Shown piece by piece: positions 1 through 38,739 of a stretch of 38,739 nucleotides of DNA. The first letter of the stretch is position 1, and every line of letters begins with the position of its first letter. Made by a program: the position numbers and the translations under genes. The DNA is from a virus, in the IMG/VR virus record IMGVR_UViG_3300003876_000013, positions 1 through 38,739 of that record; one strand, given 5' to 3'. The notes below the pieces were generated by a model. It searched no databases. It was not told the DNA's origin and saw nothing but the letters and a program-made list of their open reading frames with translations.

Positions 1-90
1 CTTTATTTTCACATAAACCACAAGGACAATCAAACTCATTGATAGGGAAGTTATTCATTTAAGTACTGGTCTCCATGCTTTGATGTTGGG
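1..90. repeat. Terminal direct repeat, left copy
   Basis: The first 90 bases are identical to the last 90 (38650-38739). It holds the first 19 codons of the endolysin (minus strand, start codon at 56-58) plus the 32 bases upstream. This is what a circular or circularly permuted molecule looks like when an assembler leaves an overlap. A genuine short terminal repeat cannot be excluded from the sequence alone. Confidence 0.95.
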
Positions 91-122
91 CTAGTTAAGT
101 GCTCTATTACTCGCTGCGACTT

Positions 123-353
123 TCATTTAACAGATTTATTTGTGTTTGAAAGAGGAAAAGAAGCCACTTTTTTTAGTAAACGATCAAGAGCCATTTTAGC
201 TGTTATTCCAGAACCTACTCCAAGGAGTTGATAAACCACATCAGGAGCTGAATAAACACCATAATGCTCACATATAACGCAAGCAGCAATCAAAGCTAAT
301 TGAATATAAGTTTTTGATCCCGGAATCTTATCAAGGGTATTAAAAAAATTCAT
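123..353 (-). CDS. Small membrane protein, candidate holin
   Basis: A 76-residue protein starting at an ATG behind a good AAAGGAG site. One clear hydrophobic stretch lies at about residues 16-32, followed by a glycine-rich, weakly hydrophobic stretch at about 42-55 and a basic C-terminus (LLKK, then Ser/Asn/Lys). Size, hydrophobicity and position directly before the M15 endopeptidase on the circular map fit a phage holin, which would time release by forming lesions in the inner membrane. I recognise no family signature, and the second membrane segment is weak. It could be another small membrane protein of the lysis cassette. A CAAGGGT motif lies inside the gene at 332-338. Confidence 0.5.
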   Translation of the reverse strand: MNFFNTLDKIPGSKTYIQLALIAACVICEHYGVYSAPDVVYQLLGVGSGITAKMALDRLLKKVASFPLSNTNKSVK

Positions 354-377
354 TTTGTCTCCTTTTTATGTTAATAG

Positions 378-659
378 TTATCTAAACCAATTAGCTATGC
401 CAGCAATTAAGCCTCCTCCGAGACCTCCTCCAGCCAGCCATTTAGCATTTCTGCTTGTTGTTTTTATGGTATTAACAGCGGCTACTAAACCACCGCTTGA
501 GTCTTTTCCATACAAAGTGGCTTTATGCTCATTGATCTCAACTATGACCGGTGTGAGCATTGCTTTTTCTATAGCTTCGTGCGCTTCGAATTTGTCATCT
601 ATGTATGATTTAACCCCTTCGATTGCTCTATAGAAGTCTTCTTTTGTAATATCAGCCAC
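378..659 (-). CDS. XhlA-like lysis accessory protein, GTG start
   Basis: A 93-residue protein with an acidic, helical N-terminal half (about residues 4-45) and a C-terminal glycine-rich hydrophobic anchor at about 72-91 (WLAGGGLGGGLIAGIANW). Soluble coil plus one C-terminal membrane anchor is the layout of XhlA/haemolysin-type accessory proteins, which work with holins. The start is GTG at 657-659, with AAGGGA six bases upstream and no competing ATG. It sits between a secreted protein and the holin-like gene, which supports a lysis role. The family assignment rests on architecture only. Confidence 0.5.
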   Translation of the reverse strand: MADITKEDFYRAIEGVKSYIDDKFEAHEAIEKAMLTPVIVEINEHKATLYGKDSSGGLVAAVNTIKTTSRNAKWLAGGGLGGGLIAGIANWFR

Positions 660-690
660 AACATATCCCTTGGTAAGAACTACGTTTATA

Positions 691-1122
691 TTACGGATAT
701 TTTGTTTTAAGTTTAGAATACTCGGTTTTGATAGCCTCTAAGTCTGAACAAGAACCTAGATCACAGTCCAAACGAGCAATAGCTAGTTTCTTAAGCGACG
801 GGAATTTAACATCCCTCCTTATTTTTTGCTTGGACGTAGGCTGTCCTGTATGGCTATTTCTTATGTGATTTATTACAGCGATTCGTTGAGGATCAGTTAA
901 ACTACCAATCACTTTATTAAGCGATATTAACGTCCTACCATCAAGTAACCTCTTGGTAGATAAGGTAGCTGTTTGGCTTTTGCCTTTAATAATCAAACCA
1001 GTGAGTACTTCAAGTTCAGAGGCTAAATTATCAGGCATTATTTTTTTCGATGTTATAACATCAAGAGCAAACGACGGTACTGATATTGAAACAATAAAAA
1101 GAAATGATAGAAATATTTTCAT
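691..1122 (-). CDS. Secreted small protein of unknown function
   Basis: A 143-residue protein. It begins with a classical Sec signal peptide: lysine at position 2, a hydrophobic core from about 4 to 14, and a cleavage region PSFA-LD near residue 19. The mature part is basic, without further membrane segments, and has two cysteines close together (DCDLGSC, about residues 118-124) that could pair in the periplasm. A GGAGG site lies four bases before the ATG. It lies next to the lysis genes, so an outer-membrane or periplasmic lysis role is possible, but I see no lipobox or Rz-like coiled coil. Function unknown. Confidence 0.55.
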   Translation of the reverse strand: MKIFLSFLFIVSISVPSFALDVITSKKIMPDNLASELEVLTGLIIKGKSQTATLSTKRLLDGRTLISLNKVIGSLTDPQRIAVINHIRNSHTGQPTSKQKIRRDVKFPSLKKLAIARLDCDLGSCSDLEAIKTEYSKLKTKYP

Positions 1123-1140
1123 AAAACCTCCACAGTTACG

Positions 1141-1857
1141 TTAACAAGTGCTAGAGTACTCCTTTACTTTAATGTAGGATTCTATAGTGTCTCCTAAAAT
1201 AGGAAAAGCATCGATCCTATTCATATACAAAGTCACTGCAGCAGAAGGACCAGCTCTAATTTTAAATGTAGCGGCCGACGTTGTTCCTGCTAAACGCCTA
1301 TGATGACCTATATGAGGAGCTGGTTGATTTGCTATTGACGGAGCGGATACAATAGAATATAGGGCGTTGGCTATAGAATCTTGAAATAAAGAAGATATAA
1401 CAGCTACTTGAGCCAATCCACTTATACTCAAACTAGCAGAATAGGAGATAACCAACCAACTATTAGCGTCAGTAGGAGTTATAGTAACTGTTATATATTC
1501 ATCGCCTTCTGTATTTTGAGGAATAGAATCATCAAGAACCATTTGAGTTGTTCCACTTTTATCTGTAGAATCTACTGTAATTTCTTGATTTATAAGAACA
1601 CAATTAGAGGTTAGTGTAATACCTTCCATCAGATTTAATTCAGCAGCTGTCAAGGTATTAGATAAACCACCCAATGTAGCCCATTGATTAGAACTTATTG
1701 TAGTTGTATCAAGGGTTTGTAATTGCGATAATTCACCTTGCGTTACTGAAACATCTGATATACCTGCAGTTGGTACTCCTGCACCTTGAGGAGGCGCTCC
1801 ATAAGCGCTCACAGTTGTCAAAAGAAAAATAAGTACATACACTATATAGCATTTCAT
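1141..1857 (-). CDS. Tail-fibre-like protein with a Sec signal peptide
   Basis: The likely start is the ATG at 1855-1857, which has GAGGTG upstream and lies just past the stop of the preceding gene. An in-frame GTG 18 bases earlier would overlap that gene. Residues 1-20 form a signal peptide (hydrophobic core VYVLIFLLTTVSA, cleavage near AYG-AP). After it comes a segment of phage tail-fibre style (TTISSNQWATLGGL, then LTAAELNLMEG). The C-terminal half resembles fibre tip domains (LFQDSIANAL, then AGTTSAATFKIRAG, then VTLYMNRIDA, then IKVKEYSS). The combination is odd because virion fibres normally stay in the cytoplasm. It could instead be an exported decoy or receptor-masking protein. CAAGGGT lies at 1710-1716. 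Confidence 0.5.
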   Translation of the reverse strand: MKCYIVYVLIFLLTTVSAYGAPPQGAGVPTAGISDVSVTQGELSQLQTLDTTTISSNQWATLGGLSNTLTAAELNLMEGITLTSNCVLINQEITVDSTDKSGTTQMVLDDSIPQNTEGDEYITVTITPTDANSWLVISYSASLSISGLAQVAVISSLFQDSIANALYSIVSAPSIANQPAPHIGHHRRLAGTTSAATFKIRAGPSAAVTLYMNRIDAFPILGDTIESYIKVKEYSSTC

Positions 1858-1864
1858 TTTCACC

Positions 1865-2242
1865 TCACACGTCACAATTAAAGGATTCAGTAACTAAGCA
1901 CATTGGATTTTGAGATGCTGTTTCATGCTGGATATTATAAGTTATATCAGAATGAAGTATGAAATCAAATATGTACAGCGAATTGGATGATAACGTAAGA
2001 CCACTATTCAAGTACATAATTTTTTGATTAGCTCCTGCTTTTGTAGCTATCAACTTAACTAGAGACGGTGTCGCGAGCATCAGTTCAATGCTATGTTTTA
2101 TTGGAGCATTATAGAATTCTTGAAAACCTCTCTTCTGAGGTCGTACTGAAGAACCTAGATCAGAAGAGAACCAATTGGTGTTAGCAGCTAAAGCTACGTC
2201 ATCCCATTTACTTGCTACATTTATTGTGAATATACCTGACAT
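1865..2242 (-). CDS. Hypothetical protein next to tail fibre
   Basis: A 125-residue protein, not recognised. It is soluble by composition, rich in Ser/Asn/Ala with alternating hydrophobic residues suggesting beta structure. It has no signal peptide and no membrane segment. The ATG at 2240-2242 has a strong AAGGAGAT site. It lies directly downstream of the collagen-like fibre gene in the same operon and may be a fibre-associated or receptor-binding component. That is inference from position only. Confidence 0.5.
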   Translation of the reverse strand: MSGIFTINVASKWDDVALAANTNWFSSDLGSSVRPQKRGFQEFYNAPIKHSIELMLATPSLVKLIATKAGANQKIMYLNSGLTLSSNSLYIFDFILHSDITYNIQHETASQNPMCLVTESFNCDV

Positions 2243-2255
2243 AATTAGATCTCCT

Positions 2256-3377
2256 TTATACTATACCATAAAGCTTAAAAGTTCCTGTAGCAATGTTACC
2301 TGAAGCCAGTTTAATTCTCAAGGCATTCACAATGCCTATTTCAAGGCGATTACCTCCCCCTCTATGGTTTTCAACTCTACCAGAGTTTGGAATAGCTTGT
2401 GCTTCCCAACTAACCAAAGTCATAGTGCTTATATTTAAAGGATCCCAAACTCTAATAAGACCAGTAGCAGAATGTCCAGCAACGCTACCGTCCACCTCAG
2501 CTATAGATATGACAAGTTTAGTATCACTACTTGCGCCATTCCCATTTGGTGTAGGTCCAGAAGAACTATTTCCTAGGTTTGAGTGCTGATAATCACCAGT
2601 AGTTTCGTCAAAAGACGAGCCATTATTTGATGAAGTTTGTAAAAAGATCTTTACTGCACTAGATGTTGATTTTACCCCATAAAACCGAAGTTCGTATTGA
2701 TCGTATGCTGATGTTATTAAAGAAGTAAAATCAACAGTTGCTTGATTTGAAATCACTTGTGTTGATAGTAAAACCCCTGAACCAGGAGCTCCATCAACTC
2801 CATCAGCTCCATCAGCTCCATCAGCTCCATCAGCTCCATCAGCTCCAGCTGGACCTGTCGGTCCAGGAGCTCCTGCAGTCAAAGTTAAATCACCTGAAGC
2901 ATCGAATCCAACAAGTTTGTCTGCTCTGTCAGCTACAACGTCTAGAACTTCTACGACTCCAATATCAGGAGTAGCTGTTGCAAACTTGAAAGACCGACTT
3001 ATTGAATCTTGAATCTGTTGAACTAACAAAACAAGTTTATCCATAATAGCTTCTACCGGCTCTACTGGAAAAGAATCAGCTTCAGCTAAATTATCTTGTT
3101 GAGTAAACGGAGCAATTCTTTCAATAACAATACTATGTGTAGATAATGGAGCTGTGTTAAAAGTAACATTAGCTGATTCATTATCACTAGCTACTGCTGT
3201 AGTATGATCATATGTTCCAACGCCATTCAAAACAGAAGTAGTTAATATTCCAGTGGCTGAATCAAGTAGAGTAACAACTAGAGTGCTTGCTAAAAATACT
3301 TTCTTATTAAAAACAAAAAGAACACTAACTGCATTACCTGAGGCTCTTACCACATTGCTTTCTGTAGTTACTGTCAT
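2256..3377 (-). CDS. Collagen-repeat tail fibre protein
   Basis: A 373-residue protein. Residues 1-145 resemble the N-terminal tail-attachment region of T7-like podoviral fibres (VLFVFNKKVFLAS, then IERIAPFTQQDNLAEADSF). Residues about 168-199 form a collagen-like Gly-X-Y tract (GPTGPAGADGADG and onward), expected to make a trimeric shaft. Residues 200-373 form a beta-rich head (YDQYELRFYGVKS, then GTFKLYGIV) like many phage adhesin tips. The gene overlaps the upstream ejection-protein gene by ATGA, with AAGGAG eight bases before the start. The collagen tract is encoded by 9-bp DNA repeats (see 2788-2841). Confidence 0.8.
   Translation of the reverse strand: MTVTTESNVVRASGNAVSVLFVFNKKVFLASTLVVTLLDSATGILTTSVLNGVGTYDHTTAVASDNESANVTFNTAPLSTHSIVIERIAPFTQQDNLAEADSFPVEPVEAIMDKLVLLVQQIQDSISRSFKFATATPDIGVVEVLDVVADRADKLVGFDASGDLTLTAGAPGPTGPAGADGADGADGADGADGVDGAPGSGVLLSTQVISNQATVDFTSLITSAYDQYELRFYGVKSTSSAVKIFLQTSSNNGSSFDETTGDYQHSNLGNSSSGPTPNGNGASSDTKLVISIAEVDGSVAGHSATGLIRVWDPLNISTMTLVSWEAQAIPNSGRVENHRGGGNRLEIGIVNALRIKLASGNIATGTFKLYGIV
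2788..2841 (-). repeat. 9-bp minisatellite encoding collagen tract
   Basis: Six head-to-tail 9-bp units, GCTCCATCA on the plus strand, five perfect and one (2797-2805) with A for G. On the coding strand each unit gives Asp-Gly-Ala. Because the unit is a multiple of three, slippage would lengthen or shorten the fibre shaft without a frameshift. Confidence 0.9.
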
Positions 3378-6211
3378 CTCGCTAACTCCTTACCTAATCT
3401 TTTAAGATTGCCAAGAGGGCTTCCTCCTCCTCGAGGAGTGACTCTACTAGGTTTAACGAAAAATTCTTGATCTTTACTTTTCTTTAAAGTTCTCTCTAAC
3501 CTTGACAAATATCCTGGGCTAAGAAATTCTTGAAAGCTATTAAAAGCCATTGAGTCAAAAACTAATTTAGTATAGAATATATTAGAAAATGGAGTCCATG
3601 AAAGAAGGATATTATATGTTCTTATGGCTACATCATCACCAGCCATAGCCTTAGCCGTGACTTCAGCAATATCTTCAAAAGAACCTAGAACAGGGCCTAA
3701 TGCTTGCATAGCAGGTTTAAAGAAGTGAGGTTCTGCTAATGGAGATAAAATAAAATCACTATAGATACCAAGTACTCCGCTTTGTCTCATAGCATCTAAT
3801 GTTGTAGAAGGGTCTAACGGGTCTCTTGGTTCTCTTCCTTTAAAGATGTCCTTAGCTGCTTGTCCTATATATCCTAGAAAGGTCATACCTCCAACAAACT
3901 GAGCTAACCCAGCGAAATCTTTGGCTTTAAACTCAGGTACATTAGTACCGCTGGCTTTACCTCTAAGCATAGCTTTTTGTCGTATGTCTGCACTTATAGT
4001 CGCCAAGGGCCTAGTTAAAACAGTAACCGGGAATGTCTTAAATTGCATCATGAATCTAGTGAGTTCGCCTAAAACCGTACCGCGTTGTGTCCCTTGATGA
4101 AATATAGCTTTTTCTCTTCCACCTGGAACAGCAATGAAAAAGTCATTTCTGTCAATGAACATGGTTCCTATTTTATCTGACAAAGTATCTCTGAATTCAT
4201 CAATTGCATTTTTAGGGACTACTTTAAAGTTATTTGGATTTGTTAGATCGACTTCACCGACTCTTGCAGTTAAGACTTCTTCTGCTGATTTTCCAAGTAC
4301 TCCACTAGTAGCTAGTTTACTTTGCCCAGAAACCCCTGAAGGTTCTGAATCGTTTTGTTTAACAACAGTAATAGTATCTTTAGCTCCTTTTCCTACTTGC
4401 CTTGAAGGTAATAATTCTTGATATTTCTTATCTGTTTTGAATAAATGCTTTGCTACCTCTTCATCAGACAACTCACTTATCCTATCAGCTGTCATAAAAT
4501 CGTCACCATCTAGTGTATACTTTGTTCGTCTAAACAAATCCCAATCACTATCTGATATATTGAATAGATCCAATAATCTATTAGTTTCAAAATCAAGATT
4601 TGCTTTAGACAGATTAGCTTTACTCGCTATATTGCTAGACATCATCCTAGCTGACATGCTTTTAAGAGCATCGTTCCAAGGGGTTAGCAAATTTGCTTTG
4701 AAATATATTCGTTGCCACCGAGATAATGATCCAACATCTGTTAAATCTGAACCTGATCTTGATAATAAATCACCGACTAAACCGTCTATACCAATCCCCA
4801 TAAGCTTTGCTACTTCTTTAGAATCAGTTCCAACTGAATTTGTGAACGTAGAAACTAAATTTCTAGCTACAGTTCCTGCAGGAATACCCTGAAAACGAGC
4901 TTCAGCAAAAATAAAGGAGATGTCATTAACTGATGTAAGAACAACATTGCCTAAAACAGCCATATTCTTTAATATTCGAGTAACTGAACCTAGTTTAGCG
5001 TAGGTTGGATTCATGATTTGCCTTGTACTTCCATCGACTTCTTTTAATCGATTAGATATAAAAGGGGGCAAACCACTGTCATCTGCTTTTAGATCAGTTT
5101 CAACTAAATCAGAGTGTTTTTTACTCAATTCCTTTTTTGCATTATTAACTGCTTTTATAAGAGTCTTCTTAGGATCAGTTCCTAGCATTTCAGTTAAGAC
5201 TACAGCTCTAGCTTTATGTTCAAAACTAAAGAAAACAGATTCTGATAAGCTTTTATTTCCAGTAGAAAATTCCTCCATGTATTTTAATTGAGATTCAGCA
5301 TTCAAGAACCGAACTCTATTTCTACGACTTATGGAGTCTGGGTTTAAAAACCCATTAGAACCAATAGTTCCTGAAACATCTATATTGTCTTCAGCACCAA
5401 CTGATTTGATATATGTCCCTGATTTTATATCAGCGTATAAACCAGTTAGAAAATCAATATCACTAGATGATCCTGAAAAAGTTTTCCTATCCAATAAAGG
5501 GTGTATTTTACCAACCCACTCTCTAAAAGGAACTCTAGAGACTAAACCTTGATCATGAGATGTTATGCTAAACATAGAACTTGGATGATCATCTATAAGA
5601 GCTCCTGATCTTTTAAGTCTATTTGTTAGTTTAGTATTATATTTTAATATAATCTCTGCGGCTTTCATTGCTCTGGGATCTATTTTTTTATCAATTTTTC
5701 CTGTATATTTAACGAAAAAGGCTTTCACCAAATCTGAATCACGTTTTCCATCAACAAGAACGTCTAGAACATCATTAGCTTCTAGCTCATCTTGAAGTCC
5801 AGCGACGCTTCTTTTATTTAACTGACGTATGCGTCCTTCGGCTGAATCCCTAGAAGCAATGGTAAAGAATCCAGATTCTTTTAATTTAGTAGGATTAGCT
5901 CCAACTAGTAGTGCAGTTAAAGCCTCTTTCGTCTCTTCAGGAGTGAAATTACGCAAGTACCTAGCTACATTCGAGTCTACTCTTTGGTTTAAGAGCTTGT
6001 CGATAGTTCTTTTTTGTATTTCTGCTTTGCGCACTTTTGCATGGGCAAGAACAAAATTCCTAACTTCTTGAGGAGTACTAACTGACATTTTGTCAGATTC
6101 TCCTTTGTAGAATTTAACTAACCTAGCTAATCGTTCTCTGATTGTTTTATCACTAGCATTTGGATCAGCTTCTTTTAAGATAGCTAAACAAGGGGCACTA
6201 AATTTAGCCAT
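3374..6211 (-). CDS. Large internal virion / DNA ejection protein (T7 gp16-position)
   Basis: A 945-residue protein, the last and largest of the ejection-protein block, just before the tail fibre as in T7. The N-terminal half is mixed charged helix. The C-terminal third has features I associate with podoviral ejection proteins: MQFKTFPVTVLTRPL, a hydrophobic stretch LAQFVGGMTFLGYIGQAA, and an FKGREPRDPLDPS turn. I see no lytic transglycosylase or lysozyme motif, although T7 gp16 carries one. TAATG coupling with the upstream gene suggests co-translation. Exact function is inferred from order and size. Confidence 0.6.
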   Translation of the reverse strand: MAKFSAPCLAILKEADPNASDKTIRERLARLVKFYKGESDKMSVSTPQEVRNFVLAHAKVRKAEIQKRTIDKLLNQRVDSNVARYLRNFTPEETKEALTALLVGANPTKLKESGFFTIASRDSAEGRIRQLNKRSVAGLQDELEANDVLDVLVDGKRDSDLVKAFFVKYTGKIDKKIDPRAMKAAEIILKYNTKLTNRLKRSGALIDDHPSSMFSITSHDQGLVSRVPFREWVGKIHPLLDRKTFSGSSSDIDFLTGLYADIKSGTYIKSVGAEDNIDVSGTIGSNGFLNPDSISRRNRVRFLNAESQLKYMEEFSTGNKSLSESVFFSFEHKARAVVLTEMLGTDPKKTLIKAVNNAKKELSKKHSDLVETDLKADDSGLPPFISNRLKEVDGSTRQIMNPTYAKLGSVTRILKNMAVLGNVVLTSVNDISFIFAEARFQGIPAGTVARNLVSTFTNSVGTDSKEVAKLMGIGIDGLVGDLLSRSGSDLTDVGSLSRWQRIYFKANLLTPWNDALKSMSARMMSSNIASKANLSKANLDFETNRLLDLFNISDSDWDLFRRTKYTLDGDDFMTADRISELSDEEVAKHLFKTDKKYQELLPSRQVGKGAKDTITVVKQNDSEPSGVSGQSKLATSGVLGKSAEEVLTARVGEVDLTNPNNFKVVPKNAIDEFRDTLSDKIGTMFIDRNDFFIAVPGGREKAIFHQGTQRGTVLGELTRFMMQFKTFPVTVLTRPLATISADIRQKAMLRGKASGTNVPEFKAKDFAGLAQFVGGMTFLGYIGQAAKDIFKGREPRDPLDPSTTLDAMRQSGVLGIYSDFILSPLAEPHFFKPAMQALGPVLGSFEDIAEVTAKAMAGDDVAIRTYNILLSWTPFSNIFYTKLVFDSMAFNSFQEFLSPGYLSRLERTLKKSKDQEFFVKPSRVTPRGGGSPLGNLKRLGKELAR

Positions 6212-8637
6212 TACTCAACTCCTCCAGTTTTGATTATGCAATTAGTGACATCCGTTGTTGTTGCGCTTTCATTTTCTATAGCAGATAGCTCATCATCAGA
6301 TTCTTTTAGAATTTTTTTTATTTCATCAGCGGCTTCTGGATCTGAATCAGCTAAAGCAGACTCTATCTCTTCTTCAGAAAGCTCTTTTATTCTCTGTTCT
6401 TGATACATATCCACTTCAGGTTCTTCTGCAGTTTTAGCGTCATACGTAACTTCTTCAACCAAGCTATCGGCTTCTATCTCAGCGTCAGCTTCATTTTTTG
6501 TTAGTTGATCAGATTCTTTAGGGACTTTGTATCTTTTTTCAATAGACGAACTAAGTCGGTCTTGATCTTTTTGCTTTTTTTCAATATATTCATCATAGTC
6601 CGGTCTTTTTTTAGTTTCAGCTGTTGTTATAGGAGCCTCAATAGGTGCATCAGTAGGATATCGAGCAAAATCATCAGGATCAAGATATTGCCGGTAACTA
6701 TCTCGCTCTACTAAGATATCTGGTTTATTTGGATCATCAAAATCTAAGAACTTTTCATTTGGAACAATACGCTCTGTACTAGGTTTGATTCCAAGGATAT
6801 TATTAACTTCATTGAATAACTGAGCAGGAGGTAAGTTTCTTGCTTGTAAGGCATTTACATTGTCAAGGAGTTTTACTAATTTAGTTCCTATATTTGGATA
6901 TTCTGAAGCAACAATTCCTATGCGTAAAAGAGCATCAACTATACGCTTAGTTGCTATATCTTCAGCACTTTTTGCTCCTGTAATGTTTTTATTTATGATC
7001 TTGATAAATTGATTAAAAGATATAGGTTCAATCTTAGCGCGTCTCTTGGCTCTTTCTTTTCTAGCCTCTTTTCTAAATATAGCTATTTTTTTTTCTAGAA
7101 ACTCAATGTCTCTAACTGTACCGGTTTTCTCTAATTCTCGTAAGTTAATAGTATAGCTATCTGCAACACTATCCCAGGATGCTGCATTATCAAATCCCGA
7201 GGAGCCTTGGGCATCCAACCGATTTATTTCTGATAAACTACCTTTGTCTTTTTTTTGCTTTTTTTCTAACTTTTGGATTTTTTTGTCGCGTCTTTTTTGT
7301 AATTTCTCAAATTTTGCTCTAGCTATGTGTTTTTCTTCAATAGGCAAATCAGATTGCTGAATCTCTTGATTTTTTAAAAAAGCGGCTGTGCTTTCATCCT
7401 CTAATTTAGATATGTTGTCAGAGAGTTCAGACAAAGGACCTTTTTTATCTGAAAGAGAATTGTCAATTGGAGCTGCTTCAGGCACCTTTTCTACTGTTTT
7501 TTCAGGAAAAGCTTGAGCAGGCCCAATGTTATCTTTCAATTCATTAATTTTTATAGATCGCCCTTTAATTAAAGCATCTATTTTTTCTATAGCTGAATCT
7601 TTATCTTCTCTAGATAAATCAGACGCTTCAATATCTTCTATTTCTTTAGAGGCTTTTAGATTAGCTGTTTCCAACTCAATTATATTATTTGGTGTGTTAA
7701 TTGTTTTGGATAACTTAGCGGCATCCTCTGCTATAGTAACTGTATTTGTTTCTTCAAGCTGATCAGCAGCCATTTTTGTTATTATTGCATCATCTTCTGG
7801 GGTAATACCTTCCAAATCAGAAGGATTGTTTTTCTTTATTTCTATTAAATCGTCATATACTTTGTTTTCAAGGACTCTTTTTCTACCTGATGTCCGTATC
7901 TTCTCTGATCTATTTTTCAAGGCATCTCCAGAAATACCAATAATAGATCGTATACCAGCACCGAAAGCCGCTCCGTATAAGATGCTAGTAGCTCCTTCTG
8001 TAGCACCAAAATCAGATTGAAGTTGGTCTCCTATAGCAGCAGCTGGAGCAATTGCTAAAGCGGTGCCAACACCGCCCTCGACAGCTCCAGCCGCCACCCT
8101 AGAAAGGTTCTTGGCTAACCCAATTGCTTTAACTGTCTGTATAGTAGGTAGTAGTAGTAGAGTTAAGCTTATTGGATCAGCCATTTCCCCTAAAAATTCA
8201 AATGAGAAACCAGCTGCATTATTTAAAAATCCTTTAGTTCTATCAAGGGTTAAGCGATTACTTATTTCTCGTTTTTTGTTATCATGTAATAATGCAGCTC
8301 CTTCAGAAGTTCCTGGTTTACTAAACTTTAATTCACCAGGTATGCCGAACTTCTCGTTTAAAGCCTCGGCAGAAATAACCTCTAAAGAGTCATCTGGAAC
8401 ATCAGCTAAACCAAGTTGTTCAAATAACTTAAACCCTACTTCTAAATAAGGGTTTTCCAATTGGCCTGTTACTTTTCTTAAATCAGCGGCTTTATTTAAT
8501 GATGACAAAGGAGATAACTCAGAACCTCGCTCAAAAAAAGCTGGTACAAACTCACCTGCAGTAGCTGGAATGTCAGAAGCTATAGGAGCTTGTTCGTCAA
8601 AGTTCTGAAGAGTGCTGAATTTAAAAGGCCTAGCCAT
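6211..8637 (-). CDS. Internal virion protein with hydrophobic middle and charged coiled-coil C-terminus
   Basis: An 808-residue protein. Residues about 150-240 contain hydrophobic, alanine/glycine-rich stretches (ISLTLLLLPTIQTV, VGTALAIAPAAAIG, SILYGAAFGAG) that could insert in a membrane. From about 330 onward it is very rich in Glu/Lys/Asp, with long predicted coiled coils (IQKLEKKQKKDKGS), and it ends in an acidic tail. A membrane-active part joined to a long coil suits a protein that leaves the capsid and builds an ejection channel. I do not recognise a named family. A GGGAGG site precedes the ATG. CAAGGGT lies at 8244-8250. Confidence 0.55.
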   Translation of the reverse strand: MARPFKFSTLQNFDEQAPIASDIPATAGEFVPAFFERGSELSPLSSLNKAADLRKVTGQLENPYLEVGFKLFEQLGLADVPDDSLEVISAEALNEKFGIPGELKFSKPGTSEGAALLHDNKKREISNRLTLDRTKGFLNNAAGFSFEFLGEMADPISLTLLLLPTIQTVKAIGLAKNLSRVAAGAVEGGVGTALAIAPAAAIGDQLQSDFGATEGATSILYGAAFGAGIRSIIGISGDALKNRSEKIRTSGRKRVLENKVYDDLIEIKKNNPSDLEGITPEDDAIITKMAADQLEETNTVTIAEDAAKLSKTINTPNNIIELETANLKASKEIEDIEASDLSREDKDSAIEKIDALIKGRSIKINELKDNIGPAQAFPEKTVEKVPEAAPIDNSLSDKKGPLSELSDNISKLEDESTAAFLKNQEIQQSDLPIEEKHIARAKFEKLQKRRDKKIQKLEKKQKKDKGSLSEINRLDAQGSSGFDNAASWDSVADSYTINLRELEKTGTVRDIEFLEKKIAIFRKEARKERAKRRAKIEPISFNQFIKIINKNITGAKSAEDIATKRIVDALLRIGIVASEYPNIGTKLVKLLDNVNALQARNLPPAQLFNEVNNILGIKPSTERIVPNEKFLDFDDPNKPDILVERDSYRQYLDPDDFARYPTDAPIEAPITTAETKKRPDYDEYIEKKQKDQDRLSSSIEKRYKVPKESDQLTKNEADAEIEADSLVEEVTYDAKTAEEPEVDMYQEQRIKELSEEEIESALADSDPEAADEIKKILKESDDELSAIENESATTTDVTNCIIKTGGVE

Positions 8638-10971
8638 TTATTTAGACCTCCCAGGCAACGCAATTTTAGTCTTATCTTTGACCAAAGCAAATTCATCTAA
8701 AACACCTGCTTTAATATCCTGTATTTGTTTTTTAACTGTTTCAGACACGTCTATTTGTTTCAATAATTTACCTAGTAAAAGATCAACGGTAAAGCTTACT
8801 GAATCGTTAGCTTCACGGGTTCTAACTAGAGAAGAATCGAATAAACCCAATCTACTTACAGAATCTAGTCTAGACTGAGTAAAAACATCTTCGAATCTAT
8901 TAAGAACAGCAAAGCCTTTAGATAAGACTGCGTTTTGAGTTACTTCATCGGTATTAGGGTCAACAACAGGAACTGTCCAATAGTAGTTTATTCCATCACC
9001 TATACCAACTGGAACAGCTTTAGCTGCTAAAATCTGTATTGTGTCTTCTAAAGAAGCTCCTTGAAATGGATCAACTTTTTGATCTTTCCAAAAAGAGGGA
9101 CTTAAGGCGTCTTGTTCTATTTGACGACCAATGACGTCTTTAGCTTGTTTCTGACCTGAACTATCTATATTTGGAACAAACATAGAAATTGCTTCTGAAC
9201 CCTCTACAGTAACAGGTTCATAAGCATCAGTTATCATATCCCGCTCAGCTAACGCAACAGCATTCTCTGGAGTTAATGTTTTATCTTTTATATAATATAC
9301 TTTAGCTAGGGACCTCAAAGCTTTTACAAAAGAAGATGCATTTGCTATGGATTTAGAATCCTTAGATATATTAGATGTAACAAATGCTGATAAAGTAGGT
9401 CTAACAAGTGCTGTGTCAAATTGTTTAGATAATTCAGAGGTTATTCCTTGAACTTTTTCATCTTCTTTTGTGAGTTTAGACCCAACTATAATGTCATTAG
9501 CTAACTGATCATCCTCAGCCGCGTAGTTAAAAGCAATAAGAACCGGTGTGCTTAATCCACCATCTTTTAGTTGATCTATAGCTAAGTCAGTGTATTTTCC
9601 ATAGTCATCAATGAAGTCATTCATCTGAGCTATATTCTCAGAAGCATCACCAAGACCCCCTGGTTGACTTGCTTTAGTCTGATTGAACTGATCAACAAGT
9701 TCTTTAGTTTGTTCTTTTGATAAAACTGAAATTGGAAGTCCTAAAGATTGCTGCTGTGCTGTAACAAGGGTTAATAACTCCTGGACTTTATTTGGATCTC
9801 CTTCGTCAATTAATTGACTTATCATTGGGTTTATAGAAGCAACATATGAATATGAATCTTTTTTACCAATTGCTTTTATATTCTGAGACTTGATCCTAAG
9901 TTCTTTTACAGTCGCTATATCTTCTTTTTTAGTAACACTAGATGAAATTTGTTCTAAAAAAGCATTATGCTCATTCATAGGCCTCTTTTCTAATAAACGA
10001 AAAGACTTAAAATATAATAGAGCACTATTAGCTTTTCTATCAAAATTATCTTCCTTTATTTTACGTTGTTGTGGATCAGTTATTACAGAAAAATCAACAA
10101 CTTCAGTAGTAAAACCATTTTGTTTAATCTGAGCTAAAGCATCTGCTCTAATATTAATTTGGCTATTTTCGCCAACGCGATCAACATTCTTTGATTCACT
10201 TTCAGCAGAATTCCTCAAAGTGGTTATCTCTGAAGGAGTAAACCAAGGGTCCAATGAGCCACCATTAAGGACGTCCACAGCACGTGCTGGGTCCTTTTGA
10301 ATCAAACCAAGTATAGAACCCTTGACTATCTCTTCTTTAACAACAGAGCGCAATGAATCTATTGTTTTTTGAGCAAAGCCTCCCTCTACTGCACCTCTCA
10401 TAAAACTATCCGCCAAAGCCTGTCCCAAAACAGGATCGCCTGAAATTCTAGCCATATATGATTGGGCTTTTATAGAGTCTTTTAACCGTGTTTCATTTAT
10501 GCTTAAACGAAGATTAGACTGCTCTTTCTGCATGTTAACTAAAGATCTAGCATTTATTGATTTAAGTGATAGTGAAACCTTATCTCTAGTCTCATTATCT
10601 GCGTTTTTTGGAAGGCTGCTTAATAAGCGATTTTGTAACTCAGTGCTTTGATTTGAAAAATCAGTAACTACGTTGCTGTAGTCTTTGTTTATGCGAGCAT
10701 TTTCTATAGTATCTGATGATATCTTAGAAGCTTCCATTACAAAAGCAGTGGCTGTTTCTGTGGTTAAAATAGCATCATCTTGTTTTTTTAATTGTTTTTG
10801 TAATACATCAAGCTCTCTATTTCTGTTTCTTAGTAATTGATTAGCTTGTTGTATATTCCGAGTATCTGTTGCTATAGAGATATCTCTTCCAGTTAGCTTA
10901 CCACCTAAATCAGGTCGTGTAGTAGCTTGTGTTTCACGAGTAACATCTTCAAATCTTTTTATTCCAGCCAT
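8638..10971 (-). CDS. Internal virion protein (T7 gp15-position)
   Basis: A 777-residue soluble protein, predicted mostly alpha-helical and rich in Gln, Asn, Ser and Lys, with no membrane segments. It starts MAGIKRFEDV, and the early region has a long helical run (QQANQLLRNRNRELDVLQKQ). It sits between the small core protein and the hydrophobic ejection protein, the position of T7 gp15. It starts by TAATG overlap with the upstream gene, preceded by GGAGGGAGG. Three CAAGGGT motifs lie inside it (9765, 10244, and 10318 inverted). The role is inferred from size and order. Confidence 0.55.
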   Translation of the reverse strand: MAGIKRFEDVTRETQATTRPDLGGKLTGRDISIATDTRNIQQANQLLRNRNRELDVLQKQLKKQDDAILTTETATAFVMEASKISSDTIENARINKDYSNVVTDFSNQSTELQNRLLSSLPKNADNETRDKVSLSLKSINARSLVNMQKEQSNLRLSINETRLKDSIKAQSYMARISGDPVLGQALADSFMRGAVEGGFAQKTIDSLRSVVKEEIVKGSILGLIQKDPARAVDVLNGGSLDPWFTPSEITTLRNSAESESKNVDRVGENSQINIRADALAQIKQNGFTTEVVDFSVITDPQQRKIKEDNFDRKANSALLYFKSFRLLEKRPMNEHNAFLEQISSSVTKKEDIATVKELRIKSQNIKAIGKKDSYSYVASINPMISQLIDEGDPNKVQELLTLVTAQQQSLGLPISVLSKEQTKELVDQFNQTKASQPGGLGDASENIAQMNDFIDDYGKYTDLAIDQLKDGGLSTPVLIAFNYAAEDDQLANDIIVGSKLTKEDEKVQGITSELSKQFDTALVRPTLSAFVTSNISKDSKSIANASSFVKALRSLAKVYYIKDKTLTPENAVALAERDMITDAYEPVTVEGSEAISMFVPNIDSSGQKQAKDVIGRQIEQDALSPSFWKDQKVDPFQGASLEDTIQILAAKAVPVGIGDGINYYWTVPVVDPNTDEVTQNAVLSKGFAVLNRFEDVFTQSRLDSVSRLGLFDSSLVRTREANDSVSFTVDLLLGKLLKQIDVSETVKKQIQDIKAGVLDEFALVKDKTKIALPGRSK

Positions 10972-11453
10972 TAGCGGCCTCCCTCCAACACTCTACGCGG
11001 TTCAGGTGGATTTAAATCAGAAACTGTTTGTAAACCAGTGATAGCAGCAGAACCTAAAGCTTGTGCTACAGCTATATCTCCTTTGAATCTCTCTAATCCA
11101 GCAGAGCGACGCTTACCAAAGGCTATTACTTCAGTATTAAATCGCTGAGCCGCTTGGTCTAGCTCAAAAGAAACGCGATCATCCACAAATATGTCAGTGA
11201 AGCCAGTCAAACCAGAACCTCCAGCTAATGCTTTATTTCTACCTTGTTTTCTAATAAAGTTTCGTTTTGATCTAGCTCTATTGAGGACTCCAGCTTCTTC
11301 TGTTAATCTAGCTTCTTGCTCTAATGTATCAGCATTATCATTGCGTAAACCTTGGGCTTCTAGGCCACTTTGGAATTGCTGAGCAGCTGTGAAAGCTCCA
11401 AGAGACGCCGTAAGCAGGTCATTAAAATTTAAATCAGATTCAAGAAAATCCAT
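10971..11453 (-). CDS. Small internal virion protein (T7 gp14-position)
   Basis: A 160-residue protein. An N-terminal alanine-rich helix (LLTASLGAFTAAQQFQSG) leads into a charged helical middle (LEQEARLTEEAGVLNRARSKRNF), a glycine-rich link (LAGGSGLTGFTDI) and a C-terminal alanine-rich helix (AVAQALGSAAITGLQ). Many podoviruses carry a protein of this size and style between the nozzle and the larger core proteins, corresponding to T7 gp14, part of the trans-envelope ejection conduit. The ribosome site (AGGTTA) is weaker than its neighbours'. Assignment rests on order and composition. Confidence 0.6.
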   Translation of the reverse strand: MDFLESDLNFNDLLTASLGAFTAAQQFQSGLEAQGLRNDNADTLEQEARLTEEAGVLNRARSKRNFIRKQGRNKALAGGSGLTGFTDIFVDDRVSFELDQAAQRFNTEVIAFGKRRSAGLERFKGDIAVAQALGSAAITGLQTVSDLNPPEPRRVLEGGR

Positions 11454-11462
11454 AAAAATAAC

Positions 11463-13514
11463 CTATTTAGAAAGAATATCAACTTGTGGCATTATTGCTA
11501 AAACTGTGAATGGAAGAGCTAAATCTTGTTCTATAACAATTCTCCCATCACTGTTTGTATCACTTTCATAATCAACAATTCTGTCCTCACTTCTTAAAGG
11601 AGGAGCTATGTTAGTTGGGTCTGATACATTCCTAGCAGGTAAAAGCTCTTGATTCAAAGTAGGATCACCATTACCTAGCATACCACCTATAGATTCATGC
11701 AATCGAACTATAACTTTACTTATCGCTTTTTGTCTACCTTGTGAGGATCCATTTCTTTGAGCAACTTCGATATTTAAGGTTTCAAGATGGGCTTTATATC
11801 CCAATCCGATCTGAGCTTTTGTGGTTGGTTTCGTCAGAGTTATTGTGCCTGAAGATACTACTACATCTGGATGAGAAGCTCCATTAACAAGGACTCTTAC
11901 CGATTCTCCTTCAAGGTGATCAAGTCCTGCTATACTTTGTGTTGAAACACCGGAGTAGGTTAATCCTGAATCTATAAAAAAAGCCTCAGAATGATCAGTT
12001 AAGCTCGTAGGAATATATTCTTCTTCAAAGAATTCAATGTATTGAACTACATTTGAGTTTATTGTTCTTTCTACTATTATATACGTAGTGTCTGTTTTAC
12101 TATCAACAGATGGAATTGTAGAGTGTGATTTTACTTTAGCATTTGTTCCAGCTATTATATGCTTATGCCATGCTACTACTTTTTGGCTCTTTATGTAAGT
12201 TACTAGAATAAAAGAACCATTGCTAAGGACCGCTGTTATCTTATTATCAGGCTCTTCTATATAGTTTATTTCAACTATTGAACTGTTTTCTGTTATTCCT
12301 TCAGAAAGCAAAGATATATCAATAGATTCTTTTTTATCTGATTCAAAGTTAAAAGAAAGCTCTCTTAATTTCAATCCAGACCTAGAAACATATAATACTG
12401 AATCACCAAAAATAACTGGAGTATTGGCTGCCCCTTGCCTATTTTCTTTGTACGCTCTTATATTAGCTGGTCCAAAGGGTTCGATTGTTGTTGCAGGTTC
12501 TATAGTCCAAGGACCGCTAGAAGTTCCAGCTATCAGAACTTTTTCAGATACTAGCCAAAATATTGCATTTACTTGATTATCTGCTATAGTTCTCCTCATA
12601 CCGTTTGTAGCAGACACTACGCCAGCAGCATCTGTTGGACTAAAGGTATTGAAGTTTTCTGTTTCAGAAATCCAAAAAGTAGAAGGCTCATCAAGGGTAT
12701 TTGCGAAGCACAATCGGCTTTCAAAAAAAGTAGGCTGAGCTGAAGGCCAACCAACCGTATCAGACCACCCTGGCATATGCCAACCAGTAGTTGGTCCTAT
12801 TCCTCCAAAAGGAAACCCTGTTTTTACTAAAGCCGTTACTTGCGTTGCACTTATGTAAGCTGTTATTTGAGCAGCGCCCCAAGAAGCCCCACCACCATTG
12901 CGTATTCTTATCCAACCATCTACATCTGTTGAAGCAAACAAACTGGCGCTTGCAGTTATAGTAACGGAGCCCGCGGTTGCGCTTGGAGTCAGTGTCAGTG
13001 CTTCTGTGTTTAGAGCCTTATACGGCCCATCTTGGAAGTCAAAATCAGTGAGTGTCCATGAAGTATGATCTAACCTGGACAGCTCCATTGGCCTATGCAA
13101 GGGGTGAACTAAATACAAAACATCATTTGATTGAGCAAACCGTAAATCAACAAGCTGTGTATGTAGATAAGGGGTAGATATTTCGTATGGAGAACCTCCT
13201 GAAAGTATCTGACCTTCATCTCTATAAAAGCGAATGTATTGGTCACCGAATTCCAAGGTATAAGCTTGGACTGTAGAGAAGATAAATGGAATTAACTTTG
13301 TTGTTTTAGAAGAATCTTTTACTTCATTTATGTACCGAGTTCCAGATCGTTTATTAGCACCACCATGAGCTAATAGATTAAAATTGTAGCAATGGCGCAA
13401 AGCATTGGAATATTGAGCTAGATCAGTACGACCAAATAAACGACCACTAAAAATCCCAGAAGTGAAATTCGTTTGTATTGGAGTAAAAAAAGTAGCTGTA
13501 GGTCTTCCAGGCAT
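11463..13514 (-). CDS. Tail tubular protein B / nozzle (T7 gp12-like)
   Basis: A 683-residue protein. The N-terminus is typical of podoviral nozzle proteins: NFTSGIFSGRLFGRTDLAQY, then CYNFNLLAHGGANKRSGTRY, then LIPFIFSTVQAYTLEFGDQY with FYRDEGQI. The body is beta-rich with aromatic repeats (RLCFANTLDEPSTFWISETENF). It would form the lower tail tube below the adaptor ring and gate DNA exit. It is tightly linked to the adaptor gene (TAATG overlap at 13514), with AGGAG upstream. CAAGGGT lies at 12692-12698. Length is close to family expectation, and I see no disruption. Confidence 0.85.
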   Translation of the reverse strand: MPGRPTATFFTPIQTNFTSGIFSGRLFGRTDLAQYSNALRHCYNFNLLAHGGANKRSGTRYINEVKDSSKTTKLIPFIFSTVQAYTLEFGDQYIRFYRDEGQILSGGSPYEISTPYLHTQLVDLRFAQSNDVLYLVHPLHRPMELSRLDHTSWTLTDFDFQDGPYKALNTEALTLTPSATAGSVTITASASLFASTDVDGWIRIRNGGGASWGAAQITAYISATQVTALVKTGFPFGGIGPTTGWHMPGWSDTVGWPSAQPTFFESRLCFANTLDEPSTFWISETENFNTFSPTDAAGVVSATNGMRRTIADNQVNAIFWLVSEKVLIAGTSSGPWTIEPATTIEPFGPANIRAYKENRQGAANTPVIFGDSVLYVSRSGLKLRELSFNFESDKKESIDISLLSEGITENSSIVEINYIEEPDNKITAVLSNGSFILVTYIKSQKVVAWHKHIIAGTNAKVKSHSTIPSVDSKTDTTYIIVERTINSNVVQYIEFFEEEYIPTSLTDHSEAFFIDSGLTYSGVSTQSIAGLDHLEGESVRVLVNGASHPDVVVSSGTITLTKPTTKAQIGLGYKAHLETLNIEVAQRNGSSQGRQKAISKVIVRLHESIGGMLGNGDPTLNQELLPARNVSDPTNIAPPLRSEDRIVDYESDTNSDGRIVIEQDLALPFTVLAIMPQVDILSK

Positions 13515-14098
13515 TATCTACCACTCCTATTTGCTGATGGATAGCCAAAACGGGAATCAGTCCAATCATCTATAATAAAATCTTTAGCTCCTCCAGATTG
13601 AGCTGCTATTGATCCAGCTAAAGCCAACCTCTTTGTGTAGATAACATCTAATTGAGCTGATAATGCAAAATCCTGAGCAAGAGAAATAGCAAAAATAGAA
13701 GCTAATCTAGCACTTAATGTGGATACAAACCCAGGAGTATATACATTTGAATTTTCTTGAAGAAAAAGATACTTTATTCTTAAGACATTGTTGTTACTTA
13801 AAATAAGACCACCTTCTTCTGTGTAGTCTTCGTCGTTCTCGGTTTGTATCATTTTTAAATAATCATTTGGCTTAGTGAAGCCATAAGACCAGTCAAATTC
13901 TGGAGTAGCAGCATCTAGACTTAGATTTTCTCTCTTTACAGCAAAACCCCAATTCCTATCTGAAAGAACTTCAGATAAAGCTATGGGGTATACGGCCTTA
14001 GCTGTACGAGCTCTTTTATTATCCTCATCTATAGTGAAGATAGTTGGCTGGTGAGCTAAAATGAGACCTAAATTTATTATTTCAATTTTAGAAGACAT
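13514..14098 (-). CDS. Tail tubular protein A / head-tail adaptor (T7 gp11-like)
   Basis: A 194-residue protein of usual family length. It has the family pattern: an N-terminal LGLI helix, a middle PIALSEVLSDRNWGFAVKRENLSL, then WSYGFTKPNDYLKM, and a C-terminal stretch LSARLASIFAISLAQDFALS. It would form the dodecameric ring between portal and nozzle. The gene begins right after the hairpin at 14112-14145, and its TAGGAG ribosome site lies just downstream of that hairpin. Its expression may therefore be set by read-through. Confidence 0.85.
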   Translation of the reverse strand: MSSKIEIINLGLILAHQPTIFTIDEDNKRARTAKAVYPIALSEVLSDRNWGFAVKRENLSLDAATPEFDWSYGFTKPNDYLKMIQTENDEDYTEEGGLILSNNNVLRIKYLFLQENSNVYTPGFVSTLSARLASIFAISLAQDFALSAQLDVIYTKRLALAGSIAAQSGGAKDFIIDDWTDSRFGYPSANRSGR

Positions 14099-14111
14099 AT
14101 AAACTCCTAAA

Positions 14112-14145
14112 TGATCCCACCTATCCTATATGGTAGGTGGGATCA
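14112..14145 (-). terminator. Strong hairpin between capsid and tail genes, terminator or attenuator
   Basis: TGATCCCACCTA (14112-14123) pairs perfectly with TAGGTGGGATCA (14134-14145), a 12-bp stem around a 10-base loop. On the transcribed minus strand it is followed by TTTAGGAGTTT, so the U-tract is short. The position, after the capsid/decoration genes and before the adaptor, equals that of the late terminator downstream of T7 gene 10. A partial terminator here would raise capsid output over tail proteins. Confidence 0.7.
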
Positions 14146-14183
14146 CATAAAACCTAGAATCAATTTAATCAAATTACTTTGAC

Positions 14184-14597
14184 TTAATCAATAACATATG
14201 AGGTGAGAATAGAGATGCTACCTGTAATAGTAGCTCCTCCAGTTGTGATAATTATATCTGTATTAGCTGTTTGTTTAAAACCAAGACCAGAAATGACTCC
14301 AAGCAAAGAGACTCCAGCAGAGGCGGATGATATACCATTGACATATCTTCCTGGAACAGCTGCATCACCAACAGACAATATAGATGACGCCCCTAAGGCA
14401 TCAAACATTAATTGAACACCAACAACTCTCGCGTCTTTTGGAAGCTTACCAACACTAATGGTACTTCCAATAGCAAGAGACACTGCCTCGTAAGTGTCAA
14501 ACAAACAACGAACACGCCCGTTCCAGGTATTCGCTTCAATCATATCCCTTGGAATGTTAAGGGTTTTTTGAAAATTTACTCCAAACACAGTAGCCAT
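14184..14597 (-). CDS. Capsid-adjacent structural protein, candidate head decoration protein
   Basis: A 137-residue protein. I start it at the ATG at 14595-14597 because GGAG lies ten bases upstream. An in-frame TTG nine bases earlier would sit on top of that ribosome site. It begins MATVFGVNF, contains NTWNGRVRCLFDTYEA, and is beta-rich and glycine/serine-rich toward the C-terminus (GGATITGSISIL). It lies immediately downstream of the major capsid gene and is separated from the tail genes by a strong hairpin, so it shares the high-expression capsid unit. A decoration or head-stabilising role is likely but is inferred from position. Confidence 0.55.
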   Translation of the reverse strand: MATVFGVNFQKTLNIPRDMIEANTWNGRVRCLFDTYEAVSLAIGSTISVGKLPKDARVVGVQLMFDALGASSILSVGDAAVPGRYVNGISSASAGVSLLGVISGLGFKQTANTDIIITTGGATITGSISILTSYVID

Positions 14598-14618
14598 ATC
14601 AATCAATCTCCTTTCTTA

Positions 14619-15428
14619 TTAGGATTCATCACAGATGATGTCGCCTACTTTGAACTCTTCCATGCGAACAACGCCGAAAGTCGTATTGACATACACTTGG
14701 ATGGAGTTTCGTTTATCGCGACGAGGGCCGATATCAGTCATGATCTCTTCACCTGATCCAAAGAGCATTCCTGATTTAGTCCAAAAAGGACACCGGCGTT
14801 GGTTTGTGGCGATAGTGGTCAAACGATTGCTTTCAAGGAACTTGAAACCAAGAAAAGAATCAATTTCACCTTGAACCAGGGCTTTCACAGTACTAAAATC
14901 GCTGCTTGTAACACTGGTTGTTTGCAAAAGATCTTGGATCTGTTCAGGAGAAACTCCGGGATTGTACGAGCCCTTCGGAGTTTTGCGATAGTTAAACCGC
15001 TGTTAACAGCGGACCCGGATTCAACATAGTTGATTGGGATGCGCATGTTGGATGTATCGAAAGCTGCTGAGGATGCTCCAGTTTTACCGATCTGAGCATT
15101 GGCATAGAAACCTTCGATGATGATGTCATCTTGCTTACGCATTGCAGCGAAAGCCGCATTGGTAGCATATGTACTCGTTGGATCAATCAGAGTTCTGATC
15201 TTGTCTTTACGATCAAGCAAATCAGCCCAATCAAAATCACGAAGAGACAAACGACGTCTGTCATGAGGTGTGTAAACAAGAGGAGTATCTCCATGGCGAG
15301 AATTATTCTCTACCATTTCAGTGGCTCCAATACGGTCGAAATACTCAAATTGAGCCCTGTTGCTGCAACAGAAAAGTAACATTGGCGTTGTACTGCTGCA
15401 CCATTGCTGTAGTTATTTGGCCGGACAT
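14619..15428 (-). pseudogene. Major capsid protein gene, split in three pieces by two internal losses
   Basis: Three fragments in order match a podoviral major capsid protein. Fragment 1 (15428-15345) starts MSGQITTAMVQQYNANV behind AAGGAG and stops after 27 residues. Fragment 2 (within 15360-14885) is in another frame and covers IGATEMVENNSRHGDTPL through GLTIAKLRRA. Fragment 3 (about 14975-14619) is back in the first frame and covers GVSPEQIQDLLQTTSVTSSD to VGDIICDES. At both joins about 12-18 residues expected from the family, as I remember it, are missing. The total is 810 bp, where roughly 950-1050 bp would be usual. A phage cannot live without this protein. Misassembly over a variable site, or a mixed population, is more likely than true decay. 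Confidence 0.75.
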
Positions 15429-15497
15429 AGGTTTACTCCTTAGTAAAAGCTTATTGATGCGAGTGAGCTACCCTATAATGGACCCAATCTTCCCAGT

Positions 15498-16388
15498 TTA
15501 CGTCGCAGGTGTTGGTGACGTTGGTTGCAGTTGAGGATGGGCTTGACTAAACAGCTTCTGCATTTTTTCAACAGCCGCTTTATGTGAAGGACCGCCGCCT
15601 CTTGTTGTATAAAGAGCCATAAAATCTTTATTCATCTGCAACTCTTGTATCTGTTCTTTTGCTTGTTCTGGTGTTAAAATATATTGAGAACCAGCTGAAC
15701 CAGGAGAAGAACCGTGGTGTTCAACCAATAAGTCTCCAATTTTAGCACAAAACTTAATCATCTCTGGATGATTAGTTAACTGTGTTTCATTAAGCATAGC
15801 TAGCATTTCAGGACTTCCGAGCTTTTGAACAGCTTGTCTAGCTACTGCCATGTTTTGATCATAAGCAGAGCCAAAATCAGTTCGTATCTGCTTATCCCAC
15901 TCATCTAACTGAGAATCGTTGACAGTTTTTGATGTATCAAGGGTTTCTTTATTGAGGGTGTTAAGACCGTCGTATATCCCACGAGCTTGCGTGTTATTGA
16001 GTCCCAACTTATGGAACAATTCCTTGAATTTTGTCTCAGTTGCTTCATTTCTGGTTACTCCTTCAGGCAGCGTTGGGGCAGTGCCATCGAATAGAGTATA
16101 CCCAGAACCTTTTTCACCATCAGGGCGGCCGATTGACTTATAGTAAGAGTCCCAATCAGTTGTTGAGGCTCCAGATTCAGGAATAGGTAGTCTTGTTTTA
16201 CCAACAAGAGTTTGAGCATGATCAAAAGATTTAACCAAATCTGGGATTGAGTTTATATCTTTTATGCTCGTTAGCTCTTTTAGCTCTGCTGGTAAGGAAT
16301 CTTTATACGAAGATTCACCACTACCGCCACCATCACCTGAGGCATCAAAATTGAATATCTGTGGAATCCCGAACAAACGTGTCTTCAT
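15498..16388 (-). CDS. Capsid assembly scaffolding protein (T7 gp9-like)
   Basis: A 296-residue hydrophilic, largely helical protein located between portal and major capsid genes, the scaffold position. It has an acidic/glycine N-terminus (DASGDGGGSGESS), then YKDSLPAELKELTSIKDINSIPDLVKSFDHAQTLVGK and TDWDSYYKSIGRPDG, a pattern I associate with scaffolds of T7-like and related phages. The C-terminal end is helical and basic (HKAAVEKMQKLF) before a Pro/Thr tail, suiting capsid contact. The start has GAGGAGA upstream. It overlaps the preceding gene by 44 bp. CAAGGGT lies at 15938-15944. Confidence 0.8.
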   Translation of the reverse strand: MKTRLFGIPQIFNFDASGDGGGSGESSYKDSLPAELKELTSIKDINSIPDLVKSFDHAQTLVGKTRLPIPESGASTTDWDSYYKSIGRPDGEKGSGYTLFDGTAPTLPEGVTRNEATETKFKELFHKLGLNNTQARGIYDGLNTLNKETLDTSKTVNDSQLDEWDKQIRTDFGSAYDQNMAVARQAVQKLGSPEMLAMLNETQLTNHPEMIKFCAKIGDLLVEHHGSSPGSAGSQYILTPEQAKEQIQELQMNKDFMALYTTRGGGPSHKAAVEKMQKLFSQAHPQLQPTSPTPAT

Positions 16389-16647
16389 CGTCAGCTATCT
16401 CCTCTAAATTATTTTTTATATCAGAAAGATTCATCCTAAGTTGATTCAGTATACTTAATATGAATCTACGAGCACCCTCCCGGTGTGCTGTCTCATTTGG
16501 ATCTCCAGGAACATAAGTTGTTGCATCCATGTGACCAACGTGCATTAAATGTTTCAATACCTTCTGTCCATCTGGACTTTCAAATATCGCTTTGTAACTA
16601 GAGCGTATGCCATAAAAAGGCAAAAACTTATTAACTATATCAGCCAT
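16345..16647 (-). CDS. Bbp19-like small structural-operon protein
   Basis: A 100-residue protein with the pattern FESPDGQKVLKHLM, DATTYVPGDPNETAHREGARRFILSIL. A short motif of this kind (F-x-S-x-x-G-x-x-V-L, then an EG-x-R helix) recurs in a small conserved protein found between portal and scaffold in many podoviruses (Bbp19 family). The molecular role is unknown; virion or assembly involvement is suggested by position. A GAGGA site precedes the ATG. The acidic C-terminus overlaps the scaffold start. Confidence 0.55.
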   Translation of the reverse strand: MADIVNKFLPFYGIRSSYKAIFESPDGQKVLKHLMHVGHMDATTYVPGDPNETAHREGARRFILSILNQLRMNLSDIKNNLEEIADDEDTFVRDSTDIQF

Positions 16648-18266
16648 TATTGTCCTCTACTAAGAAGTTCAGAGGCTTTTGCAGCGTTAACCCCTGTTTG
16701 TGAGGCTGTATTTAACTGCTCTTGTTGTTGCTGCGATTGTTGTTGCTCAGCTCTATCTGCTCGGAGCTGTTCAACATCTATATTGCTTCTAAGCACTTTT
16801 TCAGGGGCGTCAAGCAAACCATGAGACCATTTAAGATACTCATCTCCATCAAAAAAATCAATAAGCTCTGGTTTAATGTCTAGTAATGGAATGACTGTTT
16901 CTAACCAGCGAGAAACACTAGCTAGTTGTGTTGCTTTTTGAGCTCTTTTTACAGGAGATGAATAGATAATACTCAAGCCAGAAGTCAAAGCCACTGGAGG
17001 AGGTGCTATTGTTCCTCTACGCAACTGGATGTTAAAAGTACGTCGTATAGTCCGTGTTAAGTGCTCAACTTCTAGCCTACCGGCCATAGGAGCAATGTTC
17101 CGCATTTTATCTTCTTGTTCTATAAGAACCTCAGCTCTTGTTTTTTCAACATTTGATTGAGCAGCTCTAGTAAGATCAACGAAGAAATTCTTAAGCACTT
17201 TTTCAGTACGGTCCCTTACCAAGTCTAAACCAATATCTGCTCTTGGATTAAATTTAATAGGTTCTATACGATCAGTACTACCAGCTCGATAGTAGTTCAT
17301 TCCGAATGGGCCAAGTCTCAACGGAGCCATAAAACCGTCATCAGGTCCCTGCATAGGAGGCGCTGTTCCTAACTGAGCCGCTTTGATCACTGTTTTCATC
17401 ATGCTATTAAGCATCATAATATCAGGCATGGCATTCATAGCAGGCGACCTACCGTACCACTCTTCTGCCGTACGTTTCCAACGAGGAACTACATAGGGAA
17501 ATTCATCGAAGCCACTCTCCTCTAGTATTATTCCACTAGGCTCGAACATAACAAAAATAGAAGACCATGGTTTGTTAATAGCAAGGATAGAGTCTTTAAG
17601 AAAGCGGTCATTAGGCTCTACTATATGCCATACTTCATAATCAGCGTAAGGATTTTTTGTTATCTTATCCTTAATAGCCGTTGTCAATTTATCTGAGTAT
17701 AGGTCTAGAAGCTGGCGTCCTGTTTGTGTATAGCGTCTATAAAGAGTATCAACCATACCTCTGGCATTCTCTGCCAAATAACAATTATTTAGGTGAAAAG
17801 TCCTAAACTTTTGAGGAGCTCCAGGAGGGTCTTCTATAAGCATAACAGCCGTGCCAAAAGAACCTAGATCTAAATATAATTCATGATTCTGCGAAGTAAA
17901 ATCAGTATCCGCTGAATTAAAAACAGAATCATACATAATATTCGTAGACTCTTCTAACCAACTCCTAACAGCTGGATTCGTCATCAACTCTGGATCAGCT
18001 GTTTTAAGATCAAACCAGCGCTCAGTAGCTGATGTCAAAAACCCAGATAACCCAGAAGCAAACTGATCCAAAGCCCAAGGAGCTGTTCCGTCATAAATCA
18101 AGCGAGTTCTAGAGCCACCTTTAGATATAGTAGCTGAAAAATCTCCTCTATTTGGGTTAACATAATTGCTTACATTTTGCCAATTATCTTCCCACGGAGC
18201 TCTTCGAGCCTTAAGAGACTTTAGCTTTGATTTTAGAATAACGAGTTTATCTTCTAATATAGACAT
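16647..18266 (-). CDS. Portal / head-tail connector protein (T7 gp8-like)
   Basis: A 539-residue protein of usual portal length. Features include APWALDQFASGLSGFLTSATERWFDL near the N-terminus, YGRSPAMNAMPDIMMLNSM in the middle, FNPRADIGLDLVRDRTEK, and a Gln-rich C-terminal tail (EQQQSQQQQEQ). It forms the dodecameric ring through which DNA enters and leaves. I use the ATG at 18264-18266, which overlaps the upstream stop as TGATG. An in-frame TTG just before it is less likely. The ribosome site is poor, so translational coupling is likely. Confidence 0.9.
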   Translation of the reverse strand: MSILEDKLVILKSKLKSLKARRAPWEDNWQNVSNYVNPNRGDFSATISKGGSRTRLIYDGTAPWALDQFASGLSGFLTSATERWFDLKTADPELMTNPAVRSWLEESTNIMYDSVFNSADTDFTSQNHELYLDLGSFGTAVMLIEDPPGAPQKFRTFHLNNCYLAENARGMVDTLYRRYTQTGRQLLDLYSDKLTTAIKDKITKNPYADYEVWHIVEPNDRFLKDSILAINKPWSSIFVMFEPSGIILEESGFDEFPYVVPRWKRTAEEWYGRSPAMNAMPDIMMLNSMMKTVIKAAQLGTAPPMQGPDDGFMAPLRLGPFGMNYYRAGSTDRIEPIKFNPRADIGLDLVRDRTEKVLKNFFVDLTRAAQSNVEKTRAEVLIEQEDKMRNIAPMAGRLEVEHLTRTIRRTFNIQLRRGTIAPPPVALTSGLSIIYSSPVKRAQKATQLASVSRWLETVIPLLDIKPELIDFFDGDEYLKWSHGLLDAPEKVLRSNIDVEQLRADRAEQQQSQQQQEQLNTASQTGVNAAKASELLSRGQ

Positions 18267-18679
18267 CAAGCCCCCAAAGTGCTTCTACTAACAGAGGTTA
18301 GTGTTTGCGTACCAAGGGTTAATGGTGAGAGCGAACCACGTCGACCTGCTTTTATTGTCGATGCCCTACCTCTTCTTTTTAGTAAGCTTTTTGATTCATC
18401 TGCTGCCGCGACTCCAGCTGTTTGGTCTAGGTTAGGAACTGAGGGAACATCAGTCAATGCAGAGCGCTTCGGGGTTATAGCTCGTTGTATAGCGCCGGTG
18501 GCTAGCGTAGTTGCTGAATTTACAAGTAAACTACCAGCGAGCTGTCCAAACAAGTCAGTTAAGCTAGAAGCACCTCTACGCCTACGACCGAAATTACCAC
18601 CACCGCCACGAGATACTTCACGAAAACCAGCTCCACCAGTAAAAGCGCTACCTCCTCCACCACCAAAATAATGAAACAT
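18266..18679 (-). CDS. Gly/Arg-rich protein between terminase and portal
   Basis: A 137-residue basic protein. The first 35 residues are extremely glycine-rich with an Arg cluster (FGRRRRGASS). The middle holds an alanine-rich helix (LAGSLLVNSATTLATGAIQ), and the end has the motif LLKRRGRASTIKAGRRG. Podoviruses often encode a small protein with an RRGRAST-type motif at this exact place. I do not know its role. It is TGATG-coupled to both neighbours, so it is made with terminase and portal. CAAGGGT lies at 18313-18319. Confidence 0.6.
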   Translation of the reverse strand: MFHYFGGGGGSAFTGGAGFREVSRGGGGNFGRRRRGASSLTDLFGQLAGSLLVNSATTLATGAIQRAITPKRSALTDVPSVPNLDQTAGVAAADESKSLLKRRGRASTIKAGRRGSLSPLTLGTQTLTSVSRSTLGA

Positions 18680-20022
18680 CAGTATAGGGCCTCAAAAGGA
18701 TCGTCATCTAAAATTACTGGATGTACTTTAGGTCTATTTAAAGTATGCCTAGAAGCAAACCTATGTACGCCAGCGGCTAAAGTTCTCATAGAATCAGCAA
18801 AATCTGAAGACCAATCATGATAAGGTCTGTCAGCAAAGCATTTTTTCTTAGGGTCCCACTCTTTATGATATTGATTCATTGCATCAATCAGAGCTCTACA
18901 ATCAGGCGTATCATCATTCCACCAAATCCTAGACATAATACTTCTGACAAGATCAATACCATCTTCAATAGAAGCTCGAGGAATAACCTTAAAGATGATT
19001 CCTAATTCTCTTCCAGCCTCTATTCTTGATTTACCATCATTAAGCGATCGCACAGCTAGATCATGAGGCCCGAAATGATTATCATAGTTATACTCAGCTC
19101 GGTGATCTTGGCGAAGTATCTTAGCATAATGCTGAAGGCCTTTATCTCTGTTTGAATAGCAGTCTATTATCCGTATCTCATCCCCACAAAGCTGGAAAAA
19201 GATAATAACTACACAGTCGCCAATTCCTAAATCCCAGGACGTATGAACATCTAACATAGAATCATACGGAACGGTTCTAATTCTATTTGTTTTAAGAGCA
19301 TGAGCCATATGCTCACCATAATAAGAACCTACAAGAGCCGCATCGAAAGAACAATAGAACTCCTGTTGGATCATCTCTTCAGGCATCCCAGCATCACGCT
19401 CTTCTTGTATAGCCTCCTCTGTTACAACTTTAGACTCCCTTACAGATAAAACCTCAGAGAACCATTTTGGATTCTTAGAAGCCATTACTACCATATTGTA
19501 ACCATGGTTCCGCCCGCGAGGAGTATAGATGAATACCGCCCAGCCGCCGTTTTCTACAAGAATGGGCCTAATGTAATCCCATGCACGAGGATCTTGTAGA
19601 GCATACTCACTAAGTATAACGCCAACGGGATTAGAACCCACGAGCCGATCTGGGTTGTCAGAGCCCACGACTTGGTATATCGACCCGTTCTTAAAACTAA
19701 CGCGCATATCAGTGCTGTTTGTCCCAGCCACAAGAGAAGGATGAAAATGATCAAGAAACTTTCTACCGTCACGAGTCATACCCTCCCAAGCAATTTTTCG
19801 ACCTTGATTATAAGTAGGAAAGAGATGCCAGTACAAACCAACACGAAGTGGGATGCAACGTTGAACCCAATTGATCATAGTTAAATCTTTACCAGCTCTA
19901 CGGTGCCATACAGCAGCGGCTCTCAATCCGCCATTTTCCAAAAACCCCCAGAGATTTCTTTGATAGGTTCGCGGTTCCCAGTTATGCGGAAGAACAATCT
20001 CTCTTTTAGTAGAACTAGTCAT
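18679..20022 (-). CDS. terL: Terminase large subunit
   Basis: A 447-residue packaging motor. The ATPase domain has a Walker A variant WHRRAGKD (about 40-47), a Walker B-type VGVILSEYA, and the coupling segment FIYTPRGRNHGYN. The nuclease domain has the acid-bearing strand TSWDLGIGD and a late DWSSDFADSMRTL. It cuts concatemeric DNA and pumps it through the portal. I choose the ATG at 20020-20022 over the preceding TTG. There is no Shine-Dalgarno sequence. The space where one should be carries a CAAGGGT motif (20030-20036). Confidence 0.93.
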   Translation of the reverse strand: MTSSTKREIVLPHNWEPRTYQRNLWGFLENGGLRAAAVWHRRAGKDLTMINWVQRCIPLRVGLYWHLFPTYNQGRKIAWEGMTRDGRKFLDHFHPSLVAGTNSTDMRVSFKNGSIYQVVGSDNPDRLVGSNPVGVILSEYALQDPRAWDYIRPILVENGGWAVFIYTPRGRNHGYNMVVMASKNPKWFSEVLSVRESKVVTEEAIQEERDAGMPEEMIQQEFYCSFDAALVGSYYGEHMAHALKTNRIRTVPYDSMLDVHTSWDLGIGDCVVIIFFQLCGDEIRIIDCYSNRDKGLQHYAKILRQDHRAEYNYDNHFGPHDLAVRSLNDGKSRIEAGRELGIIFKVIPRASIEDGIDLVRSIMSRIWWNDDTPDCRALIDAMNQYHKEWDPKKKCFADRPYHDWSSDFADSMRTLAAGVHRFASRHTLNRPKVHPVILDDDPFEALY

Positions 20023-20053
20023 CAATTACCAAGGGTTTAATTGTACTGGTTTA

Positions 20054-20338
20054 CTAATTTAAAACAATCTCAGGGCTTCGTTTGATATCTTCTGAGTATT
20101 TTACTATCTTGATACTTTCGAGTTCGCCATCGAGATTTGAACTGATCTCAACGCTTTTAAGTTTTGGTGCACAGTACCCAGCTAATTCTGTGTGTATCCT
20201 TATTTTTTGAGGTATCTCTAACTCCTCTGCGCCAGAAGCTTGGACCATGAGTATAAGCTCTTTTATTGGATTATAGTCCATGTCTCGCATCAACTGCAAG
20301 ATTTTAAGGCTTTTTATTGATACTTCATTTTTTTTCAT
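20054..20338 (-). CDS. Terminase small subunit candidate
   Basis: A 94-residue helical protein immediately upstream of the large terminase. The central region MRDMDYNPIKELILMVQ followed by KIRIHTELAGYCAPKLKSVEI resembles the short small-terminase proteins of podoviruses, whose typical motif is ELA-x-Y-x-x-PK-x-K-x-VE. It would recognise phage DNA and recruit the large subunit. No good ribosome site is visible. The start codon lies inside the first copy of a CATAGAGAG direct repeat (20336-20344, 20349-20357). It is the first gene of the minus arm, so the late promoter should lie just above 20338. Confidence 0.65.
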   Translation of the reverse strand: MKKNEVSIKSLKILQLMRDMDYNPIKELILMVQASGAEELEIPQKIRIHTELAGYCAPKLKSVEISSNLDGELESIKIVKYSEDIKRSPEIVLN

Positions 20339-20544
20339 AGAGAGTTATCATAGAGAGGTACTAAAGAGTTATGTTCAATCATTAATACCAATATATCACG
20401 ATTCGAGAGTCATGTACACATTTATTTTTATTTTTGTGTCGGGGATGTAAGAGATACGAGTATATATGTAAATAAGCCCCCCAGGGCCTAAATAACGAGA
20501 TAACAACTGGGGTTTGTTTCTCACTAATCAATAGGAGATTTACT
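20339..20544. promoter_or_regulatory. Divergent control region between the two arms
   Basis: About 206 bases without a gene separate the leftward late arm from the rightward early arm, so promoters for both should be here. Visible elements are the direct repeat CATAGAGAG (second copy at 20349-20357), a TGTACA site near 20415, an AT-rich stretch with TATATATG near 20462, and an inverted repeat CCCCAG (20479-20484) / CTGGGG (20507-20512) followed by TTTGTTT, which could attenuate rightward transcription. I could not fit a convincing -35/-10 pair. Confidence 0.5.
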
Positions 20545-20709
20545 ATGAACACTAGTACAATAACACTAACAGAGCAAGAGCTATTCATCTTATTAACCTT
20601 ATTACAAGAGGATATATCAAAGAACAACATACTATCTGATGATGACATGTATAATAGAGACCATAAGGATCTATTATATAAACTACAAAACCCTAACAAA
20701 GGAGAGTAA
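20545..20709 (+). CDS. Early small acidic protein, unknown
   Basis: A 54-residue protein, first gene of the rightward arm, with AGGAG eight bases before the ATG. It is helical and acidic (LTEQELFILLTLLQEDIS, then DDDMYNRDHKDLLYKLQ). Not recognised. Early phage genes of this size at the head of an arm often inhibit or redirect host functions; that is inference from position. Confidence 0.6.
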   Translation: MNTSTITLTEQELFILLTLLQEDISKNNILSDDDMYNRDHKDLLYKLQNPNKGE

Positions 20710-20711
20710 CA

Positions 20712-20795
20712 ATGAGTATCATTAAAGAGATCTTAATAACAGCACTACTAGCTGGTATGATGTACATACTAGCCATCTTACTAATGTGTATATAA
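20712..20795 (+). CDS. 27-residue single-pass membrane microprotein
   Basis: It starts two bases after the previous stop, with AAGGAG upstream. After MSIIKE almost the whole chain is hydrophobic (ILITALLAGMMYILAILLMCI), one membrane helix. It is short but has good spacing and signal and is followed by another AGGAG. No family is known to me. It could modify host membrane function early in infection. Confidence 0.5.
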   Translation: MSIIKEILITALLAGMMYILAILLMCI

Positions 20796-20807
20796 GGAGA
20801 TACAATC

Positions 20808-20930
20808 ATGAGCTATGAAGAAAGATTATGGGAAATTATTGATGAGTACTATGAGAGTGAGTGGTACGACGATCTGGACATGAGGACGAATCTAATGATA
20901 ATCATGTTGAAAGAGGAGTTTAATAAATGA
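20808..20930 (+). CDS. 40-residue acidic early protein
   Basis: An ATG with AAGGAG nine bases upstream. Very acidic and aromatic (WEIIDEYYESEWYDDLDM), then a short hydrophobic/charged helix. An acidic small protein could mimic nucleic acid or bind a host factor, but nothing more can be said. It overlaps the next gene by ATGA, so the two are translationally coupled. Confidence 0.55.
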   Translation: MSYEERLWEIIDEYYESEWYDDLDMRTNLMIIMLKEEFNK

Positions 20931-21073
20931 ACCTAATAACAAGAGTGCTGTACCTATTAGTAAGACTTATGGCAAAGGAGAATATAGGAGAGGCAGGAAG
21001 CTGGCTCACTGTCAATGGACAGAGATACCTAGTACAAGTGAATGTACAGAAGTCACTAACACCTAAACAATAG
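20927..21073 (+). CDS. 48-residue early protein, unknown
   Basis: ATGA-coupled to the previous gene. A basic N-terminal hydrophobic helix (LITRVLYLLVRLM) is followed by a short beta-like segment (GSWLTVNGQRYLVQVNVQ). It lies in an unbroken run of small genes, each with its own ribosome site. Function not recognised. Confidence 0.55.
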   Translation: MNLITRVLYLLVRLMAKENIGEAGSWLTVNGQRYLVQVNVQKSLTPKQ

Positions 21074-21083
21074 GAGAAGTAAA

Positions 21084-21596
21084 ATGAGTAAAATAAGAAC
21101 CAATAAAGAGCAGAAGATGCTGGAAAGTGTTAACAATACTGTTAATACTACTAATGAGAAGGAGAACCCCATGACTAATGAAGAGATGATGAAGATGATT
21201 ACGGAACTCAGTGCAAAGGTAGAAGAGTTAAGTAAGCCTAGAAAGAGCAGAAGAACAGTTAAAGATGATACCAAGTACAGGATATCAGGCAGAATAAAGT
21301 TAGCCGATGTCGATAGTATCAAGATTAATGAGAAAGGTAAGGGTTTACCTCCTCAAGCTAAGCACTCACTGAGGTCTATCATAAAGCTAAGAGATGAGAA
21401 GATATCTAGTGGTGAAGCTAGTGGGACTATAACCTTCACTAGGCCTGAATGGGCTAAGGCCACTGAACAAGAGGTAGATGATTGGGATAGTGCCTACGTA
21501 CAGACAGGAGACAGGATCAACATGTGGTACCACCATCAGAACCACACCTTCGTATTCCAAGATATGAAGATAGGAGATGAGAAGATATTCATCTAA
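21084..21596 (+). CDS. Early protein with coiled-coil N-terminus, unknown
   Basis: A 170-residue protein with AGGAG upstream. Residues about 20-52 form a charged helix or coil (EEMMKMITELSAKVEELSK). A basic linker follows (RKSRRTVKDD), then a folded-looking part with RISGRIKLADVDSIKINEKGKGLPPQAKHS and WYHHQNHTFVFQDM. The basic linker suggests nucleic-acid contact, but no domain is recognised. The gene is closed by the stem-loop at 21607-21631. Confidence 0.6.
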   Translation: MSKIRTNKEQKMLESVNNTVNTTNEKENPMTNEEMMKMITELSAKVEELSKPRKSRRTVKDDTKYRISGRIKLADVDSIKINEKGKGLPPQAKHSLRSIIKLRDEKISSGEASGTITFTRPEWAKATEQEVDDWDSAYVQTGDRINMWYHHQNHTFVFQDMKIGDEKIFI

Positions 21597-21606
21597 CTTG
21601 TAGCAT

Positions 21607-21631
21607 GGAGGGGTACATATTGTACCCCTCC
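21607..21631 (+). terminator. Perfect 11-bp stem-loop, terminator or RNA processing element
   Basis: GGAGGGGTACA (21607-21617), loop TAT, TGTACCCCTCC (21621-21631). It begins ten bases after a stop codon. The following bases (AACTTTAAAGG) hold no long T run, so it may be a weak terminator, a 3'-end stabiliser or an attenuator before the gene at 21655. Confidence 0.7.
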
Positions 21632-21654
21632 AACTTTAAAGGAGATTAGATACC

Positions 21655-21909
21655 ATGGCAACATCATCTATAACACTAGCTGTTCCAACAACACTTCATA
21701 CTAGAATAGAAGCTCTGCGCCTTAAAGAAGATACGGCACTATGGAAACCTATAGACAGAGCTATAAGTATGCTTGAGAATAATGAAGATACGTATGCAGA
21801 CCATTGTAATCAGACTGCATACATAGTATCGCTTATGCTTAAGAAGCATAATATAGAGTATGATATAGATTCTCTATATGAAGAAGTACTGGACTTAATA
21901 GAGAAATAG
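21655..21909 (+). CDS. Early 84-residue protein, unknown
   Basis: A strong AAAGGAGAT site precedes the ATG. The protein begins like small DNA-binding or antitoxin-type helices (SITLAVPTTLHTRIEALRLKEDTALWKPIDRAISMLE), then has a His/Cys pair (DHCNQTAY) and an acidic helical end (DIDSLYEEVLDLIE). The opening strand-helix pattern (S-I-T-L-A-V-P-x-x-L-H-x-R-I-E-A-L) is reminiscent of ribbon-helix-helix proteins but is too degenerate to claim. Confidence 0.5.
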   Translation: MATSSITLAVPTTLHTRIEALRLKEDTALWKPIDRAISMLENNEDTYADHCNQTAYIVSLMLKKHNIEYDIDSLYEEVLDLIEK

Positions 21910-21931
21910 AATTGTCTAATCAAGGGTTATG

Positions 21932-21959
21932 AAAGGAGGTGATGCCTATGATCGTATAA
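21932..21959 (+). promoter_or_regulatory. Unusually perfect Shine-Dalgarno followed by a five-codon reading frame
   Basis: AAAGGAGGTGAT (21932-21943) matches the bacterial anti-Shine-Dalgarno core over at least eleven bases, more than for any other gene here. The ATG at 21942-21944 overlaps it directly, giving only five codons (MPMIV) before TAA. Spacing is too short for good initiation on that ATG; the second ATG (21948-21950) is better placed. A leader peptide, a ribosome-holding RNA or chance are all possible. Confidence 0.35.
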
Positions 21960-22023
21960 ACTACATGTAATGTAACATAAGAGCGCCTTAAGTGGCGAGG
22001 CCCGAGTACCGCGTTTTTCAAGT

Positions 22024-22135
22024 CGATCGCAGACAATCGCGGCCCTCCTATAAAGTATCGATCGCAGACAATCGCTGGCCCGACGTTCGCTGGCCATCGC
22101 CCACGAAGCAAGCGCCACCGATCGCAGACAATCGC
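22024..22135. repeat. Three 17-bp iteron-like direct repeats in a GC-rich island
   Basis: CGATCGCAGACAATCGC occurs exactly at 22024-22040, 22059-22075 and 22119-22135. Each copy carries the palindrome CGATCG and an ATCGC-AGACA-ATCGC internal repeat. The surrounding 21980-22135 is much richer in G+C than the rest of the genome and holds no convincing gene. An AT-rich stretch follows. This is the look of an initiator-binding region of a replication origin, or of a structured non-coding RNA. Confidence 0.6.
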
Positions 22136-22156
22136 TCTATATTCTAAACATATTTG

Positions 22157-22185
22157 TTTTAATTCGCTGCTATATGATGTATAAT
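22157..22185 (+). promoter_or_regulatory. Candidate sigma70-type promoter upstream of 22224
   Basis: A consensus -10 TATAAT lies at 22180-22185. Seventeen bases upstream is only a weak -35 (TTTTAA, 22157-22162). It lies just after the iteron island and about 40 bases before the next gene, where a promoter would be expected. Judged by eye only. Confidence 0.35.
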
Positions 22186-22223
22186 ATATATAAGATTAAT
22201 AACTGATCAATAGGAGAAATTTA

Positions 22224-22412
22224 ATGGCGCAAGCACCGTATGATAGAGAAGATCAGCAACAGATCAACGGATTCTGTCGACAATCCTTTAACGAATTATC
22301 AAGGGTTAACAAAGAGCGACTCCGGGATTTTAAGCGTATGAAACAGGAAGAGTTGGATATGGCCGAAGAGTCATTGATTTTGCATGATTTGGTCGAGAAT
22401 CACGGATTTTGA
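22224..22412 (+). CDS. 62-residue charged protein, unknown
   Basis: AGGAG eight bases before the ATG. It is hydrophilic, dominated by a charged helix (SRVNKERLRDFKRMKQEELDMAEESLIL). No family recognised. It is the only gene between the iteron island and the AT-rich palindromic tract, so a role at the origin or as a local regulator is possible but unproven. CAAGGGT lies in it at 22300-22306. Confidence 0.5.
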   Translation: MAQAPYDREDQQQINGFCRQSFNELSRVNKERLRDFKRMKQEELDMAEESLILHDLVENHGF

Positions 22413-22898
22413 TGAAATTAGACGTGATTTGATAAAAAATATTAAAAATAGTAAACAAATATGCGATAACACAAACAAAAGGGTGTACATTCGAGTCCAA
22501 ATATGCGCAATTATTTTATAAACACCAAACAAAAGTGTGTACATTTGTAAACGACTTGACCAACGAATCTTTGTCTGTTTCTGTCATTTTCGTTTGTTGA
22601 GAATACCAAAGGGTCATTTGATTTTTGATAAAATATTGTATTAGTATATAAAAATTATAAAAAAAACAATTCGTTTTTTTTTATTAAAAGTATTAATAAT
22701 ATTAATATTATTCCTATATTGGTCATCGACACTAGGTGTATAAGACACCGAGAGCGCGAATCGCGGAATCTAATGCACACTATTACACCTAATAATATAT
22801 ACAATAGCACATCTACTTTGTGTATACAGAAAGATACAGGCTGTTATCAGCAAATACCCTAAATTTTTAGTGTACTTTACATGGAAAGGAATCCTCGA
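22413..22898. promoter_or_regulatory. 486-bp non-coding, AT-rich, palindrome-rich region
   Basis: No supportable gene. From the left: an imperfect 21-bp direct repeat (ACAAACAAAAGGGTGTACAT at 22471-22490 and its counterpart at 22525-22544); an extremely AT-rich tract at about 22625-22722; then nested inverted repeats, TAGGTGTA (22733-22740) with TACACCTA (22784-22791), inside them GGTGT/ACACC (22735-22739, 22745-22749) and CGCGA/TCGCG (22755-22759, 22761-22765). A repeated GTGTACATT/GTGTACTTT element also recurs near 22870 and 23541. Together this suits an origin-unwinding tract plus operators. Confidence 0.55.
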
Positions 22899-23099
22899 AT
22901 GGACTGTAAAGATCAAGTAATACATGAGCTAACAGACTCGATATTTGAGTTAGTAGCTGAGTTGGTTAATGTAGCAATCAAAAACCATGAAAGTGTGTCA
23001 GTAACACCAAAAGCTATACATTCCGCTCTACACGCCCAAGTAATTAAAACCCTTGATAACGAAATATATATTAATAAAAGAGGTAACGAAAATGACTGA
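22899..23099 (+). CDS. 66-residue protein, unknown
   Basis: I start at the ATG at 22899-22901, because AAAGGA lies eight bases upstream. An ATG 18 bases earlier has no ribosome site. It is helical and acidic in the first half (IHELTDSIFELVAELVNVAI), then VTPKAIHSALHAQVIKTL. Not recognised. It overlaps the next gene by eight bases. An inverted CAAGGGT lies at 23049-23055. Confidence 0.55.
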   Translation: MDCKDQVIHELTDSIFELVAELVNVAIKNHESVSVTPKAIHSALHAQVIKTLDNEIYINKRGNEND

Positions 23100-23289
23100 T
23101 ACAATTCGGCCACCACTCTTCCTACTTGGGAAGAATGCAAAACCTATGAACCTCGTAGGTATGGCAGTAAAAGCATTAAACGCGGCAGATAGACCAGACG
23201 ACGCTGACAAGTTATTCACCAAGTGTGTACCCTTGGTAACGGTTGAAGAAGTTCTTTTAGTAATAATGGAATACGTGGAGATCAAATAA
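23092..23289 (+). CDS. 65-residue protein, unknown
   Basis: Start at the ATG at 23092 with AGAGG upstream. Upstream in-frame TTG is unlikely. It begins MTDTIRPPLFLLGKNAKPMNLVGMAVKALNAA and ends with a hydrophobic helix VEEVLLVIMEYVEIK. A short protein of this sort (GKNAKPMNLVGMAVKAL) recurs, to my memory, in other phages without known role. It is coupled on both sides by overlapping start and stop codons. Confidence 0.55.
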   Translation: MTDTIRPPLFLLGKNAKPMNLVGMAVKALNAADRPDDADKLFTKCVPLVTVEEVLLVIMEYVEIK

Positions 23290-23522
23290 TGACGAATATA
23301 GAGTTCGACGTGCTTTGGAAAGAACACCTAGCTAAGATAAAAACCCACGGCTCTGCGTTCGGTGTGGATTGGGAGAGTCCCTCAACTATATTAAAAATGG
23401 ACTTAGCTAAAAATATAGTTAAATGGAATAGCCAAGGTTTATCTAAAGAAGAGCTTAGACAATTACTACTAAGAGTTGAAAAAGAAATGCAACAAAAGTA
23501 CAATGATAAAACAACTAATTAA
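23289..23522 (+). CDS. 77-residue helical protein, unknown
   Basis: TAATG-coupled to the gene before. Hydrophilic and helical (FDVLWKEHLAKIKTHGSAFGVDW, then LAKNIVKWNSQGLSKEELRQLLLRVEKEMQQKY). The C-terminal helix could be a short coiled coil. No family recognised. The unit of three small genes ends here. About 90 AT-rich bases follow before the next start. Confidence 0.55.
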   Translation: MTNIEFDVLWKEHLAKIKTHGSAFGVDWESPSTILKMDLAKNIVKWNSQGLSKEELRQLLLRVEKEMQQKYNDKTTN

Positions 23523-23614
23523 TGATTAATGCATTTTATTGTGTACTTTTGTAAACAATCATTATATAATATATCTATAATATATTTATAAACCCTTGAT
23601 AAGGAATTCACCAT
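23523..23614 (+). promoter_or_regulatory. AT-rich gap with promoter-like and operator-like elements
   Basis: It holds TTGTGT (about 23539-23544), an 18-base spacer and TATATAAT, a plausible though loose promoter. The GTGTACTTTTGTAAAC stretch echoes GTGTACATTTGTAAAC at about 22538-22553, so both may bind the same regulator. An inverted CAAGGGT lies at 23592-23598, between these and the next gene. Confidence 0.35.
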
Positions 23615-23869
23615 GTGACCGACACTTATGATCTCAATGTAGAACAAAGTAAATTCAGAATCGAAGTTCTTGACGCTTCTGGAGCGCACTGGATAAAACT
23701 ATGCACGAAGTCATGGACAGGAAAAGGCTTTTCGTATTCAGATCTATCCTTTAATACTCTAGACGAAGCCGTAAAAAGAACTGAAGTAGAAGACGAACTC
23801 TGCAGGATAGTAGAGTATCGTAACATTTATCTATTAACAAAAAAAGTGGAGACTAAAGATCATGGCTAA
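23615..23869 (+). CDS. 84-residue protein, GTG start, unknown
   Basis: AAGGA lies nine bases before a GTG at 23615. The overlapping ATG (ATGTGA) would stop at once, so GTG is the start. It is a mixed alpha/beta small protein (FRIEVLDASGAHWIKLCTKSWTGKGFSYSDL, then a charged helix LDEAVKRTEVEDELCRIVEY). Not recognised. It overlaps the next gene by eight bases. Confidence 0.55.
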   Translation: MTDTYDLNVEQSKFRIEVLDASGAHWIKLCTKSWTGKGFSYSDLSFNTLDEAVKRTEVEDELCRIVEYRNIYLLTKKVETKDHG

Positions 23870-24503
23870 AAAAGTAATTTGCACGCCAATGGGCGAAGCT
23901 GGGTACAAGTTTAAGAACGTCAAAGGAATCAAAGCATCTCAAATCTATACAGATGCCGCGCATTTTGGAGGTCATTTTCCAGATATTGAAGATCTTCATC
24001 AAATCGGCCGTATGATCATCACTGGATATGATTCAAGCACAATCCCTGACCACGAAAATGCGACCACTATGGTCTGGGATGCTTTGATGTCCGCTATTGT
24101 GAAGGAAGACGGAGCGCCGAAAGCAAAAAAAGAAGTGAAATCTCGTGCAGCTAAACTCTTTTCTTTCGACGTTAATGATCCAACTCTGTGGGCAAAAGCC
24201 CCAAAACAAATCAGAGTCATTCTCGAAGCCATTGCAAGTGCGGGTATTGTTGAAGCAACGGAAGATCAAATGAAAGCTTTGTTGGCCACCGCTGTTAAAG
24301 AGGGGAAATTGATCACTCGCCAGGATCCTTTCAACAACGTCTTTATGTACTACGTCAAAGACAAGAAACGTGGTTTCCACCAAGACTCTGAAGCTGCTTG
24401 GGCTCATGCTGTCTCATGGACCGAAGTAGCTCCTGCCAAAGAGTCAGCTCCTGCCAAAGAGTCAGCTCCTGCCAAAGAGACTGATTCTGCTGTTGCAGCA
24501 TAA
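23862..24503 (+). CDS. Probably abundant 213-residue protein with Ala-Pro-Lys-Glu-Ser tail repeats
   Basis: Codons are GC-richer and more selective (GCT, ATC, AAA, GAA) than in neighbouring genes, which suggests high expression. A strong hairpin follows the gene. Residues about 110-160 look like a winged-helix-type DNA-binding fold (IRVILEAIASAGIVEATED, then ALLATAVKEGKLITRQDPF). Basic residues cluster before it (APKAKKEVKSRAAK). The tail repeats APAKES three times. Possible roles are a DNA-coating or nucleoid-like early protein; the family is not known to me. Confidence 0.55.
   Translation: MAKKVICTPMGEAGYKFKNVKGIKASQIYTDAAHFGGHFPDIEDLHQIGRMIITGYDSSTIPDHENATTMVWDALMSAIVKEDGAPKAKKEVKSRAAKLFSFDVNDPTLWAKAPKQIRVILEAIASAGIVEATEDQMKALLATAVKEGKLITRQDPFNNVFMYYVKDKKRGFHQDSEAAWAHAVSWTEVAPAKESAPAKESAPAKETDSAVAA
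24429..24482 (+). repeat. 18-bp tandem repeat, three copies, in C-terminal tail
   Basis: Units at 24429-24446, 24447-24464 and 24465-24482; the last differs at two bases. Each encodes APAKES (last APAKET). Copy number can change without a frameshift. Confidence 0.9.
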
Positions 24504-24531
24504 TAAAAAACCTCATAGAACAAACCGCTAT

Positions 24532-24563
24532 AAGGACCTCAGAGTTTACGCTCTGGGGTTCTT
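24532..24563 (+). terminator. Rho-independent-type hairpin after the 213-residue gene
   Basis: A 13-bp stem (24532-24544 with 24551-24563; two G-T wobbles) around the loop TTTACG. The stem ends in TTCTT and is followed by ATTTCC, so the U-tract is modest. It lies 29 bases after the stop at 24503 and separates early genes from the modification and nucleotide module. Confidence 0.7.
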
Positions 24564-24580
24564 ATTTCCTTGGATCGTAA

Positions 24581-24703
24581 GTTTAGTCTTCTATCTTATA
24601 ATTCTCTTAGTGAGGTAGTTTAGTCTTCTATCTTATAATTCTCTTAGTGAGGTAATTCTCTTAGTGAGGTAATTTATGAGTGAGGTAATTTATGAGTGAC
24701 GCA
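24581..24703 (+). repeat. Nested tandem duplications over the start of the next gene
   Basis: A 37-bp unit is repeated exactly (24581-24617, 24618-24654). Its last 17 bases appear a third time (24655-24671). A 16-bp unit built on ATTTATGAGTGAGGTA (24672-24687) then repeats imperfectly (24688-24703) and supplies the real start codon at 24692. Each 37-bp unit holds a TATAAT, and each short unit holds a GAGG ribosome-site core. Repeat slippage would change promoter or ribosome-site number. Confidence 0.9.
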
Positions 24704-25327
24704 ACAGAGTTTACGGAGTTTGTTGTATTGGGCGATTCACGGCTCGATCAAATAAACATTGATTTTCTAAGAAATAAAAAAATAATAGCAATAAACAAAG
24801 TTCCATTACTTACTTATAACACAGAAGTATTTAATTTAATCCATCACTGGATCACTTGGGATTGTTCTAATTTCGATGTGATTCAAGTCCTACCTGCCAA
24901 TATAACCCCTTGGTTACGATCTTCTATTGAACTCAGAGAGAAGATGCATGATTGTCCACATGAGACCGGCATGCAGTGGTACGAGGACGCTGGAGGGCAT
25001 ACTGCCCATATTCGTACTATTGATCCTACTATTCCGTATGTAACAACTCCTTTAGCTTCATGTCAAAATCTCAAATTAAATAACAACTCGAGTATTGTTG
25101 AAACAGCCTGCCATCTAGCCTGGAACCTCGGAGCAACTAAGATCTTTTTAGTTAGTACTGATCTCGATGAAGAATGCAAGCATCTCTACACACCTGCTTT
25201 ACACAAATTAAATGACGCTTTAACTTCTCTAAACACAGCAATTCCTGTATACAGAACAATAGGATCAAGCTCTTTGAACTTACCGCTATATAGGGGAAAA
25301 GTCTACAAAAAAGAGATGAGGTTGTAA
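24692..25327 (+). CDS. DUF115/sialyltransferase-like protein (putative nucleotide-sugar-type enzyme)
   Basis: A 211-residue protein. The N-terminus, FVVLGDSRLDQINIDFLRNKKIIAINKVPLL, looks like the first strand-helix-strand of DUF115/Maf or GT42 sialyltransferase-like proteins (a G-x-S loop, then a strand ending in N-x-V). Near residue 145, ETACHLAWNLGATKIFLVSTDL resembles their conserved A-x-x-LGA-x-x-I-x-L-x-G-x-D segment. Such proteins transfer or handle sugars. It is followed without gap by a methyltransferase, so the two may act on one substrate such as DNA, tRNA or a surface sugar. The ribosome site lies in tandem repeats. Confidence 0.45.
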   Translation: MSDATEFTEFVVLGDSRLDQINIDFLRNKKIIAINKVPLLTYNTEVFNLIHHWITWDCSNFDVIQVLPANITPWLRSSIELREKMHDCPHETGMQWYEDAGGHTAHIRTIDPTIPYVTTPLASCQNLKLNNNSSIVETACHLAWNLGATKIFLVSTDLDEECKHLYTPALHKLNDALTSLNTAIPVYRTIGSSSLNLPLYRGKVYKKEMRL

Positions 25328-25879
25328 ATGGCTTATTACAAAGATCTTTATACAGATATATGGATCAATAAGCGCACAAAAAGAAAGTCTCATGGAGAAG
25401 CCCTGGTACCTTTGGCCTCTCAATTACTGCTACTAGGTGACCAAGGGTCAATAACTTTTTTCGGTTGTGGTACCGGGAAAGAATGCCTTGCTATGAGTAA
25501 AGAGCATCCATTGTTAAAAATACAAGCAAACGATGTAACTAAAGCGGCCTTACTAAACTCTGACATCACCTTCTTTGAAAACCCTCTATGGAATATGAAC
25601 TATATACCTGAATCCACCTATGGATTCTGTGCAGACGTCTTAGAATATATACCTAAACCCTTGTTAAGGGACGCCTTATATTCAATAAAACAGGTTGTAC
25701 AAAAAAGAGTATATTTTTCTATATCCTTGATCAGTGGTTCTTGGTGCAAAGAACACTTGCATGTAATAAATAAAGAACCCGCTGAATGGAGAGCTCTATT
25801 AAATGAGCATTTTATGGAAACCTATTCAGATAGTGATGCTACTCATTTTTATTACGCAGGAGAGCTGAAAGGTTGTTAA
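25328..25879 (+). CDS. SAM-dependent methyltransferase, class I
   Basis: A 183-residue protein starting one base after the previous stop. Motif I is TFFGCGTGKE (about 43-52), the acidic strand-2 end is ANDVT (Asp69), and the motif IV region is GFCADVLEYIPKPLL (about 99-113), a common layout in phage-borne methyltransferases. It would move a methyl group from S-adenosylmethionine. The substrate is not visible. The lack of DPPY or PC motifs argues against standard base methylation of DNA. CAAGGGT lies at 25442, with an inverted copy at 25667. Confidence 0.75.
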   Translation: MAYYKDLYTDIWINKRTKRKSHGEALVPLASQLLLLGDQGSITFFGCGTGKECLAMSKEHPLLKIQANDVTKAALLNSDITFFENPLWNMNYIPESTYGFCADVLEYIPKPLLRDALYSIKQVVQKRVYFSISLISGSWCKEHLHVINKEPAEWRALLNEHFMETYSDSDATHFYYAGELKGC

Positions 25880-26311
25880 ATGATCTATGATGTTAAAATA
25901 CTGTCAAAAGACCTGACTGTAAAGAGAATAATACCAGCTAAAGAGTTGTCTATTACTTTTTGGAAGCGCCAAGGACTTATACTCAAAAAAAAGAGAGCAA
26001 AAAGATCAACAACTAACACATCTGAAGATAATTGCATTATTTGTGATAAGTTATACATAAAAGTATCCACAAAACAATTATCTTGTAGTCCTAGATGCGC
26101 GCTAAAAAGACGGCAACAATTAGCAAGAGAGCTTTGGGTAAAGAATAATCCTAGAAGCGCACTACAACGAATCTGTCAAATATGCAAAAAAGACTTTAAT
26201 CCAAAGTTCCACAAGAAAACAACGTGTTCACCTGAATGTCATAAGAAGAAGCAGCTTTTATTAAAAGAAGCTTTGAAATTACGCTCAAGGAAGAAAATCA
26301 AAAATAAATAA
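25880..26311 (+). CDS. Small basic protein with two tandem Cys4 zinc-binding units
   Basis: A 143-residue protein directly abutting the methyltransferase. Two units share the form C-x2-C-x13-C-S-P-x-C: Cys52/55/69/73 and Cys99/102/116/120. Each is followed by a basic helix (ALKRRQQLARE and HKKKQLLLKEALK), the shape of a treble-clef finger as in HNH nucleases, but no HNH His/Asn triad is present. The internal duplication and high lysine content suggest nucleic-acid binding. It lies between two methyltransferases and may guide them. I know no exact family. Confidence 0.6.
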   Translation: MIYDVKILSKDLTVKRIIPAKELSITFWKRQGLILKKKRAKRSTTNTSEDNCIICDKLYIKVSTKQLSCSPRCALKRRQQLARELWVKNNPRSALQRICQICKKDFNPKFHKKTTCSPECHKKKQLLLKEALKLRSRKKIKNK

Positions 26312-26321
26312 AGGAGATAGT

Positions 26322-27170
26322 ATGGTAAATCCAGATCGAGAACTAGACAAAACACACCTATCCATTGACCAAGCAGAAGAGCGAGGATTTATCCATCGCG
26401 ATTATATCGCGCACTGTTTAAGATGGAGTCATGTATGCAAGTATATGAGTATAAAAAACAAGTATAAAACAGCGCGCATCCTGGAGGTAGGATGTGGTAA
26501 AGAAATACCATTATTAAAAACGTTATACACCTCGCGTATGAGTCCGGCGCACTACACCGGATATGATCTAAATATTGTCAATCCTCCTATCCTACCTAAA
26601 ATAATTAATAAAATGGGAGCTGACAACATTCATATACATGATGAGACCGATTTTTCTTTGGAAGCAGTACCCTTGGAAGTCGTTCCAACAGTCATTGTTT
26701 GTTTCGAAGTCCTTGAGCACGTATCTCCTTCAAAATGCCTCGATATCTTAGCTACTTTTTATACAATAATGGCTGAGGATACCATTGCCTTCATCTCAAC
26801 CCCTTGTTACAATGGAAAAGCAGCGGCGAATCATATCAATGAGATGACATATCAAGCTTTTGGTTCTGTATTAGAAGCTCAAGGCTTTGAAATCATTGAT
26901 CATTGGGGAACCTTCGCAAGTCAATCAGACCTTAAAAAAGATATACTCATTATGGATCATGAACAATGGTCTCTATTTGACTTATTAAAGGAATATTATG
27001 ATTCAAATTTTCTTGCTACTGTGTTTGCTCCTCTTTTTCCTGAAGCTTCACGTAACGTTCTTTGGAAGGTAAAGAAAAGACAGATCAATTGTCCTTGTCC
27101 ACCTGACCGTAAATTTTCAGATATAACTGAATGTGCAGAACCGTGGAGTTCATCAAAAGATTGGAACTGA
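26322..27170 (+). CDS. SAM-dependent methyltransferase, class I, second
   Basis: A 282-residue protein behind AAGGAG. Motif I is RILEVGCGKEIPLL (about 52-65), the acidic end is GYDLN (Asp82), and motif IV is VIVCFEVLEHVSPSKC. A UbiE/COQ5-type FISTPCYNGKAAANHI loop follows, then a C-terminal extension with a Cys cluster (INCPCPPD, then TEC). It is longer than the first methyltransferase and differs in its substrate part. The target is unknown. An inverted CAAGGGT lies at 26669-26675. The 3' end overlaps the next gene by 38 bp. Confidence 0.75.
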   Translation: MVNPDRELDKTHLSIDQAEERGFIHRDYIAHCLRWSHVCKYMSIKNKYKTARILEVGCGKEIPLLKTLYTSRMSPAHYTGYDLNIVNPPILPKIINKMGADNIHIHDETDFSLEAVPLEVVPTVIVCFEVLEHVSPSKCLDILATFYTIMAEDTIAFISTPCYNGKAAANHINEMTYQAFGSVLEAQGFEIIDHWGTFASQSDLKKDILIMDHEQWSLFDLLKEYYDSNFLATVFAPLFPEASRNVLWKVKKRQINCPCPPDRKFSDITECAEPWSSSKDWN

Positions 27171-27321
27171 TGGAAATGCCTTCGCTATTTTATATGCAGT
27201 TAAAAATAGCTTAATAAAAGCAGGACAAGCGCATAAAGTGGATTCTTTTATGAAAGAAGCAAAATCAGGTGATTATGATCACTTATTACAAACTGTACAT
27301 AAATATGTTGAGGTTAGATAA
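27133..27321 (+). CDS. Small conserved phage protein (G-x-DGNAFAIL type)
   Basis: Up to 62 residues. The core IGTDGNAFAILYAVKNSLIKAG, then FMKEAKSGDYDHLLQTVHKYVEV, is a pattern I remember from many phage genomes, always small and of unknown role. The start is uncertain: the only in-frame candidate is the GTG at 27133, inside the methyltransferase gene and without a clear ribosome site. Coupled re-initiation is likely. It is followed at once by the MazG gene. Confidence 0.55.
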   Translation: MQNRGVHQKIGTDGNAFAILYAVKNSLIKAGQAHKVDSFMKEAKSGDYDHLLQTVHKYVEVR

Positions 27322-27711
27322 ATGATTAATCAATTTAATTTAGTTGCTCAATTCCATGAAACATTCGAAATAGGTTACTTCAGAGGACCACGTAGCCTAC
27401 CTGAAGAAGAAAAAGATTTCAGGGTCCGCTGTTTGAATGAAGAAGTTGGTGAGTACATAGAAGCAAAAACAATAGAAGCTGAGCTCGATGCTATTGTAGA
27501 CATAGTTTACTTCGCTATGGGAACAGCCTACCGCCAAGGTTTGGACTTCAACGAAGCTTTTAAGAGAGTTCATGAAGCAAATATGGCAAAAGAGCTCGTG
27601 AGTGAAAAAAATCCTTCAAAAAGATATTTTCATCTTGATGTCGTAAAACCCTTGGACTGGAAACCTCCTAACTTAAAGGACCTATGTGATGAAGACAATA
27701 CAAGAACTTAA
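27322..27711 (+). CDS. MazG-fold nucleotide pyrophosphohydrolase
   Basis: A 129-residue single-domain MazG-like protein. The metal-binding pattern is visible as Glu40, Glu41, Glu44 in CLNEEVGEYIEA, then Glu54, Asp56 and Asp60 in EAELDAIVDIVYFAMGTAYRQG. The family hydrolyses nucleoside triphosphates to monophosphates. Next to a dCMP-type hydroxymethylase candidate, it could act as a dCTP pyrophosphatase like T4 gp56, keeping plain cytosine out of new DNA. It could also act on ppGpp or dUTP. An inverted CAAGGGT lies at 27648-27654. Confidence 0.75.
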   Translation: MINQFNLVAQFHETFEIGYFRGPRSLPEEEKDFRVRCLNEEVGEYIEAKTIEAELDAIVDIVYFAMGTAYRQGLDFNEAFKRVHEANMAKELVSEKNPSKRYFHLDVVKPLDWKPPNLKDLCDEDNTRT

Positions 27712-27853
27712 GGACGAGCTTTACCTTCTAAAATTAAAGAATGATATGAAACAGCAAAAAGAATGGAATAAAGTTTTTAACTTAGGACGCCTTACTTTTA
27801 TTTTATTCATAGTAGCCGCTGTATTGGAGGGTATAATATGCCTGATGAAATAA
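27689..27853 (+). CDS. 54-residue membrane protein, C-terminal anchor
   Basis: AAAGGA eight bases before the ATG at 27689, overlapping the end of the MazG gene. A charged helical N-terminus (ELKDELYLLKLKNDMKQQKEW) is followed by one membrane helix (LTFILFIVAAVLEGIICL). It resembles the inner-membrane type of small phage protein, but an i-spanin here, far from the lysis genes, is unlikely. Function unknown. Confidence 0.5.
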   Translation: MKTIQELKDELYLLKLKNDMKQQKEWNKVFNLGRLTFILFIVAAVLEGIICLMK

Positions 27854-28035
27854 ACGCAAAGAAAGAGATCAACCCAGCGTTACTAATCTCAGGAGGTTCT
27901 TATTCTAAAAAGAATCTCAATACTAAAAACATCCGAGGATGGAATAGGAGTGTGACTTATGGTTATAAAAAAAACAACAATAACAAAGAAAAAAGCTACG
28001 ATTACAGAGATGAGCAAGATAGAAAAGGATCGTAA
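27838..28035 (+). CDS. 65-residue basic protein overlapping the next gene, uncertain
   Basis: GGAGGG about seven bases before the ATG supports translation. It is a hydrophilic, Lys/Asn-rich peptide (INAKKEINPALLISGGSYSKKNLNTK). The last 25 or so residues are read from inside the following gene in another frame and look low-complexity. The original stop may have been lost, or only the first part matters. No family. Confidence 0.35.
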   Translation: MPDEINAKKEINPALLISGGSYSKKNLNTKNIRGWNRSVTYGYKKNNNNKEKSYDYRDEQDRKGS

Positions 28036-28282
28036 AGGGAAATATGGACCAATTGATATTTCTCATACAGCGTATGGTCATATTTGGAAAGGTCTTTTGG
28101 AAACTCATTTTGAAATGGAACTTCCAGATATTCCAGCTCATGTAGTAGCTTCAATGCTTGCAGCCATGAAATTAGCTCGTTCAGTCGTACCAAGAGACTT
28201 TAACCCAGACAATGAAGTTGATGCGATGAACTATACTTCCTTCATTTATCGTCTCGATGAAAGGAATCCTGATAGTGACTGA
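27959..28282 (+). CDS. DUF6378-like phage protein
   Basis: A 107-residue protein, ATG with AGGAG eight bases upstream. After a Lys/Thr-rich start it reads KYGPIDISHTAYGHIWKGLLE, then VASMLAAMKLARSV and DNEVDAMNYTSFI. The pattern YG-x-x-x-x-x-H, helix, M-x-K-x-AR, DN-x-VDA-x-x-Y is what I know from DUF6378, a small helical phage family often near nucleotide enzymes. The role is not established; an all-alpha MazG-like pyrophosphatase relation is conceivable. It overlaps the next gene by eight bases. Confidence 0.55.
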   Translation: MVIKKTTITKKKATITEMSKIEKDRKGKYGPIDISHTAYGHIWKGLLETHFEMELPDIPAHVVASMLAAMKLARSVVPRDFNPDNEVDAMNYTSFIYRLDERNPDSD

Positions 28283-29042
28283 TATAAACCAAGTTTGGAT
28301 AAATGTTCTTCAGGATATTATACACGTAGGAACAGTAGCGCAGCCTAGAGGTGAGTCTACGTCTGAATTGCTTGCATATAAATCAATTGTTGATATGGCA
28401 ACACCATACTTAAGCATCGGAGAAAGAGGCCTTGGCAATAGGTTCAGGGCTGCTGAAGCTGCTTGGATTCTTTCTGGTCAAAATAAAGTATCTTCTATAA
28501 AAAAATATGCTAAAGCAATATCTGATTTTAGTGATGATGGTTATTTTTTCAGAGGAGCTTATGGCCCTCAAATCATATCTCAATTGCCTTACATTATTGA
28601 TTTGTTAAACAAAAGCAAAGAAACACGTCAAGCTGTCATTACCATATGGAATAGAAACCCAGCGCAATCAAAAGATATCCCTTGTACAGTGTCTATTCAA
28701 TTCTTAATAAGACAAGGAGCTCTCAACTTAGTTGTGAATATGCGATCATCTGATGCTTGGCTAGGATGGCCTTACGACGTTCACAACTTCTCTTGCTTAG
28801 CAGCTTATGTTCTCTTAATAATGAGTCATTTGCATGGAAAAGAATATACATTAGGAACGCTATATTTGATAGCCGGAAGCCAGCATATATATAATTACGA
28901 TTATGAAAAGGCTTTACGTATAGTAGATCTTTATGTTGCTGGGCAAAAGACTATTCCAGAATCTGATAATCTAAAATATTCTCATTTTTGTGATCCAGAA
29001 GATTTTATCAGATCTCTTTGGGAGACAGCTAATGGAAAGTAG
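28275..29042 (+). CDS. Thymidylate synthase-fold enzyme, likely dCMP hydroxymethylase
   Basis: I start at GTG 28275 (AAGGA nine bases upstream, overlapping the previous stop). An ATG 18 bases earlier is possible. The protein is 255 residues. The family core is clear: catalytic Cys137 in IPCTVSIQF, phosphate-binding Arg157-Ser158 in NMRSSDAWLGWPYD, and the late GSQHIY. Three points differ from thymidylate synthase and agree with T4 dCMP hydroxymethylase as I recall it: Cys-Thr, not Cys-His; Asp168 where synthases have the dUMP-reading Asn; and GS, not GD, before x-H-x-Y. The predicted substrate is dCMP. It may hydroxymethylate or methylate; the sequence does not decide. Confidence 0.7.
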   Translation: MTDINQVWINVLQDIIHVGTVAQPRGESTSELLAYKSIVDMATPYLSIGERGLGNRFRAAEAAWILSGQNKVSSIKKYAKAISDFSDDGYFFRGAYGPQIISQLPYIIDLLNKSKETRQAVITIWNRNPAQSKDIPCTVSIQFLIRQGALNLVVNMRSSDAWLGWPYDVHNFSCLAAYVLLIMSHLHGKEYTLGTLYLIAGSQHIYNYDYEKALRIVDLYVAGQKTIPESDNLKYSHFCDPEDFIRSLWETANGK

Positions 29043-29532
29043 ACTAAATATTGATGATTATTTTCTATCTATGGCATCACTGGCCTCTTTACGAGGAACT
29101 TGCAGAAGAAGAAAAGTAGGTTGTATTTTAGTAGATAAACACAAAAATGTTATGTCTACTGGCTATAATGGCGTTCCAAGGGATCATACTCATTGTTTAC
29201 TTAGTCCGTGCCCTGGGGCAAATCATAAATCTGGGGAGGGTTTAGACTTATGCTATGCCATTCATGCGGAACAGAATGCCCTTCTACAGTGCAAAGATGT
29301 GGAGAATATCTCAATATGCTACACTACTACTGCCCCGTGTGTGACATGTACAAAATTATTGCTAAATACAGGATGCAGAAAAATCGTGATCCTAGAGGAC
29401 TACGCACATTCCATAGAATCAAAACGCATATGGACAAAATTCTCAAATAATACATGGGAGCTAGTTGACAATGCTACAAGGATGTTTATTTCCACCTTTC
29501 TCAAATTGGAAAGCGCCAACAGAGTTTCCTAG
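29032..29532 (+). CDS. Deoxycytidylate (dCMP) deaminase
   Basis: A 166-residue protein. Start at the ATG at 29032 with GGGAG upstream, overlapping the previous stop by 11 bases; an ATG 42 bases earlier is inside that gene. Zinc and catalytic motif H-A-E (78-80, in YAIHAEQNAL) and P-C-x-x-C (102-106, in APCVTCTK) define the cytidine/dCMP deaminase fold. The long insert with HCLLSPCPG is typical of the dCMP branch. It would turn dCMP into dUMP for thymidine supply and compete for the same substrate as the preceding enzyme. Confidence 0.88.
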   Translation: MESRLNIDDYFLSMASLASLRGTCRRRKVGCILVDKHKNVMSTGYNGVPRDHTHCLLSPCPGANHKSGEGLDLCYAIHAEQNALLQCKDVENISICYTTTAPCVTCTKLLLNTGCRKIVILEDYAHSIESKRIWTKFSNNTWELVDNATRMFISTFLKLESANRVS

Positions 29533-31330
29533 GTTGTCAGGAGCTAAAATTCTAGGCCTAGACACTGAAACTCGTGATCCTAATTTAAAAGAACGAGGAC
29601 CTGGAGGAGCTAGAAATGATGGAGAACTTGTCGGAATCAGTCTCGCCGTACCAGAGGGGCAAAAGTGGTACTTTCCAATTGCCCATCAAGGGGGAGGAAA
29701 CTTGGATCGTGAAGCAGTTTTGCAATGGTTACGGGATGTCTTCAAAGCACAAGATGAGTGTTCTAAAGTCGGGGCTAACATACTCTATGATCTTGAATGG
29801 CTCCATAACGCAGGAGTCCGCGTGCCTGGTCCATTCGTCGATATTCAGGTTGCAGAACCACTTCTTGATGAAGATAAATACGGAGGATATTCCTTACAGA
29901 ATCTTTCGAAGTATTATTTGGGAGAACAAAAAAAAGAATCCCTGTTGGAAGAGGCTGCAAAAGCATTTGGAGTCGACCCAAAAGGAGGATTGTGGAAACT
30001 TCCAGCTAAGTATGTCGGACCTTATGCAGAAGATGATGCATTGCTCCCACTTAAAATATGGGAGAAGCAAAAAAAGAAGCTTAAAGAACAAAATCTTGAA
30101 GATGTTTTTCAGTTAGAGTCTGATCTAATTCCAATATTGCTTGATGTTAAAATGAGAGGAGTAAGAGTAAATGTAGAGAGAGCAGAGGAGTTAAACTATG
30201 CTTTAATAAACACTGAACTGGCCTTAGTAGACAAAATAAGCAAGTTAGCTAAATTCCCTGTTAACCCTTGGTCACCAAAGCATTGTGTTAGGATTTTTGA
30301 AGATAACAAAATAGCATACCCAAGAACAGAACCAACACAATCATCCGCTAATGGCAATCCATCTATAACAGGAGATTGGTTAAAGAATCACGAAAACCCA
30401 ATTTGTGAGATGCTTGCTGAGTTCAGAAAAACAAACAAAATGCGCAGAGATTTTATTGAAGGAACTATTATTAAACAAAACACTAACGGAAGGATTTATT
30501 GTCAATTTCATCAACTTAGGGCTGATTCTAAAGGAACTAGGTCTGGGCGCTTCTCCTCCTCTAACCCAAATCTGCAACAACAACCTTCGAGAGACTCTTA
30601 TTGGGGACCTCTTATTAGATCACTCTATATACCTGAAGAACACCATATATGGTCGCGTCATGACTATAGTCAACAAGAACCTCGAGTATTAATACATTTT
30701 GCTTGTCAACCTTTTGTAATAAAAAGTAAAGGATGGAACTTTCCAGAAGGGCTTCCAGGAGCTAGAGAAGCAGCTCAACGCTTTATCGATGATCCTACAA
30801 CAGATTATCACCAAATGACTGTTGAAGAGATTGCACCATACAAAACAATAACAAGGAATGTAGGTAAACAAGTAAATTTAGGAATGGCTTATAGAATGCA
30901 GGTGTATAAGCTATCTCTTGAACTAAAAGTATCTCAGTCAGAAGCTCAGATAATACTTAATGCTTATCATAAAGCAAAGCCTTACGTTGAACTCTTGGCT
31001 CAGATTTGCGAACATACTGCCTTAACAAAGAAGAAGATAAGAACATTACTTGGTAGAGTGAGGCATTTTAAATCAGCTAGAGACAAGCCATATCATGCAA
31101 TTAATGCTGAGATTCAAGGATCATCAGCTGATATAACTAAAAAAGCAATGATTGATTGTTACAATGCTGGATATTTGCCTCACATCCAAGTACATGATGA
31201 ACTCAATTTTTCTATAACTGAAGGAAGAGAGGTGAAAGAAATAAACGAACTTATGGAAAATGGAGTAAAGATGCGATTACCTTTATTAGTAGACTCTATT
31301 CAAGGGGAGAATTGGGGTGAATGTAAATGA
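29471..31330 (+). CDS. polA: Family A DNA polymerase
   Basis: A 619-residue protein, ATG at 29471 with GGGAG upstream, overlapping the deaminase gene. The proofreading 3'-5' exonuclease has Exo I LGLDTETRD (about 29-37), Exo II ANILYDLEWL and Exo III YAEDDALL. The polymerase has motif A HDYSQQEPRVLIHF, motif B RNVGKQVNLGMAYRM and motif C HIQVHDELNF. The residue matching E. coli Phe762 is Leu (K-x-x-N-L), and the usual Tyr-Gly of motif B is Tyr-Arg. A short TTLGRV-type linker replaces a longer loop. It is the replicative polymerase of the phage. Confidence 0.95.
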   Translation: MLQGCLFPPFSNWKAPTEFPRLSGAKILGLDTETRDPNLKERGPGGARNDGELVGISLAVPEGQKWYFPIAHQGGGNLDREAVLQWLRDVFKAQDECSKVGANILYDLEWLHNAGVRVPGPFVDIQVAEPLLDEDKYGGYSLQNLSKYYLGEQKKESLLEEAAKAFGVDPKGGLWKLPAKYVGPYAEDDALLPLKIWEKQKKKLKEQNLEDVFQLESDLIPILLDVKMRGVRVNVERAEELNYALINTELALVDKISKLAKFPVNPWSPKHCVRIFEDNKIAYPRTEPTQSSANGNPSITGDWLKNHENPICEMLAEFRKTNKMRRDFIEGTIIKQNTNGRIYCQFHQLRADSKGTRSGRFSSSNPNLQQQPSRDSYWGPLIRSLYIPEEHHIWSRHDYSQQEPRVLIHFACQPFVIKSKGWNFPEGLPGAREAAQRFIDDPTTDYHQMTVEEIAPYKTITRNVGKQVNLGMAYRMQVYKLSLELKVSQSEAQIILNAYHKAKPYVELLAQICEHTALTKKKIRTLLGRVRHFKSARDKPYHAINAEIQGSSADITKKAMIDCYNAGYLPHIQVHDELNFSITEGREVKEINELMENGVKMRLPLLVDSIQGENWGECK

Positions 31331-31743
31331 TTGAATCAAAAGAATGCGCAAAGATAAAGCCACATATCAAGGGTCAATATATCAGGATAGAGAACTCTGT
31401 ATCAGTTGGCTTCCCTGATATAGTTCTTTGTTTAGATAGCAAAATACGTTTAATAGAAGCAAAAGTAGTTCATGGTGTTCGTGAACCTTATTTTTGGTTA
31501 GAAAAATCACAAAAGATTTGGCATTTGCACCATAAAAGAGCTAATTGTTCTGCTTTATTTATATTGTTTCATAAAAATGAAATTCATTTTATTGAAGGGA
31601 TCCATATTCCAGAAGCTGATATGACTTGGAGCCCTTCTAAAGGTAAATGGAAGGTAGAAATTGAGCAATTTTTCTACATAACACGCAGTTTTGACAGAGT
31701 CTCTAAGAATTGGGCCGATTTAAACGCTTTACTTTGGGGGTAA
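31327..31743 (+). CDS. PD-(D/E)XK nuclease, VRR-NUC/resolvase-like
   Basis: A 138-residue protein, ATGA-coupled to the polymerase. It has the nuclease core GFPDIVLCLDSKIRLIEAK (about 28-46): the Gly-x-Pro-Asp, then Glu-x-Lys of PD-(D/E)XK enzymes. A preceding IENSVSVG strand and a later QKIWHLHHKRA helix with Gln are as in VRR-NUC or T7 endonuclease I-type proteins. It probably cuts branched DNA made during replication or before packaging. CAAGGGT lies at 31368-31374. Confidence 0.75.
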   Translation: MIESKECAKIKPHIKGQYIRIENSVSVGFPDIVLCLDSKIRLIEAKVVHGVREPYFWLEKSQKIWHLHHKRANCSALFILFHKNEIHFIEGIHIPEADMTWSPSKGKWKVEIEQFFYITRSFDRVSKNWADLNALLWG

Positions 31744-31745
31744 CC

Positions 31746-32342
31746 ATGGATCCACATCAAGGAATGACACCAATCACAAAAGAAGAAGAGTTAAATGCTT
31801 TAATAGAAGAAGCTTCCACTATTTCACTGAAAAAGGAAGATTTGGATGAAATAGGTCAGCTCATACAGAAGCAACTTGACTTAGAAAGTGCTTTGATGAA
31901 AGCTGAAGCTCTCATGGCAACAATTAATGCTCAACTACTTAGAGTTCGGTCAATAGAACTTCCGGATATGATGGACCAGATGAAGATTCCATCTTTTGTG
32001 TACAAAACTGTTGAGATCAAGGTATCTCCTTTTTATTCAGCAAAAATACCAGAAGATAGAGAGGAAGAAGCGCTAACTTGGCTAGATGACAATAATCATT
32101 CAGATATTATAAAGAATGATCTATCACTATCTTTTAAAAGAGGAGAAGATGATAAAGCATCCGACATAGAAGACTTGTTAATAGAAAAAGGCTATATTCC
32201 AAACAGAAGAATGTATGTGCATCATAGTACATTAAAAGCTTTTGTCAAGGAAATGGTTGAATCTGGACAACCCATTCCACATGAGTTATTTGGTATTTTT
32301 GTTGGAAAGATTGCTAAAATTAAACAATTAAAGAAAGGTTAA
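31746..32342 (+). CDS. Conserved podoviral replication-region protein, unknown
   Basis: A 198-residue protein. I choose the ATG at 31746, after a GGGGG run and the previous stop; the in-frame TTG at 31710 would read through the nuclease gene. A helical N-terminal half (LIQKQLDLESALMKAEALMATINAQLLRVR) precedes IELPDMMDQMKIPSFVYKT and a C-terminal motif VHHSTLKAFVKEMVESGQPIPHELFGIFVG. I remember this C-terminal pattern beside SSB-like genes in other podoviruses, always without a function. A replication accessory is likely. Confidence 0.55.
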   Translation: MDPHQGMTPITKEEELNALIEEASTISLKKEDLDEIGQLIQKQLDLESALMKAEALMATINAQLLRVRSIELPDMMDQMKIPSFVYKTVEIKVSPFYSAKIPEDREEEALTWLDDNNHSDIIKNDLSLSFKRGEDDKASDIEDLLIEKGYIPNRRMYVHHSTLKAFVKEMVESGQPIPHELFGIFVGKIAKIKQLKKG

Positions 32343-32345
32343 CCA

Positions 32346-33100
32346 ATGACAAAATCAAAAGAAGTAGTTCAAAAAAAAGATGAAGCTTTGGTAGTATCTG
32401 ATGATATGATGGCAGATGTTGGAGTAACTGGCTTCGAGAGCATGACCTCTAAAGACATGGAAATTCCTTTCATGACTATTCTTGAGTCAGGAAGCCCTCA
32501 ATGCAAAAAATCAAATGATCAATATATTGCTGGAGCAGAAGAAGGTATGATCATGAATACTTTTACTCAGAAAGTGTTTGATGGTGATCTTGGAATAGAG
32601 ATCATACCCTGCTTCTTTGAAAAAGTAATGTTGGAATGGAAACCTGCGATATTGACGACAAAGGTCGGGTTGTAATGGGTAATGGAAACTTCCTTCAAGA
32701 GACTGGACAGTACTATGTTCTCTTATTGGAAAAAGATAAGCCAGCAGACAAGGTTTGCATCACAATGGCTTCAACTCGATTAAAAACTTCAAGAAGATGG
32801 AATCGCATAATGTCCTTACGCCTTGGTAAGCGCAAGGATGGGTCTGATTTTGTAAAACCAATGTTCTCATCTTCATACCAAATGACTTTGCTTGGTAAAC
32901 AAGCTGGAGATAACTCATGGTGGATTTGGGAAGTTGAAGAGAAAACTCCAGTAACTGATCCAAACCTATTCAGAATGGCTATGGCTTTTGCGACTGAATG
33001 TTCCAAGGGTTTGGTTAAAGTTACTCAAGATGCTGGAACTTCTGACGATGCTGGAACTTCTGACGATGCTGGAACTTCTGACGATTCTGTACCTTTCTAA
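32346..33100 (+). pseudogene. SSB-like gene split by an internal loss
   Basis: Two frames hold one protein. Part A (from 32346, reading MTKSKEVVQKKDEALVV to FFEKVMLEWKP) runs out of sense near 32645. Part B resumes in another frame at DIDDKGRVVMGNG and runs to 33100. About 15-20 residues expected between them seem lost, with a frame change. The C-terminus is an acidic linker ending DDSVPF, like the DDDIPF tip of bacterial SSB that recruits partner proteins. The body (ITMASTRLKTSRRWNRI, then SSSYQMTLLGKQ) is beta-rich. Probable single-strand DNA-binding protein. The break is either an assembly error or a real mutation. Confidence 0.55.
33029..33082 (+). repeat. 18-bp tandem repeat, three exact copies, in SSB-like tail
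   Basis: GATGCTGGAACTTCTGAC at 33029-33046, 33047-33064 and 33065-33082, encoding DAGTSD three times just before the acidic tip. In-frame copy change would alter tail length only. Confidence 0.9.
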
Positions 33101-33112
33101 TAAGGAGCTTAA

Positions 33113-34582
33113 ATGTTTGACGCGCGTAGGTTTATGAACCTATTTGCGGGACTCACTAGAGCTTATGGACAGTACAAAATCAATGCTAACGAAGTTAGGG
33201 AGGATGGTAAAATAGGTGGAAGAGCTTCGACTATAAAAGGTAAAGTTACTGAAGAGTTATGGATAAAACATATCGAAGGAAAAACTTCGTTAGGTATAGT
33301 TCCTATAAATGATAACTCTTCATGTAAATTTGGAGCTATAGATATAGACGACTATAAACTTGATTACGTCAGTGTAATAAAGAAATTAAAGTCGCTTCCG
33401 AATGTTCAATTGGTCCCCTGTGTAACTAAATCAGGGGGCCTCCATCTCTATTTATTTCTTTCTGACTGGGTTTCTGCTAAAATTGTACAAAAAAAGCTTA
33501 AAGAGATAGCAGCCGCAATAGGTTTTGGAAACTGTGAGATATTTCCTAAACAAACGGTTATTTTAACAGAGAGAGGAGATGTTGGTGGTTGGATAAGTAT
33601 GCCTTATTTTGGAAATACTCGGCATATGATAGATGAAGAAGGAAAACCTTGCTCTAAAGAGGAGTTTCTATTATTTGCAGAAAACAGTAAAGTAGATCTT
33701 TTAGCTGTATCTAAACTTAAAATAGAATCCTCTAATGATCTATCTGATGGGCCTCCATGTCTACAACATCTAATCTTTCAGAAGTTTCCCAAAGGAACCA
33801 GAAATGATGGTTTATTTAATGTAGGTGTTTATATGCGAAAAGCTTTTCCTGATTCATGGAAAGATGAAGTGCATGCAGCTAACCACCGTTATATGAATCC
33901 TCCTTTAGGAACTGAAGAAGTAACAATGATAATAAAAAGCTTAGGTAGGAAAAATTATCAATATAGTTGCAACAAAGACCCAATAGTGAATCACTGTAAT
34001 GCTGGTGTTTGTAAGAACAGAAAATATGGTGTAGATGAAGAAAGTTCTATGCCTCAATTACACTCACTAACAAAGTTTGACACAGCCCCACCTACCTGGT
34101 TCATAGACGTTGATGGAGGAGGTCGAATAGAGCTATCTACAGATGATCTTCAAAATCAAAGAAGATTCCAGAAGCGCTGTCTAGAATCTTTAAACATGAT
34201 TCCAAAAAAGATGACAGAACGCGCCTGGAATCAATTATTAACGTCTCTTTTAGATACACTGATAGTAGTAGAAATGCCTATTGATGCCTCAGCTAAAGGT
34301 CAGTTGATGGAATTAATAGAGCGCTTCTGCTGTTCGAAAGCCCAAGCAAAAAAGAAAGAAGAAATAATATTAGGGAAACCTTGGTTCAATAGTCTAAATA
34401 ATAGACATTATTTCAGAAGTTCTGATTTGCTGAACTATTTAGATAGACACCGATTCAAAGATTTTAAAATCCATGAAATAACTACTGTTATAAAAAACAA
34501 TAATGGTGAGCATCATTTCTGGAATATTAAAGGAAAAGGAGTCAACTGCTGGTCACTTAAATTTATTCTGAGGACTGATTAA
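33113..34582 (+). CDS. Archaeo-eukaryotic-type primase (AEP), TOTE-like, with PriCT-like part
   Basis: A 489-residue protein with AAGGAG upstream. The AEP catalytic pattern is Asp77-x-Asp79 (FGAIDIDD), then K-S-G-G-L-H (106-111), EIFPKQ (142-147) and GGWISMPYFGNTR (158-170). The last two are as in AEP domains of TOTE-type proteins. Next comes a PriCT-like segment LQHLIFQKFPKGTRNDGLFNVGVYMRKAF, then a Cys-containing stretch. There is no Walker motif, so no built-in helicase. It should prime DNA synthesis, working with the separate helicases downstream. Confidence 0.8.
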   Translation: MFDARRFMNLFAGLTRAYGQYKINANEVREDGKIGGRASTIKGKVTEELWIKHIEGKTSLGIVPINDNSSCKFGAIDIDDYKLDYVSVIKKLKSLPNVQLVPCVTKSGGLHLYLFLSDWVSAKIVQKKLKEIAAAIGFGNCEIFPKQTVILTERGDVGGWISMPYFGNTRHMIDEEGKPCSKEEFLLFAENSKVDLLAVSKLKIESSNDLSDGPPCLQHLIFQKFPKGTRNDGLFNVGVYMRKAFPDSWKDEVHAANHRYMNPPLGTEEVTMIIKSLGRKNYQYSCNKDPIVNHCNAGVCKNRKYGVDEESSMPQLHSLTKFDTAPPTWFIDVDGGGRIELSTDDLQNQRRFQKRCLESLNMIPKKMTERAWNQLLTSLLDTLIVVEMPIDASAKGQLMELIERFCCSKAQAKKKEEIILGKPWFNSLNNRHYFRSSDLLNYLDRHRFKDFKIHEITTVIKNNNGEHHFWNIKGKGVNCWSLKFILRTD

Positions 34583-34827
34583 TGGAAAAACGAATAGAGT
34601 TTGTTAATGGGAAACCCATAGCTGATTTTAAGGCGACAATACCTAGAATCCAAGTGCTGCAATTTTGTGCATCAATTATTATTACTAAGTATCCAGAATT
34701 AGCAGGAAAGGATCTTGAAGTAGTACTAAATTACACAAAAACAACTTGGGAGGTTAGTCTTAATGGAATCTATGAAAAGAAAGATATTAGGTCCCCCGGG
34801 AACGGGAAAAACCACCCGGTTAACTAA
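34582..34827 (+). CDS. 81-residue protein, unknown
   Basis: TAATG-coupled to the primase. It reads EFVNGKPIADFKATIPRIQVLQFCASIIITKYPELAGKDLEVVLNY. A mixed alpha/beta small protein with no recognised family. The last 21 residues overlap the helicase gene in another frame and are probably constrained by it. It could be a primase or helicase partner. Confidence 0.5.
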   Translation: MEKRIEFVNGKPIADFKATIPRIQVLQFCASIIITKYPELAGKDLEVVLNYTKTTWEVSLNGIYEKKDIRSPGNGKNHPVN

Positions 34828-36238
34828 TATAGTAAATGACTATTTAAAAAAAGGAGGAAAATCAGATAAAGTAGCTTACCTAGCTTTTACTAGAAGAGCT
34901 GCTTTAGAAGCTATAAACAAAATACAAGAGGTAACTGGTTATTCAAAGAAACAATTTCCTTACTTTAGAACGATACATAGTCTGTGCTTCAGAGAACTTC
35001 TTCTAACAAAGACAGACATAGTTCAAAAGGAACATTTAGTTGAACTAGGAGATGAGCTTGGGCTCGACATTCGTTGTAGAGGTTCTTTCGAAGAAGGAGG
35101 AATCTGGGGATTCAGCGACGGAGATAAAATAGTGACCCTTGAAAACATGTCACGGGTTAATATGACTTCATTGAAGCAAATTTGGGAGGATGATGATAAT
35201 GAAATCTTATGGGAGCAGTTGGAGACTTTTAGATCACGCTATACCAAGTATAAAGAAGAGAAAAACCTTGTTGATTTTACAGACATGCTCGATTTGTTGT
35301 CAAAAAACCCGATTAAAAAAGAATTTGATCTCGTTATTGTGGATGAGGCACAAGACTTGTCAAAGATGCAATGGAACGTTATTAATTCTATTAATACCAA
35401 ACGATTATATACCGCCGGAGATGACGATCAAGCCATATATACCTGGTCAGGAGCTGACGTAAATTCATTTATTGATTTTAAAGGAGATATAGAAAACTTG
35501 ATTCAAAGTCACAGGTTGCCGTATACTATATGCAAATTAGCTACTGAGCTAGCAACTACGATCAAAAATAGGATTCATGAAAAGAAAATACATCCTACAG
35601 AAGAAGAAGGATCAATACATAGGATTGTTGACTTAGATGAGCTATCCTTCGACCAAGGTTCATGGTTGCTATTAGCTAGGAACGCATATCAATTAGCTGA
35701 ATATGAGGAGCTCTGCATAACTAGAGGTGTTCCATATGAAATAGCAGCAACACGACGCTACAGAATAGGGATAATAAAAGCAATAAAGATATGGACTTCT
35801 TTAAGAAAAGGGTATTGGCATTCTGGAAAAGAACTCAAGAAATTACTAAAGCACTTGTCTTTTAAAAAAAATTCTATGTTAGAAGATAACAAAAACTATA
35901 ACATGGATTATCTAGTTCAAAGATTATCAGTCAAAAACAGTGGAGAGTGGTTCGATGTTCTAACTGATATTGGTTATGAAGAAATTGAATTTTTCAGAAG
36001 TGCTTTAAGAAGAAAGGAGGATATTGAGTTTCCAAGGGTTAGGATATCAACAATACACGGGGCTAAAGGAGCCGAAGCAGATCATGTTGTTGTTATGACC
36101 GATATTTCGAGGAAAGCTTTTGATCGTATGGAAGAGAATCTCGATGATGAAACTCGTGTTTTTTATGTAGCTATAACAAGAGCTAAATCATCTTTATATA
36201 TAGTAAGCCCAACCTCAAGGTATTATTATGATATATAG
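34763..36238 (+). CDS. UvrD/PcrA-type superfamily 1 DNA helicase
   Basis: A 491-residue protein, ATG with GGGAGG upstream. Motifs in order: Walker A GPPGTGKTTR (10-19), motif Ia YLAFTRRAA, motif II LVIVDEAQDLSK, motif III AGDDDQAIYTWSGA, motif IV-type SHRLP, motif V ISTIHGAKGAEADHVVV, motif VI RVFYVAITRAKSSLYI. It is shorter than cellular UvrD (about 720), having lost part of the accessory subdomains, as is usual in phages. It unwinds DNA 3'-5' for repair or replication. CAAGGGT lies at 36033, with an inverted copy at 35135. Confidence 0.93.
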   Translation: MESMKRKILGPPGTGKTTRLTNIVNDYLKKGGKSDKVAYLAFTRRAALEAINKIQEVTGYSKKQFPYFRTIHSLCFRELLLTKTDIVQKEHLVELGDELGLDIRCRGSFEEGGIWGFSDGDKIVTLENMSRVNMTSLKQIWEDDDNEILWEQLETFRSRYTKYKEEKNLVDFTDMLDLLSKNPIKKEFDLVIVDEAQDLSKMQWNVINSINTKRLYTAGDDDQAIYTWSGADVNSFIDFKGDIENLIQSHRLPYTICKLATELATTIKNRIHEKKIHPTEEEGSIHRIVDLDELSFDQGSWLLLARNAYQLAEYEELCITRGVPYEIAATRRYRIGIIKAIKIWTSLRKGYWHSGKELKKLLKHLSFKKNSMLEDNKNYNMDYLVQRLSVKNSGEWFDVLTDIGYEEIEFFRSALRRKEDIEFPRVRISTIHGAKGAEADHVVVMTDISRKAFDRMEENLDDETRVFYVAITRAKSSLYIVSPTSRYYYDI

Positions 36239-36755
36239 TGACTACTGGGATTTATTAAACATAGATCTTAGAAGAGATTCTACTAAGATCATTAAAGCTG
36301 GAGACAAGTACGATGTAGTAGCTTTTTTTCAGAATACTTGGTTTATTCGTGGAACTGAAACAGATGTTATAATAAGATACACAAAGGACCAAGAGTATCA
36401 ACAGAAGTTAATAGCACAAACAATGACTGGACGGCGCCTTCTTTCTGCTTTTACTTCATCATTTAGGAATATCTTTTGGGATAATTGCACACAGTTATCT
36501 ATCGACGATCCAAATGGTAGTTTTGATGCTAACAGAGAGCATGTTCTTGAAATAATTGCTAGAATAAAACCAAAAATAGTAATAGGTTTCGGAGCTGAAT
36601 CTCGCTTAGTTATACAAGAACTGCTGCCTTTATTATACAGAACTGGTGTTAAAAAAGTTTTGTTCTTCAAACATCCAAATGCAAGAGGAGTTACTTCAAT
36701 TGAGTTGCGTGAATTTGCTATGGATGTTATTGAAACTTGGAAGGAGTTAAAATGA
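36228..36755 (+). CDS. Uracil-DNA glycosylase-superfamily-like protein
   Basis: A 175-residue protein overlapping the helicase stop. The segment RIKPKIVIGFGAESRLVIQELL followed by KKVLFFKHPNARG resembles the strand-helix core and the late H-P-x-A loop of UDG-like proteins, where the His-Pro loop inserts into DNA. An early catalytic G-x-D-P-G or G-E-x-P-G motif is not visible, so it may be inactive, act on another base, or be only a fold relative. Position between two helicases fits a repair or base-checking role. Confidence 0.4.
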   Translation: MIYSDYWDLLNIDLRRDSTKIIKAGDKYDVVAFFQNTWFIRGTETDVIIRYTKDQEYQQKLIAQTMTGRRLLSAFTSSFRNIFWDNCTQLSIDDPNGSFDANREHVLEIIARIKPKIVIGFGAESRLVIQELLPLLYRTGVKKVLFFKHPNARGVTSIELREFAMDVIETWKELK

Positions 36756-36840
36756 AATAAATTATATAGAATAATTAAGTCATACCAGTATATGACTCAT
36801 TAAATCAGAATGAATCCTAGGTTAAATAAGGAGTCAACAA

Positions 36841-38340
36841 ATGACAGAAGAATCCTCAGATGACAAAATATTAACCAAAAAATATGAATTTAAGACAACG
36901 CCTAACCCGCATCAACTAGCTATACTGAAAAAGTCGTGGTCAGATAAGTATTATGGTTTGTTTTGGCAAATGAGAACAAGAAAAACAAAAGTAATGATTG
37001 ATAATGCAGGTATCTTGTTTGAAAGAGACAAGATAAATATGTGCATAGCTATACCAAAAAAAGGATCCTACCATAATTGGGAGAAACAAGTCTCTCTTCA
37101 CTTACCTGATAGAATAGCAACAAAAGTGTTCAGATGGATCAATGGCAAATGGAATTTGATGCACGAAAACAAAGTCAAAGATTCTAAAATATTATACTTT
37201 TACATAATAAATGTAGAGGCTTTTAGTACAGGTTCTTTATTAGCTACCTTCAAATCTATACTAAAAAATAACAAAGTCTTTTTAGTAGTTGATGAATCAA
37301 CGTCAATAAAAAATAAATCAGCAAGAACCGTAAATGTAAAAGACCTTGGTTACTATGCTACTTACAAGAGAATATTAACAGGAACACCGATTCCACGCTC
37401 ACCTTTAGATATCTTTGAACAATGTGAATTTCTAAAAAAGGGAGCACTTGGGTTTAGCAGTTACTACGCTTTCAAAGCTAAATATGTTATTACAAAAAGA
37501 ATATACATATCCCAAAGAGATAAAAGAACTGGGACTAAAAAAAGAAGAGGGATTGATGTAGTGTCTGGATATCACAACCTAGATGATCTATATAAGAGGT
37601 TGGCTCCTTTTAGTTCTAGGTTATTAAGAAAGGATTGCGGCGATACTTCAGAAAAAGATTACCAAACAAGATTAGTTGAATTAACTCCTGAACAGAGAAA
37701 AGCTTACATAGAGATCGCTGAACAAGGGTTACATATCTGTGAGGAGGGAACAGCTTCAGTTTTACATCAATTGACGTTGAGGATGCGCTTACATGAAATA
37801 TGTTGCGGCCAATTAACCCTTGATGATAGGAAAACTATTTACTTTCCTACTAACAAGAAGAAAGAACTTGATGATATAATAGAAGAGTGTGGTGGTAAAA
37901 TGATTATCTGGGCTCATTATACGGCTAATATAAGAGACCTAGAAGATCATCTCAAAAATAAATATGGTAAAGATAGTGTAGTTTCTTTCTACGGAGCAAC
38001 TAGCGCAGAAGCCAGGGTAGAGGCAGAAAGAAGTTTCCAGGCTGGAGACTCTCCTGTACGTTTCTTTCTCTCCAATCAGAGCACGGGAGGTTATGGCCTC
38101 ACCCTGACAGCTGCTGAGCTTATTGTCTACTATTCAAACACCCATAATCTAGAACACAGAGATCAAAGTGAAGAAAGAGCAGATGGTCTAGACAAAAATA
38201 ATAACATACCAGTTATTGATCTAGTGTGTAGAGATACAGAAGACCAGAGAATAGCTGACAATTTAAGAAATAAAAATATTACTTCTGGTTTACTTTTCAA
38301 GGAATCTCCTAAGAAATGGTTCAAGATTCCTAAGAAGTAG
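36841..38340 (+). CDS. SNF2-type superfamily 2 helicase
   Basis: A 499-residue protein with AAGGAG upstream. Motifs: Q-like PNPHQ (21-25), Walker A variant MRTRKTK (44-50; most relatives have MGTGKT, so two glycines are arginines), motif Ia IAIPKKG, motif II VVDEST, motif III LTGTPIP, motif IV MIIWAHY, motif V STGGYGLTLTAAE and motif VI RDQSEERADG. Lys49 and Thr50 needed for ATP are kept. Phage SNF2 proteins often accompany PolA and UvrD. CAAGGGT lies at 37723, with an inverted copy at 37816. Confidence 0.9.
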   Translation: MTEESSDDKILTKKYEFKTTPNPHQLAILKKSWSDKYYGLFWQMRTRKTKVMIDNAGILFERDKINMCIAIPKKGSYHNWEKQVSLHLPDRIATKVFRWINGKWNLMHENKVKDSKILYFYIINVEAFSTGSLLATFKSILKNNKVFLVVDESTSIKNKSARTVNVKDLGYYATYKRILTGTPIPRSPLDIFEQCEFLKKGALGFSSYYAFKAKYVITKRIYISQRDKRTGTKKRRGIDVVSGYHNLDDLYKRLAPFSSRLLRKDCGDTSEKDYQTRLVELTPEQRKAYIEIAEQGLHICEEGTASVLHQLTLRMRLHEICCGQLTLDDRKTIYFPTNKKKELDDIIEECGGKMIIWAHYTANIRDLEDHLKNKYGKDSVVSFYGATSAEARVEAERSFQAGDSPVRFFLSNQSTGGYGLTLTAAELIVYYSNTHNLEHRDQSEERADGLDKNNNIPVIDLVCRDTEDQRIADNLRNKNITSGLLFKESPKKWFKIPKK

Positions 38341-38341
38341 A

Positions 38342-38707
38342 TTAATATCCCCAAGTAATTTTTTGAGGTTTACTTAGGTCACAATCTACATGAAAAATTC
38401 TAGCTCCTTTTTTATTTCCAGTTCCATATCGGTTAAAAGCATCGGTCATAACAACTGCTTTTATTATCCTATACCTATAAAAATTGTCAGGTATAAAAAT
38501 ATCAGCAGCTAAACCTGATATATGTGAAGATGTTGAAGAAGCTCCTATAAGAGTGTTATAAGTCTTACACCTATAGCCACTAGTTATATTTATAGGTTCT
38601 CCTAAAAAGTCACGTACTTTTTGCAAACGACTTATCAAGTCATCTTTTACTTTATTTTCACATAAACCACAAGGACAATCAAACTCATTGATAGGGAAGT
38701 TATTCAT
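38342..38707 (-). CDS. Peptidase M15 family endolysin (D-Ala-D-Ala type, M15_3-like)
   Basis: A 121-residue protein. Zinc-site pattern: His62 and Asp69 in SSHISGLAAD, and third ligand His106 in FHVD. The substrate-side SGYR (43-46) is also typical. A Cys cluster CPCGLC (11-16) precedes it and is common in this family. It cleaves peptide links of the cell wall. On the circular map it follows the holin-like gene (123-353) as the last gene of the late arm. It converges with the SNF2 gene, leaving one base between stops. Confidence 0.88.
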   Translation of the reverse strand: MNNFPINEFDCPCGLCENKVKDDLISRLQKVRDFLGEPINITSGYRCKTYNTLIGASSTSSHISGLAADIFIPDNFYRYRIIKAVVMTDAFNRYGTGNKKGARIFHVDCDLSKPQKITWGY

Positions 38708-38739
38708 TTAAGTACTGGTCTCCATGCTTTGATGTTGGG
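38650..38739. repeat. Terminal direct repeat, right copy
   Basis: Exact copy of bases 1-90. See the left copy. It shows that the window covers one full turn of the genome plus 90 bases. Confidence 0.95.

Follow-up and report, generated by a model that had tools for sequence, protein, structure and literature searches.

CAAGGGT, an over-represented dispersed word in a viral genome, and its candidate readers

The DNA analyzed here, a stretch of 38,739 nt referred to as the window, comes from a small, probably marine virus of bacteria, and it raises the question of what keeps one seven-letter word, CAAGGGT, scattered along almost its entire length. The word occurs 26 times, 16 on the plus strand and 10 on the minus strand, from position 332 to position 37822, that is, at a mean density of one copy per 1.5 kb. 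Markov models of order 2 and order 3 predict 3.1 and 3.0 copies, respectively (O/E 8.7), and CAAGGGT ranks first by score among all 7-mers of the window. A preliminary description of this DNA had reported 26 exact sites on both strands against about three expected, an excess of about eight-fold; the recount and the Markov models agree with it. When other equally enriched 7-mers were looked for, the runner-up independent word, AGGAGCT, reached only 30 copies against 8.4 expected. Among the 8-mers the first rank corresponds to CAAGGGTT, with 18 copies against 1.1-1.2 expected and a score of 66, the highest score for any 8-mer in 60 order-3 simulations being 23.5. An artefact of composition was considered and ruled out, CAAGGGT being the top word when set against simulations. 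The excess is confined to the exact word, since its one-mismatch variants, taken together, number 72 against 73 expected (O/E 0.98), and CAAGGGG is the single raised variant (8 against 1.6). No publication on this word was found in the literature looked at, which covered the word in combination with phage, over-represented motifs and the motifs of HTVC010P.

Most of the copies (23 of 26) lie in open reading frames, in all frames, and the other three are non-coding, as the preliminary description had noticed; the first one (332..338, plus strand), for example, is antisense in ORF 123-353, in the frame of T-L-D. After a synonymous-codon shuffle of the 53 ORFs, only 2.9 ± 1.7 copies are expected in them, with a maximum of 9 in 1000 shuffles. 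A protein motif or a codon bias is ruled out by this shuffle together with the occurrence in three frames; the word survives the shuffle and sits in all frames, which supports a DNA-level signal. The comparison with the closest relative found, a 24-kb contig named L002, supports the same conclusion. CAAGGGT occurs there 7 times against 1.2 expected, all seven on one strand. Six window sites fall in genes that align with this relative, five on the plus strand (8244..8250, 9765..9771, 10244..10250, 12692..12698 and 15938..15944) and one on the minus strand (10318..10324), and at none of the six aligned positions does the relative carry a site; conversely, four of its seven sites align with the window and none of them is at a shared position. 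Conservation of site positions among related phages, which the preliminary description had proposed to look for, is not seen in this pair. Taken as a whole, these data suggest that CAAGGGT is a selected recognition word, maintained in density, for a DNA-processing enzyme, and not a gene-regulatory site.

The information at the sites is not restricted to the seven core bases. It spans positions -4 to +8, and the full site with its flanks is approximately TTAYCAAGGGTTW; the summed flank information is 4.5 bits, against 1.7 ± 0.3 at random, and none of 1000 random sets is as high. The 9-mer YCAAGGGTT put forward earlier therefore had the right core and was too short, while its remark that G never stands beside the core is correct (no G at -1 or +7). 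All six flank positions match the consensus in four of the 26 sites, five in 10 and two to four in the other 12. The four full-consensus sites are all located at 20.0-23.6 kb, within the early region or close to it: at 20030..20036 (plus strand, in the non-coding DNA that separates the small terminase gene from the large one), 22300..22306 (plus strand), 23049..23055 (minus strand) and 23592..23598 (minus strand, non-coding). By our own arithmetic, the chance of four of 26 falling within six neighbouring sites is about 0.02.

Informative flanks bring the window site closer in appearance to a protein site of 12-13 bp than to Chi, and a real possibility, of clearly less than even probability, is that CAAGGGT is bound by a phage-encoded double-stranded DNA-binding protein acting genome-wide, in silencing, compaction, segregation or packaging order. 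An invariant 7-bp core with graded flanks over 12-13 bp and the grouping of the four best sites in the early region would be consistent with such a protein, and 26 is also the number of sites given for the L5-type phage TipsytheTRex in the available portion of its description (PMC9283540). The candidate readers are the products of 21084 and 23862 (both winged-helix-like), of 25880 (two-zinc-finger-like) and of 21655, a small early protein. The 23862 protein (213 aa, 23862..24503, plus strand) is predicted by structure modeling to contain a winged-helix-like core at residues about 91-170 (block pLDDT 78-95), for which the VIA structure comparison places ORC/Cdc6 chains in its top rows, alongside an unrelated methyltransferase, at Z about 5. 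The 21084 protein (170 aa, 21084..21596, plus strand), whose structure model has low confidence, is probably related, at a distance, to the 23862 family, judging from profile alignment (hhalign E 7.7e-6, probability 84). It has been found only in the two CAAGGGT phages, the window and L002, although this sharing is not independent evidence because L002 is the closest relative found. Searches beyond the family gave little: Foldseek returned no match at E <= 0.001 for 21084 or 23862, the VIA comparison covering its listed families; a sequence search of solved structures with the 23862 family gave one chance-level hit; no relatives of 21084, 21655 or 25880 appeared in named phages; and 21655 and 22224 had no significant match. 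Of the binders suggested earlier, 23862 has gained a winged-helix-like core and 21084 a probable kinship to it, whereas 21655 and 22224 stay matchless. Against a protein of this kind, the 23862 family consists of early proteins distributed across the phage family and has members in relatives without a comparable word as well; one-mismatch cores are, as a group, not enriched. Nor does the placement of the sites favour it: non-coding DNA makes up 6.0% of the genome and is not significantly favoured (P of three or more sites there 0.20), no site lies between 20338 and 21084, where the transcription arms diverge, and the right arm shows no transcription polarity. A modification site had been proposed too. 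The window does encode two class I methyltransferase-like proteins (25328 and 26322), but neither is identified as a DNA methylase and 26322 is common to relatives without the word.

The same placement bears on L5-type stoperators, in which a repressor would halt transcription at dispersed oriented sites in the lysogen. Cluster A mycobacteriophages such as L5 and TipsytheTRex have 20-30 asymmetric sites scattered over the genome, each 12-14 bp long and invariant at core positions, with a motif that varies among relatives, a number and an asymmetry similar to those of the window; in addition, nine of the ten left-arm sites are antisense and one sense, in accordance with the shared orientation already described for that arm. 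In the right arm, however, nine sites are antisense and seven sense, the mixture described before, whereas stoperators are, in the excerpted accounts of them, oriented with transcription and mostly found in short intergenic spaces. The location of 23 of the 26 sites in ORFs and their absence from the divergence of the arms also set the window apart from Cluster A. Moreover, scanning the 53 ORFs in PHROGs, Pfam or both brought up neither an integrase nor a repressor that could be recognised, many of these ORFs being matchless. The stoperator-like role, one of the candidates first named, fails on transcription polarity and intergenic placement and is very improbable. The site-free interval from 1.7 to 8.2 kb is real, as reported, although it lacks significance (P 0.24 for a gap of this size); even spacing was not found either, and the intervals look random.

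Orientation shows a different pattern when it is read along the genome. Left of 22.6 kb, 11 sites are on the plus strand and one, that at 10318, on the minus strand, and in the remainder the split is 5 to 9. Besides the sites already located, the left part has plus-strand copies at 1710..1716, 18313..18319 and 21921..21927, the last one non-coding, directly after ORF 21655-21909, with five of six flank positions. The right part has minus-strand copies at 23229..23235, 25657..25663, 26669..26675, 27648..27654, 30264..30270, 35135..35141 and 37816..37822, and plus-strand copies at 25442..25448, 31368..31374, 33004..33010, 36033..36039 and 37723..37729. The polarity gives a Fisher value of 0.005 for a split picked after seeing the data and 0.043 in an arc permutation; other splits are weaker, with 0.037 for the transcription arms and 0.037 for the putative origin and its antipode. 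The flip takes place between the plus-strand site at 22300 and the minus-strand site at 23049, across an AT-rich non-coding segment (22413..22880) whose lowest 200 bases have 23.5% GC and which contains a 20-nt direct repeat (22472 and 22526) and AT palindromes at about 22682-22717. This segment is possibly an origin or a genome end, and the flip of the word across it fits end- or origin-directed processing. The contig ends of relatives, considered as a guide to genome ends, have scattered starts.

Strand usage also bears on site-specific single-strand nicks, such as those of tf, T5 and phiKMV-like phages. According to the available part of the report on phage tf, its 14 nicks lie within TACTRTGMC, with few near-variants, all nick sites of tf and its relatives are on one strand, and their positions are similar in the LUZ24 group (PMC3517423). 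Like these podoviruses, the window has an exact, dispersed, asymmetric word, two arms and a terminase beside the early genes; in LUZ24 the putative site TACTATGAC occurs 7 times on the plus strand and never on the minus strand, with informative flanks (7 sites, p 0.02), and the seven copies of CAAGGGT in L002 likewise share one strand. The window, in contrast, uses both strands (16 and 10), with two opposite-strand pairs spaced by 74 and 93 bases, and has no positions in common with L002, so that a role as nick sites is most doubtful.

The reading favoured here, tentatively, is that CAAGGGT acts as a Chi-like signal read by an end-resection enzyme of the host, because its counts resemble those of Chi in phage P1. 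A host helicase-nuclease of the RecBCD or AddAB type would enter at an end or a break of the phage DNA, read CAAGGGT on one strand, cease degrading and pass the DNA to recombination, and a phage without a recognised recombinase would keep the word at its 1.5-kb mean spacing. The reader would thus be a host enzyme acting on DNA ends, and the polarity flip would correspond to genome ends or an origin. In the available text of a survey of phage genomes, those without a recombinase or RecBCD inhibitor over-represent the Chi of their host, the T5-like and P1-like phages most of all (PMC3784561). Each of the 53 listed ORFs was scanned in PHROGs, Pfam or both without any known recombinase being recognised, several of them having no known function. 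As a control, the first 50 kb of P1 contain 27 copies of Chi (GCTGGTGG), 15 on the plus and 12 on the minus strand, with an O/E of 6.8, the top rank among 8-mers and a one-mismatch O/E of 0.75. Both words are consequently short, exact and asymmetric, occur on both strands at similar density and O/E, and lack enrichment of core mismatches. Of the candidates first listed, Chi is the closest statistical match, with the difference that its flanks in P1, the one phage of the control, carry no information (p 0.74), unlike those of the window. CAAGGGT differs from the Chi of E. coli and from that of Caulobacter, which the excerpt at hand gives as GCGGTGGT and which bears no resemblance to it. Other observations also sit uneasily with a Chi-like word: the clustering of the full-consensus sites at 20.0-23.6 kb, which Chi does not predict, the raised count of CAAGGGG, the fact that CAAGGGT is only the ninth 7-mer in L002, and the lack of polarity in the distant relative discussed below. 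A host was sought through the extended word ATCAAGGGTT, present in 8 copies in the 38.7 kb of the window. Among 385 alphaproteobacterial and 369 gammaproteobacterial genomes no dense occurrence was found, the maximum being about 13 per Mb in a 10-mer count that is weak for a word with an O/E of 2-3; one Flavobacteriales genome had 4 copies. In samples of five proteobacterial genomes chosen for high counts, the O/E of CAAGGGT is 1.1-1.9.

The phage might instead provide the reader through its own replication. The window encodes an AEP (TOTE-type) primase with a PriCT_1 domain (33113..34582, plus strand), PriCT_1 presumably being the template-reading domain, and CAAGGGT could be the template recognition sequence with which this enzyme fixes primer starts. 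Primase sites had been among the first candidates, and a phage AEP precedent exists: for the PrimPol of phage NrS-1, the accessible passages describe an 8-nt template site, TTTGGTTA (PMC8718748; length in PMC7102993), an asymmetric word tied, as would be the case here, to a phage AEP primase, together with the use of short GTG sites as well. The 9-mer CAAGGGTTA, with 9 copies in the window, shares GGTTA with that site, and the flip of polarity at an AT-rich non-coding segment is in agreement with primer starts. However, the NrS-1 primase differs from that of the window, and no comparable word occurs in relatives whose primases are 52-55% identical, so the word does not follow the primase across relatives. 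In a T7 control, with a different primase type, GGGTC, which we take to be its primase site, occurs 94 times where 66 are expected and shows no polarity around the assumed position of the origin. A primase site is, on these grounds, improbable.

The relatives as a group bear on whether host or phage sets the word. A distant syntenic relative, L113, has its own word, ACAGGGTCTT, of which CAGGGTCT occurs in 18 copies (11 and 7 on the two strands) against 1.0 expected (O/E 17; one-mismatch O/E 1.11), with informative flanks (p 0.004) and no strand polarity seen. No word of comparable strength was found in 17 other contigs of the family: 8-mer scores are 66-69 in the private-word cases versus at most 36 in the 17 relatives, and at most 26 after discounting local clusters. 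Gapped (4+4) motifs in relatives reach 33 at best (G015), and none is like the 43 of L113. A different word in L113 and none this strong in 17 contigs is as expected if the host sets the word. Two further words were set aside. AGACTTA in G015, G011 and G012 (7-mer score up to 33.7) is read as codon context, because sister codon words are also raised and some sites are homologous, and CAAGGCCA in L341 was rejected as a phage word, being spread over its whole host genome. Other dispersed words are known, such as DNA uptake sequences and KOPS. Unlikely, though still conceivable, is a phage counterpart of Chi or KOPS whose reader is encoded by the phage. Family members would adopt and switch private address words of 8-13 bp, TTAYCAAGGGTTW in the window and in common with L002, ACAGGGTCTT in L113, with selection on density and strand and not on position, and these words would guide the phage's own machinery for replication, resection or packaging along its DNA. 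A scan based on SNF2 helicases gave no confirmed locus.

The implications depend on the reader. Should the word be Chi-like, the recombination word of a bacterium can be read from the genome of its phage with no other source, and could help to identify the host. Should a phage protein be the reader, the word is an address system of a new kind, spanning the genome, in a phage group that many metagenomes contain, and the window and L113 constitute a natural specificity switch. In either case, exact words can be ranked across phage genomes at little cost, and the ranking tells such cases apart from background. Among the viral-contig matches listed for TATCAAGGGTTTAA, the best further locus is L296, with 6 copies of CAAGGGT against 1.4 expected in 14 kb.

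The word CAAGGGT is found 26 times in the window (16 copies on the plus strand and 10 on the minus strand), as counted in the preliminary description, and with 3.0–3.1 copies expected it is the top 7-mer. The top 8-mer is CAAGGGTT (18 copies versus 1.1 expected); the 8-mer score is 66 in the window, while the best score of any 8-mer across 60 simulated genomes is at most 23.5. This strong signal is genuine and lies at the DNA level, as had been proposed: when synonymous codons of the 53 ORFs were shuffled 1000 times, 2.9 ± 1.7 copies were obtained (maximum 9) versus the 23 observed. The core is exact; its one-mismatch variants stand at expectation when summed (72 versus 73.2), the single variant CAAGGGG being raised (8 versus 1.6). 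Information is carried by the flanks from position -4 to +8, which extends the site to TTAYCAAGGGTTW. All six flank positions are matched at four sites (20030, 22300, 23049, and 23592), grouped at 20.0–23.6 kb, five positions at 10 sites, and two to four at 12; two of the three non-coding sites match all six and the other one five. The intervals between sites are random-like, and the site-free stretch noticed from about 1.7 to 8.2 kb does exist as a gap of 6.5 kb, but is not significant.

The first and last 90 bases of this 38,739-base virus record (1–90 and 38650–38739) are identical, so the assembly is probably complete and circularised, with a length of about 38,650 bases. Judged from its gene content, the virus is a podovirus. 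Its structural arm runs on the minus strand up to 20.3 kb and encodes tail fibre, internal virion and tubular tail proteins, head, portal, and terminase; the plus strand carries the early/replication arm, with ThyA, dCMP deaminase, DNA polymerase A, AEP primase, and UvrD and SNF2 helicases. The best 20 of 185 named records matching the portal protein are Pelagibacter phages (36–39% identity), and no match to the first 25 kb was found at the DNA level among named phages. The conserved genes for the major head protein (14619–15382) and a Pam3 gp34-like protein (32346–33100) each occupy two overlapping frames; since the two frames of each pair align with consecutive parts of a single family profile, they may reflect indels in the assembly or programmed frameshifting.

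As described before, most left-arm sites share one orientation (nine antisense, one sense) and both occur in the right arm (nine antisense, seven sense). This distribution does not bear out the suggested stoperator-like sites. L5-type stoperators are reported to follow the direction of transcription and to lie mainly in short gaps (PMC9283540, PMC6550527), whereas the right arm of the window shows no such orientation, 23 of the 26 sites are inside ORFs, and the stretch from 20338 to 21084, from which the arms diverge, has none. Among the 53 ORFs, neither a repressor nor an integrase was recognised. Nick sites of the tf type are also unlikely: they are described as confined to one strand in tf and relatives (PMC3517423), and the putative LUZ24 nick-site word was counted as 7 plus and 0 minus, while CAAGGGT occupies both strands. 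Strand polarity is present, with 11 plus and 1 minus sites left of 22.6 kb and 5 plus and 9 minus in the remainder (Fisher 0.005, for a split chosen after seeing the data; arc permutation, p 0.043). Splitting by transcription arm, or at the AT-rich segment and its antipode, gives 0.037 in both cases. For the split at 22.6 kb, adding the seven sites of L002, the closest relative found, gives 18/1 versus 5/9 (0.0004). The flip spans an AT-rich non-coding segment with direct repeats and AT palindromes (22413–22880), 2 kb from the divergence of transcription. Processing that starts at genome ends or at an origin accounts for the polarity somewhat better than transcription does. LUZ24, which has the same layout, carries its terminal repeats between the small terminase and the early genes. 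To the left of the AT-rich segment, a 23-nt G+C-rich repeat (TCGATCGCAGACAATCGC...) occurs three times in a non-coding gap (22023–22140), and the gap preceding ORF 24692–25327 (24559–24692) contains a TAATTCTCTTAGTGAGGTA-like repeat in four imperfect copies.

L002 (IMGVR_UViG_3300009702_000086, 23,940 bases), whose terminase is 73% identical, shows synteny with the window from 1865 to 21596. It contains seven CAAGGGT sites versus 1.2 expected (Poisson 0.0003), all on the strand of most left-arm sites of the window, although the word ranks ninth among its 7-mers and is not the most enriched. It had been proposed to check whether related phages keep site positions while codons drift. Here no position is shared in aligned genes (six window sites and four of the seven in L002 were comparable, some genes being poorly conserved), and at each of these ten sites the encoded residues are different, with two of three shared at one. 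Positions thus turn over while the word persists. Among terminase or polymerase relatives with at least 3.5 kb of fetched DNA, the largest excess besides L002 is that of L052 (7 versus 2.4); a primase relative, L108, has 10 versus 4.1. A distant relative found via its primase (43% identity) and syntenic in both arms, L113 (IMGVR_UViG_3300049919_000088, 36,764 bases), has a different top 8-mer, CAGGGTCT, with 18 copies versus 1.0 expected, divided 11/7 between the strands, one-mismatch variants at the expected level, and flanks extending the site to ACAGGGTCTT; taken alone, it displays no strand polarity. Across 17 further contigs of the family (12 considered up to 40,000 bases and five of 16.7–20 kb), dispersed exact 8-mers score at most 25.9 (36.2 without local-cluster correction) and no gapped word scores above 33. 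A strong private word is thus present in two of the 20 contigs examined, and L002 shares one of the two at lower strength.

The exact core, the indifference to gene context, the turnover of positions, and the different word in another lineage mark CAAGGGT as a word recognised across the genome in DNA processing. The closest resemblance is to Chi in phage P1, with nearly equal numbers: 27 copies in 50 kb (15 plus, 12 minus), O/E 6.8, top 8-mer, and one-mismatch O/E 0.75. We tentatively take CAAGGGT as a Chi-like word, which the host would set and read and the phage would keep irrespective of position. A host-set word would explain the different word in L113, why site positions do not matter, and why, in the family comparison, its presence does not follow that of any core phage gene. 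Phages without a recombinase and RecBCD inhibitor are reported to over-represent host Chi (PMC3784561); no known recombinase was recognised in the window, although no function is assigned to the conserved products of 31710 and 32346/32636. Against plain Chi, the flanks are informative, unlike those of P1 Chi, full-consensus sites cluster near the early region, and no host genome with the word was found in a weak test (10-mer counts in 754 genomes of two classes).

It is almost as plausible that a phage-encoded binding protein reads the word. One candidate is the 23862 product, which has a modelled winged-helix-like core and comes from an early family that is widespread in these phages; 21084, with a relative in L002 alone, probably belongs to it as a remote member, judged by sequence. 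This family (alignment A3; LPKQA...TRQ.P.RIF.YY), for which no common PHROG or Pfam name was found, has two members in several loci. Another candidate reader is the 143-aa protein of 25880–26311, with two CxxC...CSPxC zinc-finger-like units and weak HNH/NinG matches; neither the other family contigs in the comparison nor named phages gave a match to it. The primase start sites of the preliminary description, read by the AEP primase, seem improbable: NrS-1 PrimPol requires an 8-nt template site, TTTGGTTA (PMC8718748 and PMC7102993), which has GGTTA in common with a 9-mer of the window, CAAGGGTTA (nine copies), but relatives with similar primases lack such a word. In L122, a relative by primase, the core GCCGGTAAAGT occurs 11 times on one strand within 1.6 kb (748–2345), several copies being 19–20 bases apart, which suggests an iteron- or promoter-like cluster. 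In L344, a Mesorhizobium contig, the element TTCCGGAATGGATCCCCGAC is dispersed in both orientations (187–20892) and is probably a repeat family.

Follow-up and report, generated by a model that had tools for sequence, protein, structure and literature searches.

The question raised by this locus is whether a phage gene with the thymidylate synthase (TS) fold serves thymidylate supply, or whether it and its neighbors modify the cytosine of the phage DNA. The following genes, all on the plus strand, have been located in the window, i.e., the whole stretch of 38,739 nucleotides of record IMGVR_UViG_3300003876_000013: a SAM-dependent methyltransferase (26322–27170; PF13489), a MazG-like NTP pyrophosphohydrolase (27322–27711; PF01503, E 1.1e-10), a DUF6378 protein (27959–28282; PF19905), the TS-fold protein, a predicted dCMP 5-hydroxymethylase (28257–29042; PF00303, E 3.2e-18), a dCMP deaminase with HAE and PCxxC zinc motifs (29032–29532, ATG at 29032; PF00383, E 3.4e-20), and a Family A DNA polymerase (PolA; 29471–31330, ATG at 29471), which lies directly 3′ of the deaminase gene in podovirus-type relatives. 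The first-pass annotation had named the MazG, TS-fold and deaminase genes and read them as a possible modified-cytosine pathway. These three genes are found, with the above Pfam matches, where it had placed them, and the pathway reading is supported by the sequence tests described here, while it was incomplete in leaving out the methyltransferase upstream of MazG. We consider it likely that the genes form a cytosine-modification operon making 5-hydroxymethylcytosine (hmC) for the phage DNA, a view favored by the active-site residues, the tree position, the identity of the nearest solved relative (MilA), the gene neighborhood, and the restriction-resistant DNA of phage AXL3.

Bases 1–90 of the record are the same as bases 38650–38739, and because of this 90-bp direct terminal repeat the window is probably a complete (circularized) genome of about 38.6 kb. 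The record is catalogued without end repeats, despite its identical 90-base ends. Its gene content is of podovirus type (internal virion protein, tail proteins, head-tail adaptor, terminase, primase, and helicases), and its GC content is 37%, as compared with 63% in AXL3. Two overlapping ORFs (32346–32675 and 32636–33100) correspond, in this order, to the two halves of phrog_2402 and are probably a single gene, interrupted by a frameshift or split through an error in sequencing.

Residues of the TS-fold protein used for the comparison are Glu67, Tyr102, Asp140, Cys143, Thr144, Arg163, Asp166, Asp174, His210, and Tyr212, counted from the ATG at 28257; Cys137 and Asp168 of the first-pass annotation were counted from a GTG at 28275 and correspond to Cys143 and Asp174. 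The catalytic residues of the TS fold (Glu67, Tyr102, Cys143, Arg163, Asp166, His210, and Tyr212) are all aligned. An Asp at the position where dUMP enzymes carry Asn, and Cys-Thr and GS-x-H in common with T4 gp42, had been proposed, and both are borne out by the alignment: Asp174 is aligned with Asn177 of E. coli ThyA, Asp179 of T4 gp42, and Asp186 of MilA. In T4 gp42, this Asp179 decides the use of dCMP over dUMP (PMC6400193; PMC8670742). At 11 active-site positions, the window protein has EYDCTRDDSHY, which is identical in the alignment to T4 gp42 and to MilA, while ThyA has EYLCHRDNDHY and the dUMP hydroxymethylase gp29 of SPO1 has EYDCNRDNSHY; overall identity to T4 gp42 is 22%. The gp29-type signature is also absent from the window protein, which has Asp174 and not Asn at position 177. 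Asp140, located three residues ahead of the catalytic Cys, corresponds to Asp145 of T4, the residue that, by activating water, lets the reaction end in a hydroxymethyl group (PMC6400193); this Asp is also found in SPO1 gp29 and MilA and is absent in ThyA and td.

A single-protein query of viral contigs gave no match. An alignment query of viral contigs kept 80 loci, and adding six phage records and the window brings the set to 87 proteins. Asp140, Cys143, Thr144, and Asp174 are present in all 87 of these; the Asp-x-Pro-Cys-Thr stretch had been part of the search seeds, whereas Asp174 had not. On the same strand and no more than 6 kb away, a P-loop nucleotide kinase was found in 79, MazG in 54, a dCMP deaminase in 53, and the methyltransferase in 47 of the 87 cases. 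In another scan, for which the methyltransferase served as the seed and which is free of the bias of the first, the hydroxymethylase was detected in 53 of the 60 methyltransferase loci having at least 3 kb downstream. Among 60 further hydroxymethylases found via the methyltransferase, Asp174 is kept in all and Asp140 in 59. The hydroxymethylase signature is kept in about 140 viral relatives, mostly within a conserved cassette.

The cassette has two arrangements. The order methyltransferase, MazG, kinase, hydroxymethylase, and deaminase is found in podovirus-type contigs and in AXL3, PW916, and siphovirus ctUtU524, and the pair of kinase and hydroxymethylase in relatives of the pelagiphage type. 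The contigs are partly near-copies and are not all independent, and podovirus-type phages owe some of their synteny to shared descent. However, siphoviruses whose cassette has different surroundings retain its gene order, which argues against descent alone. AXL3 and PW916, siphoviruses of other hosts, and ct3Et533 share the order seen in the window, but in these three phages a kinase gene separates MazG from the hydroxymethylase gene (an unannotated ORF in PW916). From this follows the prediction that a large group of small phages, most of them uncultured, has its DNA cytosine substituted, together with a reinterpretation of the “thymidylate synthase” of the isolated phages AXL3, PW916, HTVC200P, and HTVC119P.

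Other readings of the enzyme have to be weighed against this prediction. In an ordinary dTMP-supply operon, the deaminase would produce dUMP, the TS-fold enzyme would convert it to dTMP, and MazG would only clean the nucleotide pool. The authors of the PW916 and AXL3 genomes read their cassettes in this way (for AXL3, PMC7504290), and the annotations “thymidylate synthase” and “thymidylate kinase” agree with it. Furthermore, td of Shigella phage SP18 (L011, 486–1346), annotated as a thymidylate synthase and located beside frd, has Asp at the position of E. coli Asn177, unlike T4 td in the solved structure, which has Asn. Asp alone is therefore no proof, and the combination of residues is the stronger argument. 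In this combination, ThyA has other residues in place of each of Asp174, Thr144, and Asp140, with Asn at 177 and His after the Cys; the best score of the window protein with the curated NCBIfam thymidylate synthase models is 63.4 against a cut-off of 174.55, the other models being below their cut-offs as well; and AXL3 combines restriction-resistant DNA with a separate ThyX-type enzyme. Dedicated dTMP supply is therefore a very improbable function of the operon. Use of ribonucleotides, as by the CMP hydroxymethylase MilA, with a small molecule or RNA as the destination, is more remote again and we give it hardly any weight. MilA is the nearest solved protein by sequence (E 8.9e-23), true thymidylate synthases being far behind, but its CMP-specific Lys133 and Ala176 are replaced by Arg124 and Ser164 in the window protein (Arg in 144 of 147 rows, the other 3 being gapped, and Ser in all 147), which indicates a deoxy substrate, and the gene adjoins those of a dCMP deaminase and a DNA polymerase.

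The remaining choice concerns the group added to dCMP. A dCMP methylase of the Xp12 type, with hydride transfer ending the reaction, would make 5-methyl-dCMP, and the DNA would carry 5-methylcytosine (5mC). The change of Asn to Asp at position 177 alone converts true thymidylate synthases to dCMP methylases (PMC8670742), and phage DNA with full 5mC does exist in Xp12 (PMC7653180). We nevertheless regard this outcome as unlikely, since Asp140 of the window protein matches the water-activating Asp of T4, with no acid there in ThyA, and since a fully supported branch of the tree parts ThyA and T4-like td from T4 gp42, MilA, SPO1 gp29, and all relatives of the window protein. The AXL3 genome has 13 sites for KpnI and 14 for Eam1105I, an isoschizomer of AhdI, yet AXL3 DNA was cut by neither enzyme. 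Because KpnI and AhdI cut the fully 5mC-substituted Xp12 DNA (PMC7653180), the AXL3 base is probably other than plain 5mC. Of 37 restriction enzymes, only TasI and Tru1I, whose sites are without G or C, cut AXL3 DNA, and the 35 that fail all have G/C in their sites (PMC7504290); this resistance could come from other genes of AXL3, some of unassigned function, rather than from the cassette. The first-pass annotation had allowed 5-hydroxymethyl- or 5-methylcytosine, and the evidence from Asp140 and from AXL3 favors the former over the latter. Judging from its residues, the TS-fold protein is most likely a cytosine-specific, T4 gp42-type dCMP 5-hydroxymethylase, and Asp140, Asp174, and Arg124/Ser164 make 5-hydroxymethyl-dCMP (hm-dCMP), rather than methyl-dCMP, its most likely product.

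For this predicted hydroxymethylase pathway, the following steps can be proposed. MazG would hydrolyze dCTP to dCMP and so keep plain cytosine out of the DNA; the protein keeps the family-invariant Glu40, Glu41, Glu44, Asp56, and Asp60, and the nearest solved relatives of its profile are the putative NTP pyrophosphohydrolase 3nl9 and the MazG-like DR2231. The TS-fold enzyme would transfer a methylene from CH2-THF onto C5 of dCMP via Cys143, with Asp174 recognizing cytosine, and water, instead of hydride, would end the reaction through Asp140 to give hm-dCMP. Leftover dCMP would be converted to dUMP for thymine synthesis by the deaminase, whose solved relatives are dCMP deaminases, as a T4-type pathway requires. 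After phosphorylation, hm-dCTP would be incorporated by PolA, which is likely to use the modified dCTP, and the DNA modified in this way would be protected from host restriction. For the polymerase, an aminoadenine (DpoZ) role was rejected on the basis of a score of 292 bits against a cut-off of 500.

The hmC pathway of T4 consists of the gp56 dCTPase, the gp42 dCMP hydroxymethylase, the cd dCMP deaminase, the gp1 kinase, and glucosyltransferases. The window resembles it in the identical active-site residues of the hydroxymethylase and in the presence of a putative dNTP pyrophosphohydrolase and a dCMP deaminase, but differs in that the genes form one tight cassette in a phage of about 38.6 kb, a MazG-type protein is present instead of a gp56-type one, a kinase and a recognized glucosyltransferase are absent, and a methyltransferase and a DUF6378 protein are added. 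The same Pfam set (TS, MazG type, and dCMP deaminase), mostly with Asp at 177, was found by MetaGPA on modified-cytosine contigs (PMC8670742). The 5-carbamoyloxymethylcytosine contigs among them have TS with Asp177, PF01503, PF00383, and PF14437 on one contig (PMC8670742); unlike these, the window has a methyltransferase and no carbamoyltransferase was seen in it. MilA, of mildiomycin, shares the catalytic and cytosine-recognition residues with the window enzyme but prefers CMP, whereas dCMP is predicted for the latter. Xp12 is similar in that a TS-type reaction acting on dCMP leads to full cytosine substitution, and differs in the base, methyl in Xp12 and predicted hydroxymethyl in the window.

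A phage-encoded hm-dCMP kinase, as in the T4-type pathway, is lacking in the window. The absence of a recognizable dNMP kinase, already pointed out in the first pass, holds for the whole record when searched with a profile built from the kinases of related loci, and with the terminal repeat the absence is probably true. Likewise, no kinase was found anywhere in record L094 (40,845 bases, with its own terminal repeat of 127 bases). In most relatives, hm-dCMP would probably be phosphorylated by the P-loop kinase whose gene immediately precedes that of the hydroxymethylase. In the window and in L018, L032, L037, L093, and L094, this kinase is absent and its slot is filled by DUF6378; L027 has a partial DUF6378 at the contig edge. 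These kinase-less sequences fall in two separate groups of the tree with moderate support, which suggests that the state may have arisen twice. The simplest reading is that a host kinase would act on hm-dCMP, perhaps with help from the DUF6378 protein. Such a helper role, suggested earlier, agrees with the position of DUF6378 in the kinase slot, while the protein has no P-loop and its model is all-helical with low confidence (pLDDT 69); a disguised P-loop kinase was rejected in view of the missing P-loop and the all-helical prediction. A fold search with this low-confidence model gave only noise and no fold relative, and profile matches to designed TPR proteins were dismissed since they cover about 27 residues. 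With two complete-looking kinase-less genomes (the window and L094), the route of hm-dCMP phosphorylation becomes testable. In most cassettes of the methyltransferase type, the kinase is extended at its C terminus by a further domain of about 145 aa, whose motifs recall uracil-DNA glycosylases (GD...HP..RF), e.g., in L022 (3319–4335), L045 (5950–7005), L055 (5986–7002), and L003 (8031–9014).

The methyltransferase, the regular first gene of the cassette, is found in only four phages among 50,697 phage records, and all four have the hydroxymethylase cassette. Its structure model (METHYLTRANSFERASE) is confident (pLDDT 88.6) and has a class I fold. The nearest solved structures in the fold search are varied small-molecule and RNA class I methyltransferases, with E. 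coli CmoM, which acts on tRNA, having the top query-normalized TM-score in the fold list (0.57, too weak to name a substrate). Because of its regular company with the hydroxymethylase, the hydroxymethyl nucleotide or base is the leading candidate target, and the enzyme probably modifies one of these further. A more specific proposal, which we put forward tentatively and think somewhat unlikely as a whole, is that its substrate is hm-dCMP, or hmC in DNA, to which it adds a methyl at the hydroxymethyl group or elsewhere to give an undescribed hypermodification, e.g., 5-methoxymethylcytosine, and that DUF6378 takes the place of the missing kinase step in the subgroup of the window. It is also quite possible that the hmC pathway stands and the methyltransferase is unrelated to the base, being a neighbor retained through common descent whose target is an RNA, a protein, or a small molecule. 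The generic class I fold and the pelagiphage-type relatives, which have kinase and hydroxymethylase without it, are consistent with such independence, but its confinement, among the 50,697 phage records, to phages with the hydroxymethylase, the presence of the latter at 53 of 60 methyltransferase loci, and the order retained in siphoviruses despite different surroundings argue for a link. In a search of a limited body of literature, no description was found of a methyltransferase tied to a dCMP hydroxymethylase, or of methoxymethylcytosine in phages. While the type of pathway is known from T4 and the MetaGPA contigs, the methyltransferase link and the exchange of DUF6378 for the kinase look new, and the final DNA base of the window phage may be new as well. 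The methyltransferase is a candidate enzyme for such a base, and if its proposed role is true, the glucosylated hmC of T4 would have in this cassette a counterpart that is widespread among small phages.

Several other genes of the window are recorded here. In the kinase-less subgroup, the cassette methyltransferase is preceded by a second, small methyltransferase-like gene (window 25328–25879; L018 2526–3149; L037 3944–4585). Proteins encoded farther upstream (window 24692–25327; L037 3348–3956), of which that of L037 is weakly like MptE-like or sialyltransferase-like proteins, may represent a sugar-transfer enzyme. A protein of 175 aa (36228–36755) that matches no family looks similar, by eye, to a protein of ct3Et533 (L005 15832–16320) whose annotation is G:T/U DNA glycosylase, and the two share WDN, GFG/TFGK, and HPNAR motifs. 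If true, the presence of a UDG-like protein in the window and ct3Et533 would be notable beside cytosine modification and deamination.
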